From positions 372,001 to 436,000 of the forward strand of contig BPQB01000012.1 of assembly GCA_019973155.2 (NCBI GenBank): a DNA stretch of 64,000 nt, read 5' to 3'. The translations under genes were made by a program, and so were the position numbers. Below are positions 1 to 64,000 of this stretch, piece by piece; positions within the stretch are counted from its first letter, which is position 1; each line of letters opens with the position of its first letter. The notes beneath the pieces were generated by a model. It made no database searches. It was not told where the DNA came from and saw nothing but the letters and a program-made list of their open reading frames with translations. The stretch is from Phanerochaete sordida. Taxonomy: Eukaryota; Basidiomycota; Agaricomycetes; Polyporales; Phanerochaetaceae.

Positions 1-1323
1 TAAGGCGTCAGACAGATGGAGCATAGGCAGGAAACAGACCGTACCAGACGCGCAGGCGCCGATGACAAGGACTTTCTTCCCGACATATGGCGCAGCCGAC
101 CGGAAGTCAGCTGAATGTATGACCTGTCCTTCGAAGCCATCCTGGCAAACCGAAGTCAAATGAGGACGACAAGGCAAGTTCAAGCGAGGACGACGCACCT
201 GTCCTGGGAATGTTGTGTGCTTGAATGGCCAGCCCGCGGCCATCACGATGTGCTTCACGGAGACCGAGCGCTGTGCTTCGTCGGGACCTTGCAACGTGAC
301 ATCCCACTTCTGCGTGTCTGTGTTTCGGCGTATTGACTTCGCCGAGGTCGACGTCTTGACGTTGATCTCCAGTGCGTCGGCGTACAGCTCCAGCCAGTTC
401 GCGAACTGTGTGCCGGTCGATACGCGCGCCGCTGAACACGGGGATGTAGACGAACCTTGTTGGAAGGGATGAAGACAGGCCACGTTGACGGGAAGCTGCC
501 TTCAGATGTAAGCATTTCGGTATGGACCACGGTGACTTGGGACTGACGGGAGGTATGGCATATGGTTCTGCCCTGGTAATTGTGATCAGCGTAAGTGTGA
601 ACGAAAGGCCTAGAGGAGCGCACATATGGGTCCATGCAAGCTCAGTCTCTCGTGCCTCTTCCTCCAGCCGTCGCCCACCCGTTCGTCCGCTTCCACAACC
701 AAGTTCGCTACACCGAGCGCGTTTAGCCGCGCGGCGACCGCGAGCCCGCTTTGCCCTCCGCCGATGATGAGCACGTCCGGGGTCTCGCTGAACGCGGCAC
801 CGGCGGTCCACTTCCCGTGGTCAGGCTTGAAGTCGCGGTGGGATCCCAGACTTTCGGGGAAGCTCCTGAGACCTTCGAGGTTCGTGTAGACCGCGACCGC
901 GCGCCAGGTCTGGTCTGCACAGTACACGAGGCGCGCCTCGCCGCGCCCTTGCGCGACGTCGGTAGAGAACGAGAACGCCACGACGATCCAGCCGAGGGCC
1001 GGGTATGGCGTCTGATACGTCGCCTCGAGCAGCTCGATGTCGCCGAAGTGGGTCGCGGCGAGCCGGTCGCCCAGGAAGCGGGACACGGCCCCGCGGCCGT
1101 GGAAGGTGCGGATGTCCCAGGTCAAGGCGAAGAGGTCGCGCCACCACGGGTCTGAGTAGAGCGTCTCGCTAATGAGTCCTTCTGCGTCTCCAGCCGCGGC
1201 GCGCGCTGCAAAGAGGGCGATCCACGCGCGGGCAGCATCTTCTGCGGCAACAGGCTCCGGCGGTGTCGCCCCGAGAGCGTCGAACGTCGGAAGCCGTGAT
1301 GGCGAAGCTGACGTGGAAGACAT
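1..1323 (-). CDS. FAD-dependent monooxygenase (flavin-containing monooxygenase-like), 3' end beyond window
   Basis: The gene starts at 1323 and runs off the left edge. Splicing that keeps the frame gives exons 1323-624, 572-548, 495-456, 405-199 and 141-<1, with introns of 51-57 nt. The first ~170 residues form a SnoaL/NTF2-like region (LTWDIRTFHG...). The FAD-binding Rossmann motif DVLIIGGGQSGLA follows near residue 190, then HERLSLHGP, FPSTWPVFIPSNK and FANWLELYADALEIN. A second nucleotide-binding signature, VLVIGACASG, lies close to the window edge and would bind NAD(P)H. This order matches fungal FAD monooxygenases with an N-terminal SnoaL-like domain, which oxidise small or lipophilic substrates; the substrate cannot be read here. 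Relics of the same family occur at 11308-11450 and 20500-20720, so it took part in local duplication. The family call is firm and the splice sites are predicted by eye. Confidence 0.85.
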
Positions 1324-1723
1324 GAAGGATGTCGGGCGAGCCAGGGAACATTTTCACGCAAAACGCTTCGCCCCAGCGCAATAACCGCCCGGAAAGCGCG
1401 TCGCGAGATGGCGTGCTGGAGGCCGCGGATATTTGCCAGAACGGATCCATCGAGCAGACAGGAGGTCCTTCGAGGTGTAGTGCTAGCAGGTACTCGCCAG
1501 GCCGCATAAAAACACTGGTGTCGACGTAGTCCTGGTGCTTGTCGCAGGGTGACCATTTCGAGACTGCAGCTGGACGTCGGGGCGAACAGCGAAGCCCCCT
1601 TTGCGCTCGTCGCCTGAGCGAGAAGGAAGGAGAGAGCACGCAGGTCTCATGAAGATAAAATTGGTGGATTGGAGCGTAACATGTGCGATGGACCTGGGAG
1701 GTCGTTGTGGATGTAAACACGGT

Positions 1724-1974
1724 CCAGAAGTCCAGAAGGCCTTATGACGAAGCTAATACATTACGTAAGCTGATGGTATGGTCCGCGGTTTATTGGAAGC
1801 TGACACGGTAAGCATACCTGCTTACTGGATAAGTACCCGTTATCAACGGGTATTCGCGGCTTTCTTATGACGCGTTTCCTACTTACTTATCTGCGTCACG
1901 GGTTCGCGTTCGGCTTATCTCGTACCTCGAGGACCAAATGCAAGTCTTCTAATCCAGCCACCCGTCAACTTGAC
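1724..1974. other. Divergent intergenic region between monooxygenase and deaminase
   Basis: This stretch separates two divergently transcribed genes and should hold both promoters. A frame upstream of the deaminase start (from 1867) is open, but its residues do not resemble the family, so I placed the deaminase start at 1975. No other element was recognised. Confidence 0.3.
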
Positions 1975-2609
1975 ATGGACGCTGTTGACGCGCTCGGCAC
2001 CGCTGCCGCCCTCGAGCAGGCCAAGAAGAGCTATGCTGAAGGCGGGATACCTATCGGCGCCGCTCTCGTGCAGCACGTGTCTGCGGGCAGCGCGCCGAAG
2101 CTCATCGCGTGCGGGCACAACGAGCGCATTCAGAAGAGTTCAGCGACACTGCACGGTGAGATGTCATGCCTTGAGAACGCTGGCAGGTTGAAGGCCGACG
2201 TGTATCGAAACTGCACCATGGTGAGTCTTGCTCTCGTGGAAGCCGAACGTCTACTGCACGCACTTGTCGCCTCACAGTTCACGACGTTGAGGTACATCTC
2301 TAGCTCTGCAAAAGATGCAGGCGAGGTCTAACATGGATCTAGCCCGTGCATAATGTGTACCGGCGCGATCCTCCTGTATCGCATCCCCCGCGTCGTCATC
2401 GGTGAAAACGCCACCTTCTGCGGCGGTGAGGACCTGCTTTTAGCAAACGGCGTCGAAGTCGTCGTTTTGGATGACAGAGAGTGCAGGGACCTAATGTCCA
2501 AATTTATAGCTGAGAAGCCTGAGGTACGTCGCCACAGATACCGCCTGCGAGTACGATGCTTATCGTACCGCCAATGTCACAGGAATGGAATGAGGACATA
2601 GGCGAGTAG
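1975..2609 (+). CDS. FCY1: Cytosine deaminase-like protein, possibly damaged at the exon 1/2 junction
   Basis: This would be a zinc cytosine deaminase of the yeast Fcy1 type, which converts cytosine to uracil in pyrimidine salvage. Exon 1 (1975-2220) carries EGGIPIGAAL and the HGE zinc/proton-shuttle motif (SATLHGEMSCLENAGRL). The next exon carries the second zinc motif PCIMCTGAI and VVIGENATFCGGED. Exon 3 (2583-2609) supplies the C-terminus EWNEDIGE. Intron 2 (2524-2582) is canonical. Intron 1 has a good donor at 2221, but I find no acceptor that restores the family's usual 'YTTLS' before PCIMC: the in-frame reading meets a TAA at 2329-2331, and the only later AG (2341-2342) is in the wrong phase. 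The gene may be frameshifted there, or the splicing may be unusual. Its predicted length of ~150 aa fits the family. Confidence 0.75.
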
Positions 2610-3675
2610 ACGACGCTTCAAGAGTTGGTATTCGTATACCAGATCACGTTATTATGTTATATCGCATCCTTGGTGCATTTATCATTTGCGATTCACAGAC
2701 AGTATGCAAGCATCGAATGTAAGCACGAGTGTCTGTTCATGATGAGCCAGCTGAGGAGGACCATTCTGCTCGGTGATCTGGCGTATATAACGTGCGTGCG
2801 CCATCTCACGTCGCAGGTCCTTCTGATGACGTGGGATTTTGGATACGACTAGCTGCGGTAGTGCGACTAAAGCAACAAGTAAGTCGCACGTTGCTGCCAG
2901 GTATTTCGTGAGTCGTCATACCTTTGGACAAGGTACAGCATCCGCATGTCCTGTGGCGATTACGTTGACTACCTCGGGCGCAAATAGCAAGGCTAGGTTC
3001 ACCGTGACCGTACTGTTGACTGTCGTTTCGAACGTCAGCACGCACGCTGCGTCGAGTTCTAGCGATCCCAAGCGCGTCGCTGGGATATTCCTCGCAGATT
3101 AGTGATGCTCGGCGTCACGGTGCTGCTTATCACTATCGCAGCCCAGAACATCCCTAGGTGGTGGCTTGCAGAGCCTGGGTCCGCGCAGAACTTTACGTAT
3201 ACACCGTTCCCGCATCCGCTGCGACTCGGACAGCATGTTCAAGACCGTTGGTGTGGGTTAGCATAGCAACATGCTTCGAAGGCTTGGCAAAGCGCGGCAC
3301 GCCATAATGTACCCTTACTCTCCATATTGGAGCCTCGGTCTTCGGATCAGTGTCAAGATCATAGTCATTAAAGATGCGAGGTCCGCGCATCATCTCAAGA
3401 TCAGACACAGTTTCTAAGGTGTTCTGTGTTCGACTAGGCTATGAGCAGATATAAAAGACCACATAAGAAATTCGACGATAGATGCATGGATGCGGCCTCC
3501 AAGGTGGCAGTTGCCATCTTGCAGCAGACAAAGATGCGGCTCAGTGTACTGACGATGGAGCCCATGTGCTCGCATCGCGCAGTATATAAAGCACTTTCTT
3601 ATTGGCCGGTTTGAGCAGCAATTTTCATGTCTCATTCCGTTCTTTGATTCGATCTAACATCGCCTTTCACACGAC
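2610..3675. other. Region between deaminase and first VDDQ gene; no recognised gene
   Basis: The short open frames here are not recognisable. A minus-strand reading near 3350-3410 (RGPRIFNDYDLDTDP) has a shorter counterpart near 11440-11490 (RGPRFSNDTGLDK), so both may derive from one unidentified gene. The region ends in the promoter of the first VDDQ copy. Confidence 0.3.
3583..3590 (+). promoter_or_regulatory. TATA box of the first VDDQ gene
   Basis: TATATAAA lies 86 nt upstream of the ATG at 3676, within the range expected for a fungal TATA element. A second TATA-like string (ATATAAAAG) lies near 3449. Confidence 0.5.
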
Positions 3676-4856
3676 ATGCGCTCTGTGTGGCCCGCGTCTC
3701 CAGTCTACCTATTCGTCACTACAGCATTGATTTTCCTCCATGTCCCTCCTACGATTGGTACACTGATCAATGTCGTAGTCGACGACCAGGATCCAAGCAT
3801 ATTGTACGCATCCGCGGAATGGAACATGGGCCAGTCGTGCATCACCTGCGATGCGGACATCGACCCGAAGCAAGTCCTCGGAGGGACCTGGCATGATGTG
3901 ACTTTCCGCGACAACGGTCAAGACACCCAGCAGAGCATGACATTCAACTTCACCGGTACGCCCCCTATTTCTTCGGTTGAGGACCACTTGTAGTGACCTC
4001 CCATCTTTAGGCTCTGCGATCTACGTGTACGGAATGCAGGTGCAGCTGTTTACGCGAGCCTCGGCAAACGTGCAGTTCTCTATCGATGGGGAGCTAGCAG
4101 ATACCTACGCCTTCCGCACTGAAAGTCTGAATGACACGTACAAGTACAACCAATTACTCTTTAGCAAGACGGACTTTGGCGAGGCCCATCACACGCTGAT
4201 GCTCGTGAACGGGCGTAGTGGGGAAGGGGATAGCCTGGTTCTCTTGGACTATTTGATGTACACGACGTGCGTACGCCCTCTCGACTCATCGCATTCGCTA
4301 ACGGACAGAGTTAGCGATACGAGTAGCTTTGACACCACCGCTGTAAACAGTTCACCAGGTCAGTCGCTCATGTAAAAAAAAACATCGCTTGAGAGTCTGA
4401 CGTTTTTCCACCGACTCAGCAGCCTCAGTGCCAACAGAGACCGTGACAGCGACGGCCTCCTCAGGCGCTAGCTGTAATGTCGCGTCCGGCCTTAATGGCG
4501 TCGCGCGTGCCGCTGTGGTCTGTTTGGCGGCGGTGCTCGGTGTGGTGCTCGTCGCCGGTGTTGTGATGGCCTGGAAGATACGCCAGCAGCAACGCTCCAT
4601 CATCATGCTCAGCGCAAGACCGGCTGTCGAATCCGTCCAGGCGCAGGGGCCGCCGCCGTCGAACCCGTTCTTCACGCACCCGGCAGCGTACAATGCAATG
4701 CACGTATCGACGCAGGGTGCGGCGACGGGGAGCATCGGCTCGGGCGGCAGCAGGATGATGCAGGGGATGAGGTCAGACAATTCGAGTAATGTGGCGGCGG
4801 CAGGGTCTAGCATCGCTAGCAATGCTCGTTTTCCGGGGTACAAAACCATGTATTGA
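3676..4856 (+). CDS. VDDQ-family single-pass membrane protein, subtype C (copy 1)
   Basis: Predicted exons are 3676-3955, 4011-4358 and 4420-4856 (354 aa). An optional 42-nt intron at 4267-4308 would also keep the frame. The protein has a hydrophobic signal peptide (residues 1-28), then the ectodomain: LINVVVDDQDPS, the Cys pair QSCITCDA, GGTWHDVTF, the exon-1 end FNFTG, SAIYVYGMQ and LVLLDYLMYT. A short Thr/Ser-rich stalk (ETVTATASS) leads to a transmembrane helix (AVVCLAAVLGVVLVAGVVMAW) and a basic cytoplasmic start. Intron 1 splits a Gly codon in phase 1, as in every copy. The last residues (RFPGYKTMY) align with the PPEY region of the 13537 copy but lack the second Pro, so the PPxY motif is lost. 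Function is unknown; the architecture suggests a cell-surface protein. Confidence 0.85.
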
Positions 4857-4964
4857 TGGATGGCTTACGACTGAGATATAGAGCACCCCCGTCATCATTA
4901 CTAGTTGCTATTGAAGGTGATTTGAGGGATCTGACCCTTAATGGACATCGCATGGGACGTCGGA

Positions 4965-5208
4965 CTGAACTCGGACCCCTACAAATGCCACCATTCCTCT
5001 CACAAGTCTATCCCCCCGAGCAACATGAAACGCTCGTTCCGCTGCGCTACTCAGAGCACGGCACTGCAGCACCCCTTCCAGAGGCAGGGAACGTTGCTGC
5101 GGACGAAAGAAGGATGGTGTAGAGGATGAGGACGCGATACTCGGGCAGCGCTGAGGGAAGCCGCGTCTCTGCGCCGCCGGAGTATCGAAGCATGGAGGTG
5201 GACATGTG
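4965..5208 (+). pseudogene. Tail relic of a subtype C VDDQ gene
   Basis: The segment resembles the cytoplasmic tail of the 13537-14751 copy. A frame with PPFLSQVYPPEQHE matches its SPYSPQIYPFVQHD, and a second, shifted frame near 5128-5208 (GSRVSAPPEYRSMEV) matches its GSRITAPPEYRSRV. No ectodomain or membrane helix precedes it and the two parts are in different frames, so it is a relic. The PPEY motif is still readable. Confidence 0.65.
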
Positions 5209-5259
5209 AAGAGCTCTGATATCAATTGAGGGACCGCACCTACGGCTGGACACTACTAC

Positions 5260-6262
5260 ATGGATACCTACAGTATCGTAGAAAACCGTCGATTTTTGAG
5301 CACACATCGTGACGTTGGTTGCAATGCAGCGAGACGTGTGTTCGATACATCGTCGTCACGTAGCAGCTATTTCGGTTTTCGCAATCCACAGAACTCGCAG
5401 AACGCCTATTCTCTGTGGATGGTCTGGACGAGATCCCGCACACGCTCAAGATCCAAAATGGGCGGTTCGGCGGAGGCCTGAGTCTCCTTCTCCTGGACAA
5501 TGTCATGTACACAAGGTACGCGCGCCGATCGAAGGTTGCTAGGTGTCGGAGGCTCACTGCCGTCAAATATACCATCCAGGACTCTCTTGAGAGTAGCTCT
5601 GCGCCTCCCATGGCCAGCTCCACGACATCTGCGCCTCCTCTCTCCAGCTCTACGATCGCTCAGCAACCAGCGCTCAGCTCTGCAGCCTCCCCTGCAGCAA
5701 CATCGGCCCTGTCCGCAGCGCCAGCATCCACTGCGTCCGCTTCCATGCGCGGCCGCACAGGCTCGGCGCGCGCGGCGCTCATCTCCGTCGCTACCGTCCC
5801 CCCGACGCTCGCACTCGCACTGGCCGCGCTGGCCTGGTGCACATGCCGCCGCCAGCGATATGCCCGTCCGAGTAACGCACACAATGTGGTGCCTTCAGAC
5901 GAGGATACGTCTCAGCTGCTCCGTTTCTTGGATCCCACAACGTCTCCGCGGATGGCCCGCTTTTCAGCGCGCTCGCACCCGCGCTCGGACCAGGAGAGGT
6001 CGTCGGCGGTGTGTCATTCGGGCGGTGGCGTTGCGTCTGGGCAGAAAAGATACGAGGAGGAGAATGCAGGAAATGATGCAACTGCGGGATCAGACGATAG
6101 CTATTCTGTTCCAGGGTCTGCGCCCCCGCAGTACGAGAGAGCGAAGCTGGAGCAAGAACGAGTGTGCTGTTGGGGCGCAGTCGTTAAGCATTCTGGGCGA
6201 ATCATAACAGTGAAGAGAAGACGATATCATTTTGATTGTGACTCACGATGTGCGGAGTAATC
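5260..6262 (+). pseudogene. 5'-truncated VDDQ gene, subtype B
   Basis: Only the distal half of the gene is present. From 5415 the frame reads IPHTLKIQNGRFGGGLSLLLLD, the end of the family's exon 2, with a GT donor at about 5516 and an AG acceptor near 5578. Exon 3 then gives a Ser/Thr/Ala-rich stalk, the segment GRTGSARAALISVATV leading into a transmembrane helix, and a tail with SAPPQYERAK, that is, a PPxY. The signal peptide, VDDQ strand and Cys pair are missing. The stretch 5300-5350 resembles 15020-15070 upstream of another B relic, so the same truncated form may have been copied. The 3' part is intact enough to be translated if it acquired a start. Confidence 0.7.
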
Positions 6263-6684
6263 CTCGGGCCATCCTATGGCTGATTCCGGAGGACCTCCCC
6301 TGCCCAGGCGTACGCACTGCGTACGCATCTCTGCTAGGTGCGCGCTGCTACTTGGTCGTGTATCCTAGAGCTGGAAGGTAAAGCTTATAATACAGCTGAA
6401 GTAATGATAGGTCGAAGAAGATGCTAGCGGGGTCCGCGGGATCACCCTGACGTTCTCGAGCGGAGTGCGAGTTGCTGGCAGTGCTAAGTGGTCGCCACAA
6501 CGGAGTCTAACAGGGCAACAAAGAAAGCGAAGCGCAGGGAATAGACTCACTATCCTTATGCTTTGGGATTTATGTGACCATGTATGTACGCCAACGGCTC
6601 GGACGGGAACCGGTCTGGAGGAGATGTTCGACGCAGCGAGTTGAAGGAGGGCAGGCCGCCTGCGCGCTAATCGCGAAGCACAAT

Positions 6685-6830
6685 CGCGACGGCTTCCGAG
6701 TCGGGGAACGTCGGGGCTGGCGCCTGTTATTTGATGCGCCTCCGCGGTGCGGCCCGAAAGCGGTCCTAAAATCCTGCCTCCGCCTCACCGCCGCCTCTTC
6801 TGCTCCTCCAGCGCACAATGTACTTCCACC
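6685..6830 (+). repeat. Dispersed GC-rich module, copy 1
   Basis: The shared core reads approximately GTCGGGGA-CGTCGGG, then TGGCGCCT, a 'GCG..GTGCGGCCCGAA' block and a CT-rich end with TCCTCC. Comparable blocks start near 18955, 29395 and 48220. The last two belong to the segmental duplication; the first two are independent. Confidence 0.5.
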
Positions 6831-8774
6831 TGCCTGACCGCTACACGTACCTGCAGCTCTGATTGGATGTCCCCCTGCTCTTTTCTCTAGTTAGGATTCG
6901 CTCAACGACATCGCACTAGCGAAGCCCGCCAAGCTCAACGCAGCGCGAACCCCAGAGTAAGGTAAAGAGCGTAGGGATAGCTTTAAGCCCTGTTCGTACA
7001 TACTCGTGGAGGCAGCGCGCCAGACGCATTGTTTCTGTGCCATCCAAAGCATTGGCGGTGCGACGTCTCCAGGTTGACATTGGACATGCGCAGCTGTCGC
7101 CCTTCCGGTGACCGCTTCGCGTTCACGTGCGTCGGACACGCTCATCTCCAAGACCGCAATTTATGAATCTTCTGACCCAGCCACTTGCGCTCATCGTAGC
7201 CTTAGCATGCAGACGCGGCTTCGCGCAGCTTGGCATCTGCGCGGAACGCGTTTGGCACGCCGCTCCGGCGTCCGCATATCTCGGCATGCCCAAGGATGTC
7301 TCGAATTCAGCTCGAGCCTGACATGTTAGTGCAGTCGGCGCGTATGAGCAGAGCGGAACTAACATGGTTTAGAGTTAATCAGGAGGCACCAAGACATTGC
7401 CGATATCAGCTCTGGATTCCCCTCCCTGTGCGCTGGAACGCATTCCTGCGCGGCTCTACTGACCGACGCACACAGGTTGCAGGTGAGCCTGAAGACGTTC
7501 CAGGGCCAAAATTGCACTCACCACCACATTAAAAACTACCCGCAAGACGCAAACATCGTGTAGCTCGCCTTACGCGGCAATGCGTGCGTCGTATCCTCCA
7601 TTCCCTCCCTCATCAAACGCAGTCGTAGATGCGAGCGCATCCGGCATCGCTCAGCTGCCACTGAACACGCCGAACGTACGCCGTCGCCGCATGGGATCTC
7701 ATCTGAATTAGGGCAGCGTCGCATTTGTGGATGGATCTACGCTCGAGACGAGCCTGTCCCACCTGACAACCGGGTATGCACCGTCGTCTCCTCTCCTCTG
7801 CGAGAGGCTGAACTGAGTCCAGATTCGGTCATGCTAACGTGCTGATCTGTAGGCCGCGAGGCGAAGCCATCGGTGCATGCCGGCTATCCGCTCTAGGCTT
7901 CCACGCGTCAGGGAACCCGCGCATCGTATGGCACAAACCCACGTACTGCCCGCCTCCGTTGTCCGGCACACGAACAGACCGCTTGGCCCTTTGGTGGGTG
8001 GATCGACTGTCAGTTGAGAGCATATTTGACCCCCCGTCTGGTAATGGCCCTTGACGAATATCGCGGCGCTCCATTAGCCACACTTTCCAACCTTGCGAGC
8101 CGGGACCCACCGCTTATGACTGCTCTCCAAATATACGGAGATGAACCTCAAGAGGGGATTGGCATGACACTGGAATGGTCAGGATCCAAACGCCACTTCC
8201 AGATGTGCCGAGGAGACTTCAAAGGATCCCTGGAGCAGCACCGAGGAATATTTGTGTGCGGGATAGGCGATGCGAGGCTGGTTAAACCGGAGATTGGATT
8301 GGCGGCTACCTGCACGCATCTTTCGTTCGTATGATTTTGCAGAGCATCGGTTTCATTTTCGCTAACTGCGGAAATCAGAAAGATAGTCGGTTGCCATGGC
8401 TCATGGGTGATGATTCATAGGGATTGTGGCATGCCGCTTTGGCTCGCAGGAAAGATGATCAGCAGATGGATCCAACGAGCCAGTAAGGTTACATCATTTA
8501 GACTTGTGGACTCGTATCATTGACATCTACGCATTAGGATATGAACCAGAACGTCTCCGGTATACCTACCATACACTGCGGAGTCTTTCCTCTATCTCAT
8601 CCTTTGTGGCTTTGCGAAGCGGCCTTTGCCTGTCGACTTTCCCATATTGTACGCAATCCGGCAGCGTTTCTGATGACGTTGCTCATCTGGTACTACATAC
8701 TGCGTTCTGCATCTACAAGGTATGATCGGTTTATCTTCTGGTAGCAAGTTTCCCTCATGGACGTAGACTGTAGG

Positions 8775-8865
8775 CCAAATTATATTAAGTAGCGATCTTC
8801 CAGCGACGTGCTGAGGCCGCCAGCATTCGCATCCCTTCTCATCGTCGCAGGGGACGTGAACCGCC
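8775..8865 (+). promoter_or_regulatory. Conserved upstream region of A-type VDDQ genes
   Basis: The block ending at the ATG, with GCTGAGGCCGCC and a GCAT-TGCATC-like string, is shared with 50400-50471 upstream of another A copy. The A copies at 21740 and 50472 also share an identical 12-nt TATA-like string (GGTATATTAACT) at 21653-21664 and 50384-50395. A promoter role is inferred from position and conservation. Confidence 0.5.
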
Positions 8866-10329
8866 ATGTCCATCCGCCTACACAGCTTCCTCTCCGTCCT
8901 TTTCACATTGGGGGTCCTTTATCCACCCACCGTGTTTGGTGCTCTTGTCAACGTCACCGTTGACGACCAGAATCTGGATCCGGTCACCGAAGAAAGCATC
9001 AGTTACGAAGGTCCTTGGGACCGTCAGCCTGGCTGCCTCGAATGCACTGCCAAGCCCGACCCATTACGGGCCTATGACGGAACCTGGCACGATGCGTCGT
9101 TCGACGTCAACTCGTCGTCCCAGCTGATTGTACCAAACGCAACATTCTCCTTCATCGGTACTCTCATCTCTCGCATTCATGCTAAATTACTCATTATTGT
9201 GCTGAAGGTACCGCGATATACGTCTTTGGGATGGTTGACAACAGCTACGGCATCGAACTCGTGTTCTATCTGGACGACAAACCGTCAGGGAGCTATACCC
9301 GCCCGCCATCTACAGACCAGGCATTCACCTTCAGTCAAACGTACTTCTGGGCTGAGGGGCTCCCACATACCACGCATGTGCTCAAGATGCAAAACGGGAG
9401 ACCGGAAACAGCGCAACAGAGCGTAGTCCTCTTCGATTATTTGGTGTATACAAGGTGAGCCTGAAGCCATCGTGTCGTACACCAGCTCATGGAAATACCC
9501 AAGGGACGACGGAGACAACGAAAGCTCCGCTGCACCCTCGTCGGACCCTGCAGCATCTTCCTCGTTGCTTGCCAGCACTACAGCGCGCTCATCAGCTCTC
9601 TCCCCGCCCTCTTCCTCCGCGGCTATGGTTCCCTCTGAGCAGTCTACAAAGCCTTCCACAGTACCAGTCACACCGTCATCCACCTTGTCATCTACGTCGT
9701 CGCCCACGCCGTCTTCCACAAACCAGTCTTCATCGCCGTCCACGGTGATGCCCACGAACCCGTCCACGATACTGGTTACTGCGCCATCCAGTACGCCGTT
9801 CACTGTGCCGTCTGCCACGCTGGCATTGTCCGTGACAGGTAATCGTACCGGGATGTCGGGCACTACACGCGCCATCGTGATCGCTGTCGCGATTGTCGTC
9901 TTCGGCCTCATACTCGGCCTCCTTGTGCTCCTGTACAGAGCGCACCGCAACCATCAAGAGCGCCGTGCCGGAGCAGCCGGTGTTGTGCCCGGCTTCGCAT
10001 ACAGCTCCGCAATCGGATCCGACGGCAATGCACCACAGATGCTTCCGTACCCATACGCTCCATCCTACTACTCTGTCTCCCCGGCTCCATTCATGGTCTC
10101 CAACACAGACCAGTTGATCACACGCCCTTCGTACAAGGCCAGGAATACGGCTGTTTCTGCCCAGTCCTCGCCCGAGGTACAGAGGGAGGAGCAGACGTCG
10201 GACGAGAGGGAGCGCAGCAGTGTAAGCGATTCGGTTTCCAATGTTGTAAGCGTGCGCAGGCCGGGAGGTAGTATCGCAGCAGAGACTGCACCGCCGACGT
10301 ATCAGAGCGAGGTCGGGATAGTTTTGTAG
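8866..10329 (+). CDS. VDDQ-family single-pass membrane protein, subtype A (copy 2)
   Basis: Exons 8866-9157, 9208-9454 and 9504-10329 give 454 aa. The signal peptide (residues 1-24) is followed by ALVNVTVDDQNLDPVTEES, YEGPWDRQPGCLECTA, DGTWHDASFDV and NATFSFIG. Exon 2 encodes TAIYVFGMVDNSYGIELVFY to VVLFDYLVYTR. Exon 3 begins DDGDNESS and encodes a ~100-residue Ser/Thr/Pro stalk with repeated 'SSTP'-like units that is probably heavily O-glycosylated. One transmembrane helix (about 301-325, AIVIAVAIVVFGLILGLLVLLY) follows, then a ~125-residue tail ending APPTYQSEVGIVL with a PPxY motif. Intron 1 is in phase 1 and intron 2 in phase 2, as in all A copies. Its closest relatives in the window are at 50472 and 21740. 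Confidence 0.88.
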
Positions 10330-10493
10330 AGCTGGTCATGGCCATGAAGAGAGTCGCAACGGACGTGACTGACGACAGTATATACCCGCAGACATTCACG
10401 TTCGATTTGACTAGTAAGAATATTGTTACATTTAGCCAGCCAAACACCGTTGTACGGTCCCTGGTACAACCGAAGATTGCTGACGATTAGGAG

Positions 10494-11310
10494 CTAGATA
10501 CCGAAATATTGTACAGTACCGTCAGATGTGCGTTCGTGATGCGCGCACGGAGACGGGCCCTGGCGGGCGCACGGTCGGAAGCTGCATGTCAGATAGAATG
10601 TCAGGGTCTGGACGCGCGGAGAGAGGAGAGGGAGGGCGTACCGTGTGGCACACGGCAAACTCGAGCGACGACTCATTTCCTTCGCCACGCACAAGATGTG
10701 CGCGTTGCACGGGACATGCAGCATCTCCGGCCGCGCGTGGTACGACCTGAGTCCCGCGTTGAGCGCGAGCAGCGCGTCGGGATAGAACTCGGATGTCGCG
10801 CTGTTGAGCACGTCGAGCGCGCGCTGCGTCCATGTCGCAGTGGCGGTGTGCAGCAGCACCCTGAGCGCGCCCGCCGACCCGAATGGCCGTGGCACGGTGT
10901 AGTCCAATATTGGGCTGCCGCCCGCGAGCACGCGCTGTAGCGACAATCCGGGCACGGCCTTCACATGCGCCGCGGCGTCAAGTGTGCTTTTTATACCGCT
11001 TCCGAAGAGCACCAGTGTGAGGGGGTGGTACGAGAGGAGCGGCGCGAGCTCGGCAAAGCTGTACTTCTGTGAGTATATGCGCACTATAAGGCAAAGACGA
11101 TTGCTTACATAGGCAGGTCATTGAGCTCGACATCGATGCCTAACAGGTGCACCCACAGTGGGACGCGGTCCTCCAGCGACCCAGAAGCGGGCGTCGTGGG
11201 GTCGGGCACGCGGGTGACCCAGCACGCGCGTCAGCACGTGGGGCACGCTGAGCGGGAAGGTGACCAGCAGTACCACTGGCGACGCCTTCGGCAGCCTGCC
11301 CCCGCCAATG
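10494..11310 (-). pseudogene. Partial copy of the MYND-type gene (C-terminal region)
   Basis: The minus strand from 11310 to about 10510 matches 16770-15950 of the MYND gene. It keeps RLPKASPVVLLVTFPLSV and the following GT...AG intron, then SFAELAPLLSYHPLTLVLFGSGIKSTLDAA and TWTQRALDVLNSATSEFYPDALLALNAG. The MYND finger and first exons are absent, and the reading degrades after about 10700. At its 5' side it joins a monooxygenase fragment, so the locus is a chimera of two dead gene pieces. Confidence 0.75.
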
Positions 11311-11450
11311 ATGAGCACGCCCGGGCCGTTGCTAGATGCCGCGCCGGCGGTCCAAATCCCGTTGTCGGGCTTGAAATCGCGGTGGGATCCCAAACCTTCG
11401 AGAAAGCTCATGAGTCCCTTGAGATTCGTGTACCTAGGTCTATAGGTCAG
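11308..11450 (-). pseudogene. Monooxygenase fragment joined to the MYND fragment
   Basis: The minus-strand reading YTNLKGLMSFLEGLGSHRDF through KPDNGIWTAGAASS to VLIIGGG matches residues around the FAD motif of the monooxygenase at 1-1323. Immediately after the third Gly the frame passes into RLPKASP of the MYND gene. No start or catalytic core is present. Confidence 0.75.
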
Positions 11451-11559
11451 TACTTGTCAAGACCAGTGTCATTTGAGAAGCGAGGTCCGCGCTCCATAAA
11501 AAAACCGGATGCAGTATTTTTGTTTGGATCTGACGATTCTCTGGCATAGAAGGTCGGAG

Positions 11560-13536
11560 AACAAATTGGGCGACCTATTCAGGGATTCTGCGACTTCAAG
11601 CCGACAGGTGCTACACGTTGGCGAGCAATGGCAAGTGGTTGGATGAATCATACTCTGATGACAGACTCTGCACGAGTCATCGTTGCGTCTCTTGCAGCAG
11701 CGCTTGGTATCACCCTTCTTGTGCTTGGATCGATCGTTTAGAAGCCTCGTCGAGCGAAGGGCACGGAATATATCCCGCAATCCGCTTCTCACTTGGCCAC
11801 TAGCGTCTGGAGAGGCAGATATAGCCAGGCTACTAGGGGACCGCGTGATAGTGAATGTGGTTGTCACGGTGAACGCGGCTGCTGTATAGTCGTTATATAA
11901 TAATTAGATTTCTTACGCATATACTCACAATCCCCGACTTACGTAGTGAACCGTTCAAAATCTGGTTGCCTATGCTATTCGTTTCACTGATTTTGTTCCG
12001 TTACCCGGAGCTGCGACTCCATAAGCTTTTCGCCGCACGCACGTCATGCAAACCAGATAGTCCAGCTCGGGGTAGTGAAGCAGTACGTTATCTACCACAG
12101 CAAACCGTGTATGAAAGGTTGTCCCTGTGGCGCCGTACAGAGCGACGATGTGATATGAACTGGCTTCCGCATGCAAAAAACCTTGTAATGTGATGTGTTG
12201 CCTACAGTATAAAACTATATTGCGCATTATGCGTCCAGGGGCGCAATATGCTCCATGTGGTGTCCAATGAGCAGCGTTGCTAGGATCATGAATAGACGGA
12301 CTGGGTTCGCCACTGTGCAGCATATGCTGCATGTCTTCGGACGTTAACCCTCGGGCCTAATTTTGACACATCGATTACAGCAGTCGTGTACCCAGAAGGT
12401 TTGTGTTGCCATCATAGGGCGTATCTCTCATTCCTATTGCGTGTACGAGACGAGGTAGGAACTAGATTCTTACATGCTATTACCGTAACATCCCACGCTG
12501 GTGAGAATATTGATAGGCCTCATTGACTTGAGCAGCATACCTGCACAGGCTATGCAAAACGCAGCTACTGGCGTCTCGCCTCCCAAAGCCGCTGTGAAGC
12601 GTATAGCTTCTTTGAGCCCCTCACAAAAGATCAACACTGTGCCGCTTGCTGAACTGTCAGTCAATGATGGAAGATGAGAATGAAGAAGGCACAATGCTGA
12701 CTGAACGTTGCACTGGAAAGAACGTCGCTGGAGTTAGCCTTTTGCAATTTCGATACTGCCAGCTCACAAAATGTTTCGTACCTAATATATGCTATGTGAG
12801 CCAGAAGTGGCAGACCTCCACGTCTGCCAACCTATATAATCTGAGGCGACAAAATGTGCATAGCCTAGAGCAGATCAACTTCAGGACATCGCTTTTCTGA
12901 ACTTGAAGATAGGCTTTCCATACCCTATGTTGGTGTAAAGCTGCCACATTGAGCCATTTCCTCGTGGAAGTAGAGCTAGGCTTTGTCTTTGGTGATGCTT
13001 TGGTCGTGCGTTGATCACACGAGTGCATGTTTTCAATCTTGAGAGCGAATGATGAGCATGGAAGAGAAATCGATCTGCGGGAGGTTTGATGCCTCCAGAT
13101 TACATGTGAGCCGTCCTTCCAGTATGTATCATCATGCCAACGCTCTCGATAGACTCGCTCTGTGTCGATAGCTCAACTTTATCTAGCGCCGGTTCGATCT
13201 GTGTTCTTTCCAGCGGAAAAGCGTGAACTGCAGTCTTCTCGGTCTCTGACATAGCGCTGATGAGTGCGCGAAGAGCGGGACACGGGTGGGACGCTGAGAT
13301 CTTCCCATAGAGCCAAAAAAAGATGTTGACAGGGACAGTGAGAAACAGATTGCGGGAACAAAGGGCAAGGAGAGTAAAATTACGTGAGCACTCCACATGA
13401 CAACCCCGGGACCCTTATTTAGATACAATTCGCTGCAGTAGATGCATTGTCATTTTATGACCTTTACCCATCCCTTTCACATCCCCTATTTCTATTGCAC
13501 GCTCCAGGCTAGCAGTGTCCTTACACCGCTCCAAAG
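11560..13536. other. Long intergenic region, no recognised gene
   Basis: Only short unrelated open frames are seen. A minus-strand frame at 13396-13100 contains a hydrophobic stretch (LFLTVPVNIFFWLYG) that could be the last helix of a membrane protein, but nothing upstream supports a gene. The last 150 nt contain the promoter of the next VDDQ copy (TTATTTAG near 13412). Confidence 0.25.
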
Positions 13537-14751
13537 ATGCGCCTCAAACGGTTCACCGGACCCTACCTGTGCACCACAGCGATCCTCTCTTGCCTCCCTT
13601 TTCCATCTATTCTCGCAGCACAAGTCAGCGTGCTAGTGGATGACCAAGACCCGGGCGTACTGTACCAGGGATCTCCAGCTACGCCATGGAACATCGGTCA
13701 GACATGCGTCGCTTGCAGCGCAACCATCGACCCCAAGCAGACATATGACGGAACTTGGAGTGATGCAACCTTTCGCGATGACGGAGACGTCCCGCAGAGC
13801 GCGACGTACAACTTTACCGGTAAGTCCGCCGACTGCATATCTCAGCTTCGGCCGTGATTATTATTCTTTACCAGGGACCGCAATATTTGTATACGGCGTG
13901 CAGGTGCAGCTATCTACGCGAAGGCCGGCAGACGTGCTATTTTCAATCGACGGAGTGATGCAAGCTCCCTATACCTTCCAACCCTCAAGTCAAAATGACA
14001 CTTTCAAGTACAATCAACCACTGTTTGCCAAGCAGGATCTGAGTAACAGTCCGCATACGCTCGTGCTCCAAAACGGGCGCGTTGGTGGAGGTCCCAGCCT
14101 CGTATTGGTGGACTATCTAGTTTATATGAGGTGCGCTCTGTGTGCAGCATCTCAGGCTACATCCCTTGCTCATGAAGTAAAATTAGCAATATGAGCAGCT
14201 CAAGCGACCCAATCACAAACGGCTCGGCAAGTAAGTTCGAGGTCGTGCAAGGGTGACTTGGGGGATCTCATTTTCACAATTATACAGCATCCATTTCAAC
14301 AGTAACCGTGACCTTTACCCCTACGTCACTTGCCAGCGGCCCCGTTCCATCTGGGCTTCCAGGCACCGAAAATCGAGCACCATCTGGGTTGAGTGGTAGC
14401 GCATTGATTGCTGTGATCTGCCTAGCCGGGGGCCTCGGTGCAACTCTCATCTCCATTGCTGTATGGAAGCTACACCGGCAGCTGCGCAAGACAGCACACG
14501 ACGGAGGGTCGAAATCGGACTCCCTCCATACGTCGCCATACTCCCCACAAATCTACCCGTTCGTGCAACACGATACATCTACCTTGCTACCCGTCTCAGC
14601 ACAGGGCGTTTTAGGGCAGAGTTTGGGGACCGGAAACATCGGCTTCCAAGGTAGCAGGGTGGTGCAGAGAGTGAGCACCGATTACTCCGATAGCGTAGAG
14701 GGGAGTCGTATCACTGCGCCGCCTGAGTATCGAAGCAGGGTTCATGGCTAG
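13537..14751 (+). CDS. VDDQ-family single-pass membrane protein, subtype C (copy 3)
   Basis: Exons 13537-13819, 13875-14130, 14196-14230 and 14288-14751 give 345 aa. The signal peptide (1-28) precedes AQVSVLVDDQDPGVLYQGS, TPWNIGQTCVACSA, DGTWSDATF and YNFTG. Exon 2 has TAIFVYGVQVQLSTR and LVLVDYLVYMR. A 35-nt microexon and exon 4 encode a short Thr-rich stalk (SISTVTVTFTPTS), the helix ALIAVICLAGGLGATLISIAVW and a tail with APPEYRSRVHG at the extreme C-terminus, a clear PPxY. The stalk is much shorter than in A copies. The microexon is supported only by splice consensus and phase. Confidence 0.85.
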
Positions 14752-15019
14752 ACATGTGACGCATCGTTATCGGACTCAAAGACCTGCTGTCGTGGCTGGA
14801 CACCTTCACATATATACAATGCATATACAGTAGATCCGATGTACCCTTTCTATGATAGAAAATGTGCGTGCACTGAAATCGCAGTCGTTTATTCTCGACA
14901 AGCTGTTGGAAATCCTGAGTGAGCGTTACATATTCGCTCGAGGGTTACGGCGGTAGCTGCACCCGCGATCCTCTAGTTCCTCTCATAATCATTTTTGCCA
15001 TAACGATTCGTCCTCACAT

Positions 15020-15340
15020 TGGTCCTAACGCAGCAAGGAGAGTACTCAATCCACAACCGCTGTGTTTCACCTACAGCAGGAAGGTCAAAGAGACATCAGC
15101 TACGCCTTGCAATCATCACACCGCGTTCGATCCAGCTCAACAACCGTCGCAACCCACATCCCCCGTGCTGCCATCTCCATCTTCGTCACGACAGCAGCTG
15201 CGGCGCCTCGGCACCCGCGACCACGTACGGTCTCACAGGCTCAGCGCGCCCAGCTGTCCTCGCCCCGCAGCCGCCATTCCGGCGCACGCTGAAGTGTGCC
15301 TTCTGCATCTTCTGCTGCCTGAGCAGTGCGCTCCCGGTGG
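15020..15340 (+). pseudogene. Relic of a subtype B VDDQ gene (stalk and membrane region)
   Basis: The frame near 15220-15300 reads TTYGLTGSARPAVLA and aligns with the region just before the membrane helix in the 24674-23456 copy (MHGLTGSARTAVIA) and with GRTGSARAALI of the 5260 relic. Upstream, NAARRV at 15030 matches the same string before that relic. The helix is frameshifted and no tail is seen. Confidence 0.55.
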
Positions 15341-15778
15341 TCCAAGCGAGCACATCCATGTGCTGCTCATCTGCGCAGGGCCGCAGATGTCATCATTTCT
15401 TGCCCGCGTCGCAACTCGCGCGCCACTGCCCCCATGCGCACGAGGCGACGCTGGGTCCGCGAGTCGTCTCTCGCCCTGAGCGGCCGGTAGCCCAGCGCGT
15501 CCTAGAGCTGCAGAACGTCAGACAGACCGAACGAGATGGCGATAGGAGACGTAGAACCAAGACGTGTCCGCGCGAGCGCGCCGCTGGCAGAGGATGGCGC
15601 AGAACACAGTCTAAGGTCATAGAAATCAGATTGAAGCAGATATAGCAGATTCGTGTTAGCTAGTCGCCTGCGTGCGCCATCATGCCGACGGGTCGGATGG
15701 TGCGCGATGCGAGGAGAATGGCAGGAGAAGGCCCGCGACACCGACTTCGACCGATGCCCAGCCGTGCTCTTCTCTCCA

Positions 15779-17643
15779 CTAATCCAAATCATCCATCGAC
15801 CCCCTTACACCACCGCGCCCCGCCGCCGCTGCCTCCCGGTCCCCACGCCCGCGCCGACACGCCCCACACCCATCACACACGCGCACATCGTGCGGCACGA
15901 CGCACAGCGTGAAGCCGTTCACGAGGTTCGGCAGGCGCACGCACGGCAGCGCGCGCTGGCCGGGGCGGTGGAACGGGTTCGGCGCGATCGCGTGTGTGTG
16001 CGCGGGGTCCTGCGCGAATGTTGGGTCCAGCACGGAGACGGCGTCCGGCGGGCGCACGGCCGGGAGCTGGATGTTAGATAGATTGTCAGCGTCTCTGCGC
16101 GCGGTGAGACGAGAGGACGGGCGCACCGTGTGGCGCACGGCGAACTCGAGCGACGCCTCGGTGTACTCCGTCACGGCACACGGAATGCGCGCGCTGCACG
16201 CGGCGTGCAGCACCTCTGGCCACGCGTGGTACGCGCCGAGGCCCGCGTTGAGCGCGAGCAGCGCGTCGGGGTAGAGCTCGGGGGTCGCGTTCTTGAGCGC
16301 GTCGAGCCCGCGCTGCGTCCACGTCGCGCTTGCGGTGTGCAGGAGGACCTTGAGCGTGCCCGACCCGAGCGGCCTCGGCGCCGTGTAGTCGAAGATTGGG
16401 CTGCCGTCCGCGAGCGCGCGCTGCAGCGGCGAGCCGGGCACGGCCTTGACTCGCGCTGCGGCGTCGACGGTGCTTTTGACGCCGCTCCCGAAGAGCACCA
16501 GCGTGATGTCGTGATACGGGAGAAGCAGCGCGAGCTCGGCGAAGCTGTATTTTTGTGAGTATATGCGCAAAATCAGGGCAAGGACGGCTGCTTACAGAGG
16601 CAGGTAGTTGAGCTCAACCTCGACGCCCAACAGGTGCACACACAGCGAGACGCGGTCTCCGGGCAACCCAGAGGCAGGCGTCGTGAGCCCCAGCACGCGC
16701 ATCAGCATGTGGTACACGCTGAGCGGGAACGTCATCAGCAGCGCCGCTGGCGAGGCCTTCGGCAGCCTGCGCCACTCATACCACGAACTCCAGTCGACGA
16801 CCCCGCCGGGATGTGCAGTAGCCATCTGAGGACAGCGCACCTCAGGGAGGCCCGCAAAGTCGCGGTAAGGGATGAGTTCAGGGTCGAGCTTCCAGCCCTC
16901 CTCGTCTGACAGGTGGCGGTCGTGGAGGAAGAGGTCTGCGCCGTCGACGTGCGCCAGCTCGCGGCGAAGGATCTCGAGGGCTGGAGACAGCTTTGTCTTC
17001 GCGCTCCCGGGCGCCCGTGCTCCCCGGTGTCGATGCGGGGCAAGCCCACCGCAGTGGCTCCAGAAGCCGGTGCCGGTGCCGCCGAAGACGTCGAACCGCG
17101 CACGCGCGATGTCGAAGTTGAACGTGCCGTCTGTCTCGAGCTTGGCCCAGGGGAACGACACAAAGTCTTCTCTGAAGGCTGGCAGGCGTTCCATGTGTTT
17201 CTGGAGTGACGGTCAGAGCGACGTACCATCGGTGCTCGCGCAGGGACGCACCTTGTAATCCCCACAAAGCTCCTTGTGTGTCGGCTGTCCGAACGCTCGA
17301 GGAGTGGTCCAGTCCATTCTGCTGCACTGCACGACTGCATGAGACGCTGCGCGGGGCGAACAAACTATGCCACATACCGATTTGCCACAATAGATGACCG
17401 CTTTGCACGCCGAGCACTTCATCGGCGTCGCGGCGGGACAGATCATGTTGCCGCAGCGCATGCACGTCGGCATGACACCTGAGCAGTCACAGAAAGTGTC
17501 AGATATCTCAGCCAATGTAAGGTCGGTGTACACGTACCAAAGTCGTATTCCGCGGTGGATACGCCAGCCTTCTTCGCTGCATCGTACGTCTTTGCCTGGC
17601 GTATCGTGTACTCGAGGACGGCTTGGGGTGTTAACGAGTTCAT
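15779..17643 (-). CDS. MYND-type zinc-finger protein with a long C-terminal domain (MSS51_C-like)
   Basis: Exons 17643-17538, 17478-17378, 17326-17252, 17200-16596 and 16544-15779 give 550 aa, and all junctions keep phase. Residues ~37-95 form a MYND finger: CMRCGNMIC, MKCSACKAVIYCGKSC and a final HKELC. The remaining ~450 residues resemble the C-terminal domain named after mitochondrial splicing suppressor 51 (DGTFNFDIARARFDVFGGTG, HLSDEEGWKLDPELIPYRDF, ITLVLFGSGVKSTVDAA, YPDALLALNAGLGAY, then Cys residues in VCDGCGACRRG). MYND fingers bind proline-rich peptides of partner proteins; the role here is unknown. Fragments of this gene lie at 10494-11310 and 18080-18310, so this is the parental, apparently intact copy. 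Confidence 0.82.
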
Positions 17644-17654
17644 TGTGCGGACGG

Positions 17655-17889
17655 AGAGCCCACCGCCGTCCCTGTGTCCTTGCTAGAAGCGCACCAGGCG
17701 TCGTACGACTCGCTATCTGTCTCTGAGGAGGGCCTGACGACCTTGCGCGCGGCGGCGGCTCCCGCTGGCGGTGGGCGGCGTTTCACGCAGGAGCGACCAG
17801 GGTCGGGGCTCCTTGGAAGGCAGAGAGGGGTTAGTATTGCGGGAAAGAGCGCGCCGCCTGCGTATCGGAGCGTGTACGAAGGTGCTTAG
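17655..17889 (+). pseudogene. Tail relic of a VDDQ gene, subtype C
   Basis: The frame reads EAHQASYDSLSVSEEGLTTL and ends VSIAGKSAPPAYRSVYEG before a stop at 17887-17889. It matches the last ~75 residues of the 26771 copy (VEVSQASFNSLYLQEQW and AGKSAPPAYDAGE). It abuts the start of the MYND gene at 17643, with no ectodomain or helix. The PPAY motif is preserved. Confidence 0.7.
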
Positions 17890-18079
17890 CGTATGTCGTG
17901 GGTGAATAAACGTGTCGTCTGCATTGTACATAACTCATACCTGTCACAGATACGGCTTGTTACCATCCACGTGTCACCACTATGCTGGCAAGTTTGACTT
18001 AGCGGAGTACAGGGCACATCCGACAGGCTAGGAAGGCCATCGAAGCCAGCTTCAACCGCCGCCCAGCGGCTCCCAAGAC

Positions 18080-18310
18080 CATCCCGCCGTCAGTCCAAAT
18101 CATTAATCGAAAGGTGATCGCGCCCCGGTCCTGCCGCTCTTGACTTCCGAGTCATACGGCCGCAACGACAGGGCCCACATCCAGCACATACACGCGCACA
18201 ATGTATAGCGGGAAGCCGTATAAAAGGCTCGGTAAGCGAAAGGACGGCAGCGCGCGAGCCGGGACTGTGGAACGAATTCGGTGCGACTGCATGTGTGTGA
18301 GGCTCAGCCG
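18080..18310 (-). pseudogene. 3' fragment of the MYND gene
   Basis: The minus-strand text THAVAPNSFHSPG, the Cys-rich CAGCGPCRCGR and SINDLD at the end match the C-terminus of the 15779 gene (THAIAPNPFHRPG, CDGCGACRRGR, SMDDLD). Its upstream side breaks into a 31-bp tandem duplication. Confidence 0.7.
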
Positions 18311-18320
18311 GACACCTGAG

Positions 18321-18382
18321 CCGCGAATAGTAATGTTCGTGACTTCTTCCACCGCGAATAGTAATGTTCGTGACTTCTTCCA
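18321..18382. repeat. 31-bp perfect tandem duplication
   Basis: A 31-nt unit beginning CCGCGAATAGTAATGTTCGT occurs twice in a row (18321-18351 and 18352-18382) without mismatch, at the broken edge of the MYND fragment. Being identical, it looks recent. Confidence 0.9.
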
Positions 18383-18399
18383 CTACTCGAGAGCGTCTT

Positions 18400-20500
18400 T
18401 GGGGACATCGGGAGAGATTCTGCGTCGCAAGCATTAACTGCTCTGCACCGCCCGCCGGTGCGATAATACGCGTATAATGAGGAATGTGATTCACTTCGTA
18501 GCTCACTCCCATCCTACGCTTTATGCCGAAGGTGCCCCTGCTTCGCCCGGCTACCGCCTTGCTCTACCCCGACGTGCGCGTCGCTGTTAGCCCCGGGCAG
18601 CTGGTAGGTTCACATATTCTTGAGCTGAAGAGCCCTGGGCACCGGGTGTAAAGCCGAAAAGGGTGCTGATTGAAATTGCAGGACCAAAGCGCGTCGCTAG
18701 CAGTAGTCGACGTAGAACAGCCGAGTCATCCTACAGGTCGGTCGCAAAAATCTCAGCCTGAGCCAGAAAACGGAACTCCCGCGGTCGTTGATAGTATGCG
18801 TGTATTATCGTGTGGAAATATATCGGGTGCGGCGATGTGGCGAAGATACTGAGTATTGGAGGGCAGGGGCAAAAGATCAGAGGGCAGCGCGCGCCAATGG
18901 CAAAGCGGGATCGTGGAGGCTTCCTTAGTCTGTGGCTCAATCGGGAAAGCGAGTAAGAACCGGCGTCGGGGAGCGTCGGGATGGGCGCCTGGCTCGCGAT
19001 GCACCTCGGGGTGCGGCCCGAAGGGGCGGCTGTGCTCTTACCTTTGCTCCTCCACCAAAAGCACGTCCTGGTCTAACGCTCTTCAGGCTCGGTCTATTTA
19101 TCGCGAGTGTTTTCCACGCATCACCGAGGACTCACGCCTCTGAGCTCAGGAGAAGCGTTTTTGCGATGTAGTTTGGCACGTTCTCGCCCGACGAGCACCG
19201 TGGTGCGGGTGTTCGCTAGGCTTGGCATAGTCATAGCCCAGAGAGGACATTGTGCTCTCCTCGAGTCCGCGACACTCAGAACCGCCGTCGTCCAAATATG
19301 CAAGCAGAGCGTTCTCTACACGCTGAGGACCATACGTACCTTCCGCTAAAACATGAGAATCCGTGAACTGCGGGGCGCAGAAGTCGCTCGCGGCCGATAA
19401 GGTCAGCAACGACCCTCTTAGTCGGAGACATACTCATCGTACTACAGGCCGGCCGCAATAGACCGCTATCATGTTCGCCGACGGAGAGTTTGCGGTCTGT
19501 GGGAGTCGCCCGCTGACGACGAGGTCAGCAATAACGTAGACCGTGGCGCGTGTGCTCACCGAATCGCAAAGAGGAGGCGATGCGACAGGAGGGCGGCGAC
19601 GGCCGTAGCCACCCTCGCCGACGATGTCTCTATGGCGAGAAACGGCAGGCGGCTACTAGAGAACGACTCCGCGACGCGTTGTGTAGCTCGCAGGAAGACG
19701 AAGAACCGTGGCACGAAGCTGCTGCGGCGCGGACGACACGAGAGCCGATGCTGGCGTCGGATGTTGTGGAGGGTAGGCGAAGGTCGCAAGGCAGAACTCC
19801 CGAGCGCACAGTGCCACACGACGTCGTATAGCGCCGCAGCGCACGACACGGGAAGTGGGACAGCAGAGCACGCAAAAGCAAGGTCCTTGTGCCGAAACGT
19901 CCTGGAGGATCCTTAAGGTCGGCGATGATGCTATGGCGCATTCGGCAAAGCGAACAGCTGTACACCGGTATCCGTTTCCGTATGTCATCTGCATCCGCGT
20001 CTACCCCACGTCGGCTACAGTCATCACGCACAGGCGCACCTGTGCGCGGAACTTCCTTTGCGCGGACCGCGTTTAGCCCGCCATCGCGGTGTCGGCGCAT
20101 CTTTACGAGCGCAAGAAGCTTTTCCCCACCCGGATATGAGTATCGCGACGTTCGCGCGGACCTGTGCGTCTCAGCTCAGCGGTGCAGGCGGGACCTGGTT
20201 CTCGTTGGTCGGCACCCAGACATCCTCGTCGTCAGGGGAGAGCACGCGATATCCGTTCTTGCCGTTCATACAATGTAATGACGCGAGTCCTTCTCCCGTC
20301 GAGACGTGTGCGAGCGGGAGCGGCGGCGAGCGAAACAGCTATGCGTCGCGTGCATTGCTGCTAGATCCGTCTTTGCTTCCGCTGCAGACAGCAATCCCAT
20401 GCTGTCTCCGTCGCGCACCTCCCCGCCGGTCATCTGCATCACCGATCAGATGCACTGCAATCAGCACTCATATCTCCCGCCCAGCAGCGAAGCCGCCGAT
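18400..20500. other. GC-rich region without a recognised gene
   Basis: Many overlapping frames are open on both strands because of GC-rich codons, but none shows a domain or consistent splicing. The dispersed GC-rich module occurs near 18935-19060. Nothing else was identified. Confidence 0.25.
18935..19060 (+). repeat. Dispersed GC-rich module, copy 2
   Basis: It contains TCAATCGGGA, GGCGTCGGGGAGCGTCGGGA, TGGGCGCCTGG and GTGCGGCCCGAAG in the same order as the copies near 6685, 29380 and 48205. A TATTTATC string lies ~35 nt downstream, which would fit a promoter-proximal role. Confidence 0.5.
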
Positions 20501-20720
20501 TATTATGAACGGTGCGCCACCTCCTGCTGATACATTTCTGCCTGTAATCCAACAGTCGCCGCAGTTCGCACGCTGGCTCGAGTCCTATGCTGACGCCCTC
20601 GAGCTAGACGTCCGATCCGCGTGGCAAGCTGCGACGTGGCAAGCACGACAGCACGAGAGTATGCGCAGCTGCCGTCCGACCCGCGTACCGCGCGCAACGT
20701 GCGGTGAAAATCGATCACGG
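20500..20720 (+). pseudogene. Monooxygenase exon relic
   Basis: The frame reads QFARWLESYADALELDV, matching FANWLELYADALEINV in exon 4 of the monooxygenase at 1-1323. Upstream LPVIQQSPQ resembles the WPVFIPSNK region. No other exon is recognisable, so this is an isolated dead fragment. Confidence 0.6.
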
Positions 20721-20760
20721 TGATAGCGGGCAACGGCCTTTCAGGGACGCAGCCACCCAA

Positions 20761-21739
20761 ATTTCTCCTTGGACAGAGCCCAAGTCTGTAAATGCCCGCT
20801 GGGACTCCGGAGAGGCCGTGATTACCCGTGCGACAGTCCAGGTAACATTTGCCTGGACAGCTGCGCTGACCACCCGCGTGCTACAGTGCACCGACCGTAG
20901 GGCCGTATGTCACTTGATACGCCCCAGACTGGGCGGTCTGGCTCCTCAACGACACCATTGACCTCTGGTCGTTTGCAACGAGATAATGTGTACCTCGAAG
21001 GCGGAAAACGTAGATATGCTCTGCCTCGTCGTCGGGCATACCGGTGTGCACGACGTCAGTGCGTCGCGCCCATATCCATTCTCTTTCCGAACCACCTTCT
21101 TTTACAAAGTGACGATGAGCAGTGCTCGTTCGTGAAAAAGATAGCGCGATGATCATACGACATATGCAATAGAAGGATGGCGTCCTGCGCTCGCTTTCAC
21201 AGTAGGTGTATTCCAAATGGAAGTGAAGCTTCCCTGGCTCATCAAACGCCAATTCCATTTCGCTCCCGCTATCATGGAGAATGTTCAGTACCCCTAACGG
21301 CTCAGTATAATGTTATCAGGCAAATTCATCAATTGACATCGCTACCGAGGCGATGGACTAACCTCGACCACAACGCTTATGATACACGATCTTGCAGAGT
21401 TTACATTCCACCTCACTCCTTGCACGTGCACCTGACCGGCTTTTGGATCCAATTTTCCTACTCTGTACGCGAGTCGACGGTGTCTCCAATAAAGGTACCA
21501 AGCCTGGCCAAGACCATAGTAGTTGCCTACGTGACGTGATTGCCTTCGGGTTATGGGATGCAACTGCGCGATATCAGGCCATTAGGAAATGTAGGCTGCT
21601 TTGGGATGTGTTGTATTCATTGTCGAGCCTTTGTTGACTGACCGGCGGTCGAGGTATATTAACTGCATGTATCTCACCATCTAGCTGAGTCCGCTACCCT
21701 TGGCACTTCTAGCCCCTGACACAGTAGCCTTATAGCGCG
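20761..21739. other. Intergenic region upstream of an A-type VDDQ gene
   Basis: No gene recognised. The TATA-like string GGTATATTAACT at 21653-21664, shared exactly with the upstream region of the 50472 copy, marks the likely promoter. Confidence 0.35.
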
Positions 21740-23155
21740 ATGAGGACCTCCCATTGCAGCTTGGCCTTTCATCTACTCATGTTCATTTTACTCCGTCAGT
21801 ACGTCGCTTATGCTGCGCAAATCAATGTTACTGTGGACGACCAAGGCCTGGACCCGATCACTAGAGGAAGCATAAAGTACGAGGGAGATTGGAATCTTCA
21901 GCCCGGCTGCAGCGTCTGCACTGCCACCCCGGAACCGCAGATTGACGGGACCTGGCATGACGCCTCGTTTGACGTCACCTCACCGTCCCAGCTTCCAACA
22001 AACGCGACCTTCGTCTTCACAGGTACGCTCATCTCACATATTCATACTGAATCACTGATCACCTTACTACAGGTACTGCAATATACGTCTTTGGCATGGT
22101 CGACAACTTCAATGGGATCGAACTCGTGTTCTATCTGGACGGAGAGTCGTCACCGGGCTATACCAGCCTACCATCCACGGAGCAGCCTTACCAGCTCAAT
22201 CAGCTGTACTTCGAAAAGCATGGGCTCTCAAATACTGAGCATGTGCTGAAACTTCAGAATGGGAGATTGGACACGATGCAGAAGAGCGTTGTCCTCTTTG
22301 ACTATCTTGTCTACACAAGGTGCGCTTGCGGCCTACATGTAGAGCACCGGCTCATTGAGGGACCCAAGGGACGATGGTAGTGCTGTAAGCCCTGCGGGCC
22401 CAGCATTGGACACCGCAGTATCTTCATCGCCGCCTATAAGCTCCACAGCACGCTCCTCAGCCCCATCCACGGACTCTTCCTCCGCATCGATAGTGCCTCC
22501 CGTAAACTCTACAGAACCGCCCGCGTATCCGCAGAAAACGTTTTCCACAGGGCTGTCTTCAGCAACATCCGCACCGACATTCACAACGCAGTCCTCAGCA
22601 TCATCCACGGTCTCCGCTAAACCATCCACATCTCCGTCTACCACAGCTGGATTGTCCGCATCGAGCAATCATGCCGGACTATCAGTCACACCACGAGCCA
22701 TCGTAATCTCTGTGACAAGCATCGCCGTTATCGTCGTCATCGGAAACCTCTGGTTTCTCTACCGGGCCCGCAGGAATCGCATCCGGCACGGTGCCAGATC
22801 GGTGAATGTTGCGCCCAGCAGCATGCATAGTGCGACGACTGGATCCGAGCGCAGCAGTGGCCTCCTTCAGCGCATCGCTCACGCCATCACTCCACAGACC
22901 TCCCTCCACTCCTTATCCCCTGATCCGTTCATTATCTCTGACATGACCCAGTCGCCAATACGCGCTATCGGTAAGACCAAAAATGCGGCAGCCTCTGCCC
23001 GGTCTTCGCCTACAGCGCAGAGGGAGCAGCAGACGACTGGCGGGAGGGCTCGCAGCAGTTCAGCCGATCTGGTATTTGTAGATATACGCAGGCTAGGAGG
23101 GAGTATTGCCGCAGAAACCGAACCGCCCATGTATGAAAGCGAGGTTGGGATATGA
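21740..23155 (+). CDS. VDDQ-family single-pass membrane protein, subtype A (copy 4)
   Basis: Exons 21740-22022, 22073-22319 and 22369-23155 give 438 aa. It has a signal peptide (1-27), QINVTVDDQGLDPITRGS, NLQPGCSVCTA, DGTWHDASFDV and FVFTG, then TAIYVFGMVDNFNGIELVFY to VVLFDYLVYTR. The stalk is Ser/Thr/Pro-rich. The helix (IVISVTSIAVIVVIGNLWFLY) is somewhat less hydrophobic than in other A copies. The tail ends EPPMYESEVGI, with PPMY. It converges on the B copy at 24674-23456, whose stop lies 300 nt away, so the two share a 3' intergenic space. Confidence 0.88.
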
Positions 23156-23455
23156 GGGTAGCTATGTATAGTTGTACATGGCAGTATAGCGTAGGGGACG
23201 CGACAGACTGGAGAGTATGCATATAGGCTTCAACGTTCAACTTGAAAGAATATATGTACCATCCCATCCGTTGGTGATTGCCGTCGACTCATGACTCTAG
23301 CTCCTAGTTGAGTGGCATGTCGGGCCCGTCGCGACGGTAGCCACTGAGCGGCATCTTCTCGCTGTCTCCGACACCACCTCCTCAGTTGTACACCAGGGAT
23401 GCACTGTATATCATAACAATCATGGATTCGATGGGTCGTGACCCGCACGATGAAA
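23156..23455. other. Convergent 3' spacer between A and B copies
   Basis: This short spacer between two convergent stops must hold both polyadenylation regions. No other feature was seen. Confidence 0.35.
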
Positions 23456-24674
23456 TTAATGCTTGAGAGCCGGAAGTTGTAGTCTCCCTACCCCAAACAC
23501 GCTATCGTACCGTGGAGGCGCAACCTCAACGGAATTATCCAACTTCTCATCCAAATATCCAGCCGCATATCTCCGCACTTCGTACTTCGCGTAACCATCC
23601 ACCGAGGTGCTGCCAGACGCAGAAGTGATTGACATCGAAGATGTCTCCTGATTTGAGGAGGGGTGCACCTTTGCGATCGTGTGAGCCGTCGGCGGGGACA
23701 TCACATGTGCCACAATGGAAAAAGGTACGGGGGTGTGCTGGTTCCAAGGCTTCGCAGGGTGCGCTTCGTCTTGGCTTGCAGGGCGCACAGGGCGACGGCG
23801 TCGGTGGATGTGGAAGACTAGCGCGACTAGTGCGAGTGCTGCGAGCGTGGGTACCACTATTGCAGTGGCAATCACCGCCGTGCGCGCCGAGCCTGTGAGG
23901 CCGTGCATGGGAGCAGATGTGATGGACGTTGCCGCTAAGGACGGGGCTGTGGCTGATATCCCTGAGGTTGTGGAGGGAACGATCTCAGAGACGTCGTCTC
24001 TACGATTGGGGAGATTTGTAAATGTTAGTATCTGCATACTTTTCCATAGGTTGCGTACCTCGTGTATACAATGGAGTCCAGCAGCATGAGGCTTAACCCT
24101 CCGCCAATCCTACCATTCTGAATTACGAGCGTATGATGACTTTCATTGAGATTGTCCGTATAAAAGAGCGGCTGGTCGTATGTATACGCATTCTGCGGGC
24201 CCGTCGCTGAAAATGCGTAATTTCCTTTGCTCGTGCCGTCCACGTAGAAGAAGATATCGGCGTCGCTCAAGGGGACCTCTACGGACTGTGACTGGATGCC
24301 GTACACGTATACAGCAGATCCTACGCCCAGAACATCAATGTCCGAGCACCTGATGTTATAACGGACGCACCGGTGAAGCTGAATGTAGCATTTTGAGGAA
24401 TATTATGCCCATCATTCCTGCTAGGGTCAAACGTAGTGTCTAGCCAAGTGCCATTAAACGCTTGAGAAGCGTCAGGCCGAGCGTCGCAGGAAGCGTTGCA
24501 ATTCTGGCCAAGCGACATTCCAGATGTGCGCGAGATGAAATTGCCAGTTGTTGGATCCACGCCTTGGTCGTCGACGGTGATGTTCACCAGCGCACCATAC
24601 GTAGAGATAAAGTGCTGCCCCATAAGAATGGTAGCCACTGCGGCATACCAGGCACAAAAATGCACGCAGTGCAT
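23456..24674 (-). CDS. VDDQ-family single-pass membrane protein, subtype B (copy 5, inverted)
   Basis: Exons 24674-24371, 24320-24059 and 23999-23456 give 369 aa. I start at 24674 (MHCVHFCAW) because the other B copies start at the matching Met; the upstream in-frame Met at 24836 is not conserved. Features are a signal peptide, ALVNITVDDQGVDPTTGN, SLGQNCNASCDA, NGTWLDTTFDP and FSFTG, then SAVYVYGIQSQSVEV and LMLLDSIVYTR. A short stalk, the helix TAVIATAIVVPTLAALALVALVF, the basic HRRRRPVRP and a tail with APPRYDSVFG follow. It is the only clearly inverted member of the array. Confidence 0.86.
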
Positions 24675-24839
24675 CTGAGGAAGATGAAATGGAAAAGAGG
24701 ATGCTGGCGAATGTGCAGCTCCAGCACGGGCGGTATTATGGGTAGCTAGGACACCTTCTGTATGGCTGTGTGCATCTGTTCTAGAAATAGATGTCAGCAG
24801 AGGCAGTGTAAGAAGGAACTGTTTAGTATCTAACAATCT

Positions 24840-26770
24840 GACTCAAGCTGTGCAAGGGCAAGTTCCACGATGCGGGATCTAGCAAGCGAACGGCTCGTTT
24901 CTCTCTAGAGCACACACGTGTGACTGTAAAATGAGCAACTAGCTTTCTGTACCGGGGTGATTGTGATGATAGATAGTAATTTATCAGCTATCCAAGCTAC
25001 GAACGGGATCTGGTAATAGCTTCTGCAGAGATGGCGGGTAGCGCGTACTTGTCAATGTTGCGCCACCGCTCTACTCCCGGTGGCTAGCTCCTACGTTGCT
25101 AGCTGCACGACAAATCCGGACTCGCGAGTAATCTGCAGCTGTAGTTGGACGGGTCGAGAGAGGTTTTATGACATAAATGCGGCAATATTTACATCTTTGT
25201 GTTATCACGGCGCATGGCGGATGGATCACTGCTCTGCCGGTGCACTATCTTCCCTTTGTGAGCATCTCTTGCCGTCTCCTAGTACGAGGCTGACTGGCGA
25301 GCTGGTTTGATCATGCTCAGGGGCTCAATCGAGTACTATTCAGTCAAGGGACTTGTACGAATCGCCGCCGATCTAAGGGCTCAGCGCCAAGAGCGAGCTG
25401 CGCGGTTTATGAAGCGAGATGGGAGGATTGCAGGGGCTTCGGCATATGATAAGTGTATCTGGCCCCTTCCGGCGCCCGCGCAGGAGACTTACTTATCTCT
25501 CTGTCGGATAATGCTGTCTGCGCTTTGTTCGGTTTTGCGAAAGCACGACGACGGTGGAGCGCGTGGGGAGTCCCATCTGCGGCCTCTTCGTCCTGGATAT
25601 GGTCGCGCTCAGTGAGTCTCCTCTCCCTAGTAAGCAGTCATAATCTGATGAAGAAGACGATATACTTCCGGCAAAAATGAAAATCAGACTCGAAGCGATG
25701 AACTGTGCACGCTACGCCACGCAAATGTCGTGATGTTGTACCAATGTATACAGTTCTATCGTCCCTGAGCAATGTCCCTTTCAACCCGTTTTGGCGACCA
25801 ACAGATTTCATCTCGCTTTAAGCTCTGTTCGTCGGCCGCAGCTATGCAGCACCGTAGTAAATTCAACCTAACCGGCACCCCACTAGAGCGTACACCATCG
25901 ACTATTCCATCTAGACCGTCGCGCAGAATGCAGTGTTCAATGTCACCGGTGCGTGCTCTCTATTCAGCCGAGCTACCGGTGATATTGCTGTAGGCACTCG
26001 TCAACGACGTTGTCCTCTCTCAAATCATCAAGATCGCCACTACATCGCTGGTGGTCCCGTACCTGTTAGCTGCTCTTGCCGGACACTCCATATTTCCTAT
26101 CACCACCACGGCCCTCTTCATGAACTTGTCGGTGCTGCGGCCCCTTAACACGTCCTGCGGCGCGCCTGCCCCTGCCGTGCTTTCCTCTGACAGAGGGCGG
26201 ATCGCACGACAGGCCTAAATTAGCGGTACACATCCTATTATCGCCTGGGAAGCGTGCATCGCGCATCATCGATGCATCATCAGCAGCCACAGCGTATAGA
26301 CAGAGTCATGGGGTATCCTGCGCCGCCGATGTCTCAAACACTTCCGAGCAATTTCTTTGATATTGGGCAGCTTATGAGAGTGCAGAGTGGGCTTATAATG
26401 CATGATATATAAGGCGGCGCCGCTTGCAGAGTGAATGCTGATTGACCTGCTTACATTCAGACTGTAAACAAGGCTGATTGAAGCGCTATTCCGCGCTAGA
26501 AATGCTGTGTAAATGCTAATACGTAGGAGCAAGGGCTCTCATCAAGGAGGATATATAATGTTCACTCGTACAACGCATCACTTTGCGGAACAGTCTCGGT
26601 TTCAACCAAAACTCAATCCACGCCCAGTACGTACGTACGGTAAATATAGCTAATTGAGATCCTAGGTGAAACACGACTAGACGGCTCGCGCTGCATATCT
26701 ACACGCTGCAGATTCTAGAAGCCCAGGCGGACCCACCTCCCACCTCCCGTTTCCTCAGAGCATCGCCAAC
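24840..26770. other. Intergenic region with a possible exon relic
   Basis: No gene was recognised. At 25915-26000 a short stretch resembles the exon 1/intron 1 boundary of VDDQ genes (listed separately). The end holds the promoter of the next copy. Confidence 0.3.
25905..26005 (+). pseudogene. Possible relic of a VDDQ exon 1/intron 1 boundary
   Basis: The string starting near 25918 (GCGCAGAATGCAGTGTTCAA) continues to a GTCACCGGTGCG junction. It aligns with about 30 of 36 matches to 58070-58105 of the 57802 copy, and is followed after ~45 nt by an AG and GCACT, as in that copy. The rest of the gene is not visible. Confidence 0.35.
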
Positions 26771-27994
26771 ATGCCCCCCAGTCTCGGTCGTTTGACCATC
26801 GCGTGGATCGCTCTCATTATGTTTCCGTTTCTGCTTCCAGCAGTCAACGGCAGACTGACCAGCATTATTGTCGACGATCAGGACATGGGGCCAATATCCG
26901 CAAACAGCATCGCGTACGCGTCGCTCGCCTGGGATATTGGCCAGACGTGCACAACGTGCGACGCTCAGCCGCAGCCCAACCAAACCCTCGGAGGCACCTG
27001 GCACGACGCTACGTACGGTCCCGACGACAGCACTCGCAATATACCGCAGAATGCAACGCTCAACTTTACCGGTATGCCTAGCCTCCCCGATCTGTGAATA
27101 CATCTACATAGCCAATCTATAGGGTCTGCAATCTACGTCTACGGTATTCAGGCCCAGCACAGTACCCGAACATCATCCGATCTTATCTTCTACATTGACG
27201 GCGTGGAGAGGAGCCGATACAAGTTCATTCCATTCGGAGACCAAGATACCTTCACGTACAACCAGGTCCTCTTTTCTGAGACAAATCTTGAAGATGCTCC
27301 ACATACGTTCATGCTTCAGAACGGACAGATCGGAGGAGAGGGAAGCCTCGTCCTGCTCGACTATATCATGTACATGACGTGCGTGCCTGGAGTCATGCAG
27401 TCTGAGGATCCCGCTGAACGTAGCTGCGCTCAGGAACCAAGATCCGTTCGCCAGCAATTCCACAAACTCGACAACAGGTTCGTCTCCAGACAGCACCCAA
27501 ACTCATGCTTTGCAGTTGAGCCCCAGACTCATGGTACATATCGGACAGCAACGACTACAACAGCGACCGTGACAGTGACCTCCGCGGCCGCGCCCGGGAT
27601 TACTGGTGACGCACGCACGGCCGTAATTTGCCTGGCAGCAGCACTCGCGGCGGCGCTCGGTGCCATGACAGTGATTGCTTGGCGCGCTCGGCGTGGGCAT
27701 CGCGCCGCGGAACGCTCTCAAGGCCCGCCAGACACGGGAGTCGCGCCGTTCCCGCTCGTACCCTCCACCGCCATCCCTCCGGTTGAGGTCAGCCAGGCAT
27801 CGTTCAACTCATTGTACCTGCAAGAGCAGTGGCCGTCGGCGTTGCTCGCGTCTGGCGGGAGGACGCAGTCTGCGGGCAACGGGGAGATGCAGCGGGTGAG
27901 GGCAGAGTGCCCGGACAGCGCGAGGGGCGATAGCGTTGCGGGAAAGTCTGCACCGCCCGCGTACGACGCGGGGGAAGTCCGATATGCAGCGTAG
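26771..27994 (+). CDS. VDDQ-family single-pass membrane protein, subtype C (copy 6)
   Basis: Exons 26771-27071 and 27123-27994 give 390 aa. The second exon is open to the stop, although a donor at about 27379 could remove a short intron. The protein has a signal peptide (1-29), LTSIIVDDQDMGPISANS, DIGQTCTTCDA, GGTWHDATYGP and LNFTG, then SAIYVYGIQAQHSTR and LVLLDYIMYMT. A Thr-rich stalk (TATTTTATVTVTS) precedes the helix AVICLAAALAAALGAMTVIAW. The tail carries VEVSQASFNSLYLQEQW and ends AGKSAPPAYDAGEVRYAA. Its distal part from ~27737 is the left edge of the segmental duplication that reappears at 46560; two other tail relics (17655, 46560) derive from this subtype. Confidence 0.87.
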
Positions 27995-28049
27995 CATGGT
28001 GGGATCCGCGCGTCAACGCGTGATTGAACAGTGTGTGAGAGCGGGGGTG

Positions 28050-28450
28050 TAGATATCCGGGTGTGTAAGGAGAGTTTGGGCGAGGGAATGGCGCAGGGCA
28101 GGGAGAGCGCGAACGCTTCGTAGAAGCCGAGAACTTTGCCGGATAACATGATATCAAAGTGGAGGCCCGCGTGCATTTCCTAGGACGATGGTGAGTGGGA
28201 CGTAAGACAGCAACAAGGAGCACACGCGTGATCTGCGCGCGCAGTTGCACGTTACCGCTCGACGGCGTACTAGGAATGGCGTGCTTCGGAATGCGCAGCT
28301 CGTGACTCGTACGTCCCACGGTCGTCGTTCATGTCGGTGGCCTCTACCGCGCGGGGGACGTAGGCTGTCGTGCCGCTGGGCACCGGAGCGACGCGACGAG
28401 TGCAGGCCTGTGTGGCACATGCGCGGGAGAGAGGCCTGCAGGCGCACAGT
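28050..28450 (-). pseudogene. Decayed HAD type II dehalogenase, partial (copy a)
   Basis: Minus-strand fragments read IPKHAIPSTPSSGNV and then GKVLGFYEAFALS. They match KKHAIVGTLSNGNM and GELLGSYKP of the less damaged HAD copy at 46480-45753. No catalytic N-terminal motif is present. A second partial copy follows immediately upstream. Confidence 0.6.
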
Positions 28451-28479
28451 AGTATGATTTGGCGTTTCTATGGGCGAGT

Positions 28480-29250
28480 ACTTGAGAGCAGAGGGGGGTG
28501 GAAATAGAGTGGGCGATCTAGGGGCTGTGAGCAGCTCGAAGTTGAAGATGGCGTGCCAGGGTAGATCGGTACGCGTCGCCTATAGAGATGGTGCGTAAGA
28601 TGCAAAGGAAGATAGAGCGCGCACGTACGATATTGACCAGCCAGCGCGGCAGCGTGTAGACTCTGATGCGCGTTTTGACGACGTACAGGCTAGGCGTCGT
28701 GGCGAGCCAACCTGGCCGTGCCTGGATGGGGTCAGCTGAGATCGAGTGAGGCGCGTCCACGACGCACCGTCGCGCCTGTACCAGACCGAGACAGCCTTTG
28801 TTTCTTCTTCACAGCCCTGTACTTATCTTCCCAAGGTCCTCCCATCCGGACTTTTTCGCGCACGCCGGGGAGAATCTGATGATGAAGCGCGTCCATGTTG
28901 CCATGTCCTTCGCTACGGCCCACAGAAACCTTCCTCAGGTAATGCCTTCTCAGCAGCTTCACAGACGATTCGGCGTCTTGTCGTACATGTTCTCGACATC
29001 GATGAAGCCTCGCCCCTGTTTCTGCGCATTCCTGTGCGACCGCGATCCGGTCGGCTGCAAGTCCGCACCAGCTCAGCAAAACCCAGATGTCCCTGACACA
29101 GAAAGCACTCACAACTTCGGAGAATGTCACGGTGGGTTGACTGCAGCCCGTGCTCAACGCTCTGCTAGCTGGCGACGGTGCTGAGCACGTCGAGGGGAAA
29201 CACGTCGATGTCGGCAAGTGGACTAGCCATGTCATCAGCAGGACTTGCGA
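28480..29250 (-). pseudogene. Decayed HAD type II dehalogenase, partial (copy b)
   Basis: The minus strand contains LADIDVFPLDVLSTVAS (compare ADVEVILFDVFGTAVD, the HAD motif I with the Asp nucleophile), GNMDALHHQILPGV, WLATTPSLYVVKTRIRVYTL and, after an intron-like gap, TDLPWHAIFNFELLTA. The frames do not join and the DVFGT motif is altered to DVLST, so it cannot make an active dehalogenase. It is duplicated at 47400-48130. Confidence 0.65.
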
Positions 29251-29379
29251 TGCGGGGTGCTGTTGGTGGTAGCGGCATGTACGTCTACGCTGACAGATTT
29301 GAGGTGTCCAGACGAGAAGATGAAGGTGGTATGGACGGAGGAGAGCAGGAGCAGTGAGGCGCGCCAAACGCGAAGCGGG

Positions 29380-29500
29380 CGTATGGCTCAATCGGGACTG
29401 GCGTCGGGATAGGCGCCTCCCTGGCGCGCGGCGCGACCCGAAGAGGCGACTGCGGTTCCTCTGCGCGAACTCCTGCTATTCTGCCACTCTCATTCGAAAC
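29380..29500 (+). repeat. Dispersed GC-rich module, copy 3
   Basis: It contains TCAATCGGGACTGGCGTCGG, GATAGGCGCCTC, a GCGCGGCGCGACC block and a CATAAAT string ~25 nt after its end. Copy 4 at 48205 is its partner in the segmental duplication. Confidence 0.55.
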
Positions 29501-29532
29501 GCGGTCCTATGTCTGACCAGAGACTTGCATAA

Positions 29533-30640
29533 ATGTCGAAAACATCGTCGCTCGGGTCGCTGGAGATCACGAAGAGATCTTTGCGGCGGGATGAACGGAA
29601 AGTGGGTCGCGCTGACCCGCTAAATTTACAGGGCTGTTGTCGCGTAAGGTATGACGCTGTGCAGGACACTCGCCGACAAACTCCTGACTCTTTCCCATTT
29701 CGCAGTATCAAAGCCCGGACTGTGGATGTCATGACCGCTGCCTGTCCGCGGTCCAACTGACGGCGCCCCTGGACGGCGCGCATGCCGCTGCCGGGTCTAT
29801 CTATCTTCGGTAAGACGACACCACGTATAGCCTCGGATTTGCACACCCAACGCAGGACAGGTGAGTCACCGAATACCCCGACGATCGCCTAAGACTCACG
29901 CGCGCCGGCCAGATTCAGTTTGAGTACATAGACAGAAACACCTCACAGTGATTCTCCTCTAAATCCCGATATTTTACGTAGGAGACACGTTGCGCGCGGA
30001 CGCATGTCGCTTTGCACAGATTGAACCGGGCGCGCTCTGAAAGGGCTGTGCTGGCGAGAACTAGGACGAGTCGCCAGGATGCACCCCGTTGTTGTTGTGT
30101 CCAGAGTGAGCACGCGACCCCGCCGTGTCTACAAACATCGATCTGGCGTATCTCATGGTCAGTACCTGAAGCCCGAGGAAATACCGAGGGCGTTATATCT
30201 GTACAAAGTTTCACTCGCCACGACACGATAGTCCAAGGGAGATGTGTCTCGGAAGAAGGTCCGGTTGATATCGGTCAGTAACTGAACCAAGTCGCCAGTC
30301 ACCATGTGCTTCGCTGAATGTGTTCCGAGCCAGGAGATGCCTCGATACGAAGACGAGTCGCGACCATCTCCGCCGACACTTCGGCTAAGCTGATCTAGCT
30401 CTTCACCGTACGGTAGCTCTGGACACGCGCGATCAGCTCGCGCTCTGACACCTTATCCCACGAGGACCTGCAGGACCTGCGGCCAGAGTTAGTGCCGCCG
30501 TATGCGTATGCCTCTCCATCCTTCTGTTCTGCTTTCCACGTTCCATTTGCGGTCGCCAACACGGGCCGGCCTGTGATACTCCCGCCGAACAAGGCCGGGA
30601 AGTAGGCTGTTCCAGTACAGTCCTTGTCCATGGAATTGAG
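29533..30640. other. Unassigned part of the segmental duplication
   Basis: Between the HAD relics and the A-tail relic no family is recognised. A conserved GTAAGG...CGCAG pair at about 29646-29707 looks like an intron and is retained in the partner copy (about 48487-48547), which hints at an unidentified gene. The stretch 30490-30640 has no counterpart in the partner block; a 101-residue minus-strand frame there is unrecognised. Confidence 0.35.
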
Positions 30641-30785
30641 ATGGCACCAAACGACGGACGAGAGACCGCGCAGTAGCATCGGTGATATGCTTTGCAACAT
30701 CGTAAGCGTGCACGGGCATGGAGTCAGTATTGTAGGAGAGACTTCATCCCCAATATATGAGAGTGAGGTCGGGATGTTTCTGTAG
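30640..30785 (+). pseudogene. Tail relic of a subtype A VDDQ gene
   Basis: The frame reads IVSVHGHGVSIVGETSSPIY then ESEVGMFL and a stop, against IVSVHGLGVSIAGETAPPMY and QSEVGIVL in the 50472 copy. Similarity continues past the stop. The first ~90% of the gene is missing, and PPxY has become SPIY, so one proline is lost. In the partner block the whole gene survives. Confidence 0.8.
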
Positions 30786-30826
30786 AGGCGTACACAGCAC
30801 TCGTGATGGAAGGACGGTAAGGATTT

Positions 30827-30990
30827 TAGCGTGGGGCTCTAGCGTGGGCTAGCGTGGGCTAGCGTGGGCCCGCTAAAGTTAGCGTGGGCTCGCGTGACGC
30901 TAGCGTGCGCAAGTTCACGCTCGCAGACGCGAGTTCACGCTAGCTAAAGTTAGGTCACGCTCGTGAAAGTGACTTCGCGTGAGCGTTGCG
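30827..30990 (+). repeat. Left subterminal GCTAGCGTGG array
   Basis: Four or more close repeats of TAGCGTGGGC are followed by degenerate copies in both orientations (TTCACGCTAG, GTTAGCGTGG). This forms the inner part of the left terminal inverted repeat. Confidence 0.8.
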
Positions 30991-31499
30991 TATGTTCTCA
31001 TGGTGTATGAATGCCAGTGCCCGTGCGCGCGCAGTGCCTAATGGTAACACATATGTAGAATTAAGTCGTGGTCTGAGTGACCTCTTTGTGCAGGGTTAAG
31101 TAGTGTCTTGTAGTTATGTGCTATGGTGAGCTGCTACACACATTCGAATGGATGCAGACTCGACTCGGACACTTGCTGACGAATAGCCGTGGAGTCACGG
31201 ACATCCGCGCGCGAGCGAAAGCGGCTTATTGTGACTCGAACGCACTCCGTTTATGGGTCCGTTAGACAAAGCATGGTTTATGCTCCTCCGGCTGGTCATT
31301 CTTCGTCAGTACCTCGAGCGGAAAGCAAAGATGACGAGCAGATCATTAATATGCTGGATCGGGCTGTACGCGAGGTTGAGGAGCGGGAGCGGGAGGCGTG
31401 GCATAGTCCAAGAAGCAAAGGCAACGGTGGTGGCGGCATTAGACAACGGCGGTGGCGGCATTAAACTAGGGTGCAAGCAGGCCAAAGTGTGAACACTTG

Positions 31500-32790
31500 G
31501 CGGGTACGATTTCTTCATTCTTCTTTGAATTACCCCAACCACCTACCCATCCAAATAGTTTGAACCCATCAGACTATATTGAACAATTGAACTAAAGTGT
31601 AACATATTCATACAAGCCTTAAGCAACATGAATAGCAATGCATACTATTAGGGAATTATGTAAGCACATAGAATACCACAACAAGCTCATGGACATCAGG
31701 GCTATCATCCAGCTTAGCTGAAGTCATATAATCTAAATGGCCTTCAAGCTGATATAGGTTTCCATGCTGTAAGGTGTGCTTATACCAAACTTGCTGAGAT
31801 GAGCTAACAGTCTGGATGTAAAGTGATTATTCTTGTAGCAAATGAGCTGGCACAACCTGTATCGGTGAGCATTCAAATCCATGCTGGAAGAACACCATCC
31901 ACTAGAAACCTAGAAAAAACTGAGGCACTCTCTCGAACTGGATTACATTGACTAGGTCATCTGCAGCCTGTGCATCTGATAGCTGTCATCTGCTTGAGGT
32001 TTGCATGCAGCCTCTTGAGTGTAAATTCCTGCTTGCTTGTGCTCTTGAGAATAAATATCCTGTCTTTCCCACTTACATGCAGAGCACTGTATTAGCAGAT
32101 CTGTGTAGGAGCCTTCTGGCTCTTGACAACATTTTACACAGTTTGGCAAGTTAAGCATGAGTACTGTCTGAGCCAGAAAGCATCAGACTGCAGCAAATGG
32201 CTACATAGGGGATATATACAAGACATACTGATTCAGTCAGTTTGTCACCAATATTCTAGGCTGTATATATAAGCTGAGAGCTAGTTTCATTACTTCAACG
32301 TTAATGGAGACATACATGTACCAGATTTATGGTCTGTCTATCCTCAGAAACTTCAAAACACAATCTAGACTGCCCTGAGGAAGCTCAGGTAGCCTTGCGC
32401 GCCAAATAAGCGCTCAACGGCGCCTAAATCCAGTATGTGTGCCTCTTCATCAGAGCTCTGTATGCTTGTCAGAATTTTGGATCCTATATGTTTCCATATA
32501 TTCAGGATCCTATACCCATGCTATACACCATGTGCATGTAAAAATATAGATGTTTTGTTGTTTCAGATGTCATGTTCCCAATTGGGAAGTCGAAATTGAT
32601 CCAAAGCGAAATGTGTCTCCTGATGACTCAAACTATACAATATCATATTTCTGATGTTATAGATCCTGTTTATAGTGCATACTATACGTGTATACCAAGT
32701 TTCATGACAATCCCTCAAGTAGAAGGCTCGGGGCAGAAAAAAGTGTGAAAGTGAAAAGGCGCTCAAAGCGCTGGTCTGAATTGGAACGAT
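31500..32790. other. AT-rich island inside the insertion
   Basis: Base composition drops clearly below the surrounding GC-rich DNA. Frames are short. A minus-strand frame at 32158-31952 has paired cysteines (NCVKCC and IQCSAC). Other minus-strand fragments (QVWYKHTLQHGNLYQ near 31770) read like protein but are broken by stops, so a decayed transposon gene is possible. I cannot name the family. Confidence 0.4.
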
Positions 32791-32986
32791 GTCTTCACTT
32801 CATTCAGAAATCGTAACAACGGTGAAGAAGACAAGGCAGAGGACGACGACGAACCTGAGTCCGCTCCTTCACACCTTACTATCCGCCGCTTTACAATGGC
32901 TGAGCGGCGAGCAGGCGGTCGCGGCTTGCCTGGGCTGAACTAATACGACTAAAAGCTACCGCAACACCTATTCTCGCAATTAGCCT

Positions 32987-33442
32987 GTGCATTCACTCGA
33001 TCCAGCGCGATATATGATCGACAGGGGCCCGCTTAAAAAGCCATTTGAGCTCGATGATGACGAACCAACAGCATGTGTCTGGACAGACGACGATCACCCA
33101 CCGTACGCCGGGCCTCTCTCTCGAGCAGCCGGAATGATATCAGGCCCTTTCTACATCCGGTATGTATGGAGTAGAGGCCGTCGTGAGGACGGTGGCGAAG
33201 AAGGTTCTTCCACGACGGCGCCCCAAGCGTGCTTCCGATGCCGCTGCCGTAGCAGCGGCGGAGCGGTCGAACAAGAAGGTCAAACCGGAGATAGTTTAGA
33301 GGGTGGTGTGCGTACAGTGTTCTTTACAGTCGTTAATATTCATGACCCGTGCTACCCACGTTCTCAGGTCGTCGGTATTACCTTCGCAAGACCCCGGGAA
33401 CCCTTTACCGTGCGCAGCGCAGACGCTGAGCGAGGAATATAA
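32987..33442 (+). other. Unidentified open frame within the insertion
   Basis: A 151-codon frame encodes an acidic start (FELDDDEPTACVWTDDDHP) and a short Cys-rich segment (CFRCRCRSSG). No family is recognised and no splice pattern supports it. It may be captured or cryptic coding sequence of the element. Confidence 0.25.
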
Positions 33443-33654
33443 TCCTTTGGGGAACTATGCACAGATTTCTGCTACGGTTCGTGTTCAAACAAGTTGAAGA
33501 GCTAGAATTAGACCTGCCAGACCGGTTCTGCTATGTTCGGTCTGTGTTCATGTTTGCGTTCGGTGCCGGGCCCAAGGCCCATGATCGGCTTCTGCCACGG
33601 GGTTCAGAGACTGGAATCGATCCGTGTCAAAGCAACGCTAGCTTGTAGCCTTGC

Positions 33655-34020
33655 TCAATAGGGTGTTTCACGGTAGCCTTTTTGACGCGTTTTTGAGAGT
33701 CTTTTTGAGAGCCTTTTTGAGCCCTTTTTGAACCCTTCCCGGAAGGTTAAACCGGCTCTGTACGTTCAGTCGATGCTCCCAGAGCTCAGAAAAAGGGACA
33801 GCTCAAAAAGGCTCCCAAAAAGGTTTGCAAAACACCTCTCGAGGCGTTTTGACTCGCAAGAGTCGAAGTTGGGCGGTTTAAAACGACGCGATAGTCAATC
33901 GCGTGCGGTTCAAACGCCCGTAAGCGCCGTGAGTAATTAAAAAATGGCTTTAGCCGGGATTGAACTCACCGCTTCGGCCGTAAAGCTGCACATACCATTA
34001 GGCAACCTGTCCGTGGGTTG
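33655..34020 (-). repeat. tRNA-derived SINE-like repeat, copy 1
   Basis: Read on the minus strand it begins with a tRNA-like head: TGCCTAATGGTATG resembles an A box and GAGTTCAATCCCGG resembles a B box. The body contains GCGATTGACTATCGCG, CGTTTTAAACCGCC and CAAAAA-rich segments, ending CCGTGAAACACCCTA. The same order is found on the plus strand at 34662-34972. Confidence 0.65.
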
Positions 34021-34661
34021 GCCGGCGGTTCTATTGCTATCAGCAGTCCCACACAGCGTTTACTAATGCAAGTCGACCTCACCGCGCGTTCCCAAAGCAG
34101 AAGGCAAGCCTCGGAGAGGCTGCAACAAGAACAGCGGGTGTATTATTGCACCTCACATGTTAGAAGATAGCTAGATAGTAGCTATATCAGTATGTACCAT
34201 TTACTGTACGATTCTATGGCCGGGAAAAGCAGTATAGAGCGGTGTAGTGGCCAAGGAAAGCAGGTATCGAGAGAAATAACACCTTTGCTGTATTTTTCTG
34301 AGAGAATTAAATATATTCCGCTACATACAGGACGATTAGAAGCTCACAGAGCCTCCTGTGCGGCGGAGCGAAGCTGTGGCCGCGCAAGGGAGAGCAGCAT
34401 GTAAGGCGGCCGGCACCATTCAACGATGGCACCGTGAAACTGTTCCATGACGTCAATGGGACCCCTGGCATCGCGGACCCGGTGCACCCTTGACCGCAGC
34501 CACTCTCCGCGTAGTCCTCTATAGCGTGTTCGAGCACGCTGATGCGACCCTCAATAAGCATTCTGATGCTATATAGCGCAGTGTGCTTACTGTAATTTAC
34601 TATCTTTCGTCTTTCTGGGGCATGACACATGACGCTATATACCATTGGTTACGCTGGTACT

Positions 34662-34972
34662 TCAGGCACTGTTAGCGTAGTGGTTAGCGGACGCCTTGCG
34701 CTACTCGAGGTCGCGATTTCGACTCTTGTTGGATGCATTTCTTTTGCGGGGCGCTTTCTCTTAAGCGCCTGCGCCGAGGTCGTTTGAACGGCCTGCGATT
34801 GACTATCACGGCGTTTTAAACCGCCGAACTGAATTGGCTCTGACTCGGAGCGTTTTTGGCCGAAAAACGTTTTCGAGGCCGCTCCCGCGGTCATCAAAAA
34901 CGCGCCCAAAAACGTCTCCAAAAACGCGTCCAAAAACACAACCGTGAAACGCCCTAATATAATTCGTAGCTT
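34662..34972 (+). repeat. tRNA-derived SINE-like repeat, copy 2 (inverted to copy 1)
   Basis: The head has TAGCGTAGTGGTTAG (A box) and CGATTTCGACTC (B box). The body shares GCGATTGACTATCACG, CGTTTTAAACCGCC and repeated CCAAAAACG with copy 1, ending CCGTGAAACGCCCTAAT. The T arm does not pair like a real tRNA, so I call a SINE rather than a tRNA gene. The two copies lie head to head, 640 nt apart. Confidence 0.68.
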
Positions 34973-35069
34973 GTGGTTATCCTGTTTTCATTTGCCTGAG
35001 CCCTAGAACAGAGGTCATATCTTCAAGTTCGTGGCTGCAGAGTGATCTTATACTACCTACCTCGGCATT

Positions 35070-35245
35070 ATAGTAGCCCACGCGAGCCCTCGCGAGCCCA
35101 CGTTAGCCAAAGTGAGCTAACGCGAGCCCACGTTAGCTCACGCTAGCCCAAGTGAGCCCACGCGAGCTCACGTTAGCTCACATTAGCTCACACTAGGTAA
35201 CGTTGACACATGTGACTGAACGTGAGCCAGCGTGACTTGGCGTAA
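35070..35245. repeat. Internal GCTAGCGTGG-type array, right-end orientation
   Basis: At least ten degenerate copies of GAGCCCACG(T/C)TAGC occur, in the same orientation as the right terminal array at 36370-36440. It ends GGCGTAAAATGAGC, roughly the reverse complement of GATTTTAGCG at the left end. It may be the terminus of a nested or older element. Confidence 0.6.
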
Positions 35246-36369
35246 AATGAGCAGAAAGAGCGAGAAGGGGGGCCGAAGGAGAATCGGCGGCATCTAGGAA
35301 GCGAAGCATGTGCAGGGCCGACCGGTACAAGGGCGACGGCCTCAGTCAGCTAGCCCCACCGCGGTCCGATCGACTGCCTGCGTGGACCATTCTGAGCGCC
35401 ATCTATTCCGTAGTTTGGTCCGAGTGCACACCCTTGTGCAGACGCGAAAGGGTGGTCGTGTTCTTTCGCAGTGATTCGGTCTTGCAACTGTCCGTAGCGA
35501 GCGTGCACAGTTGCGAAGACTCGGTCATTATGCCACAGCGCGTGCTCGCGTCGCTGCATCACCCGATGCGTGATTGTCAGGAAATGTTTTGACTAGTCTA
35601 TCACTGCAATTCGCTACATGCTACCGTAAGCTCTTCTCTTGAATGTGGTCGAGTCTGCTCACCTGGCGGCTGGACGATAACGTGCACTGGGCCGTGAGGT
35701 GCGCCGCAATCAAGCCTCAACGAGGAAGACATTTGTGAGGCACATTATTGACACATTATTTGCTTCACATTGATAGTACCTCCTCTGAGCCAATGGGTAC
35801 TCATCGTATCTCCCAATCTATGTATGGAAGTCGAAGAGATGAGCGGTTGGATGCTCAAAGCGCCCCAGCGTGCAGCGCGAGGCGCGGAGTGTCGGTAGCA
35901 CAGCACCGAGATTGGACAGCGATACGAGCATCATGTACTGCCAGGGACTACCGTGAGTCCAGCCGTAATTTATGGAATAATCCTCCCTGTAATATACATC
36001 GACTTGCGCTGTCGTGGCTTGCTTAGAGGATTACGCCTCAAGATACAGAATTGCCCCCAGGCTCGCCTTGTACATAAGCTACACCAGTTGACGCCGAAGC
36101 TTTGTGCTTGGACATCCAAGCGTCGGCATTTAATCCTGCTTGAGGCACAAAACAGCTGCTACTGGACACGGAAGTGCATATTATCACACTCATGTAGGTA
36201 GACTCTATCACAAGGAAGGCCCTCGAAGTCGAGAAGATCTCGGCTAGGCCCTAAATGCCAACCCCATATGCAGGGCAGCACCCTTGGACGTTAAAAGGTG
36301 TTCAACACCTTACCATACGCCCTGAGGGATCTACAGGTCTCTACAGAGCATGACGTGAGGTGCCGCGAG

Positions 36370-36466
36370 CACGCTCGAAGTTAGCGTCGTAAGCGCCCGT
36401 GCCACGCTCGTTCACGCTAGCCCACGCTAGCCCACGCTAGCTTTCCACGCAACGTTCTGCACCCTC
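36370..36466 (-). repeat. Right terminal inverted repeat of the MULE-like element
   Basis: Three tandem CCCACGCTAG units (36413-36440) are the exact inverse of the left array. The outer 26 nt end ACCCTC directly before the target duplicate at 36467. Confidence 0.85.
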
Positions 36467-36809
36467 TGATGGAAGCTATGCCTCCTTTTACATCCTGTTC
36501 GTTACCTGAATAACTGGTGTCTTACTTTCCATCTAACACTGTTCTTAGATCAGCAAATGGAATACATTTGTATGATCTGTCGCTTACCCCTTGAGCAAAG
36601 GAGGACGTGCACTAGCAAAGTCTCATCTCGTCATACGCGTCCACCGGATAAGCTCTATCTTCATTTGTTCTCATGTTACTTCCGCAAGGAGCCGTTGTCA
36701 AAACATACGTGCACAGCCATAAAAAAGCTGACCTAAGTCCCCCATAACGTCCCCTGTACTCCACCTGAATCGCTACCAGAATTTCCCTCCCCATCCCTTT
36801 TCTTCTGAG

Positions 36810-37633
36810 ATGCGCTGCGTTTCTGCAGCCTTGTATGCAGCCATAACTCTGATTCTCATGGCCCAGCACTTCGCCTCCATCTATGGTGCGCTCATCAACA
36901 TTACCGTCGACGATCAAGGCCACGACCCGACGACTGGAAATATAATCTCACGCACGTCGGGGATTTCGTTTGGCCAAACCTGCGGCAGTGCCTGCGAAGC
37001 TCAGCCAGATGCTTCGAGAGTGTTCAACGGGACTTGGACGGATACAACGTTTGATCCTACCAGAGAAGATGAGCACGATGTTCCTCAAAACGTGACGTTC
37101 ATCTTTATAGGTCTGTTTGACGTGATACGGTCCTCTCAAATGCTCACGTTCTTCGTTCAGGATCTGCCGTATATGTGTACGGCATTCAGTCGCAGTCTGT
37201 GACTCGCCCCGCGAGCAACGCAGATGTACTATTCTACGTCGACGGCGCCAGCCACGGAAACTATAAATTCACTCCGGATGGCCCCCAGAATGCGTACACA
37301 TACAGCCAGCTGGTTTTTTCTGCAGAACATTTCGATAATATTCCGCATACGCTCATGATTCAAAATGGGCGGATTGGTGGGAACTCGAGTCTTCTGCTGC
37401 TGGACTTCATTGTATACACGAGGTCCGTACACGACGTTTATCATACCAATATTTGGAATCGTTTATCTCCAGCGTTCAGGGACGACGCTGTCACAGAGAG
37501 CCTCTCAACTGTCGCCGCAGCCACAGCCCCATTTGCAATATCTTCATCGTCCTCATCATCATCAACAGATTCATCGACTTCATCTTCATCATCTTCATCA
37601 TCATCTTTTACGATTTCTGAATTTATGAAGAAA
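36810..37633 (+). pseudogene. VDDQ-family gene, subtype B (copy 7), 5' half of an interrupted gene
   Basis: Exons 36810-37110 and 37161-37422 and the start of exon 3 (from 37480) are well preserved. They encode a signal peptide, ALINITVDDQGHDPTTGN, SFGQTCGSACEA, NGTWTDTTFDP and FIFIG, then SAVYVYGIQSQSVTR and LLLLDFIVYTR. The stalk is a Ser run encoded by TCATCA/TCTTCA repeats (37545-37613). At 37634 foreign sequence begins and the membrane helix and tail are displaced to 43800-44352. The upstream region 36480-36809 resembles 52055-52314. The truncated frame could still yield a secreted ectodomain ending soon after ATGAAGAAA. Confidence 0.82.
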
Positions 37634-38129
37634 CGTTTATATTACACCCCCGGCCCTACGGGCAGATTTTGACCTCGTGGACTCCGTCACGAAAAACGAG
37701 TGCAAAACCGTGGGAACCTTTTTTGTATGCTTCATTAGTAAGGTCGATCAAAATAGGGTTAGGGCTTCATACAAAGCTTCTAATGAAACTGGGACGATTT
37801 ATGTAGCACTTCCCTCCAGCTGTATCTCCTCGGTAACTTGCAGAGCACTACCTACGGGCATCTTGATCTCTTTCGTCGCCTCTATACACTAACCGCCCAT
37901 GGTTTGCATTGCCACCGCTGTTGCCAAAGTCGAGGCTACACGAGCGCTTAGCTTTCTTGGCCTGGCCGTCTCGGTCGCCAAACCATAGCACAAATTTTGC
38001 ACAAGGTGCGCAGTGAATTCTCGTGCTCCGTAGCTTTCTGACTATGTAAAATTTTTCCCCTAATTAATAATTGCACCTGCATGCGCAAGCCGCAAGTGTC
38101 GCGCCTCTAGGCGCCAAACGCTGCGCAAC

Positions 38130-40450
38130 TTGAGCTTGAGCGACTGGACGCGTCAAGCCGCGGTCCTTCCTTGCTTCCTCTCGAACCACCCCCTGCGCTG
38201 CCCCCGATCTCGACCACGCATCCCGACGCCTTTGCCATACTGCATGCCCTGCCAGACGACCTTGCTCACACCATTGTCGCCATCACTCACGCCCTCTGCA
38301 CACCCTCTTCCTGCCCATCACGGTTGCACACAACGCGGGATACCTAGGAAAAGCTACAAACACGACAGCCTCAATGGGCCATCACTACAAGTCGGAGGGG
38401 AGATTGGAGGGGAGAGAATGTACCGGCAGGTTGTAGGAATGACACCCAGAAACGGTGCGTGGCTGGACAAACGCATGCACTTGCAGCTGACGGCAGACAT
38501 GTCAAGCGCGCCGCCGCCGCGTTTGCGCGAACGTCAGCACAACAGATGCAATCAGTGAGGAGTCGCAGCCGGTGCGAACTCTCGATGGCTGCGGCGACGA
38601 TGTCCGCAGCCTGGCGACCTCGAAGCCTAGGCCGGACCCACGTTCAACAGGTTCCTCCGTGCGCCCCGGCAGCGCAGACGTTGTGCGATCTTAGCCCTTC
38701 GACTAATAGTCCGCGTTGAGCCCCGCGCCGGCGATCGTGAAGTCTCCCCCGCTTTCGAGCTGCAAGATGCTGTCGAGGAGCTCCTGCACGTCGCATACTA
38801 CCTCCACGCCGCACAGCTGCACTCCCAGGTTCGAGCCCATGACCGTCCCTTTCGGACTTCAAGACCCGGGGACGACGCACACGCTGCTGCTCGCACAATC
38901 TGTAAGACGGCAGCGTTACGCAAGACTCTGGGTGCACGCCCACTGCCCAAGGTGCGTGGCCCCCTCAAAGCTCTTGCCTCTTCCCACTGAAGTGTCCACC
39001 AGCACGCCGCCTGATGCTGCGTGGCGAACTGCAATGTGCCATCTCGGCGTGGTCTCGAGGTCGGGACAAGTGCGCGGCAGCTGGGGCTGGCGGGATTCGC
39101 CGTCGAAGACGGCGGACGCGGCGGCGCCGAAAGGAACGGGTGACGTAGGACGATACGGCGGCGCAGCAAGACCCTCGCAGCGGGCCCGACGCATCTACAG
39201 CGTCTGCGCAGCGGTCGAGCTATGGGACCGCAAAAAATCGAGTCGGTGCGCCGGCGCGCGCGCCAGCAAGACGTCGGCTCTCCTGCGGGCCCTGAGTCTC
39301 GCGGACGTTCTACGACCTCCCGTATGTACACCACGACGTTCTAGATTTCCGTGCGCGGCGACTGGCGAACGGCGAAATCTATCGTGGAAGGTGGCGGGCA
39401 TCGTGGCGGCGAACGGGAAATGCAAGACAGTCCAGCATCATGGACAGACTCTCGGCGGACGCGCACACGACGTCTGCATGGCGGGTAGGTGGCGGGGCGG
39501 CGGTAAGTCGAGTTGGTGCGCCGGCGCGTGAGGCCGCAAGACCTTGGCCCTCCCGCGCGTTCCCGGTCTCGAGGACGCCTAGACAAGCTCTTGTACGTCC
39601 CCTTGCGACATTCTACACTCGGAGAACGGCGATGGCGGCGGCGTCATTTTCGTGTGCGGCGACCAGGCAACAAAGGTAAGTGATAAGCTTCTGTCCTCGA
39701 GATTGGCTCATATCGACTAATTTGCGTGCAGGCTCGCTTCCTCAGTGTTCTCCATGGCAGCGGCGCCTCTGCACTGCCCTCGATGCCGCGTTTCTACTGG
39801 TCATCGCTGTATCCGCGGCCGCCTGCTCTCTCGTTCCTCAACGATGACCTCCAACGATGACCTCCACCGTCGACAACTCCGCGAGCCGTACAGGCACTGC
39901 ATCCTGACGAGCCCCAAATGCAATGTCGCAAAACTGGCTGTGCGGCGCGCGGAGGACGAAACGGCTGACCGGCAAATGGTAGACTCGAGCGCTGCGTTGC
40001 CCGACACGTTACGAGATGGAAGGTAGCGTGGTGCGGGGCTCTCATCGCGTGCGGAGAACAGCGGCGGCGGTAAGCTGCGATCTTCTACCTTCGAGATTGG
40101 CTAAATTCCGACTGGTTTGTGTGCATGCAGGATTGCTTCCTCGACGACTGTGCTGGCGACGCTTTGGCGCTGCGTTCCCGCGCGCCTGCAGTCTTAGCCC
40201 TCAACAACGACCTTCGCCCTCGCCGCCTCTGCGAGTCACACATGTGCGAGCGCCGCATCGTGACAAACCCCCAAACGCGCCGCCATGCGGCTGGCCGGGT
40301 GGCGCATGCAGCTGCGTTGCCGTCATTTGACACATTGAGATATGTACGGTAGTGCGGAGCAGGACTTGTGTCGGGCGCAGAGAACGGCAGCAGCGGCCGG
40401 CACGTCTCGATGCGCGCCGCGTGGCCATCATCAGAGGACATGCACATATC
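38130..40450. other. GC-rich unassigned sequence inside the insertion
   Basis: Long frames on both strands follow from GC-rich composition. The minus strand just upstream of 38704 ends plausibly (VEVVCDVQELLDSILQLESG then a stop), which could be the C-terminus of an unknown captured gene. No domain could be assigned. Confidence 0.2.
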
Positions 40451-40752
40451 CCATGCTTAATTCATGTACCATGTAGTTTTGAGCACGATACAACGTTTGC
40501 AAGATAAATGAATGTTTACGGGCACAGGCTTTCTGTACATGCGAGTAGCCTCACACCACATGAAGCGCACTGTAACCAAGAGCTGCACCGGTGAGTTTTC
40601 CCTTGCACATTGTGCCGAAAGACCCGCAGCCGCCGTGCTAAGGCGTTTCCGAGGCTGCATAGGCTGCGGTCGTTGTGCGCGAGATTATCGTAGTGAAGAC
40701 AGGCCATCTGCGACGGCGCACAGTGCTAATGGAGCACACAATCCAAGTCAAA

Positions 40753-40861
40753 GCGGAAGCAAAAGAAGAAAGTGTATAGCATGACGCAATGGCCTGGACG
40801 AAAAGAAGGAATTTCTTCTTTTCGTCCAGGCCATTGCGTCATGTTTTACTTTTGCTTCCGC
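40753..40861. repeat. Large perfect palindrome (hairpin)
   Basis: Two 29-nt arms (40780-40808 and 40815-40843), starting CATGACGCAATGGCCTGGAC, are exact inverse copies around a 6-nt centre that itself almost pairs. Outside them, 13-nt arms (GCGGAAGCAAAAG at 40753-40765 and its inverse at 40849-40861) extend the structure. No promoter- or terminator-like context explains it. Confidence 0.9.
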
Positions 40862-41021
40862 CATTGTGCTCGATCGTCGTGTACAAGTTGTGCACATCCG
40901 ACGTGCTTGACGCGTTAGCGCCCAGTGCCTTTGCGTGCAAACCACGACGTCCGGCAGACCAAAAAGCAGTGGGTATGTGATGTACCTCGCTCCTTGGACT
41001 TGTTTGCACCGCACCACGTAG

Positions 41022-41700
41022 GGTGCACATCACACTGGTGAGCGTTCGACTTCCTCGCCTCCACAGCATTGACTCCATCGCAGTCGCTATCCATGCTCGT
41101 CTGCCTCAGCGCGTCCCTGTCGTGCCTGCCTTAGTCTTTGTCTCAACGGACGCACGGAGCGCATTCCTATCTGTGCATGCTCAGCGTGAGCTAGCGATGG
41201 GCCCGGCGGCGTCGCTTGGTCCGCCCTACACGTCTCCGCGGACGCTGCTGCCGTCCTTCTTCGCGTCTGGTGCTCGACGCGGCGCTGCGGCTGCACACCA
41301 CGAGCGCGATCGGCGATGTCATCGCCGCGGTCCCGCACACGTTCGACGGCGCGTTTGCGCTCACGCAGAGCTTCCCTGTGCCCGTGGTCGCGTATGCGCT
41401 GAATCAGAATGGGGTCGTTATGTGGACGGCGACGTGGAGCGAGCCTGGGCCTGGGAAGGCCATGGGTGATGTGAAGCTCACGACGAGCGCTGCGCCTCAA
41501 GTGTCTCAAGACGCGCACGGAACGCATCACTACCTGTCCATGCAAAAGGAAGGGGATCTGGCGCATGTAAGCCTTTCTGCCCTGTTCACTCTCGTCAGCA
41601 CTGACCGCCACATGCAGCACGCAGCGCAAGGAAGGCGTCATCGCGCACGGGCTTGGCGAAAGGGGTGATTGAGCAGAAGCCGGTGCTGGCGTTGTAAGAG
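41022..41700 (+). other. Unidentified protein-like frame inside the insertion
   Basis: A frame at 41290-41560 reads ALRLHTTSAIGDVIAAVPHT, FDGAFALTQSFPVPVVAYAL and NGVVMWTATWSEPGPGK, with codon use and composition like real coding sequence. No start, splice pattern or family is evident, so it may be a captured gene fragment. Confidence 0.3.
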
Positions 41701-43799
41701 AAGGATATCGATAATTTGCACGCTAGCAGCCGTTGATTTTACCTCGTAACGTCGACTGATTGCGTACAGATACGAGACCGTTCTGGGTACATCCACCGCC
41801 GCCCTCGAGAATCGTGAATCGTGCCGCAGATCTGGCTGCAGCCCCACGCCACTGCGCTAACAAGCCACATGACCGGACCGTCCAGCAAGACCCTTTTGAT
41901 TAGGGCTTCGACAGGTGCGTGTCCTGCGCCGCCTCTGTGTCTTTGCTGACATTCCCGCAGCTTGTTGGAACCCGCATAATCGGCGCTTTGCGTGGTGGTC
42001 TGGGCATGGTGGCATGCGCATGGCATGTGCCGCAGAACTTCGTGTTCGGGCATTCCATGTCGCCTGTGTGGTCTCGTTGCCATCGGTGGGTGGCGCCCTA
42101 CAGGAACGCCAGATCTTCAAGAGACGGGAGTGAGGAATCATGAACATCGCCATCTAGCGCGGCATTGCGGACGCCAGATGCTGTGATACGTCCAGAATAT
42201 AGCAAGAGGCATTACGCTTGCGTGACGGAAGGTACGGGAAGACGCATGGACGAGATTGAGCGCGAAAAATAGATCGAGCGCACTTTCATGGGTGCAAGCG
42301 AAGATGGCGCTCTAGACCATCCTAGCGTGAGCGCAACACGGCTGAGCAGCAACAGTGCAATAAGGGACATTAAGTGCGGGTGCTGGAGGCCTTGGGGAGA
42401 TAAAAGGACGAGGTTAGGCTCATTCACCAGCACGCTCTGGCTTCTAAGTCTGCTCTTATCCACGCAGGCCCCACTCACCGCCAGATGCAGGCGCAAGGCA
42501 ATGTACACCCCGATGCAGCATCATTGAGCTCATAAATACTGTGAAAATTGGCGACAAATGACTATTAGCTCGTCTGCGCCGAACGCAGTCATCGACCAAA
42601 GTGTCCGAGTCAAGATACCGCCAAGTCAGCCAAGGGTCGGCTCATGCTGGCGTGATGCGTGTCCAGGTTCACAAGCGCAGGAAGTGCCGGGGCTATGTAG
42701 CACATGCATTCTAAAAGCTTACATGGAGCCAGAGGCCGCACAGGTACGGTGCGGTCCCGAGGAGCAAGTGTTAGTCTCGGATATGCGGGCATGTACATGT
42801 ACATTGGTTAATCCACTACAAATGTCAATATTGTCCCAAAACATAGTTTTTCTCGCAATTAAGATACTACTATATGTACATTATGCGCTCCTCAAGCATT
42901 GGAGCTTAGTAATAGACCCCCCGCCTTGTAGACGACATGCGACGAAGCCACAGAAGTGCGGGCGCCTAACGTCGAAACAGCCTGCGAGAATTGTGCTCGT
43001 TGTGTAGAGTGCCAGGGTGGTGGGCATCACACCAAATATTCCCAAGTTATACTGTTAGTACTACAAGTATGTACTGTGTATAACACACGGCTCAAACCAT
43101 TGAGCCCTGAGTGCGAGAACTGTAAAGCTTTAGCATGGTGTATTAGACTTCTGACACCACGGACCCCGTGTACCCTTTACCGTGATTCTGCTTGCGCGGT
43201 GGTGTACGCCTTGCGCTCCAGGGATTTCTGCGTGAGACTTATTGCAGATTATTCTTTTGCATGCACAGTAACAAACGAGAGCGTTCACATTGTAAGCTGT
43301 GGCCTATGCTTTGCATCACCCGAAGGAGCTGTACACATGCTCGATGCGACTGCCTTCGGCGTCGCCATCAGCTCCTATCCAGCCTTCGTTGGTGCTCTGC
43401 TCCCCAGCACACTCCTCGTCAACCCGAGCTGATCGACAGCGCGCGAGTGGCGGGCTGGGTGCTGTCGTGGCCGTGATACAGTTGTGACCATGGCTGTGTG
43501 GTAGCGCGCAACACGGCCATGTCAGGTCTGGTACGATGACCATGTGCGCAGTGAGCACAAGGTTCATGGGGACGCCGCGCACTGGCAGTCGACATCTGCA
43601 AACAATATCCGTAACTTCCCCGCCCACGCAGGCAAGATGGACAACCCCAATGCTGCGCTTTACAAAGAATGCGACACTAAACGCCATGCGCCACATGAGG
43701 CCGTGGTGAGGGCAAGTATGCTGCTGCAGCAGAGTAGTCTATAGTGCAGCATAAAATAATTGAACTATCACTTAGAAGCTCATGCATGAAACTTACCGA

Positions 43800-44352
43800 A
43801 TGAAGAAATCGTGCCCGCCGAGCGCAGCTTCGGCCCGTTTCCAACCTAGTATCTTCATCCACGTCTACACCTACGCATATAACTACAACCTCTTCGTGGA
43901 CGGTAGTAATCGCTGCAGCTATCGTCGTGCCTATGCTCGTCTTCGCCCTGGCCGCGGTTATCTTCTGCATCCGCAGCCGCCGTATCCGCCACCGCCGCCC
44001 CGCGCGTCCAAAAAACATGCGCCTAGCAAGACCCTGGAACCAGTACGCTTCTGTTCCATTCAACCTCCAGTCACCCATGACTGCGCCGCGAGCTGCACGG
44101 ATGGCCGCCAAGTCGCGCCCATGCCCGCACGCGGAAGAATCTCCCGCGGTAGAGGCTTCGGGCTCCGGCAACACACTCATGGGTGGGATCGTGTATAACA
44201 GGACGCAGGAACATATAGATGGAGGTCCATGTGAACGGTCGAGTCGCATTGATGCTGTACCCGAGACTGCCCCGCCGCAGTATGACACTGTGTTTGGGAA
44301 CTCGGCCAGGCCCGAGAGGATGCCGCGGGGCATATTGACTCGCAAGTATTGA
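43800..44352 (+). pseudogene. 3' half of the interrupted B-type VDDQ gene
   Basis: After the second ATGAAGAAA the sequence gives a stalk end (SSSTSTPTHITTTSS), the helix TVVIAAAIVVPMLVFALAAV, a basic stop-transfer segment (RSRRIRHRRPARP) and a tail ending APPQYDTVFGNSARPER. It matches the 52315 copy closely, and similarity continues 3' of the stop to about 44560. The stalk frame differs by one position from the frame entering the insertion, so a frameshift accompanies the break. Here the PPQY motif is intact, unlike in the 52315 copy. Confidence 0.82.
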
Positions 44353-44969
44353 CCTCCTCGCGCGGACAACTTCCTAGACTACTTATCGGTATTTATCATT
44401 GTCATTGACGTTATATATTTAAGGTGGCAGGATGTGCTGTCGTTCGCACAGTCAGGACTCGTTAAAGAGCTGGCTATCGTCATGGTGGCCTCACCAATGT
44501 GTGTCTCGATTAGGGACTGCCGTCGAGATACGTCGGGATGGACGTCCAAGTGCCTGTGGGAATGCGAGCGTAGCGTACTGTGCAGGAGAAGTGGTCGTGC
44601 AAAATGTTGATGCATAGCGTGTACAGGGTATGGGGGAAATCCTATTCGTGTTTATGCGGTCCGGTCTTTTAAAGGATTTTGGGAGGATTGGGACCGGGAC
44701 CGCCAATAGGATTGGGACCAGCTGCGCAAGACCAGACTAGGCGTTGAAAAGCGGGGTCGCGTGGACGGGGGGTGGCGGTCAAGGAGCAAACGCGCAAGGC
44801 GTTGCGGTCGAATCGGTGAGCCCTAAGTACGCTACGACATGACTCGGGGCCTGACGACGGATCTCCAGGTACGCTGCGATGGTGCTAAGATAGGACAAAC
44901 ACATGTAAATAAAGAGCGCACGAGCGCCGCGAGCACGAGCTCGAAGGAAAACGTTCGTGAAATTCGACA

Positions 44970-45395
44970 CGCTCTGTTTGACATCTGCTAGAGCATCGCT
45001 GCCGCCATGGACGTGCTGGCGACGCCCCTCGACGAGCTCGTTTTGTCAAACCAAAGTGCTTTCAACGCCGTCCACAACTTCCCGCACAGCCACTAATAGC
45101 CTGCCGCAGTCGTCTTCCTTCGCCACGCGCCCGAGATGCAGACCGCGCCTGCGGTCTTCACCTGCGCGTTCCTGCTCAAGCTCCTCCTGCCGCAGTACAG
45201 CGTGCACATCGACGGCGCGCAGCGCAAGCACATCCGCGCGCGCGTGCAGCAGGTCATCCTCGTCCTCGGCTCGCCCGATTTCTCTAAAGACAAGGAGCAC
45301 GGCCCGAGGCGGTACGCGCGCTAGCTGCAGGGGCTGCTCGACCGCACTGTCCCGACGGAGCCCGGCAGTTGGACACTCGCCCATGGAGATAGAAC
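44970..45395 (+). pseudogene. 3' fragment of the Zn2Cys6 regulator gene
   Basis: It matches 63590-64000. The sequence VLATPLDELVLSNQ, an intact GTGCTT...CCGCAG intron, then VVFLRHAPEMQTAPAVFTCA and LPQYSVHIDGAQRK is preserved, with an in-frame stop after RRYAR where the regulator reads RYARWLQGLLD. It lacks the DNA-binding part and most of the middle domain. Confidence 0.75.
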
Positions 45396-45752
45396 CCTAG
45401 CAGGGGACTGCTGGAGCGGATGGGTGTTCGAAGGACGGCGGTACATGCATAACGTCTGCGCAGAACACGGTGCAATGAGTTGAAGTGTGATGCTTTGAGT
45501 AGAAATGAAGGACGAGATATCTTTATTTGCGAGGATCGACCGACATTGCTGGCCATGTCTGCGACGGGCGGCTGCATTCTACTACGGCTATGGGCCGCGC
45601 TGAGATGCGCTGAGAGGTATCACGTGAACCCGCTGACCTTCCCGAGAAGGCTTTGGGCGAAGTCCACCATAGAGATATCCGTGTATGCGCATCGTTCGTA
45701 CCTGTGATATATGACAAGGATATCACTGACCGAATCTCTTGAACGCACTCCC

Positions 45753-46480
45753 CTAGGCCGTCACCTCCGCCACAACCCTCGCCAACTCCTCAAACGAGCG
45801 CACAAGCACATACACCTCGCCCCCACTCGCCTTATCCTTCACATCGTGCCGCTTCAGCTCGTCGCGCATGTCGAAGTCCTCCGCGGCAGTAGCCGAGCGC
45901 GGCCGCCGCGCGGAGGTCGTAGATGTGCGCGGCGACCAGTGCGACCTTGTGCGGCGCGTGCGCGAGCGAGAGGTGTGTCAGGGCGGGGTGTAGACTTGCG
46001 GGTTCCTGTGGGTGGGGTGAGCGGGAAAGGCGGAGGGAGGGAGGGACGCGCACGGTTTGTAGGAGCCGAGGAGCTCGCCGGAGAAGACGACGTCCCAGGG
46101 GAGGTCGGCGTGCTTTGCCTGTAGCGATAATCAGTGAAGTCTAGAAAGAGAGGTATAATACGTACCACGTCGACGAGCAGCCGCATGTTCCCGTTCGACA
46201 GCGTGCCGACGATGGCGTGCTTCTTGAGCGCGTACAGCCCGGGCGTCGTGTCGGGCCAGCCTAGTCACATGCATCTTCAATCAGCTCGATCCCAGTACAG
46301 GGCACAGTCGACGCACCGTTGAGCCTGTGCCAAACCAGGTTCACCTCCCTGCGCATCTCCTCGCCCCACATCTTCCCAAGCGCCTCCCATTCCGGCTTCG
46401 CGAGCATGCCGTCGAGGATTTGGCGGTGCAGAACGTCGATGTCGCGTGGGACTTCGCCTCCTTCAGCGATGCGCTACCTA
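45753..46480 (-). pseudogene. HAD type II dehalogenase, 5'-truncated and frameshifted
   Basis: This is the best-preserved HAD relic. Minus-strand exons read DIDVLHRQILDGMLAKPEWE, WHRLNG, WPDTTPGLYALKKHAIVGTL, then after a clean intron KHADLPWDVVFSGELLGSYK, and after another intron ALTHLSLAH, VALVAAHIYDLRAA and ELKRHDVKDKASGGE to a stop at 45753-45755. Such enzymes cleave carbon-halogen bonds or act on related phosphate esters. A one-base loss near the YTxALTHL block and a deletion before EDFDMRDELK break it. The N-terminal DxFGT exon is missing where the C-tail relic begins. Confidence 0.78.
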
Positions 46481-46559
46481 GATGGTACTGTCGGACGCGT
46501 CGCACCTGGGTACATGCGTCGGGACGCACGTGTTCTCGATCTAGCCCCACCTCCACTCT

Positions 46560-46821
46560 TGCGGGAGTCGTGCCGTTCCTGCTCGTATCCTCCACCGCCG
46601 CCCCTCCGGTTGAGGTCAGCCAGGCATCGTTCACCTCATTGTACCTGCAAGAGCAGTGGCCTTCAGCAGTGCTCGCGTCGGGCGGAAGGACACGGTCTGT
46701 GGGCGGCGGGGAGATACAGCGGGCGAGGTCACAGTGCTCGGACAGCGGGAGGGGCGATAGCGTCGCGGGAAAGACAGCGCCGCCCGCGTACGACTCAAGG
46801 GAGGTCCGATATCCAGCGTAG
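46560..46821 (+). pseudogene. Tail relic of a subtype C VDDQ gene
   Basis: The frame reads VEVSQASFTSLYLQEQW and ends AGKTAPPAYDSREVRYPA with a stop at 46819-46821, close to the last ~85 residues of the 26771 copy. It marks the left edge of the second duplication block; the upstream sequence is the truncated HAD gene. PPAY is intact. Confidence 0.85.
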
Positions 46822-46899
46822 CATGGTAGCATCCGCACGTCGACGCGTGATGTAACAGTGTGTGTGAGCAGGGGTGTCGCTATCCGAGTATGTAAGGAG

Positions 46900-48130
46900 A
46901 GTTTGGACGAGGGAATGGCGCAGGGCAGGGAGAGCGCGAACGCTTCGTAGGAGCCGAGAACTCTGCCGGAGAACATGAAATCCAAGCGGAGGCCCGCGTA
47001 CATTGCCTAGGAAGATGGTAAGTTGGACGTAAGACAGCAACAAAGAGCACACGCACGATCTGCGCGCGCTGCTGCGCGTCGCTGCTCGACGGCGTACTAG
47101 GAATAGCGTGCTTCGGAATGCGCAGCTTGCGCCTCGTACGTCCCACGGTTGTCGTTCATGTTGGCAGCCTCCACCGCGCGCCGGACTTAGGCTGTCATGC
47201 AGCTGAGCACCGGAGCGACGCGACGGATGCAAGCCTGTGCGGCGCATGCGCGAGGGAAAGGCCTGCGCGCGCACAGCAGCATGATTTGGCTTCTCTGTGG
47301 GCGAGTATGTGAGAGCAAAGGGGGGATGGAAATAGGGTGTGCGATCTAGGGGATGTGAGCGACTGGAAGTTGAAGATGGTATGCCAGGGTAGATCGGTGC
47401 ATGTCGCCTACAGAGATGGTGAGTAAGATGCCAAGGAAGACAGAGCGCGCACGTACGATATTGACCAGCCAGCGCGGCAGCGTGTAGACTCTGATGCGCG
47501 TTTCGACGACGCACAGGCCATGCGTCGTGGCGAGCCAGCCTGACCATGCCTGGATGCGGTCAGCTGAGATCAAGGGAAGCGCGTCCACGACGCACCATCG
47601 AGCCTGTGCCAGACGGAGGCAGTCCTCATTATTTCTTCTCAACACCACGTCTTCCCAAGGTCCTCCCATTCGGGCCCCTTGCGGGCACGCCGGCGAGGAT
47701 CTGGTGGTGAATCACGTCCATGTTGCCATGCCCTTCGCTACGCCCCACAAGGACCTTTCTGGAATGCCTTCTCAGACGCGTCACAGTGCATTATGCGTCT
47801 GTACATCCATGTTCTCAATGGAGCATTGCCTCTGTTCCTGACCATTCCTGTGCGACCGCGATCCGGCTGTCTGCAAGTCCACAGCAGCTCAGCAAAGCTC
47901 AGATGTCCGTGACACTGAAGGCACTCACACCTTCGCGTAAGTTCGAGCTGCTTGTATCATAGCCTGCGCGCAACGCTTTTCTGCTAGCTGGCGATGGTGC
48001 TGAGCGCGTCGAAGGTAAACCTGAACACCTCGACGTCGGCAGGTGGACTAGCCATATCGTCGGCGGAACTTGCGATGCGGAGTACCATTGGTGATAATGG
48101 CGTGTGCGACTATGCTGACGGATTTGACGT
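46900..48130 (-). pseudogene. Two decayed HAD dehalogenase fragments (partners of 28050-29250)
   Basis: The same order as in the first block is readable on the minus strand: PADVEVFRFTFDALSTIAS (altered motif I, near 48060-47990), a middle segment, WLATTHGLCVVETRIRVYTL, an intron-like gap, then IPKHAIPSTPSS and GRVLGSYEAFALS. Both halves contain stops or shifts. They were already dead when the block duplicated, or decayed in parallel. Confidence 0.62.
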
Positions 48131-48204
48131 GCTCCGACGTGGAGATGATGTTAGGATGGACGGAGGAGAGCAGGAGCAGTAACGCGCGCCAAACGCGAAG
48201 CGGG

Positions 48205-48330
48205 CCCGTAGCCCAACTGGGACCAGCGTCGGGGATCGTCGGGATAGGCGCCTCACTGGCGCGCGGCGCGACCAGAAGAGGCGACTGCGATTCCCTTGCG
48301 CGAACCCCTGCTATTCTGCCCCTCTCATTC
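48205..48330 (+). repeat. Dispersed GC-rich module, copy 4
   Basis: It shares CAGCGTCGGGGATCGTCGGG, ATAGGCGCCTCACTGGCGCG and the following GCGGCGCGACC block with the 29380 copy, and continues into the same unassigned downstream sequence. Confidence 0.55.
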
Positions 48331-48359
48331 GAAACGCGGTCCTATGTCTGACCGGAGAC

Positions 48360-50380
48360 CTGCATAAATATCGAAAACATTGTCGCTCGGGTTGCTTGAG
48401 ATCACGAAGAGATCTTTGCGGCGGGGCTGAACGGAAATTTAAAGTGGGTCGCGATGACCCACTACGTTCGCAGGGATGTTGTCGCGTAAGGTATGACGCT
48501 GTGCAGGACACTCGCCGACAAACTTCTGACTCTGCCACATTTTGCAGTGTCGAAGCCCGGACTGTGCATGTCATGACCGCTGCGTGTCCGCGGTCCAGCT
48601 GACGTCGCCCCTGGACGCACTTGCCGCTGCCAGGTCTACTTATCTTTGGTGGGACGTCACCGCGTATAGCCCTTAATTTACGCCTTCCAGCTGCTAGCGA
48701 GCATTTTTGCTGTATTTCCCAGCTACATCTCACGCCCTACGACACGGTGCTTGTTTATGGTGCTTCCTCCGCTGCCTCCAGAACCAATTAAACCGGACCG
48801 GGACCAGAGGCAGTGTCACTGCCCACCGTCCTCTCTGCACATAGGTTTGAGCGACATGCGCTGGTTATGACGCGCTACCGTGGATGTCTGCGCACTCCAG
48901 GCGAGGCAGGTGAGCCGCCAACTTCCCCGACGACCGTCTCCCGTTCACGCGCGTCGGCGAAGTTCAGGTTTGAAAAGACAGGCACAAACGCCTCACGTTG
49001 ATTTCTCCTTAAATCCCGATGTTTTCTGTGTGGGACAATTTGCGCGCGAACGGTTCTTGCTTCGCACGGATAGGACAGGGCGCACCGTGGCAGGTCGGCG
49101 CGGGCGAGAGCTGGGGCTCGACAAATGGCGCTCCGTCGTTATTGTATTAGATGGTGAGTACGCCAGCTTCGACACATCGATAGAGTCCTATACTCAACGG
49201 ACGTGCATCCCGGGACAATGGACGTTCGATGTCTATTGATTACTGTACAGACCAAGATTGCCAGTCATGCATGATGTTCCCTGCTGGATGCGTTTCAAAT
49301 TTCGAAGTTCCTCGATACGAAGGCGAGTCGTGATCATCAAAACCTACATTTCAGCCGAGCTGATATAGCTCGTTACTGTGCGGTAGCTGTGTCCACGCGC
49401 GGTCTGCTCGCGGCCTGCCAAGTGGTATCTCGAGGAGGATGCGCAGGACCTGCGGCCAAATTCTCGACGTACGTGCTCTCCGCCGGCAGTCATTTACCGT
49501 CTCCAGCGCAGCAGGGTCTCGCTGGCAGGCGGAGCATGTCTGGTTTGGACCGGTGCGTGCCTTCCGGCGCTGATGAATGCAAAGCACGGACTCATGACAA
49601 GCCGGACGGACGCTTCATGCTCTACAGGTTGCTGTAATAGCACTTAGCTACCCTTGCTGAAGTCTGTCACAGGTTCTAGCGCATAGGCGGCGGTTGGATG
49701 CGCAGGAATTTATGGATATTGCACATAATATGCATCTGGCTGCCGTCGCGTTCAGGGCCGCTTTACGGTAGAGACCAAAGTAATTAGCGGCGTAGACAGG
49801 TGCGCACCGCTTCGCTGACGGGGTATGCAGAGGCTCGATGAATGTGATACAGGACTAGCTGCTCGCACTCGTCCTCCCCATGCGTCCTTTGTCTAATCAT
49901 GCTTCCTTTTCTTGGAGTATCTGGATTCACATTCGGCATGACGATGCCGATACCGGGACTTTGCTTCGACGCTCTCGTATGCGTAAAAGATGGACGATAT
50001 ATTCAGCCAGTGAGTAAGATGTCATCATTCCTAGTTTTGATACTCGTATCACCGACACGTCCGCGTCATGATGTACTAGCCCACAACGCCGTTAATACAC
50101 CTACTAGATTTGGCACAGTCGTCAATCTATCTCACCCTTTGCCGACTGCGCCGGGTGGCGTATATCTGTCGACGTTCTCGTTTCGTATACAAGCCGATGA
50201 ACTCTCCAATATAACAGCTAACCGATGTTCGATATCGCGATTGCCATGTGCGAATCAGGATGGTCTTCAGGCCTGAGGTACTGACGCGTGATTTCAGTCC
50301 ATTTTGGGATGCTGGGTAACTGTTCCATGCCCTCCATCCACATGCCCTTGACATGCTCCTGCTTGACGTAGGCCGGATTT
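48360..50380. other. Unassigned stretch of the second duplication block
   Basis: Its first ~1.1 kb matches 29520-30490. The rest up to the A gene has no counterpart in the first block because of a deletion there. A conserved GT...AG pair near 48487-48547 is the only hint of a gene. Nothing is recognised in 49640-50380. Confidence 0.3.
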
Positions 50381-50471
50381 TAAGGTATATTAACTATTCA
50401 TCTTCTCAGCCAGGAGCTGAGGCCGCCTGCATTTGCATCTCCTGTCGCCATCCCTGGGACTCAGAAAAGCC

Positions 50472-51984
50472 ATGTCCATTGCCCTCCGCCTCCTTCCTCT
50501 CATTCTGTCAATCCTGGTTTCCCTAGATCGACACACCGCCTCTGGTGCCCTTGTCAACGTTACCGTTGACGACCAAGGTGCGGACTCGGTCACTGGGAAA
50601 GTTATAGGCTACGAAGGACTCTGGAAGATTCAACCCGGCTGTGTCGACTGCGACGCGATGCCCAACCCTGAGAATGCTCAGCAGGGAACTTGGCACGACG
50701 CCCCGTTTGACGTCACCGAGCCTCCCGTGCTGGTCTTATCCAACGCCACATTTTCCTTCACCGGTACGTCCATCTCTCACTTTTATACCGAGCTGCTAAT
50801 CGCGTTGCTGCAGGTACCGCGATATATGTCTTTGGTATGGTGGACACGAGCTTCGGCATTGACCTCGTGTTCTACCTCGACGAAGAGGTGTCAGGCCACT
50901 ATACCAATCCGCAATCAGGCCTGCCGGGATACAGCTACCATCAGCTGTACTTCCAGGCGCAAGGGCTCCAAAATATCCAGCATACAATCAAACTTCAGAA
51001 CGGACGACTGGATCAGATGCAGCCGAGTGTCGCTCTCTTCGACTACCTTGTATACACAAGGTACGTTCTGACCCCGTGACCTCGAACACTGACTTACAAG
51101 AGACCTGTAGGGACGACAGCAACAATGGCAGCTCAGCAGCGACATCGCTAGAGCCTGCAGCGATTCCATCCTTTCCCGCCAGTTCTACGGCGCATCCATC
51201 GGTCCCCGCTGTGACCTCTGCGTCCGTTGTTTCATTACCAGTCGAACAGCCCACAGATTCGTCCAAGAAGTTGTCCATGGAGCCGTCAACAACGTCCTCC
51301 ACACCCATACCTACCTTATTGTCCACACAGTCCTCGACGACGCAGATCATGACACCGTCCTCACTGCAGTCCATGCAGCCGTCTGCAACGCCGTCGACGC
51401 TACCGGATACGGAGACGTCTACGATGCCCTCCACTACGCCGTTCCACACAGCTGCATTATCCACAGCGGGCAATCATACAGGGCTGTCGAGCACCACACG
51501 CGCTGCCATAATTGCCGTCGCAGCCATCGTCCTCGCCATCATCGCCGCGCTTCTCGGGCTCCTCTACAGAGCACACCGGAATCGCCTCCAGCATGGCGAC
51601 AAAGCGCCAAACCCGGCGTACAACTCCGTGTACGGCTCCGTAGCTGGACACGATGGTAGGTTCCGTACAGTCCAGCACGCTGGGCACATTGTGGCGCCGT
51701 ATCCGTACGCCACTCCATCCTACTACTCTGCGTCTCCCGCTCCGTTCACAATCACCAACGCGGGCCAGCCGGTGATGCGAACCTCAGATAAGGCCAGGAA
51801 TGAGGCTGTACCTGTCCCATCCTCAGTCGCGGATCCGAGAGAGGAGCGAGCGACTGGCGATAGTGCACAAAGCAGTGTAGGTGATATGGTTTCCGACATC
51901 GTTAGCGTGCACGGCCTTGGAGTCAGTATCGCAGGAGAGACTGCACCTCCAATGTATCAGAGCGAGGTCGGAATAGTTTTGTAG
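50472..51984 (+). CDS. VDDQ-family single-pass membrane protein, subtype A (copy 8)
   Basis: Exons 50472-50763, 50814-51060 and 51111-51984 give 470 aa. I prefer the Met at 50472 (MSIALRLL) over the in-frame one at 50433 because the 8866 copy starts at the same place (MSIRLHSF). The protein has a signal peptide, ALVNVTVDDQGADSVTGK, KIQPGCVDCDA, QGTWHDAPFDV and FSFTG, then TAIYVFGMVDTSFGIDLVFY and VALFDYLVYTR. A ~120-residue Ser/Thr/Pro stalk, the helix AAIIAVAAIVLAIIAALLGLLY and a tail ending APPMYQSEVGIVL follow. It is the intact counterpart of the tail relic at 30640-30785. Confidence 0.89.
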
Positions 51985-52314
51985 AGGTGTACAGGGCGCC
52001 CGTTGTAGAACTGTACCTACATCCGCATCTTGATTGTTGCCTGAATCATTGACGTCGCACGATCTATTCCAACACTGTTCTCGGATTATCAGCCAATTGA
52101 ATACGTTTCTTGTGACGTTATGCTTGGACTCCGAACAAAGGAAAAAGTCTGCTGGCTGAATCTCGTCTTGTGGTACGTGTTCAGCTGATATGTTCTGTCT
52201 TCGTTTGTTCTCATCTTACTTCTGCAAAGGAAGCTGACTTGGTTGCATTTGACGTCTCCTGTACTTTATCTGAGCCGCCATCAGGAATTCGCTTGCCATT
52301 TTTCTCCGCCTGAG

Positions 52315-53530
52315 ATGCGCTGCATTTCCGCAGCCCCGTATACTGCCATGACTGCTATTCTCATGGCCCAGCACTTTGCATCGGCCTACGGCACGCTAGT
52401 CAACATTACTATCGATGATCAAGGCCACGACCCGATGACCGGCAATAAACTCTCGCGCACATCGGGGATATCGCTTGGCCAAACCTGCGGAAGTGCTTGC
52501 GACGCCCAGCCGGATCCTTTGCGAGTATTCAATGGGACCTGGATGGACACGACATTTATCCCTGGCGGGAAAGACGAGCACGGTGTTCCTCAGAGCGTAA
52601 CGTTCAGCTTCACAGGTCGGTTTGGCATGATATATAGCCCTTCGATAGTGACGTTCTTCGGGCAGGAACTGCCGTATATGTGTACGGCATTCAGTCGCAG
52701 TCTATAAATCGCCCCGGAAGCGACGCAGATGTACTATTCTACATTGATGGCGCAAAAGAAGGGAACTACAAATTCACTGCGAAGGGCCCGCAGAGTGCGT
52801 ACACATATAACCAACTGCTTTTTTCCGCAGACGATTTTGATGATATTCCGCATACGCTCATGAGTCAAAACGGGCGGATCGGAGGAGGATCGACTCTTCT
52901 TCTACTGGACTTCATCGTATACACGAGGTCCGTACACAGCTATGTGGAAACATTTGTAATTATTCACCCCCAGCGTCCAGGAATTACACTGTCGCAGGGA
53001 ACGTCTCAAGTGTCGTTGCAACCACAGTCGCATCTGCCACATCGTCATCGTCACCCACGACATCTACACCCACGACATCTACGCCCATGACATCTACACC
53101 CACGATATCTACACCCACGACATCTACACCCACGACATCTACACCCACGACATCTACACCCATGATATCTACACCCACGACATCTACACCCACGTATAAA
53201 ACTACAGCCTCTCCGCGGACAGCGGTCATCGCTGTCGCCGTCGTAGTGCCCACACTCGTTTTCGCCCTAGCCGCGTATATTGTCTGTATGCGCCGCCGCC
53301 GCCGCCCTGAGTGCCCAGAAAACATGCGTCCGGCAAGGCCCTGGAATCAATACGCCCCAGTACCATTCTCCCTCACAGCACCCATTTCTGGGCCGCCGAC
53401 TGCACGAATGGCCGCCAAGTCGCGGCCAGTCCCATACAGAGAGGCATATCCGGCGATAGAAGCTGCGGCATCCAGCAGCACACTCGTACATGGGGACGCG
53501 CATTATCGGACACGAGTATACATAGACTGA
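52315..53530 (+). CDS. VDDQ-family single-pass membrane protein, subtype B, with truncated tail (copy 9)
   Basis: Exons 52315-52615, 52666-52927 and 52981-53530 give 370 aa. It encodes a signal peptide, TLVNITIDDQGHDPMTGN, SLGQTCGSACDA, NGTWMDTTF and FSFTG, then TAVYVYGIQSQSINR and LLLLDFIVYTR. The stalk contains nine TSTPT-type pentapeptides encoded by a 15-bp minisatellite. The helix is TAVIAVAVVVPTLVFALAAYIV. The tail stops at a TGA (53528-53530) where the sister copy at 44220 reads GGA. Downstream the old tail is still visible, with PPRC in place of PPxY. The copy therefore lacks the PPxY motif twice over. Confidence 0.87.
53057..53191 (+). repeat. 15-bp minisatellite encoding TSTPT repeats
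   Basis: Nine near-identical 15-nt units (ACGACATCTACACCC and variants) in frame encode Thr-Ser-Thr-Pro-Thr repeats of the extracellular stalk, a probable O-glycosylation region. Unit number is likely to vary between strains. Confidence 0.9.
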
Positions 53531-53879
53531 GGCCCATACGACGGGTCGAGTCGCATTAATCTTACACCCAAAGCTGCACCGCCGCGGTGTGACACCGTGT
53601 TTGGGAACTTGGCTCAGCCCGAGAGGATATCGTAGGGCGCATCTTTGACTCGCAAGTATTGACCTCACGCAGACAACGTCCTAAGCTATATATCAATGCT
53701 ATTATCATCATCTGCATTATTTCACGGAAGTGGCAGGGAGTGCTCTCGTTCTACCGGTCAGGATCCATTCAAAAGCTAGCTAGTGTCATCGCAGCCTCCT
53801 CAATTCACGTTTTAATTATTGAGTTACATCCATTCGAAGCGAAGTTGTATCAGCACTAATTGCTCCGAGACGACGTACT

Positions 53880-54760
53880 ATTTTCAGACTTAACATGATG
53901 CCAAGTGTACGAGAGCGGAATTGTAGATATTCGGGCTTCTACAGAGAGCTTAGGCGAGTCAGTGCGATGAGTAAGGAGGGAGGAATGTGCGGGTTGTGGG
54001 GATCGAGGAACTCGCCGTAGAAGACGACGTCCCAGGGGAGGTCGGTTTGTCTCGCCTGGAACGACGGTGAGCGAGACGTACGAGGACGGCAGGGCGTGCG
54101 TACGATGCGCAGCCGCGCGTTGTCGTTCAAAGTCAGAGTGTGCCGGCGATGGTGTGCTTCTTGAGGTCTCAGAGCTCGAGCGTTGCGTTTGGCCAGCCTG
54201 GTCGCGCATGTCTCCGGTCAGCTCAGTCCCAACAGAAAGCGCAGGAGACGGATCGTTGATCCTGTGCCGGACGAAGTTCAACTCCGTCTGCTTCTGCTCG
54301 CCTCAGACCGTGCCGAGGGCCCCTTACTCCGGCTTCGAAGGTATGCCTTCGAGGACCCGGAAATCATTGATCAAGACTTAAGGCGTGCCAATACTCCCGG
54401 GGCCTTTGCCGACGACACTAATGCGCTTCTCAAAAACTGTTGACAGGCGAATGCTATCTATGTGTTCGGCCGAACGTACCTACTTTCTGTCGATGGGACT
54501 CCGCCTCCGCTCCTGCGCAAACGCAATCCAGTACATTGCAGCTTCACGATAAGTCAGCAAAGCACATCCGCATATGCATACGAGCACACTCACACTCCAG
54601 TATATACTCAAGGTGCTTCCTCTGCAGCTCGTGCGCGGCGGTGTTCTGCCTGTCGACGGCAGTGCCGAACACGTCAAACAGGATCACTTCGACGTCGGCG
54701 AATGCGGCATGCCGCAGCGGGTCGCTGCAACAATATATTCAAGAAGGATCAATGTAGAAG
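53880..54760 (-). pseudogene. HAD type II dehalogenase, nearly full length but decayed
   Basis: The first minus-strand exon (about 54725-54600) reads LRHAAFADVEVILFDVFGTA and VDRQNTAAHELQRKHLEY, with the intact HAD motif I (DVFGT). The next exon gives YWIAFAQERRRSPIDRK. Later parts contain stops: LINDFRVLEGIPSKPE is followed by a stop and GALGTV by another. They end in LPWDVVFYGEFLD near 54020. It is the only copy here with motif I intact. Confidence 0.7.
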
Positions 54761-57130
54761 GTGGAGAGTCACGGCGTGGGCAACGAGGGCGAAGGTGAGG
54801 ACAGCGAGCACGGTAATAGGAGTGACATGGCCGAGTCCAGCTGCGCGCGAGGTGAAACCCGCCAGATCGAGATCGGCAGGCTGATGGCGCATCACCTTGT
54901 TATGGTCCCGGGCGGGCTCGGGCGTCTCGCGAAGGTTGACTCTGACTACGACCTGGCCTGGCCTATGAACCTATCCACACTCCGTTCAACGCTATATATT
55001 CCTCCAGTATGACTTCTATACCCTCTCTAATGATTTATAGCTCGTTAACTAACTCCTTACCCGGATAGATATACGTACTGGCATACGTACTCGCCCTCGG
55101 GCTCGCGTCATGCCTCGTGCACCAGCTCGCAACATTCAGCGAGCGCCTGGCACCTGTGCGCCGCAGCGTTGTCAATATACCTCGTCTGCGCTTTCGCGCG
55201 CTTCCTCTTTGCGCCGCTACGCCTCTTGCATCGCAGTGAGGGAGTTCGCCTAGATTTGGTGAGCACGCCCGATATCATATAGAAGACCTGAATGCATTTA
55301 TCGGAAGATGTATAAGTCGGTGTTGCCCCCCTTCGCAGATTTGGGCCCTATAGCATTGTGATACCAGTAATGAAAGACAGCGGACGCAAATGGCTCGCCG
55401 ACGTCTCGCGGAACCTGCGCACATTCCACAGGCACGCGGAAATCACGAAGCTGCTCGACCGATGCCTCACTTGCAGGACACTCATTTCACGTCAGCCCAT
55501 AAATCCCTGCCCGACCCCTCGGAGCTTCAGCTCGCAACTCGTACGCATCTAGAGCGCCTGGGCGTCGACCACCTCGCCGTCGAGAGCCTTGCACGTACAA
55601 TAGAGAGTCACGAAAATCACTGCACAGCTCTAGCTCTAAATGGCTCCATCCGTGCGTTGCCACCTGTTCGTTTCTAGGGACGGACTCACCTTTCTCATGG
55701 ACCAAGCATCTGCCAAGGCCACCGCAAGCCTTCCTACGTGGATCTTGGTTCTGCTTCGCCCCCATCCATCGTCATCCAAGGCGCGCCACATCTACTGATC
55801 TCCTCCCGCCTACATATGATCTGACGGTCATCGCAGTTCGCATGATGACTCGAGCGCCATCCCGACGGACCTGAGCCGAACGTCAGAACTCACAGAGCTT
55901 TGCATACGGTGCTCTCGGGGCCAGGTGCGTGACACTTTGATACTCGTCCGGCTGCGACTGATGCCTATGCTCAACGTGATACAGATCTAGCAATTCCCTA
56001 ATTCCCTGATCGGTAGGACAGTCGTGTCCGCACTTCAGGCGAGCTCTCAGTAAGCTGAATGGTCTATCATTTATGCGGCGGCTTTGACTCTGTGGGTCCT
56101 ACAGTGAACGACAACCCTCCACGGCGCACGTTTGTATGAATCACCGGTCATTCTCTCGACGGCTCTCAGTAAATATCCACAGAGGTGGCGATTGTCCAGC
56201 GCAGCTTGATTAAGGGTATACTAGTCTACACAGCAGTTCGTGGCGCAGGCGGCATTTGCCTCTACGCCGGGCGCGGGAGGGCGTGTTTCTTTGGTACGTG
56301 ATCTGCCTCTTCCTATCATTTGCTTGCCGGATCTGACGCATACGTAGATATGCGGGCCCGTGCACAAATCAGCTACAGGCACGTCGAACCCAAGCCCAGC
56401 GCCGGAGCGTCGCACCTCACGTGCGTCGGCGTCGCGCATGCGGACGGCAGCACTCTCCAAGCGCACCTCGTGACCGTCGTCGCCGGGTACGCACCGTCGT
56501 ATCGTTCCAATGTTTGCAACTGAATTGCTCGCAGGTTCGACGGCGCTCGAGTAGTATCTGTTCGCAGGCTGCATGGCGGAGAGCGCGATGCGCTCTTTCT
56601 GCGCAGTTCGGGCCTCAAGGCAGAAGGAGAGCTGAGGGTGTCGCGGCGGGCGCAAGCTGGATGCCCTGCCGCCTCTGATACTTGCGTGTTTTGCCCCCTG
56701 GTTTATTCAATGGTCCGAATCACCTACTACACGAGCAGAAAATATTTGCAGAGCGCGCAGAATAGTTCCTCTGGGACGATCGTTCCGAAGATGGTTACAC
56801 TCTGTAGGTTCCATGTTTTCGTTTGCAGTGGCACTACCGTGCTGACCTCCATTCGTTTCATTGAGAGACAGGCCACGCTTGATGAGCGTACATGGCACTC
56901 TGTCCCACCTTGATCAAGTAAACTTGTATCGATGTCTCATGCTCTGTGAAGTCCTTGACGACCCTTTCATTGGCAGCTGTGCATCGCCCTACGACACTCT
57001 TACTCTCCCTTGGCATATTATGGGCGAAGGTGAGTTGCAATTCCTAGGACGTCGTGAGACTGCCTTGCATATTCTTTCTTCACCCTCGTTGAGCCGTGTA
57101 TACCTCAGGATAGGCCCTTAGACCGCATAT
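54761..57130. other. Intergenic region with unrecognised protein-like fragments
   Basis: Plus-strand IYVLAYVLALGLASCLVHQL (from 55069) and minus-strand VTPITVLAVLTFALVAHAV (about 54830-54770) look like membrane helices, and 55388-55480 reads RKWLADVSRNLRTFHRHAEI, but no exon chain or family emerges. These may be pieces of dead genes. The remainder shows nothing recognisable. Confidence 0.25.
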
Positions 57131-57720
57131 ACGCAGCGAGGACAAGGTAAAGCTTTGGGGTAACCGCGAGCGTTCCCTACTCGCTTACTCATTCCTGGTA
57201 ATACCTCTTACTTTTACCCATATGCCCTGAAAGTAAGAAACGTCTTTGTTACCCTTCTGTTACCCCTTTCCCTCACCCCCGCTCCCTCTGACCCTTTATA
57301 TACCCCCCGCCCTTGCTTCCGCGCCTTCGATCGTCGTAATTTCCAACCGGCTTGCTGCTTCGCGCCCCGACTCGCAACAGCTTGGATCCGACAGTGCCCG
57401 TTGAGCCGCCGCAGGCGGCGCATACAATCAGACGATCCCCCAGGCTCACCTCGATTGCGAGAGCATCAGCCTCGAGAACAGCAGCCTCGGGAGCAGCAGC
57501 CACGAGAACAAGAACCGTGGAGCGAAGCGAAACGGTCTCTTGTCTGAGCTTAACGAGTTCTCTAAGAGTCATTGAACTAGGAAGCCGGAGCCATCGTTCG
57601 CAGGTGAGCTACGCCGAATGTTGAAGCCGAGATGGGATGTCAACTCATTGCCGGTTCCTAGGAAGCCTGGGTGCTCCACCTTCACCTGCGTTGTGGTGAT
57701 GGCTTTAATCTACAACACTC
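57130..57720. repeat. Possible solo LTR or LTR-derived segment
   Basis: The stretch has repeated GTTACCC/GGTAACC strings, a TTTATATACCCCCCGCCC block like the promoter of fungal Gypsy LTRs, and a downstream GC-rich part. No retrotransposon coding sequence or second LTR lies in the window and the TG/CA ends are not certain. Confidence 0.35.
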
Positions 57721-57801
57721 GCCATTTCACTTGCTCATTGCTCGTCGGCGAGCAGCTTTGAACTAGCCTCCCATCCGCACTTACAGATCCGTTTAACTGC
57801 C

Positions 57802-59115
57802 ATGTCTAGCACTGACTACCACGCTCTTCTCTTTGCCGCCTTCATCGTTTGCCTTGTCTATGAGATCCCAGTCTTTGCAACCCTCGTCAATGTCACCGTT
57901 GATGACCAGGGGACGGACCCGACGACCGGCGCGGGCATAACCTACGAGGGACCCTGGAACCTCCAGCCTGGATGCCCCGATTGCAGCGCGATGCCCGACG
58001 GAGAGCAAGCTCACGACGGGACCTGGCACGACGCGAAGTACAACGTCAACAATCCCACTCAGATCGTCTCGCAGAATGCAACGTTCAATTTCACTGGTGC
58101 GCATATCTCTCGCTTCGCATGTAGCCGTCAATGATGTGACCGTAGGCACTGCAATCTATGCCTTCGGCATGATTGACGGGGGAGTCGGCATCGACCTCGT
58201 ATTCTACATGGACGGCGAGGAGGCGGGGCGTTTTTCATATCCTCCCACGAGCGCGTACAAATACGAGTACGACCAGACGTACTTCCAGGCAGAGGGGCTC
58301 GAGAACACTCTGCATTCATGGAAGATGCAAAACGGGCGGTGGATGGAGTCCCAGCACAGTATCGTCCTCTTTGACTATCTCGTCTACACAAGGTATGCTT
58401 ACAGCGTAGAGTCATCAAACAGAACTTACCGTTGCGCGATAGGGACGATGGTATCGAGGAGAGCCCTGCCGCTCTTACGTTGAGCGCAGGAACCACTACA
58501 TCGTCTTCCTCAATCTCGACAGGACAGCCATCGGCCAGCCCTGCCCTTTCTACAGCATCAACGGCCAGCTCGACTCCTACATCTTGGTCGTCAGATAGCT
58601 CTATCATTTCTACTTCTCTAACGGCCAGGTCCATCTCCTCATCGTCATTGTTATCAGCGACATCAATCCTGTCCTCTGTCCTTTCTCTGCCCGCGGAACC
58701 GTCAACGACGCCCGGACCAGCCTCAGTACAACATCACGCGCTATCGAGCACGACACAAACTGCCGTGATAGCCGTCGCGATCACCATCGCGACAATTATC
58801 TCCGTGATCCTTGTGCTTTTCTACAGGGCACACCGCAGAGGCATCGGTCACGTCACCGCATCTCATATCACCCCATTCCTAGACGTCGCAGGCGTGCCAG
58901 CCTCGCGCGAGAAGGCCCGGCACACACCGGGGGTGGCCACGCCATCTTTCGTCATGCAGTGGATTGCCAGTGGAGGGGTGTGTAACAATCCACCAGATGG
59001 TGCACCCGACGTCGTGTATATTCGGGAATCTGGAAGTATCGCAGGAGAGACTGCGCCGCCGCCATATCAGCGCAAAGACGCGGCGCGACAACTGCATGGC
59101 GCGCATCGGTCCTAG
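57802..59115 (+). CDS. VDDQ-family single-pass membrane protein, subtype A (copy 10)
   Basis: Exons 57802-58096, 58146-58392 and 58443-59115 give 404 aa. It encodes a signal peptide (1-27), TLVNVTVDDQGTDPTTGA, NLQPGCPDCSA, DGTWHDAKYNV and FNFTG, then TAIYAFGMIDGGVGIDLVFY and IVLFDYLVYTR. The stalk is Ser/Thr-rich with long SSS runs. The helix is TAVIAVAITIATIISVILVLFY. The tail is shorter than in other A copies and diverges at the end (APPPYQRKDAARQLHG), yet it keeps PPPY. It is the last array member before unrelated genes resume. Confidence 0.88.
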
Positions 59116-60201
59116 CATAGCACTTCTCTTGTGTCTGTCGAGGCCTGCGGGACAGCTTGGTCATTGTTCTTCTGATTCTAGCTTTACAGTTCACACAAGT
59201 GCGTCCGCCGGTGGGCCCCTGACATATATATGACAACGGACCTTGAATGGCCGTCTTCCTTGATGCGTACATCGTACCGGTCACATTATTCGTACATTGC
59301 GTATTTCCTGTCGCACGCGTAACACACATGGTACGGTACCATTTTATAGGAGCATATCACAGCAGCTGGGCAACGGAGTCCCCGCTATTATCTGACCCGA
59401 CACAACCTCATTTATGCGTCACTTGGTCTTCATATGGAGACGGGCCCACCTCTGTTCCACAGTGCAGCCAAGCACTTACAGTAACGATACCGCGAGGGAA
59501 ACAGCGGAATGGCTGAGCAGCTGGGCTCCGAGTCGCCCGTGCCGCCAAACTGATGGCGCATCAGCCCGCCCGCGCCATATCTGGTCTTGGGCGGCGGCCG
59601 CGCGCTTGCAAAGCTCAACTCCTCCCACGACCACTTCAACCTCCGTCGGCAGCTCTACCATCGAAATAGCCCCTTGAGCATGAAGTAATACACATCTTTG
59701 CCGCGATTTTCTGTTGCACATGCTTCTAGGATGTTGATCTGTGCGCTCAAACGTCCGGACCCCCGCTCTGACTTTCGGCTTCCCTTGCGCATATCCATTC
59801 GGCGTATGAACACGTGGGAATGGACAGCGGAGGCTGGCGTTGAACAGTGGAGAATTTCTGGTAAGCAGCACACTCGCTTTTCTGCATGTCGTTGGCTGAT
59901 AACTGGTGGGAGGCATCTCCCGCTCTTAATTTCATGCACAGGCTCTGAGTCGGGCGGCAGCGATTTACGGGCTCTCCGACTCCCTTCATGACCATGGCAG
60001 GTGCCTTGGCGTCGACTGGTCGTGGCTTTTATCCCGGACCGAACTGTGGGTGAAGATTGGCCCTATGTGAGACCATTTTCTGACGTCTGATAGCAGCTGT
60101 CATTCGATGACACGCACCGCCACGGTACCTGTCTTCTGCCACGCAGTTTCCGAGTATCCACTCTTGCTTGCTGACCCAGTTTATGCAGGTGCCATCACAC
60201 C
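59116..60201. other. Intergenic region, no recognised gene
   Basis: Short frames only. A minus-strand reading at 59640-59480 is GC-rich and unsupported. The promoter of the 60202 gene should lie at the right end. Confidence 0.25.
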
Positions 60202-61516
60202 ATGACGACCCGCAACTCTGCTGCTTGGTTCACCTACGCTGAGCAGCTGGTGCATCGACGATATGGCTTTCCGCTCTGGCACCCGGAGCCGAACCGCTAC
60301 GGAGAGGTCGAGATCGGAGATGTGGGCTTCGTGTCCGAGGGCCAGTTCATCCGCCTCTTCAACGCGATGCGTCCAGCCAGAGATCCACTCAACACGCGCG
60401 GAGTCCCAAGCGGATTCGTCGTGTTGCAGCCAAGCGAAGAGCATCTGTTCGACAACCCGACGTTCCTCGCCAAAGGCGCGATCTGCACGGCAACCATGAG
60501 CTGCCGAAGGCTCGGCGCTGCAGTCGCAGACCCGAGGTGAGCCGATTCCAGCGCGCGGTTCGTCGAGCTCACGATATCCCCAGTCAATCAGCGAAGGCGT
60601 CCTTCGCGTTCAGCTGCCACAGCCACTGCGGCGCCGTCGCCGTGCTCGGCGGCTTCGGCCACCAACGCTGGTACATCAGCAACCGTGACTTCTGGGGCTA
60701 CATCGCGAAGCACCACGACTCCTGGTACAACTTTGCAGAGAGCAAGGGCCACATTCTCGCGCCGGAAGCGATAGTGCTCGTCTCCGGCTGGCTGAAGACG
60801 ACCGAATGGGCGCTCGCGTCCGTGTCGAACCACGGACAGGCGCACGACCTCTCGTTCTCGGCGTCTGCGGGCTCGTATGCTGGAGCGAGCTTCGAGGTGT
60901 CTGCGGGAACGGACATTCAGATGTCCGTTGAGCAGCGCTCGGGCCCGGTTCTCCTCGACGACGACACCGACACGCTCCCCAGCTCCTCCACTACACAACC
61001 CCCGCGGCTGCCCTGCGATCAATGTCTGTTCATCCGGTATTACAAGATGAAGCGGCGTATTCTCGGTCTTTGGCGCGGTATTGACGTCACCGTGGAGGCG
61101 ACAGATGCAGTGTCTCCGGGTGATGAGTCTGTCGGGCGAAGGGCCATGGCCAGTTCTCGCATAGGACGATTTGGGCGAGGAAGAAGCGACCTGGCGACGC
61201 GCGAATCCCAGGGTTTGTATTCCGCTGGAACGCTCGCAATGGATGTTGAGGAGGTGCCGGATGTCACCTCCGATGCGGAAGTACGCTTCTAGTTTAGTTG
61301 CTCGTGCATTTAAATCTGATACTTTGTTAGGCGGGGCCTGACATCTTGGACGCTGTTCTGGATCAGCTCTTGGAGGTACGCACACGCGATGTCAAGTACT
61401 ACATATTTCTCACTTGCGCGGCGCAGGAGTATCCAGACGCGGACGCCGCCGTCGCGTGCCATGACGACCTGTATTCGGTGCTTCATGTGCGTCCTGCTGG
61501 TTCGAATTCCCTGTAA
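60202..61516 (+). CDS. Conserved basidiomycete protein of unknown function ('HPEPN...GDVG' family)
   Basis: Exons 60202-60536, 60584-61280, 61331-61375 and 61427-61516 give 388 aa, with all phases consistent. The N-terminus has YAEQLVHRRYGFPLWHPEPN, then EVEIGDVGFVSEGQFIRLFN. The middle has HCGAVAVLGGFGHQRWYISN and WALASVSNHGQAHDLSFSAS. A basic segment (CLFIRYYKMKRRILGLW) precedes the C-terminal VACHDDLYSVLH block. I know this arrangement from many agaricomycete proteins annotated as hypothetical; no activity is established. No signal peptide is seen. It is unrelated to the VDDQ array. Confidence 0.82.
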
Positions 61517-61608
61517 AAGCCAGCTCAGTATCAATCAAGCTCGATAATACTCCGGGAGGCCCCGATCGCACCACAATACAAAATACAATTCAGGGCAATG
61601 TGACTCAA

Positions 61609-64000
61609 ATGCAGCTCGGTGGTACCAGTGGTAAGATCATAGTCCCACGAAAGGTCCTCAGACTCTGATCTTCGGTGATTGTAGTAATCGGCATCGCGCC
61701 TGCCAAACCCAGGTTGGAAAATAGGCCCAGGCCTCTACCGTCGGAGGCAAGTGCTTCCAAGCCCAGAAGGAAAACGTGAGCCATTTTGGAAAGTCCCCGG
61801 TCCCACACAGTCCCATGCAGATCCTTCGTTTTCAGGACATGCACACGCTGTATGGGGTTCAATGTCCGCTGCACGCCTTCGGCGGATAACCCAGACATTT
61901 GCACGCGATGCTACCGAGCCAAGACGGAGTGTTCGTTGTCCGGCCGCCAGACCTCCCATGCTCTTCCGTACGCAGTTTACTCCCACGCTGTTCTCTCCGG
62001 CCTTTTGTGACCATGAGCACACAGGAACCGTGGCTTGCTTATCGCGCAGCTAAAGGAGAAAAAACACACTGTCCAAATGCTGACGCAGATGCTCAAGCAG
62101 ATGGAGCACGCCGCCTTCGCCCCTACAACATCGCCTGAGTGGAGCGGTCCGGCATCTGTTGAAGAGGCCATGGCATATTATTCGGGTTCCGTCGGCCTGG
62201 TTTCCCTCGGAGGACGCAAACGCGTCAGGAGCGCAGAATACGATGCTACGGCGTTTGGCCCTACGGCAAATTTGGGTTTGGGTAGCTTCAACAATACTTT
62301 GCACAGGAACGACGGCAATTATGGTGTTGAGATTAAACATGAAGAAGACGAGGGCGCTCTAGCCCTTTCCGAGTCGCCCGCTGGTATGTGCGGCTGTCTA
62401 AAGTTGCGTCGTCGCCTCATTTCTTACGCTATACCCAGACAAAGTATCGGAAGCCCCGGACGTGGCTGGTGCACTCACCATTCTCCGCGCGGGTATAGTT
62501 GACATTAAAGAGGCCAGAATGCTTATCCAAATGTGCGTTCAGTACTCTCGGACGCTTCGGAGGTTAATCAGCTCTTACTTCCTTAGATATTTTGACCACA
62601 TGAACGCGTCCACGGGCCTCCTTGATCCCGCCATCTACACACCTGGATATCTTGTGAACCAGAGTCCCTTCCTGTGCGCCGTCAGTGAGTAGCGCAAGCA
62701 TGTTTCACTCTGCGCATCACGCTCAATCGACCAGTCTCCGGTATTGCTGCGCGATTCTACTCGGCAAAGCCAGGCCTCTATCGCCGAGCGATGGAGCACG
62801 CAAAAGCAGCAGCTGGTACCGCGCTCGTCGACGGCCCGACGAACGTGGACGCCGTGCACGCATACATCTTGCTCGCGCTGTACCCCGAGCCATGCTCGTC
62901 TAATGAAGACGACCGCAGCTGGATCTATCTGGGCGTCGCTATCCAGTACGTCCGCACGGCGCTTTCCCATACTCTCCAGCTGACAATTCCGACAGGATGA
63001 CGGTACAGCTCGGCCTGCACCGTCCAGCATCGACGGAACCGCGCGACGAAGCGCACGCGCGTGCGATGCTCAACGGCACCCGCGCGTGGCTACATTGCTT
63101 CGTCCTCGACCGGAACATGGGCCCGCTATACGGGAAGGAGAGTATGATCAACAATGCGGACCTGGCCGCGCGTCGCTCGGTCGAGTGGGCGAAGAGCTCG
63201 CCGTTCAACATGTTTTTGTCCGATGCACACCTCGCGTTCGACGCTCAGCAGCACGTCATAGTCAGACGGTTCAACGAGACGATCAACGGCAGCCGCGACA
63301 GCCCCATGAAGGCCCACGAGGACCTCGATATTCTGGGACTCGCGGTCAAGGCGGACGGCGAGCTCGTCGAGCTGAAGGACGCGTGGTTTGTGCGAATGCG
63401 CGAGCACACGGACGCGGAGGACGTCCAATCTGCACTCCGGGGCAGCCTACTCCGCCTCTCGCACAGTTACGCACGTATCACTGTCCTATCCTGGGGCTTC
63501 CAACATGCGTTCGACCAGCGCAAAGATGGCGATTATTCTGATATACTAGGGAAGGTGCGCGCGAGTATCACAGGGTCTTGCACTCTGGCTGACATTTTCC
63601 AGAGTATCGCGGTCGCCATGGATGTCCTGACGACGCTCCTCGACGAGCTCGCCTTGCAAAACCAAAGTGCGTCCAACGCCGTCCGCAGATTCCCGCACAG
63701 CCACTGACAGCCTGCCGCAGTCGTCTTCCTACGGCACGCGCCCGAGACGCAAACCGCGCCCGCGGTCTTCACCTGCGCGTTCCTGCTCAAGCTCCTCCTG
63801 CCACAATACTCCGCATACATCGACGGAGCGCAGCGCGAGCAGATCCGCGCACGCGTGCAGCAGGTCGTCGGCCTCCTCAGCTCGCCCGACGTCGCGATCG
63901 ACGAGGAGCACAGCCCGAAGCGATACGCGCGCTGGCTCCAGGGGTTGCTCGACAAGACTATTTCCAAGGAGCGCGAACCCGTGCATACAAGAATAGAGTC
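61609..64000 (+). CDS. Zn2Cys6 fungal transcription factor, 3' end beyond window
   Basis: Exons 61609-61630, 61685-61775, 61836-61967, 62025-62383, 62439-62532, 62587-62684, 62735-62945, 62996-63666 and 63721->64000 keep phase throughout (at least 652 aa). Residues ~40-68 form the binuclear zinc cluster, Cys spacing 2-6-9-2-6 (CTRCMGFNVRC then CTRCYRAKTEC), preceded by a basic stretch. A short coiled coil (QLKEKKHTVQMLTQMLKQME) for dimerisation follows. The middle region (RAMEHAKAAAG, DAVHAYILLALY, VQLGLHRPAS) matches the fungal-specific transcription factor domain. The first exon of 22 nt is inferred from splice signals. Its targets are unknown. A duplicated 3' fragment lies at 44970-45395. 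Confidence 0.85.

Follow-up and report, generated by a model that had tools for sequence, protein, structure and literature searches.

Locally amplified family of predicted single-pass surface proteins with PPxY tails in the basidiomycete Phanerochaete sordida

The window, by which we mean the whole 64-kb stretch of DNA that was analysed, contains ten gene-sized copies of one protein family between positions 3676 and 59115, nine on the forward strand and one (copy e) on the reverse strand. An earlier note on this DNA had counted ten such copies, and the count was borne out, with all of them having the VDDQ or IDDQ start and all ten gene models having GT..AG introns, which measure 42 to 71 nt. 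A search with exon profiles identified six relics besides the genes, one of them weak (13.9 bits), where the note had counted at least seven; they are mostly the 3' ends of genes. The coordinates of genes and relics are compiled in Table 1. The orphan helix and tail of subtype C could once have been the 3' end of gene g, 6.2 kb off, and have been severed from it. A transposon insertion splitting g from this tail at 43.85 kb was considered and rejected, as terminal repeats around the gap were not seen.

Table 1. Genes and relics of the family in the window. Positions are those of the window, and exons are listed in the order of transcription.
Feature	Subtype	Length (aa)	Position	Strand	Exons	C-terminal end and remarks
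Gene a	A	339	3676..4856	+	3676-3955, 4011-4266, 4309-4358, 4423-4856	FPGY in the place of PPxY
Relic	A		5123..5200	+		Tail end (SAPPEYRS); weak profile match, 13.9 bits
Relic	C		5397..6140	+	exon 2 remnant 5397-5513, exon 3 5586-6140	PPQY in exon 3; without exon 1
Gene b	B	454	8866..10329	+	8866-9157, 9208-9454, 9504-10329	ETAPPTYQSE
Gene c	A	348	13537..14751	+	13537-13819, 13875-14130, 14187-14230, 14288-14751	TAPPEYRS
Relic	A		17698..17874	+		Tail (SAPPAYRS); profile match and frames
Gene d	B	438	21740..23155	+	21740-22022, 22073-22319, 22369-23155	ETEPPMYESE
Gene e	C	369	23456..24674	-	24674-24371, 24320-24059, 23999-23456	VAPPRYDS; convergent with d
Gene f	A by exon layout, unplaced in tree	348	26771..27994	+	26771-27071, 27123-27378, 27434-27477, 27549-27994	SAPPAYDA
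Relic	B		30492..30794	+		Tail, degenerate motif SSPIYESE; blastn 72% to gene h tail; profile match 30627-30776
Gene g	C	251	36810..37672	+	36810-37110, 37161-37422, 37480-37672	Ends in stalk, without helix or tail
Relic	C		43849..44298	+		Helix and tail (TAPPQYDT) without ectodomain; profile match and frames
Relic	A		46495..46809	+		Tail (TAPPAYDS); from 46562, 84% DNA match to f tail and the next 2 kb
Gene h	B	470	50472..51984	+	50472-50763, 50814-51060, 51111-51984	ETAPPMYQSE
Gene i	C	370	52315..53530	+	52315-52615, 52666-52927, 52981-53530	Without PPxY end; 15-bp stalk repeat
Gene j	B	404	57802..59115	+	57802-58096, 58146-58392, 58443-59115	ETAPPPYQ

The proteins have the architecture predicted for surface molecules, in agreement with the earlier note. 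All ten window copies begin with a hydrophobic, signal-like N-terminus (judged by eye), followed by an ectodomain of about 155 residues encoded by two exons, whose lengths are nearly fixed exactly as claimed (280 to 304 nt for exon 1 and 247 to 262 nt for exon 2) and whose intron phases do not vary. In an alignment of 30 rows, 14 ectodomain positions are invariant, including a single pair of cysteines. The stalk is very variable in length and rich in Ser, Thr and Pro, which make up 43 to 72% of it in the nine helix-bearing window copies and 32 to 72% across 27 models. These 27 models continue with a hydrophobic stretch of 20 residues, the length of a membrane helix, then basic residues and a tail. 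The layout said to be common to all copies holds in ten of ten for the signal-like start and the two ectodomain exons; copy g is the exception for the helix and the tail.

The window is the densest part of a larger cluster, and the family runs on past both ends of the interval in Table 1. Counting the window copies and the loci taken from the rest of one assembly, 30 gene-sized copies were modelled in the 40.8-Mb genome, 28 of them on the contig that carries the window (C12, 663 kb), where at least 28 copies span 349 kb, between 119 and 468 kb of the contig. The array is thus not a 55-kb unit, as it had been described, but extends over some 349 kb. Strong local amplification and decay of the family are supported. 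An exact match to four TTAGGG units, sought as a check for a subtelomeric position, was found nowhere in the assembly. A companion gene family was also considered; MSS51_C matches occur at only two places on C12, too few for a partner family.

Three subtypes are visible among the window copies: A (a, c and f), with four exons, including an additional one of 44 to 50 nt, B (b, d, h and j) and C (e, g and i). Subtypes B and C are well supported in the tree, while f does not group with A. The alternation of subtypes proposed earlier stood in part: the order alone would arise by chance with a probability of 0.059 (248 of 4200 arrangements), but a series of colinear DNA matches between 27.7-37.5 kb and 46.5-53.0 kb indicates that the alternation arose because a unit of A, B and C was duplicated. 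The cluster grew by local duplication, in part of this three-gene unit. As a test of exon shuffling between subtypes, the nearest neighbours of exons 1 and 2 were compared and found to be identical in 19 of 30 rows and different in 11. In one of the differing cases, gene j is much closer to the 443.7-kb copy in exon 2 (77%) than in exon 1, a likeness that could reflect local conversion.

None of the seven members searched was matched by any Pfam model, and a sequence search of the PDB gave no match at E<=0.001 (the best were 0.024 and 0.041). No published name or description of the family was found in the literature searched. At least 28 gene-sized copies are crowded into one 349-kb interval, yet Pfam has no model for the family, as judged from those seven members. 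The ectodomain of gene f was modelled as all-beta with low confidence, better in the half encoded by exon 2, and the model weakly resembles the jelly rolls of CBM6, CBM35 and CBM36. Among the Foldseek matches listed, 27 of 50 were carbohydrate-active or lectin chains, none of them significant, and a viral structure library gave no match to the model at E<=0.001. The earlier note had suggested a comparison with carbohydrate-binding beta-sandwiches; the beta-rich model and its weak listed neighbours point that way, at low model confidence and without a significant match.

Because dS was saturated or above 1.5 in 417 of 435 paralogue pairs, only the closest pairs are usable for dN/dS. Pooled over these, dN/dS was 0.20 for the ectodomain, 0.40 for the stalk, 0.47 for the tail, 0.50 for the helix and 0.68 for the signal. 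No other part is as conserved as the ectodomain, which is constrained rather than diversified between copies and has values of 0.09 to 0.28 in all ten close pairs, paralogues from one assembly. Single pairs are noisier; the helix of pair 119/124 has a dN of 0, and the stalk of pair 217/337 is saturated at synonymous sites. Seven pairs without a common gene were scanned in 12-codon windows moved by 6 columns at a time, leaving out those with too few sites; the peak, 0.69, fell in the loop that separates the GTW motif from the NATF strand. These results argue against diversifying selection between copies, and such selection acting on loops is rejected as the dominant mode among them. The diversifying pressure expected in the earlier note was not borne out, the ectodomain lying below the pooled stalk, helix and tail; purifying selection, which the note itself had named as the outcome against its proposal, was found in the close pairs. 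A simple story of fast-evolving binding loops has to be set aside.

Of 36 tail frames, 28 carry a PPxY motif no more than 25 residues before their end, compared with 1 of 409 control frames (other frames of at least 100 aa in the same DNA); of the 27 tail matches left out of the building of the tail profile, 21 have it. In 13 of those 28 frames its distance from the C-terminus is 12 residues, and in 22 of 27 models it lies on the C-terminal side of the hydrophobic stretch; some gene copies lack it, in the window a, g and i (Table 1). WW-domain ubiquitin ligases (Rsp5/NEDD4) classically bind PPxY. We hold the conserved PPxY tail, a feature read from sequence, to be the strongest functional clue on the family, and it offers a mechanism that can be tested.

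The reading we favour, at a probability of about 0.45, is that of an unnamed, locally amplified family of single-pass surface binders, perhaps with a jelly-roll-like ectodomain, whose level or partners would be set by ubiquitination recruited through PPxY. The family is fungal and probably basidiomycete; similar VDD-type single-helix proteins presumably occur in mushroom genomes. The ectodomain would act as a binding domain, its ligand most likely being a glycan of the wall or the environment, and a glycosylated stalk would hold it outward. The tail may be bound by an Rsp5/NEDD4-type HECT ubiquitin ligase with WW domains, which would set the surface level of the protein through ubiquitination and endocytosis or let the protein serve as a membrane adaptor that clears away other surface proteins. 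Purifying selection on the ectodomain indicates a constrained binding surface that each copy has kept, and the copies would differ chiefly in stalk and tail, perhaps also in expression.

As a reading of its own, the family could consist of membrane adaptors for Rsp5-type ligases, like Rcr1, Commissureless and PRRG proteins, with the ectodomain binding other membrane proteins and the PPxY tail delivering the ligase to them. The near-fixed distance of the motif from the C-terminus, within an otherwise fast-changing tail, fits such a role, and known single-helix PY proteins work in membrane traffic (PMC5578492). We nevertheless consider it unlikely, since homology to those families was not seen, some copies are without the motif, and PPxY could equally serve the turnover of the protein itself.

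Cell-wall integrity sensors of the WSC or Mid2 kind, in which the ectodomain grips the wall, the glycosylated stalk is a spring and the tail relays the signal, are a rather unlikely model for the family. The order of parts is that of Wsc1, with its extracellular domain, Ser/Thr-rich region, single helix and tail (PMC9024836), and the composition of the stalk agrees with it. Against this, the seven members searched gave no WSC or Mid2 match in Pfam at E<=1, the invariant cysteines number two and not the eight of Wsc1, and some 30 copies, nearly all in one cluster, contrast with the five sensors of yeast (PMC9024836).

The proteins might also be receptors for nonself or partner recognition, in a fungal counterpart of the Hydractinia allorecognition complex where selection for recognition has diversified both copies and alleles; this seems improbable to us. 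Paralogues and pseudogenes are clustered as in allorecognition receptor loci, with 28 of 30 copies on one contig and six relics in the window. However, the ten ectodomain ratios are low, no 12-codon window exceeds 0.69, and the pooled ratio of the ectodomain is below those of stalk and tail. Linkage to mating type is also rejected, as STE3 receptor pieces lie on contigs C11, C4, C50 and C137 and homeodomain matches on C23 and C3, none of them on C12. A recognition role is thus weakened by purifying selection, and is possible but unsupported. Its layout in a single locus recommends the cluster as a ready candidate when surface recognition, wall sensing or somatic incompatibility is to be mapped in basidiomycetes; their somatic incompatibility has been described as poorly understood (PMC8229728).

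Least probable, in our view, is a basidiomycete recognition or compatibility megalocus. Some 30 single-pass receptors, nearly all in one interval, would share a new kind of ectodomain, their PPxY tails would couple ligand contact to the ubiquitin-driven removal of surface proteins, and identity would lie in the combination of constrained copies present or expressed, not in fast-evolving loops. Purifying selection between copies would agree with this. Combinatorial identity is familiar from the clustered protocadherins.

Several known systems can be set beside the family. WSC-type sensors signal through the Rho1 wall-integrity pathway, and Mid2 and Mtl1 have the same order of parts. The family is predicted to share with Wsc1-3 a small N-terminal ectodomain, a Ser/Thr-rich stalk, a single helix, a cytoplasmic tail and a place at the fungal surface (PMC9024836). 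It differs from them in having no match to the WSC domain (PF01822) at E<=1 in seven members and two invariant cysteines instead of eight, and from them and Mid2 in its PPxY tail and its clustered copies. A single helix and a PPxY-type motif in the cytoplasm, as predicted for the family, are also features of yeast Rcr1 and Rcr2, fly Commissureless, PRRG and Shisa, of which Rcr1 and Commissureless are known to bind Rsp5 and NEDD4 (PMC5578492). No sequence relation to these proteins was seen, and the family has a conserved ectodomain and a long stalk. Unlike CBM6, CBM35 and CBM36, its seven searched members lack a Pfam match and are predicted to be anchored in the membrane, not attached to an enzyme. 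The Alr genes of the Hydractinia allorecognition complex likewise form a large cluster of single-pass surface receptors and pseudogenes in one region (PMC11067881), whereas the family described here is fungal, gave no immunoglobulin-type Pfam match in seven members, and is under purifying selection between copies.

The window, 64 kb long with zero N and with GC making up about 56% of its bases, contains a single gene family in ten copies (a to j), all modelled from splice sites. The earlier note had counted the same ten copies, and the exon sizes it gave also hold (280-304 nt for exon 1 and 247-262 nt for exon 2). Exon 1 encodes a signal-like start together with the first ectodomain half, and its end, following F-[TI]-G, has phase 1 in all ten copies; exon 2 supplies the remaining half, with a phase 2 end near Y-T/M, while exon 3 encodes the stalk, the helix and the tail. 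An additional tiny exon of 44-50 nt precedes the stalk in subtype A (genes a, c and f), and the introns measure 42-71 nt. Gene e lies on the minus strand, the reading of gene g ends inside the stalk, and gene i ends ahead of the conserved tail end. In gene i, a coding minisatellite fills much of the stalk and is a plausible source of variation in stalk length.

The array described in the earlier note is real, but its stated extent was too small. Searching the source genome with three ectodomain queries, two at E<=0.01 and the third at E<=1, gave at least 61, 61 and 63 matches to exons. At least 57, 55 and 57 of these, respectively, fall on contig C12, which holds 663,093 of the 40,844,352 bases of the genome. 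When the profile matches to exon 1 and to exon 2 are paired over the window and the fetched loci, 30 gene-sized copies result (28 on C12, between positions 119 and 468 kb, and one each on C64 and C7), a count that leaves out the loci on C76, C91 and C50. With two divergent queries, matches at E<=0.001 were also obtained on C76 and C91, with weaker matching on C50. These three and the C7 member (C7:774001-776800), which is without the PPxY end, are divergent single relatives outside the cluster. The models show a surface-protein architecture, and the family is clustered at a single locus. Pieces of STE3-type receptors occur on four contigs of the same genome, and two homeodomain matches lie on C3, 1.4 kb apart on opposite strands. 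Along with the small introns and the GC content of the window, these matches suggest that the host is a basidiomycete.

In a tree of 30 ectodomains, subtype B forms a group of 13 rows with full support (100/99), and the subtype C genes e, g and i group together (100/95), as do a and c with the two genes immediately left of the window (93/93) and the copies at 219.8, 327.0, 331.2 and 333.2 kb (99/99); gene f has no placement. Exon 2 of gene j is 77% alike to that of the C12 copy at 443.7 kb, the nearest neighbours of exon 1 being different, and local gene conversion between the two is possible.

The earlier note, which had proposed diversifying pressure, was partly a misreading, and the ectodomain is constrained. 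Over ten paralogue pairs selected for closeness, with one gene used twice, pooled dN/dS is 0.68 for the signal and 0.20 for the ectodomain (0.09 to 0.28 in single pairs), and, from eight of the pairs, 0.40 for the stalk, 0.50 for the helix and 0.47 for the tail. The maximum 12-codon pN/pS is 0.69 in seven pairs without a common gene. Selection among these paralogues, which are of considerable age (ectodomain dS >=0.55), is purifying and strongest on the ectodomain, with room for selection on a few sites or between alleles; a diversifying recognition role has lost support.

PPxY motifs are known ligands of the WW domains of Rsp5/NEDD4-type ubiquitin ligases. Of the 27 modelled tails, 22 have the motif at most 22 residues from the end; in 2000 rounds of shuffling, the mean number of such tails was 0.24 and the highest 3 of 27. 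Because models outside the window had been picked with a bonus for PPxY, the motif was recounted on raw frames, where it falls inside 25 residues of the frame end in 28 of 36 tail-profile matches and in 1 of 409 other frames of at least 100 aa from the same DNA. Nine of the 36 built the profile (seven with PPxY), and the motif is present in 21 of the remaining 27; leaving out three frames shorter than 100 aa gives 26 of 33. Two of the eight frames counted as misses (relics at 5586 and 43849) have PPxY farther from the end. In 13 of the 28 frames the motif is 12 residues away from the end, and PPMYQSE occurs in six. The family carries a conserved tail motif that resembles a docking site for ubiquitin ligases, with ligase binding putative; coupling to ubiquitin and the binding of a ligand are inferred for the family.

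Comparison of the window with itself at the DNA level gave a colinear series of matches. In both blocks an A piece is followed by a B piece and then by a C piece, so that the subtype alternation is best read as the duplication of a three-gene unit. The arrangement alone is not striking, equal neighbours being absent in 248 of 4200 subtype orders. A 371-bp pair has open frames on both strands, and the frames tested gave no Pfam match at E<=0.01.

Features of the window and their coordinates
Feature	Position	Matching position	Remark
Self-match	27735-29832	46562-48671	84%
Self-match	29840-30065	48889-49115	
Self-match	30492-30794	51691-51993	
Self-match	36491-37551	52026-53052	
371-bp stretch	44972-45342	63583-63953	85% identity; 18.6 kb apart
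Short arrays, similar 10-bp unit (CTAGCGTGGG or complement)	30839-30907, 35074-35196, 36402-36441		between B relic and gene g
Relic	5123-5200		weak profile match
Relic	5397-6140		exon profile match; part of exon 2 kept
Relic	17698-17874		exon profile match
Relic	30627-30776		by profile; 30492-30794 by DNA
Relic	43849-44298		exon profile match; orphan subtype-C helix and tail
Relic	46495-46809		exon profile match
Gene j	57802-59115		
Gene i stalk minisatellite	53052-53194		15-bp unit; 9.5 copies; 92% matches
MSS51_C-domain gene, two copies in pieces	10497-11456 (-)	15782-17212 (-)	80% DNA identity (10545-11302 vs 16030-16773)
FAD/NAD-binding (monooxygenase-like) gene start	613-1353 (-)	11121-11456 (-)	46-residue piece recurs at ~11.3 kb, adjoining MSS51_C remnant

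Searching the six frames of the window with a profile for each of the three exons revealed six relics (family fragments) additional to the ten genes. As five of them are pieces of the tail that lack an ectodomain altogether, the surviving part is the 3' end; genes g and i, unlike the relics, carry their damage there. The orphan C tail is on the same strand as gene g, 6.2 kb downstream of the end of g (37672), which falls in the Ser-rich stalk, and the two may be parts of a single gene that inserted DNA has separated, but the gap showed no terminal repeats. Other MSS51_C matches in the genome are at 355.5 kb of C12 and on contigs C46, C39 and C47.

No literature on the family was recognised from titles and abstract starts among the matches listed, and within that scope no description of this surface-protein family, with its constrained ectodomain, was found. 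The known systems used for comparison are the architecture of the wall sensor Wsc1 (PMC9024836), the Hydractinia allorecognition complex (PMC11067881), somatic incompatibility in basidiomycetes (PMC8229728) and the yeast Rcr1-like single-helix proteins, which use PPxY-type motifs (PMC5578492).
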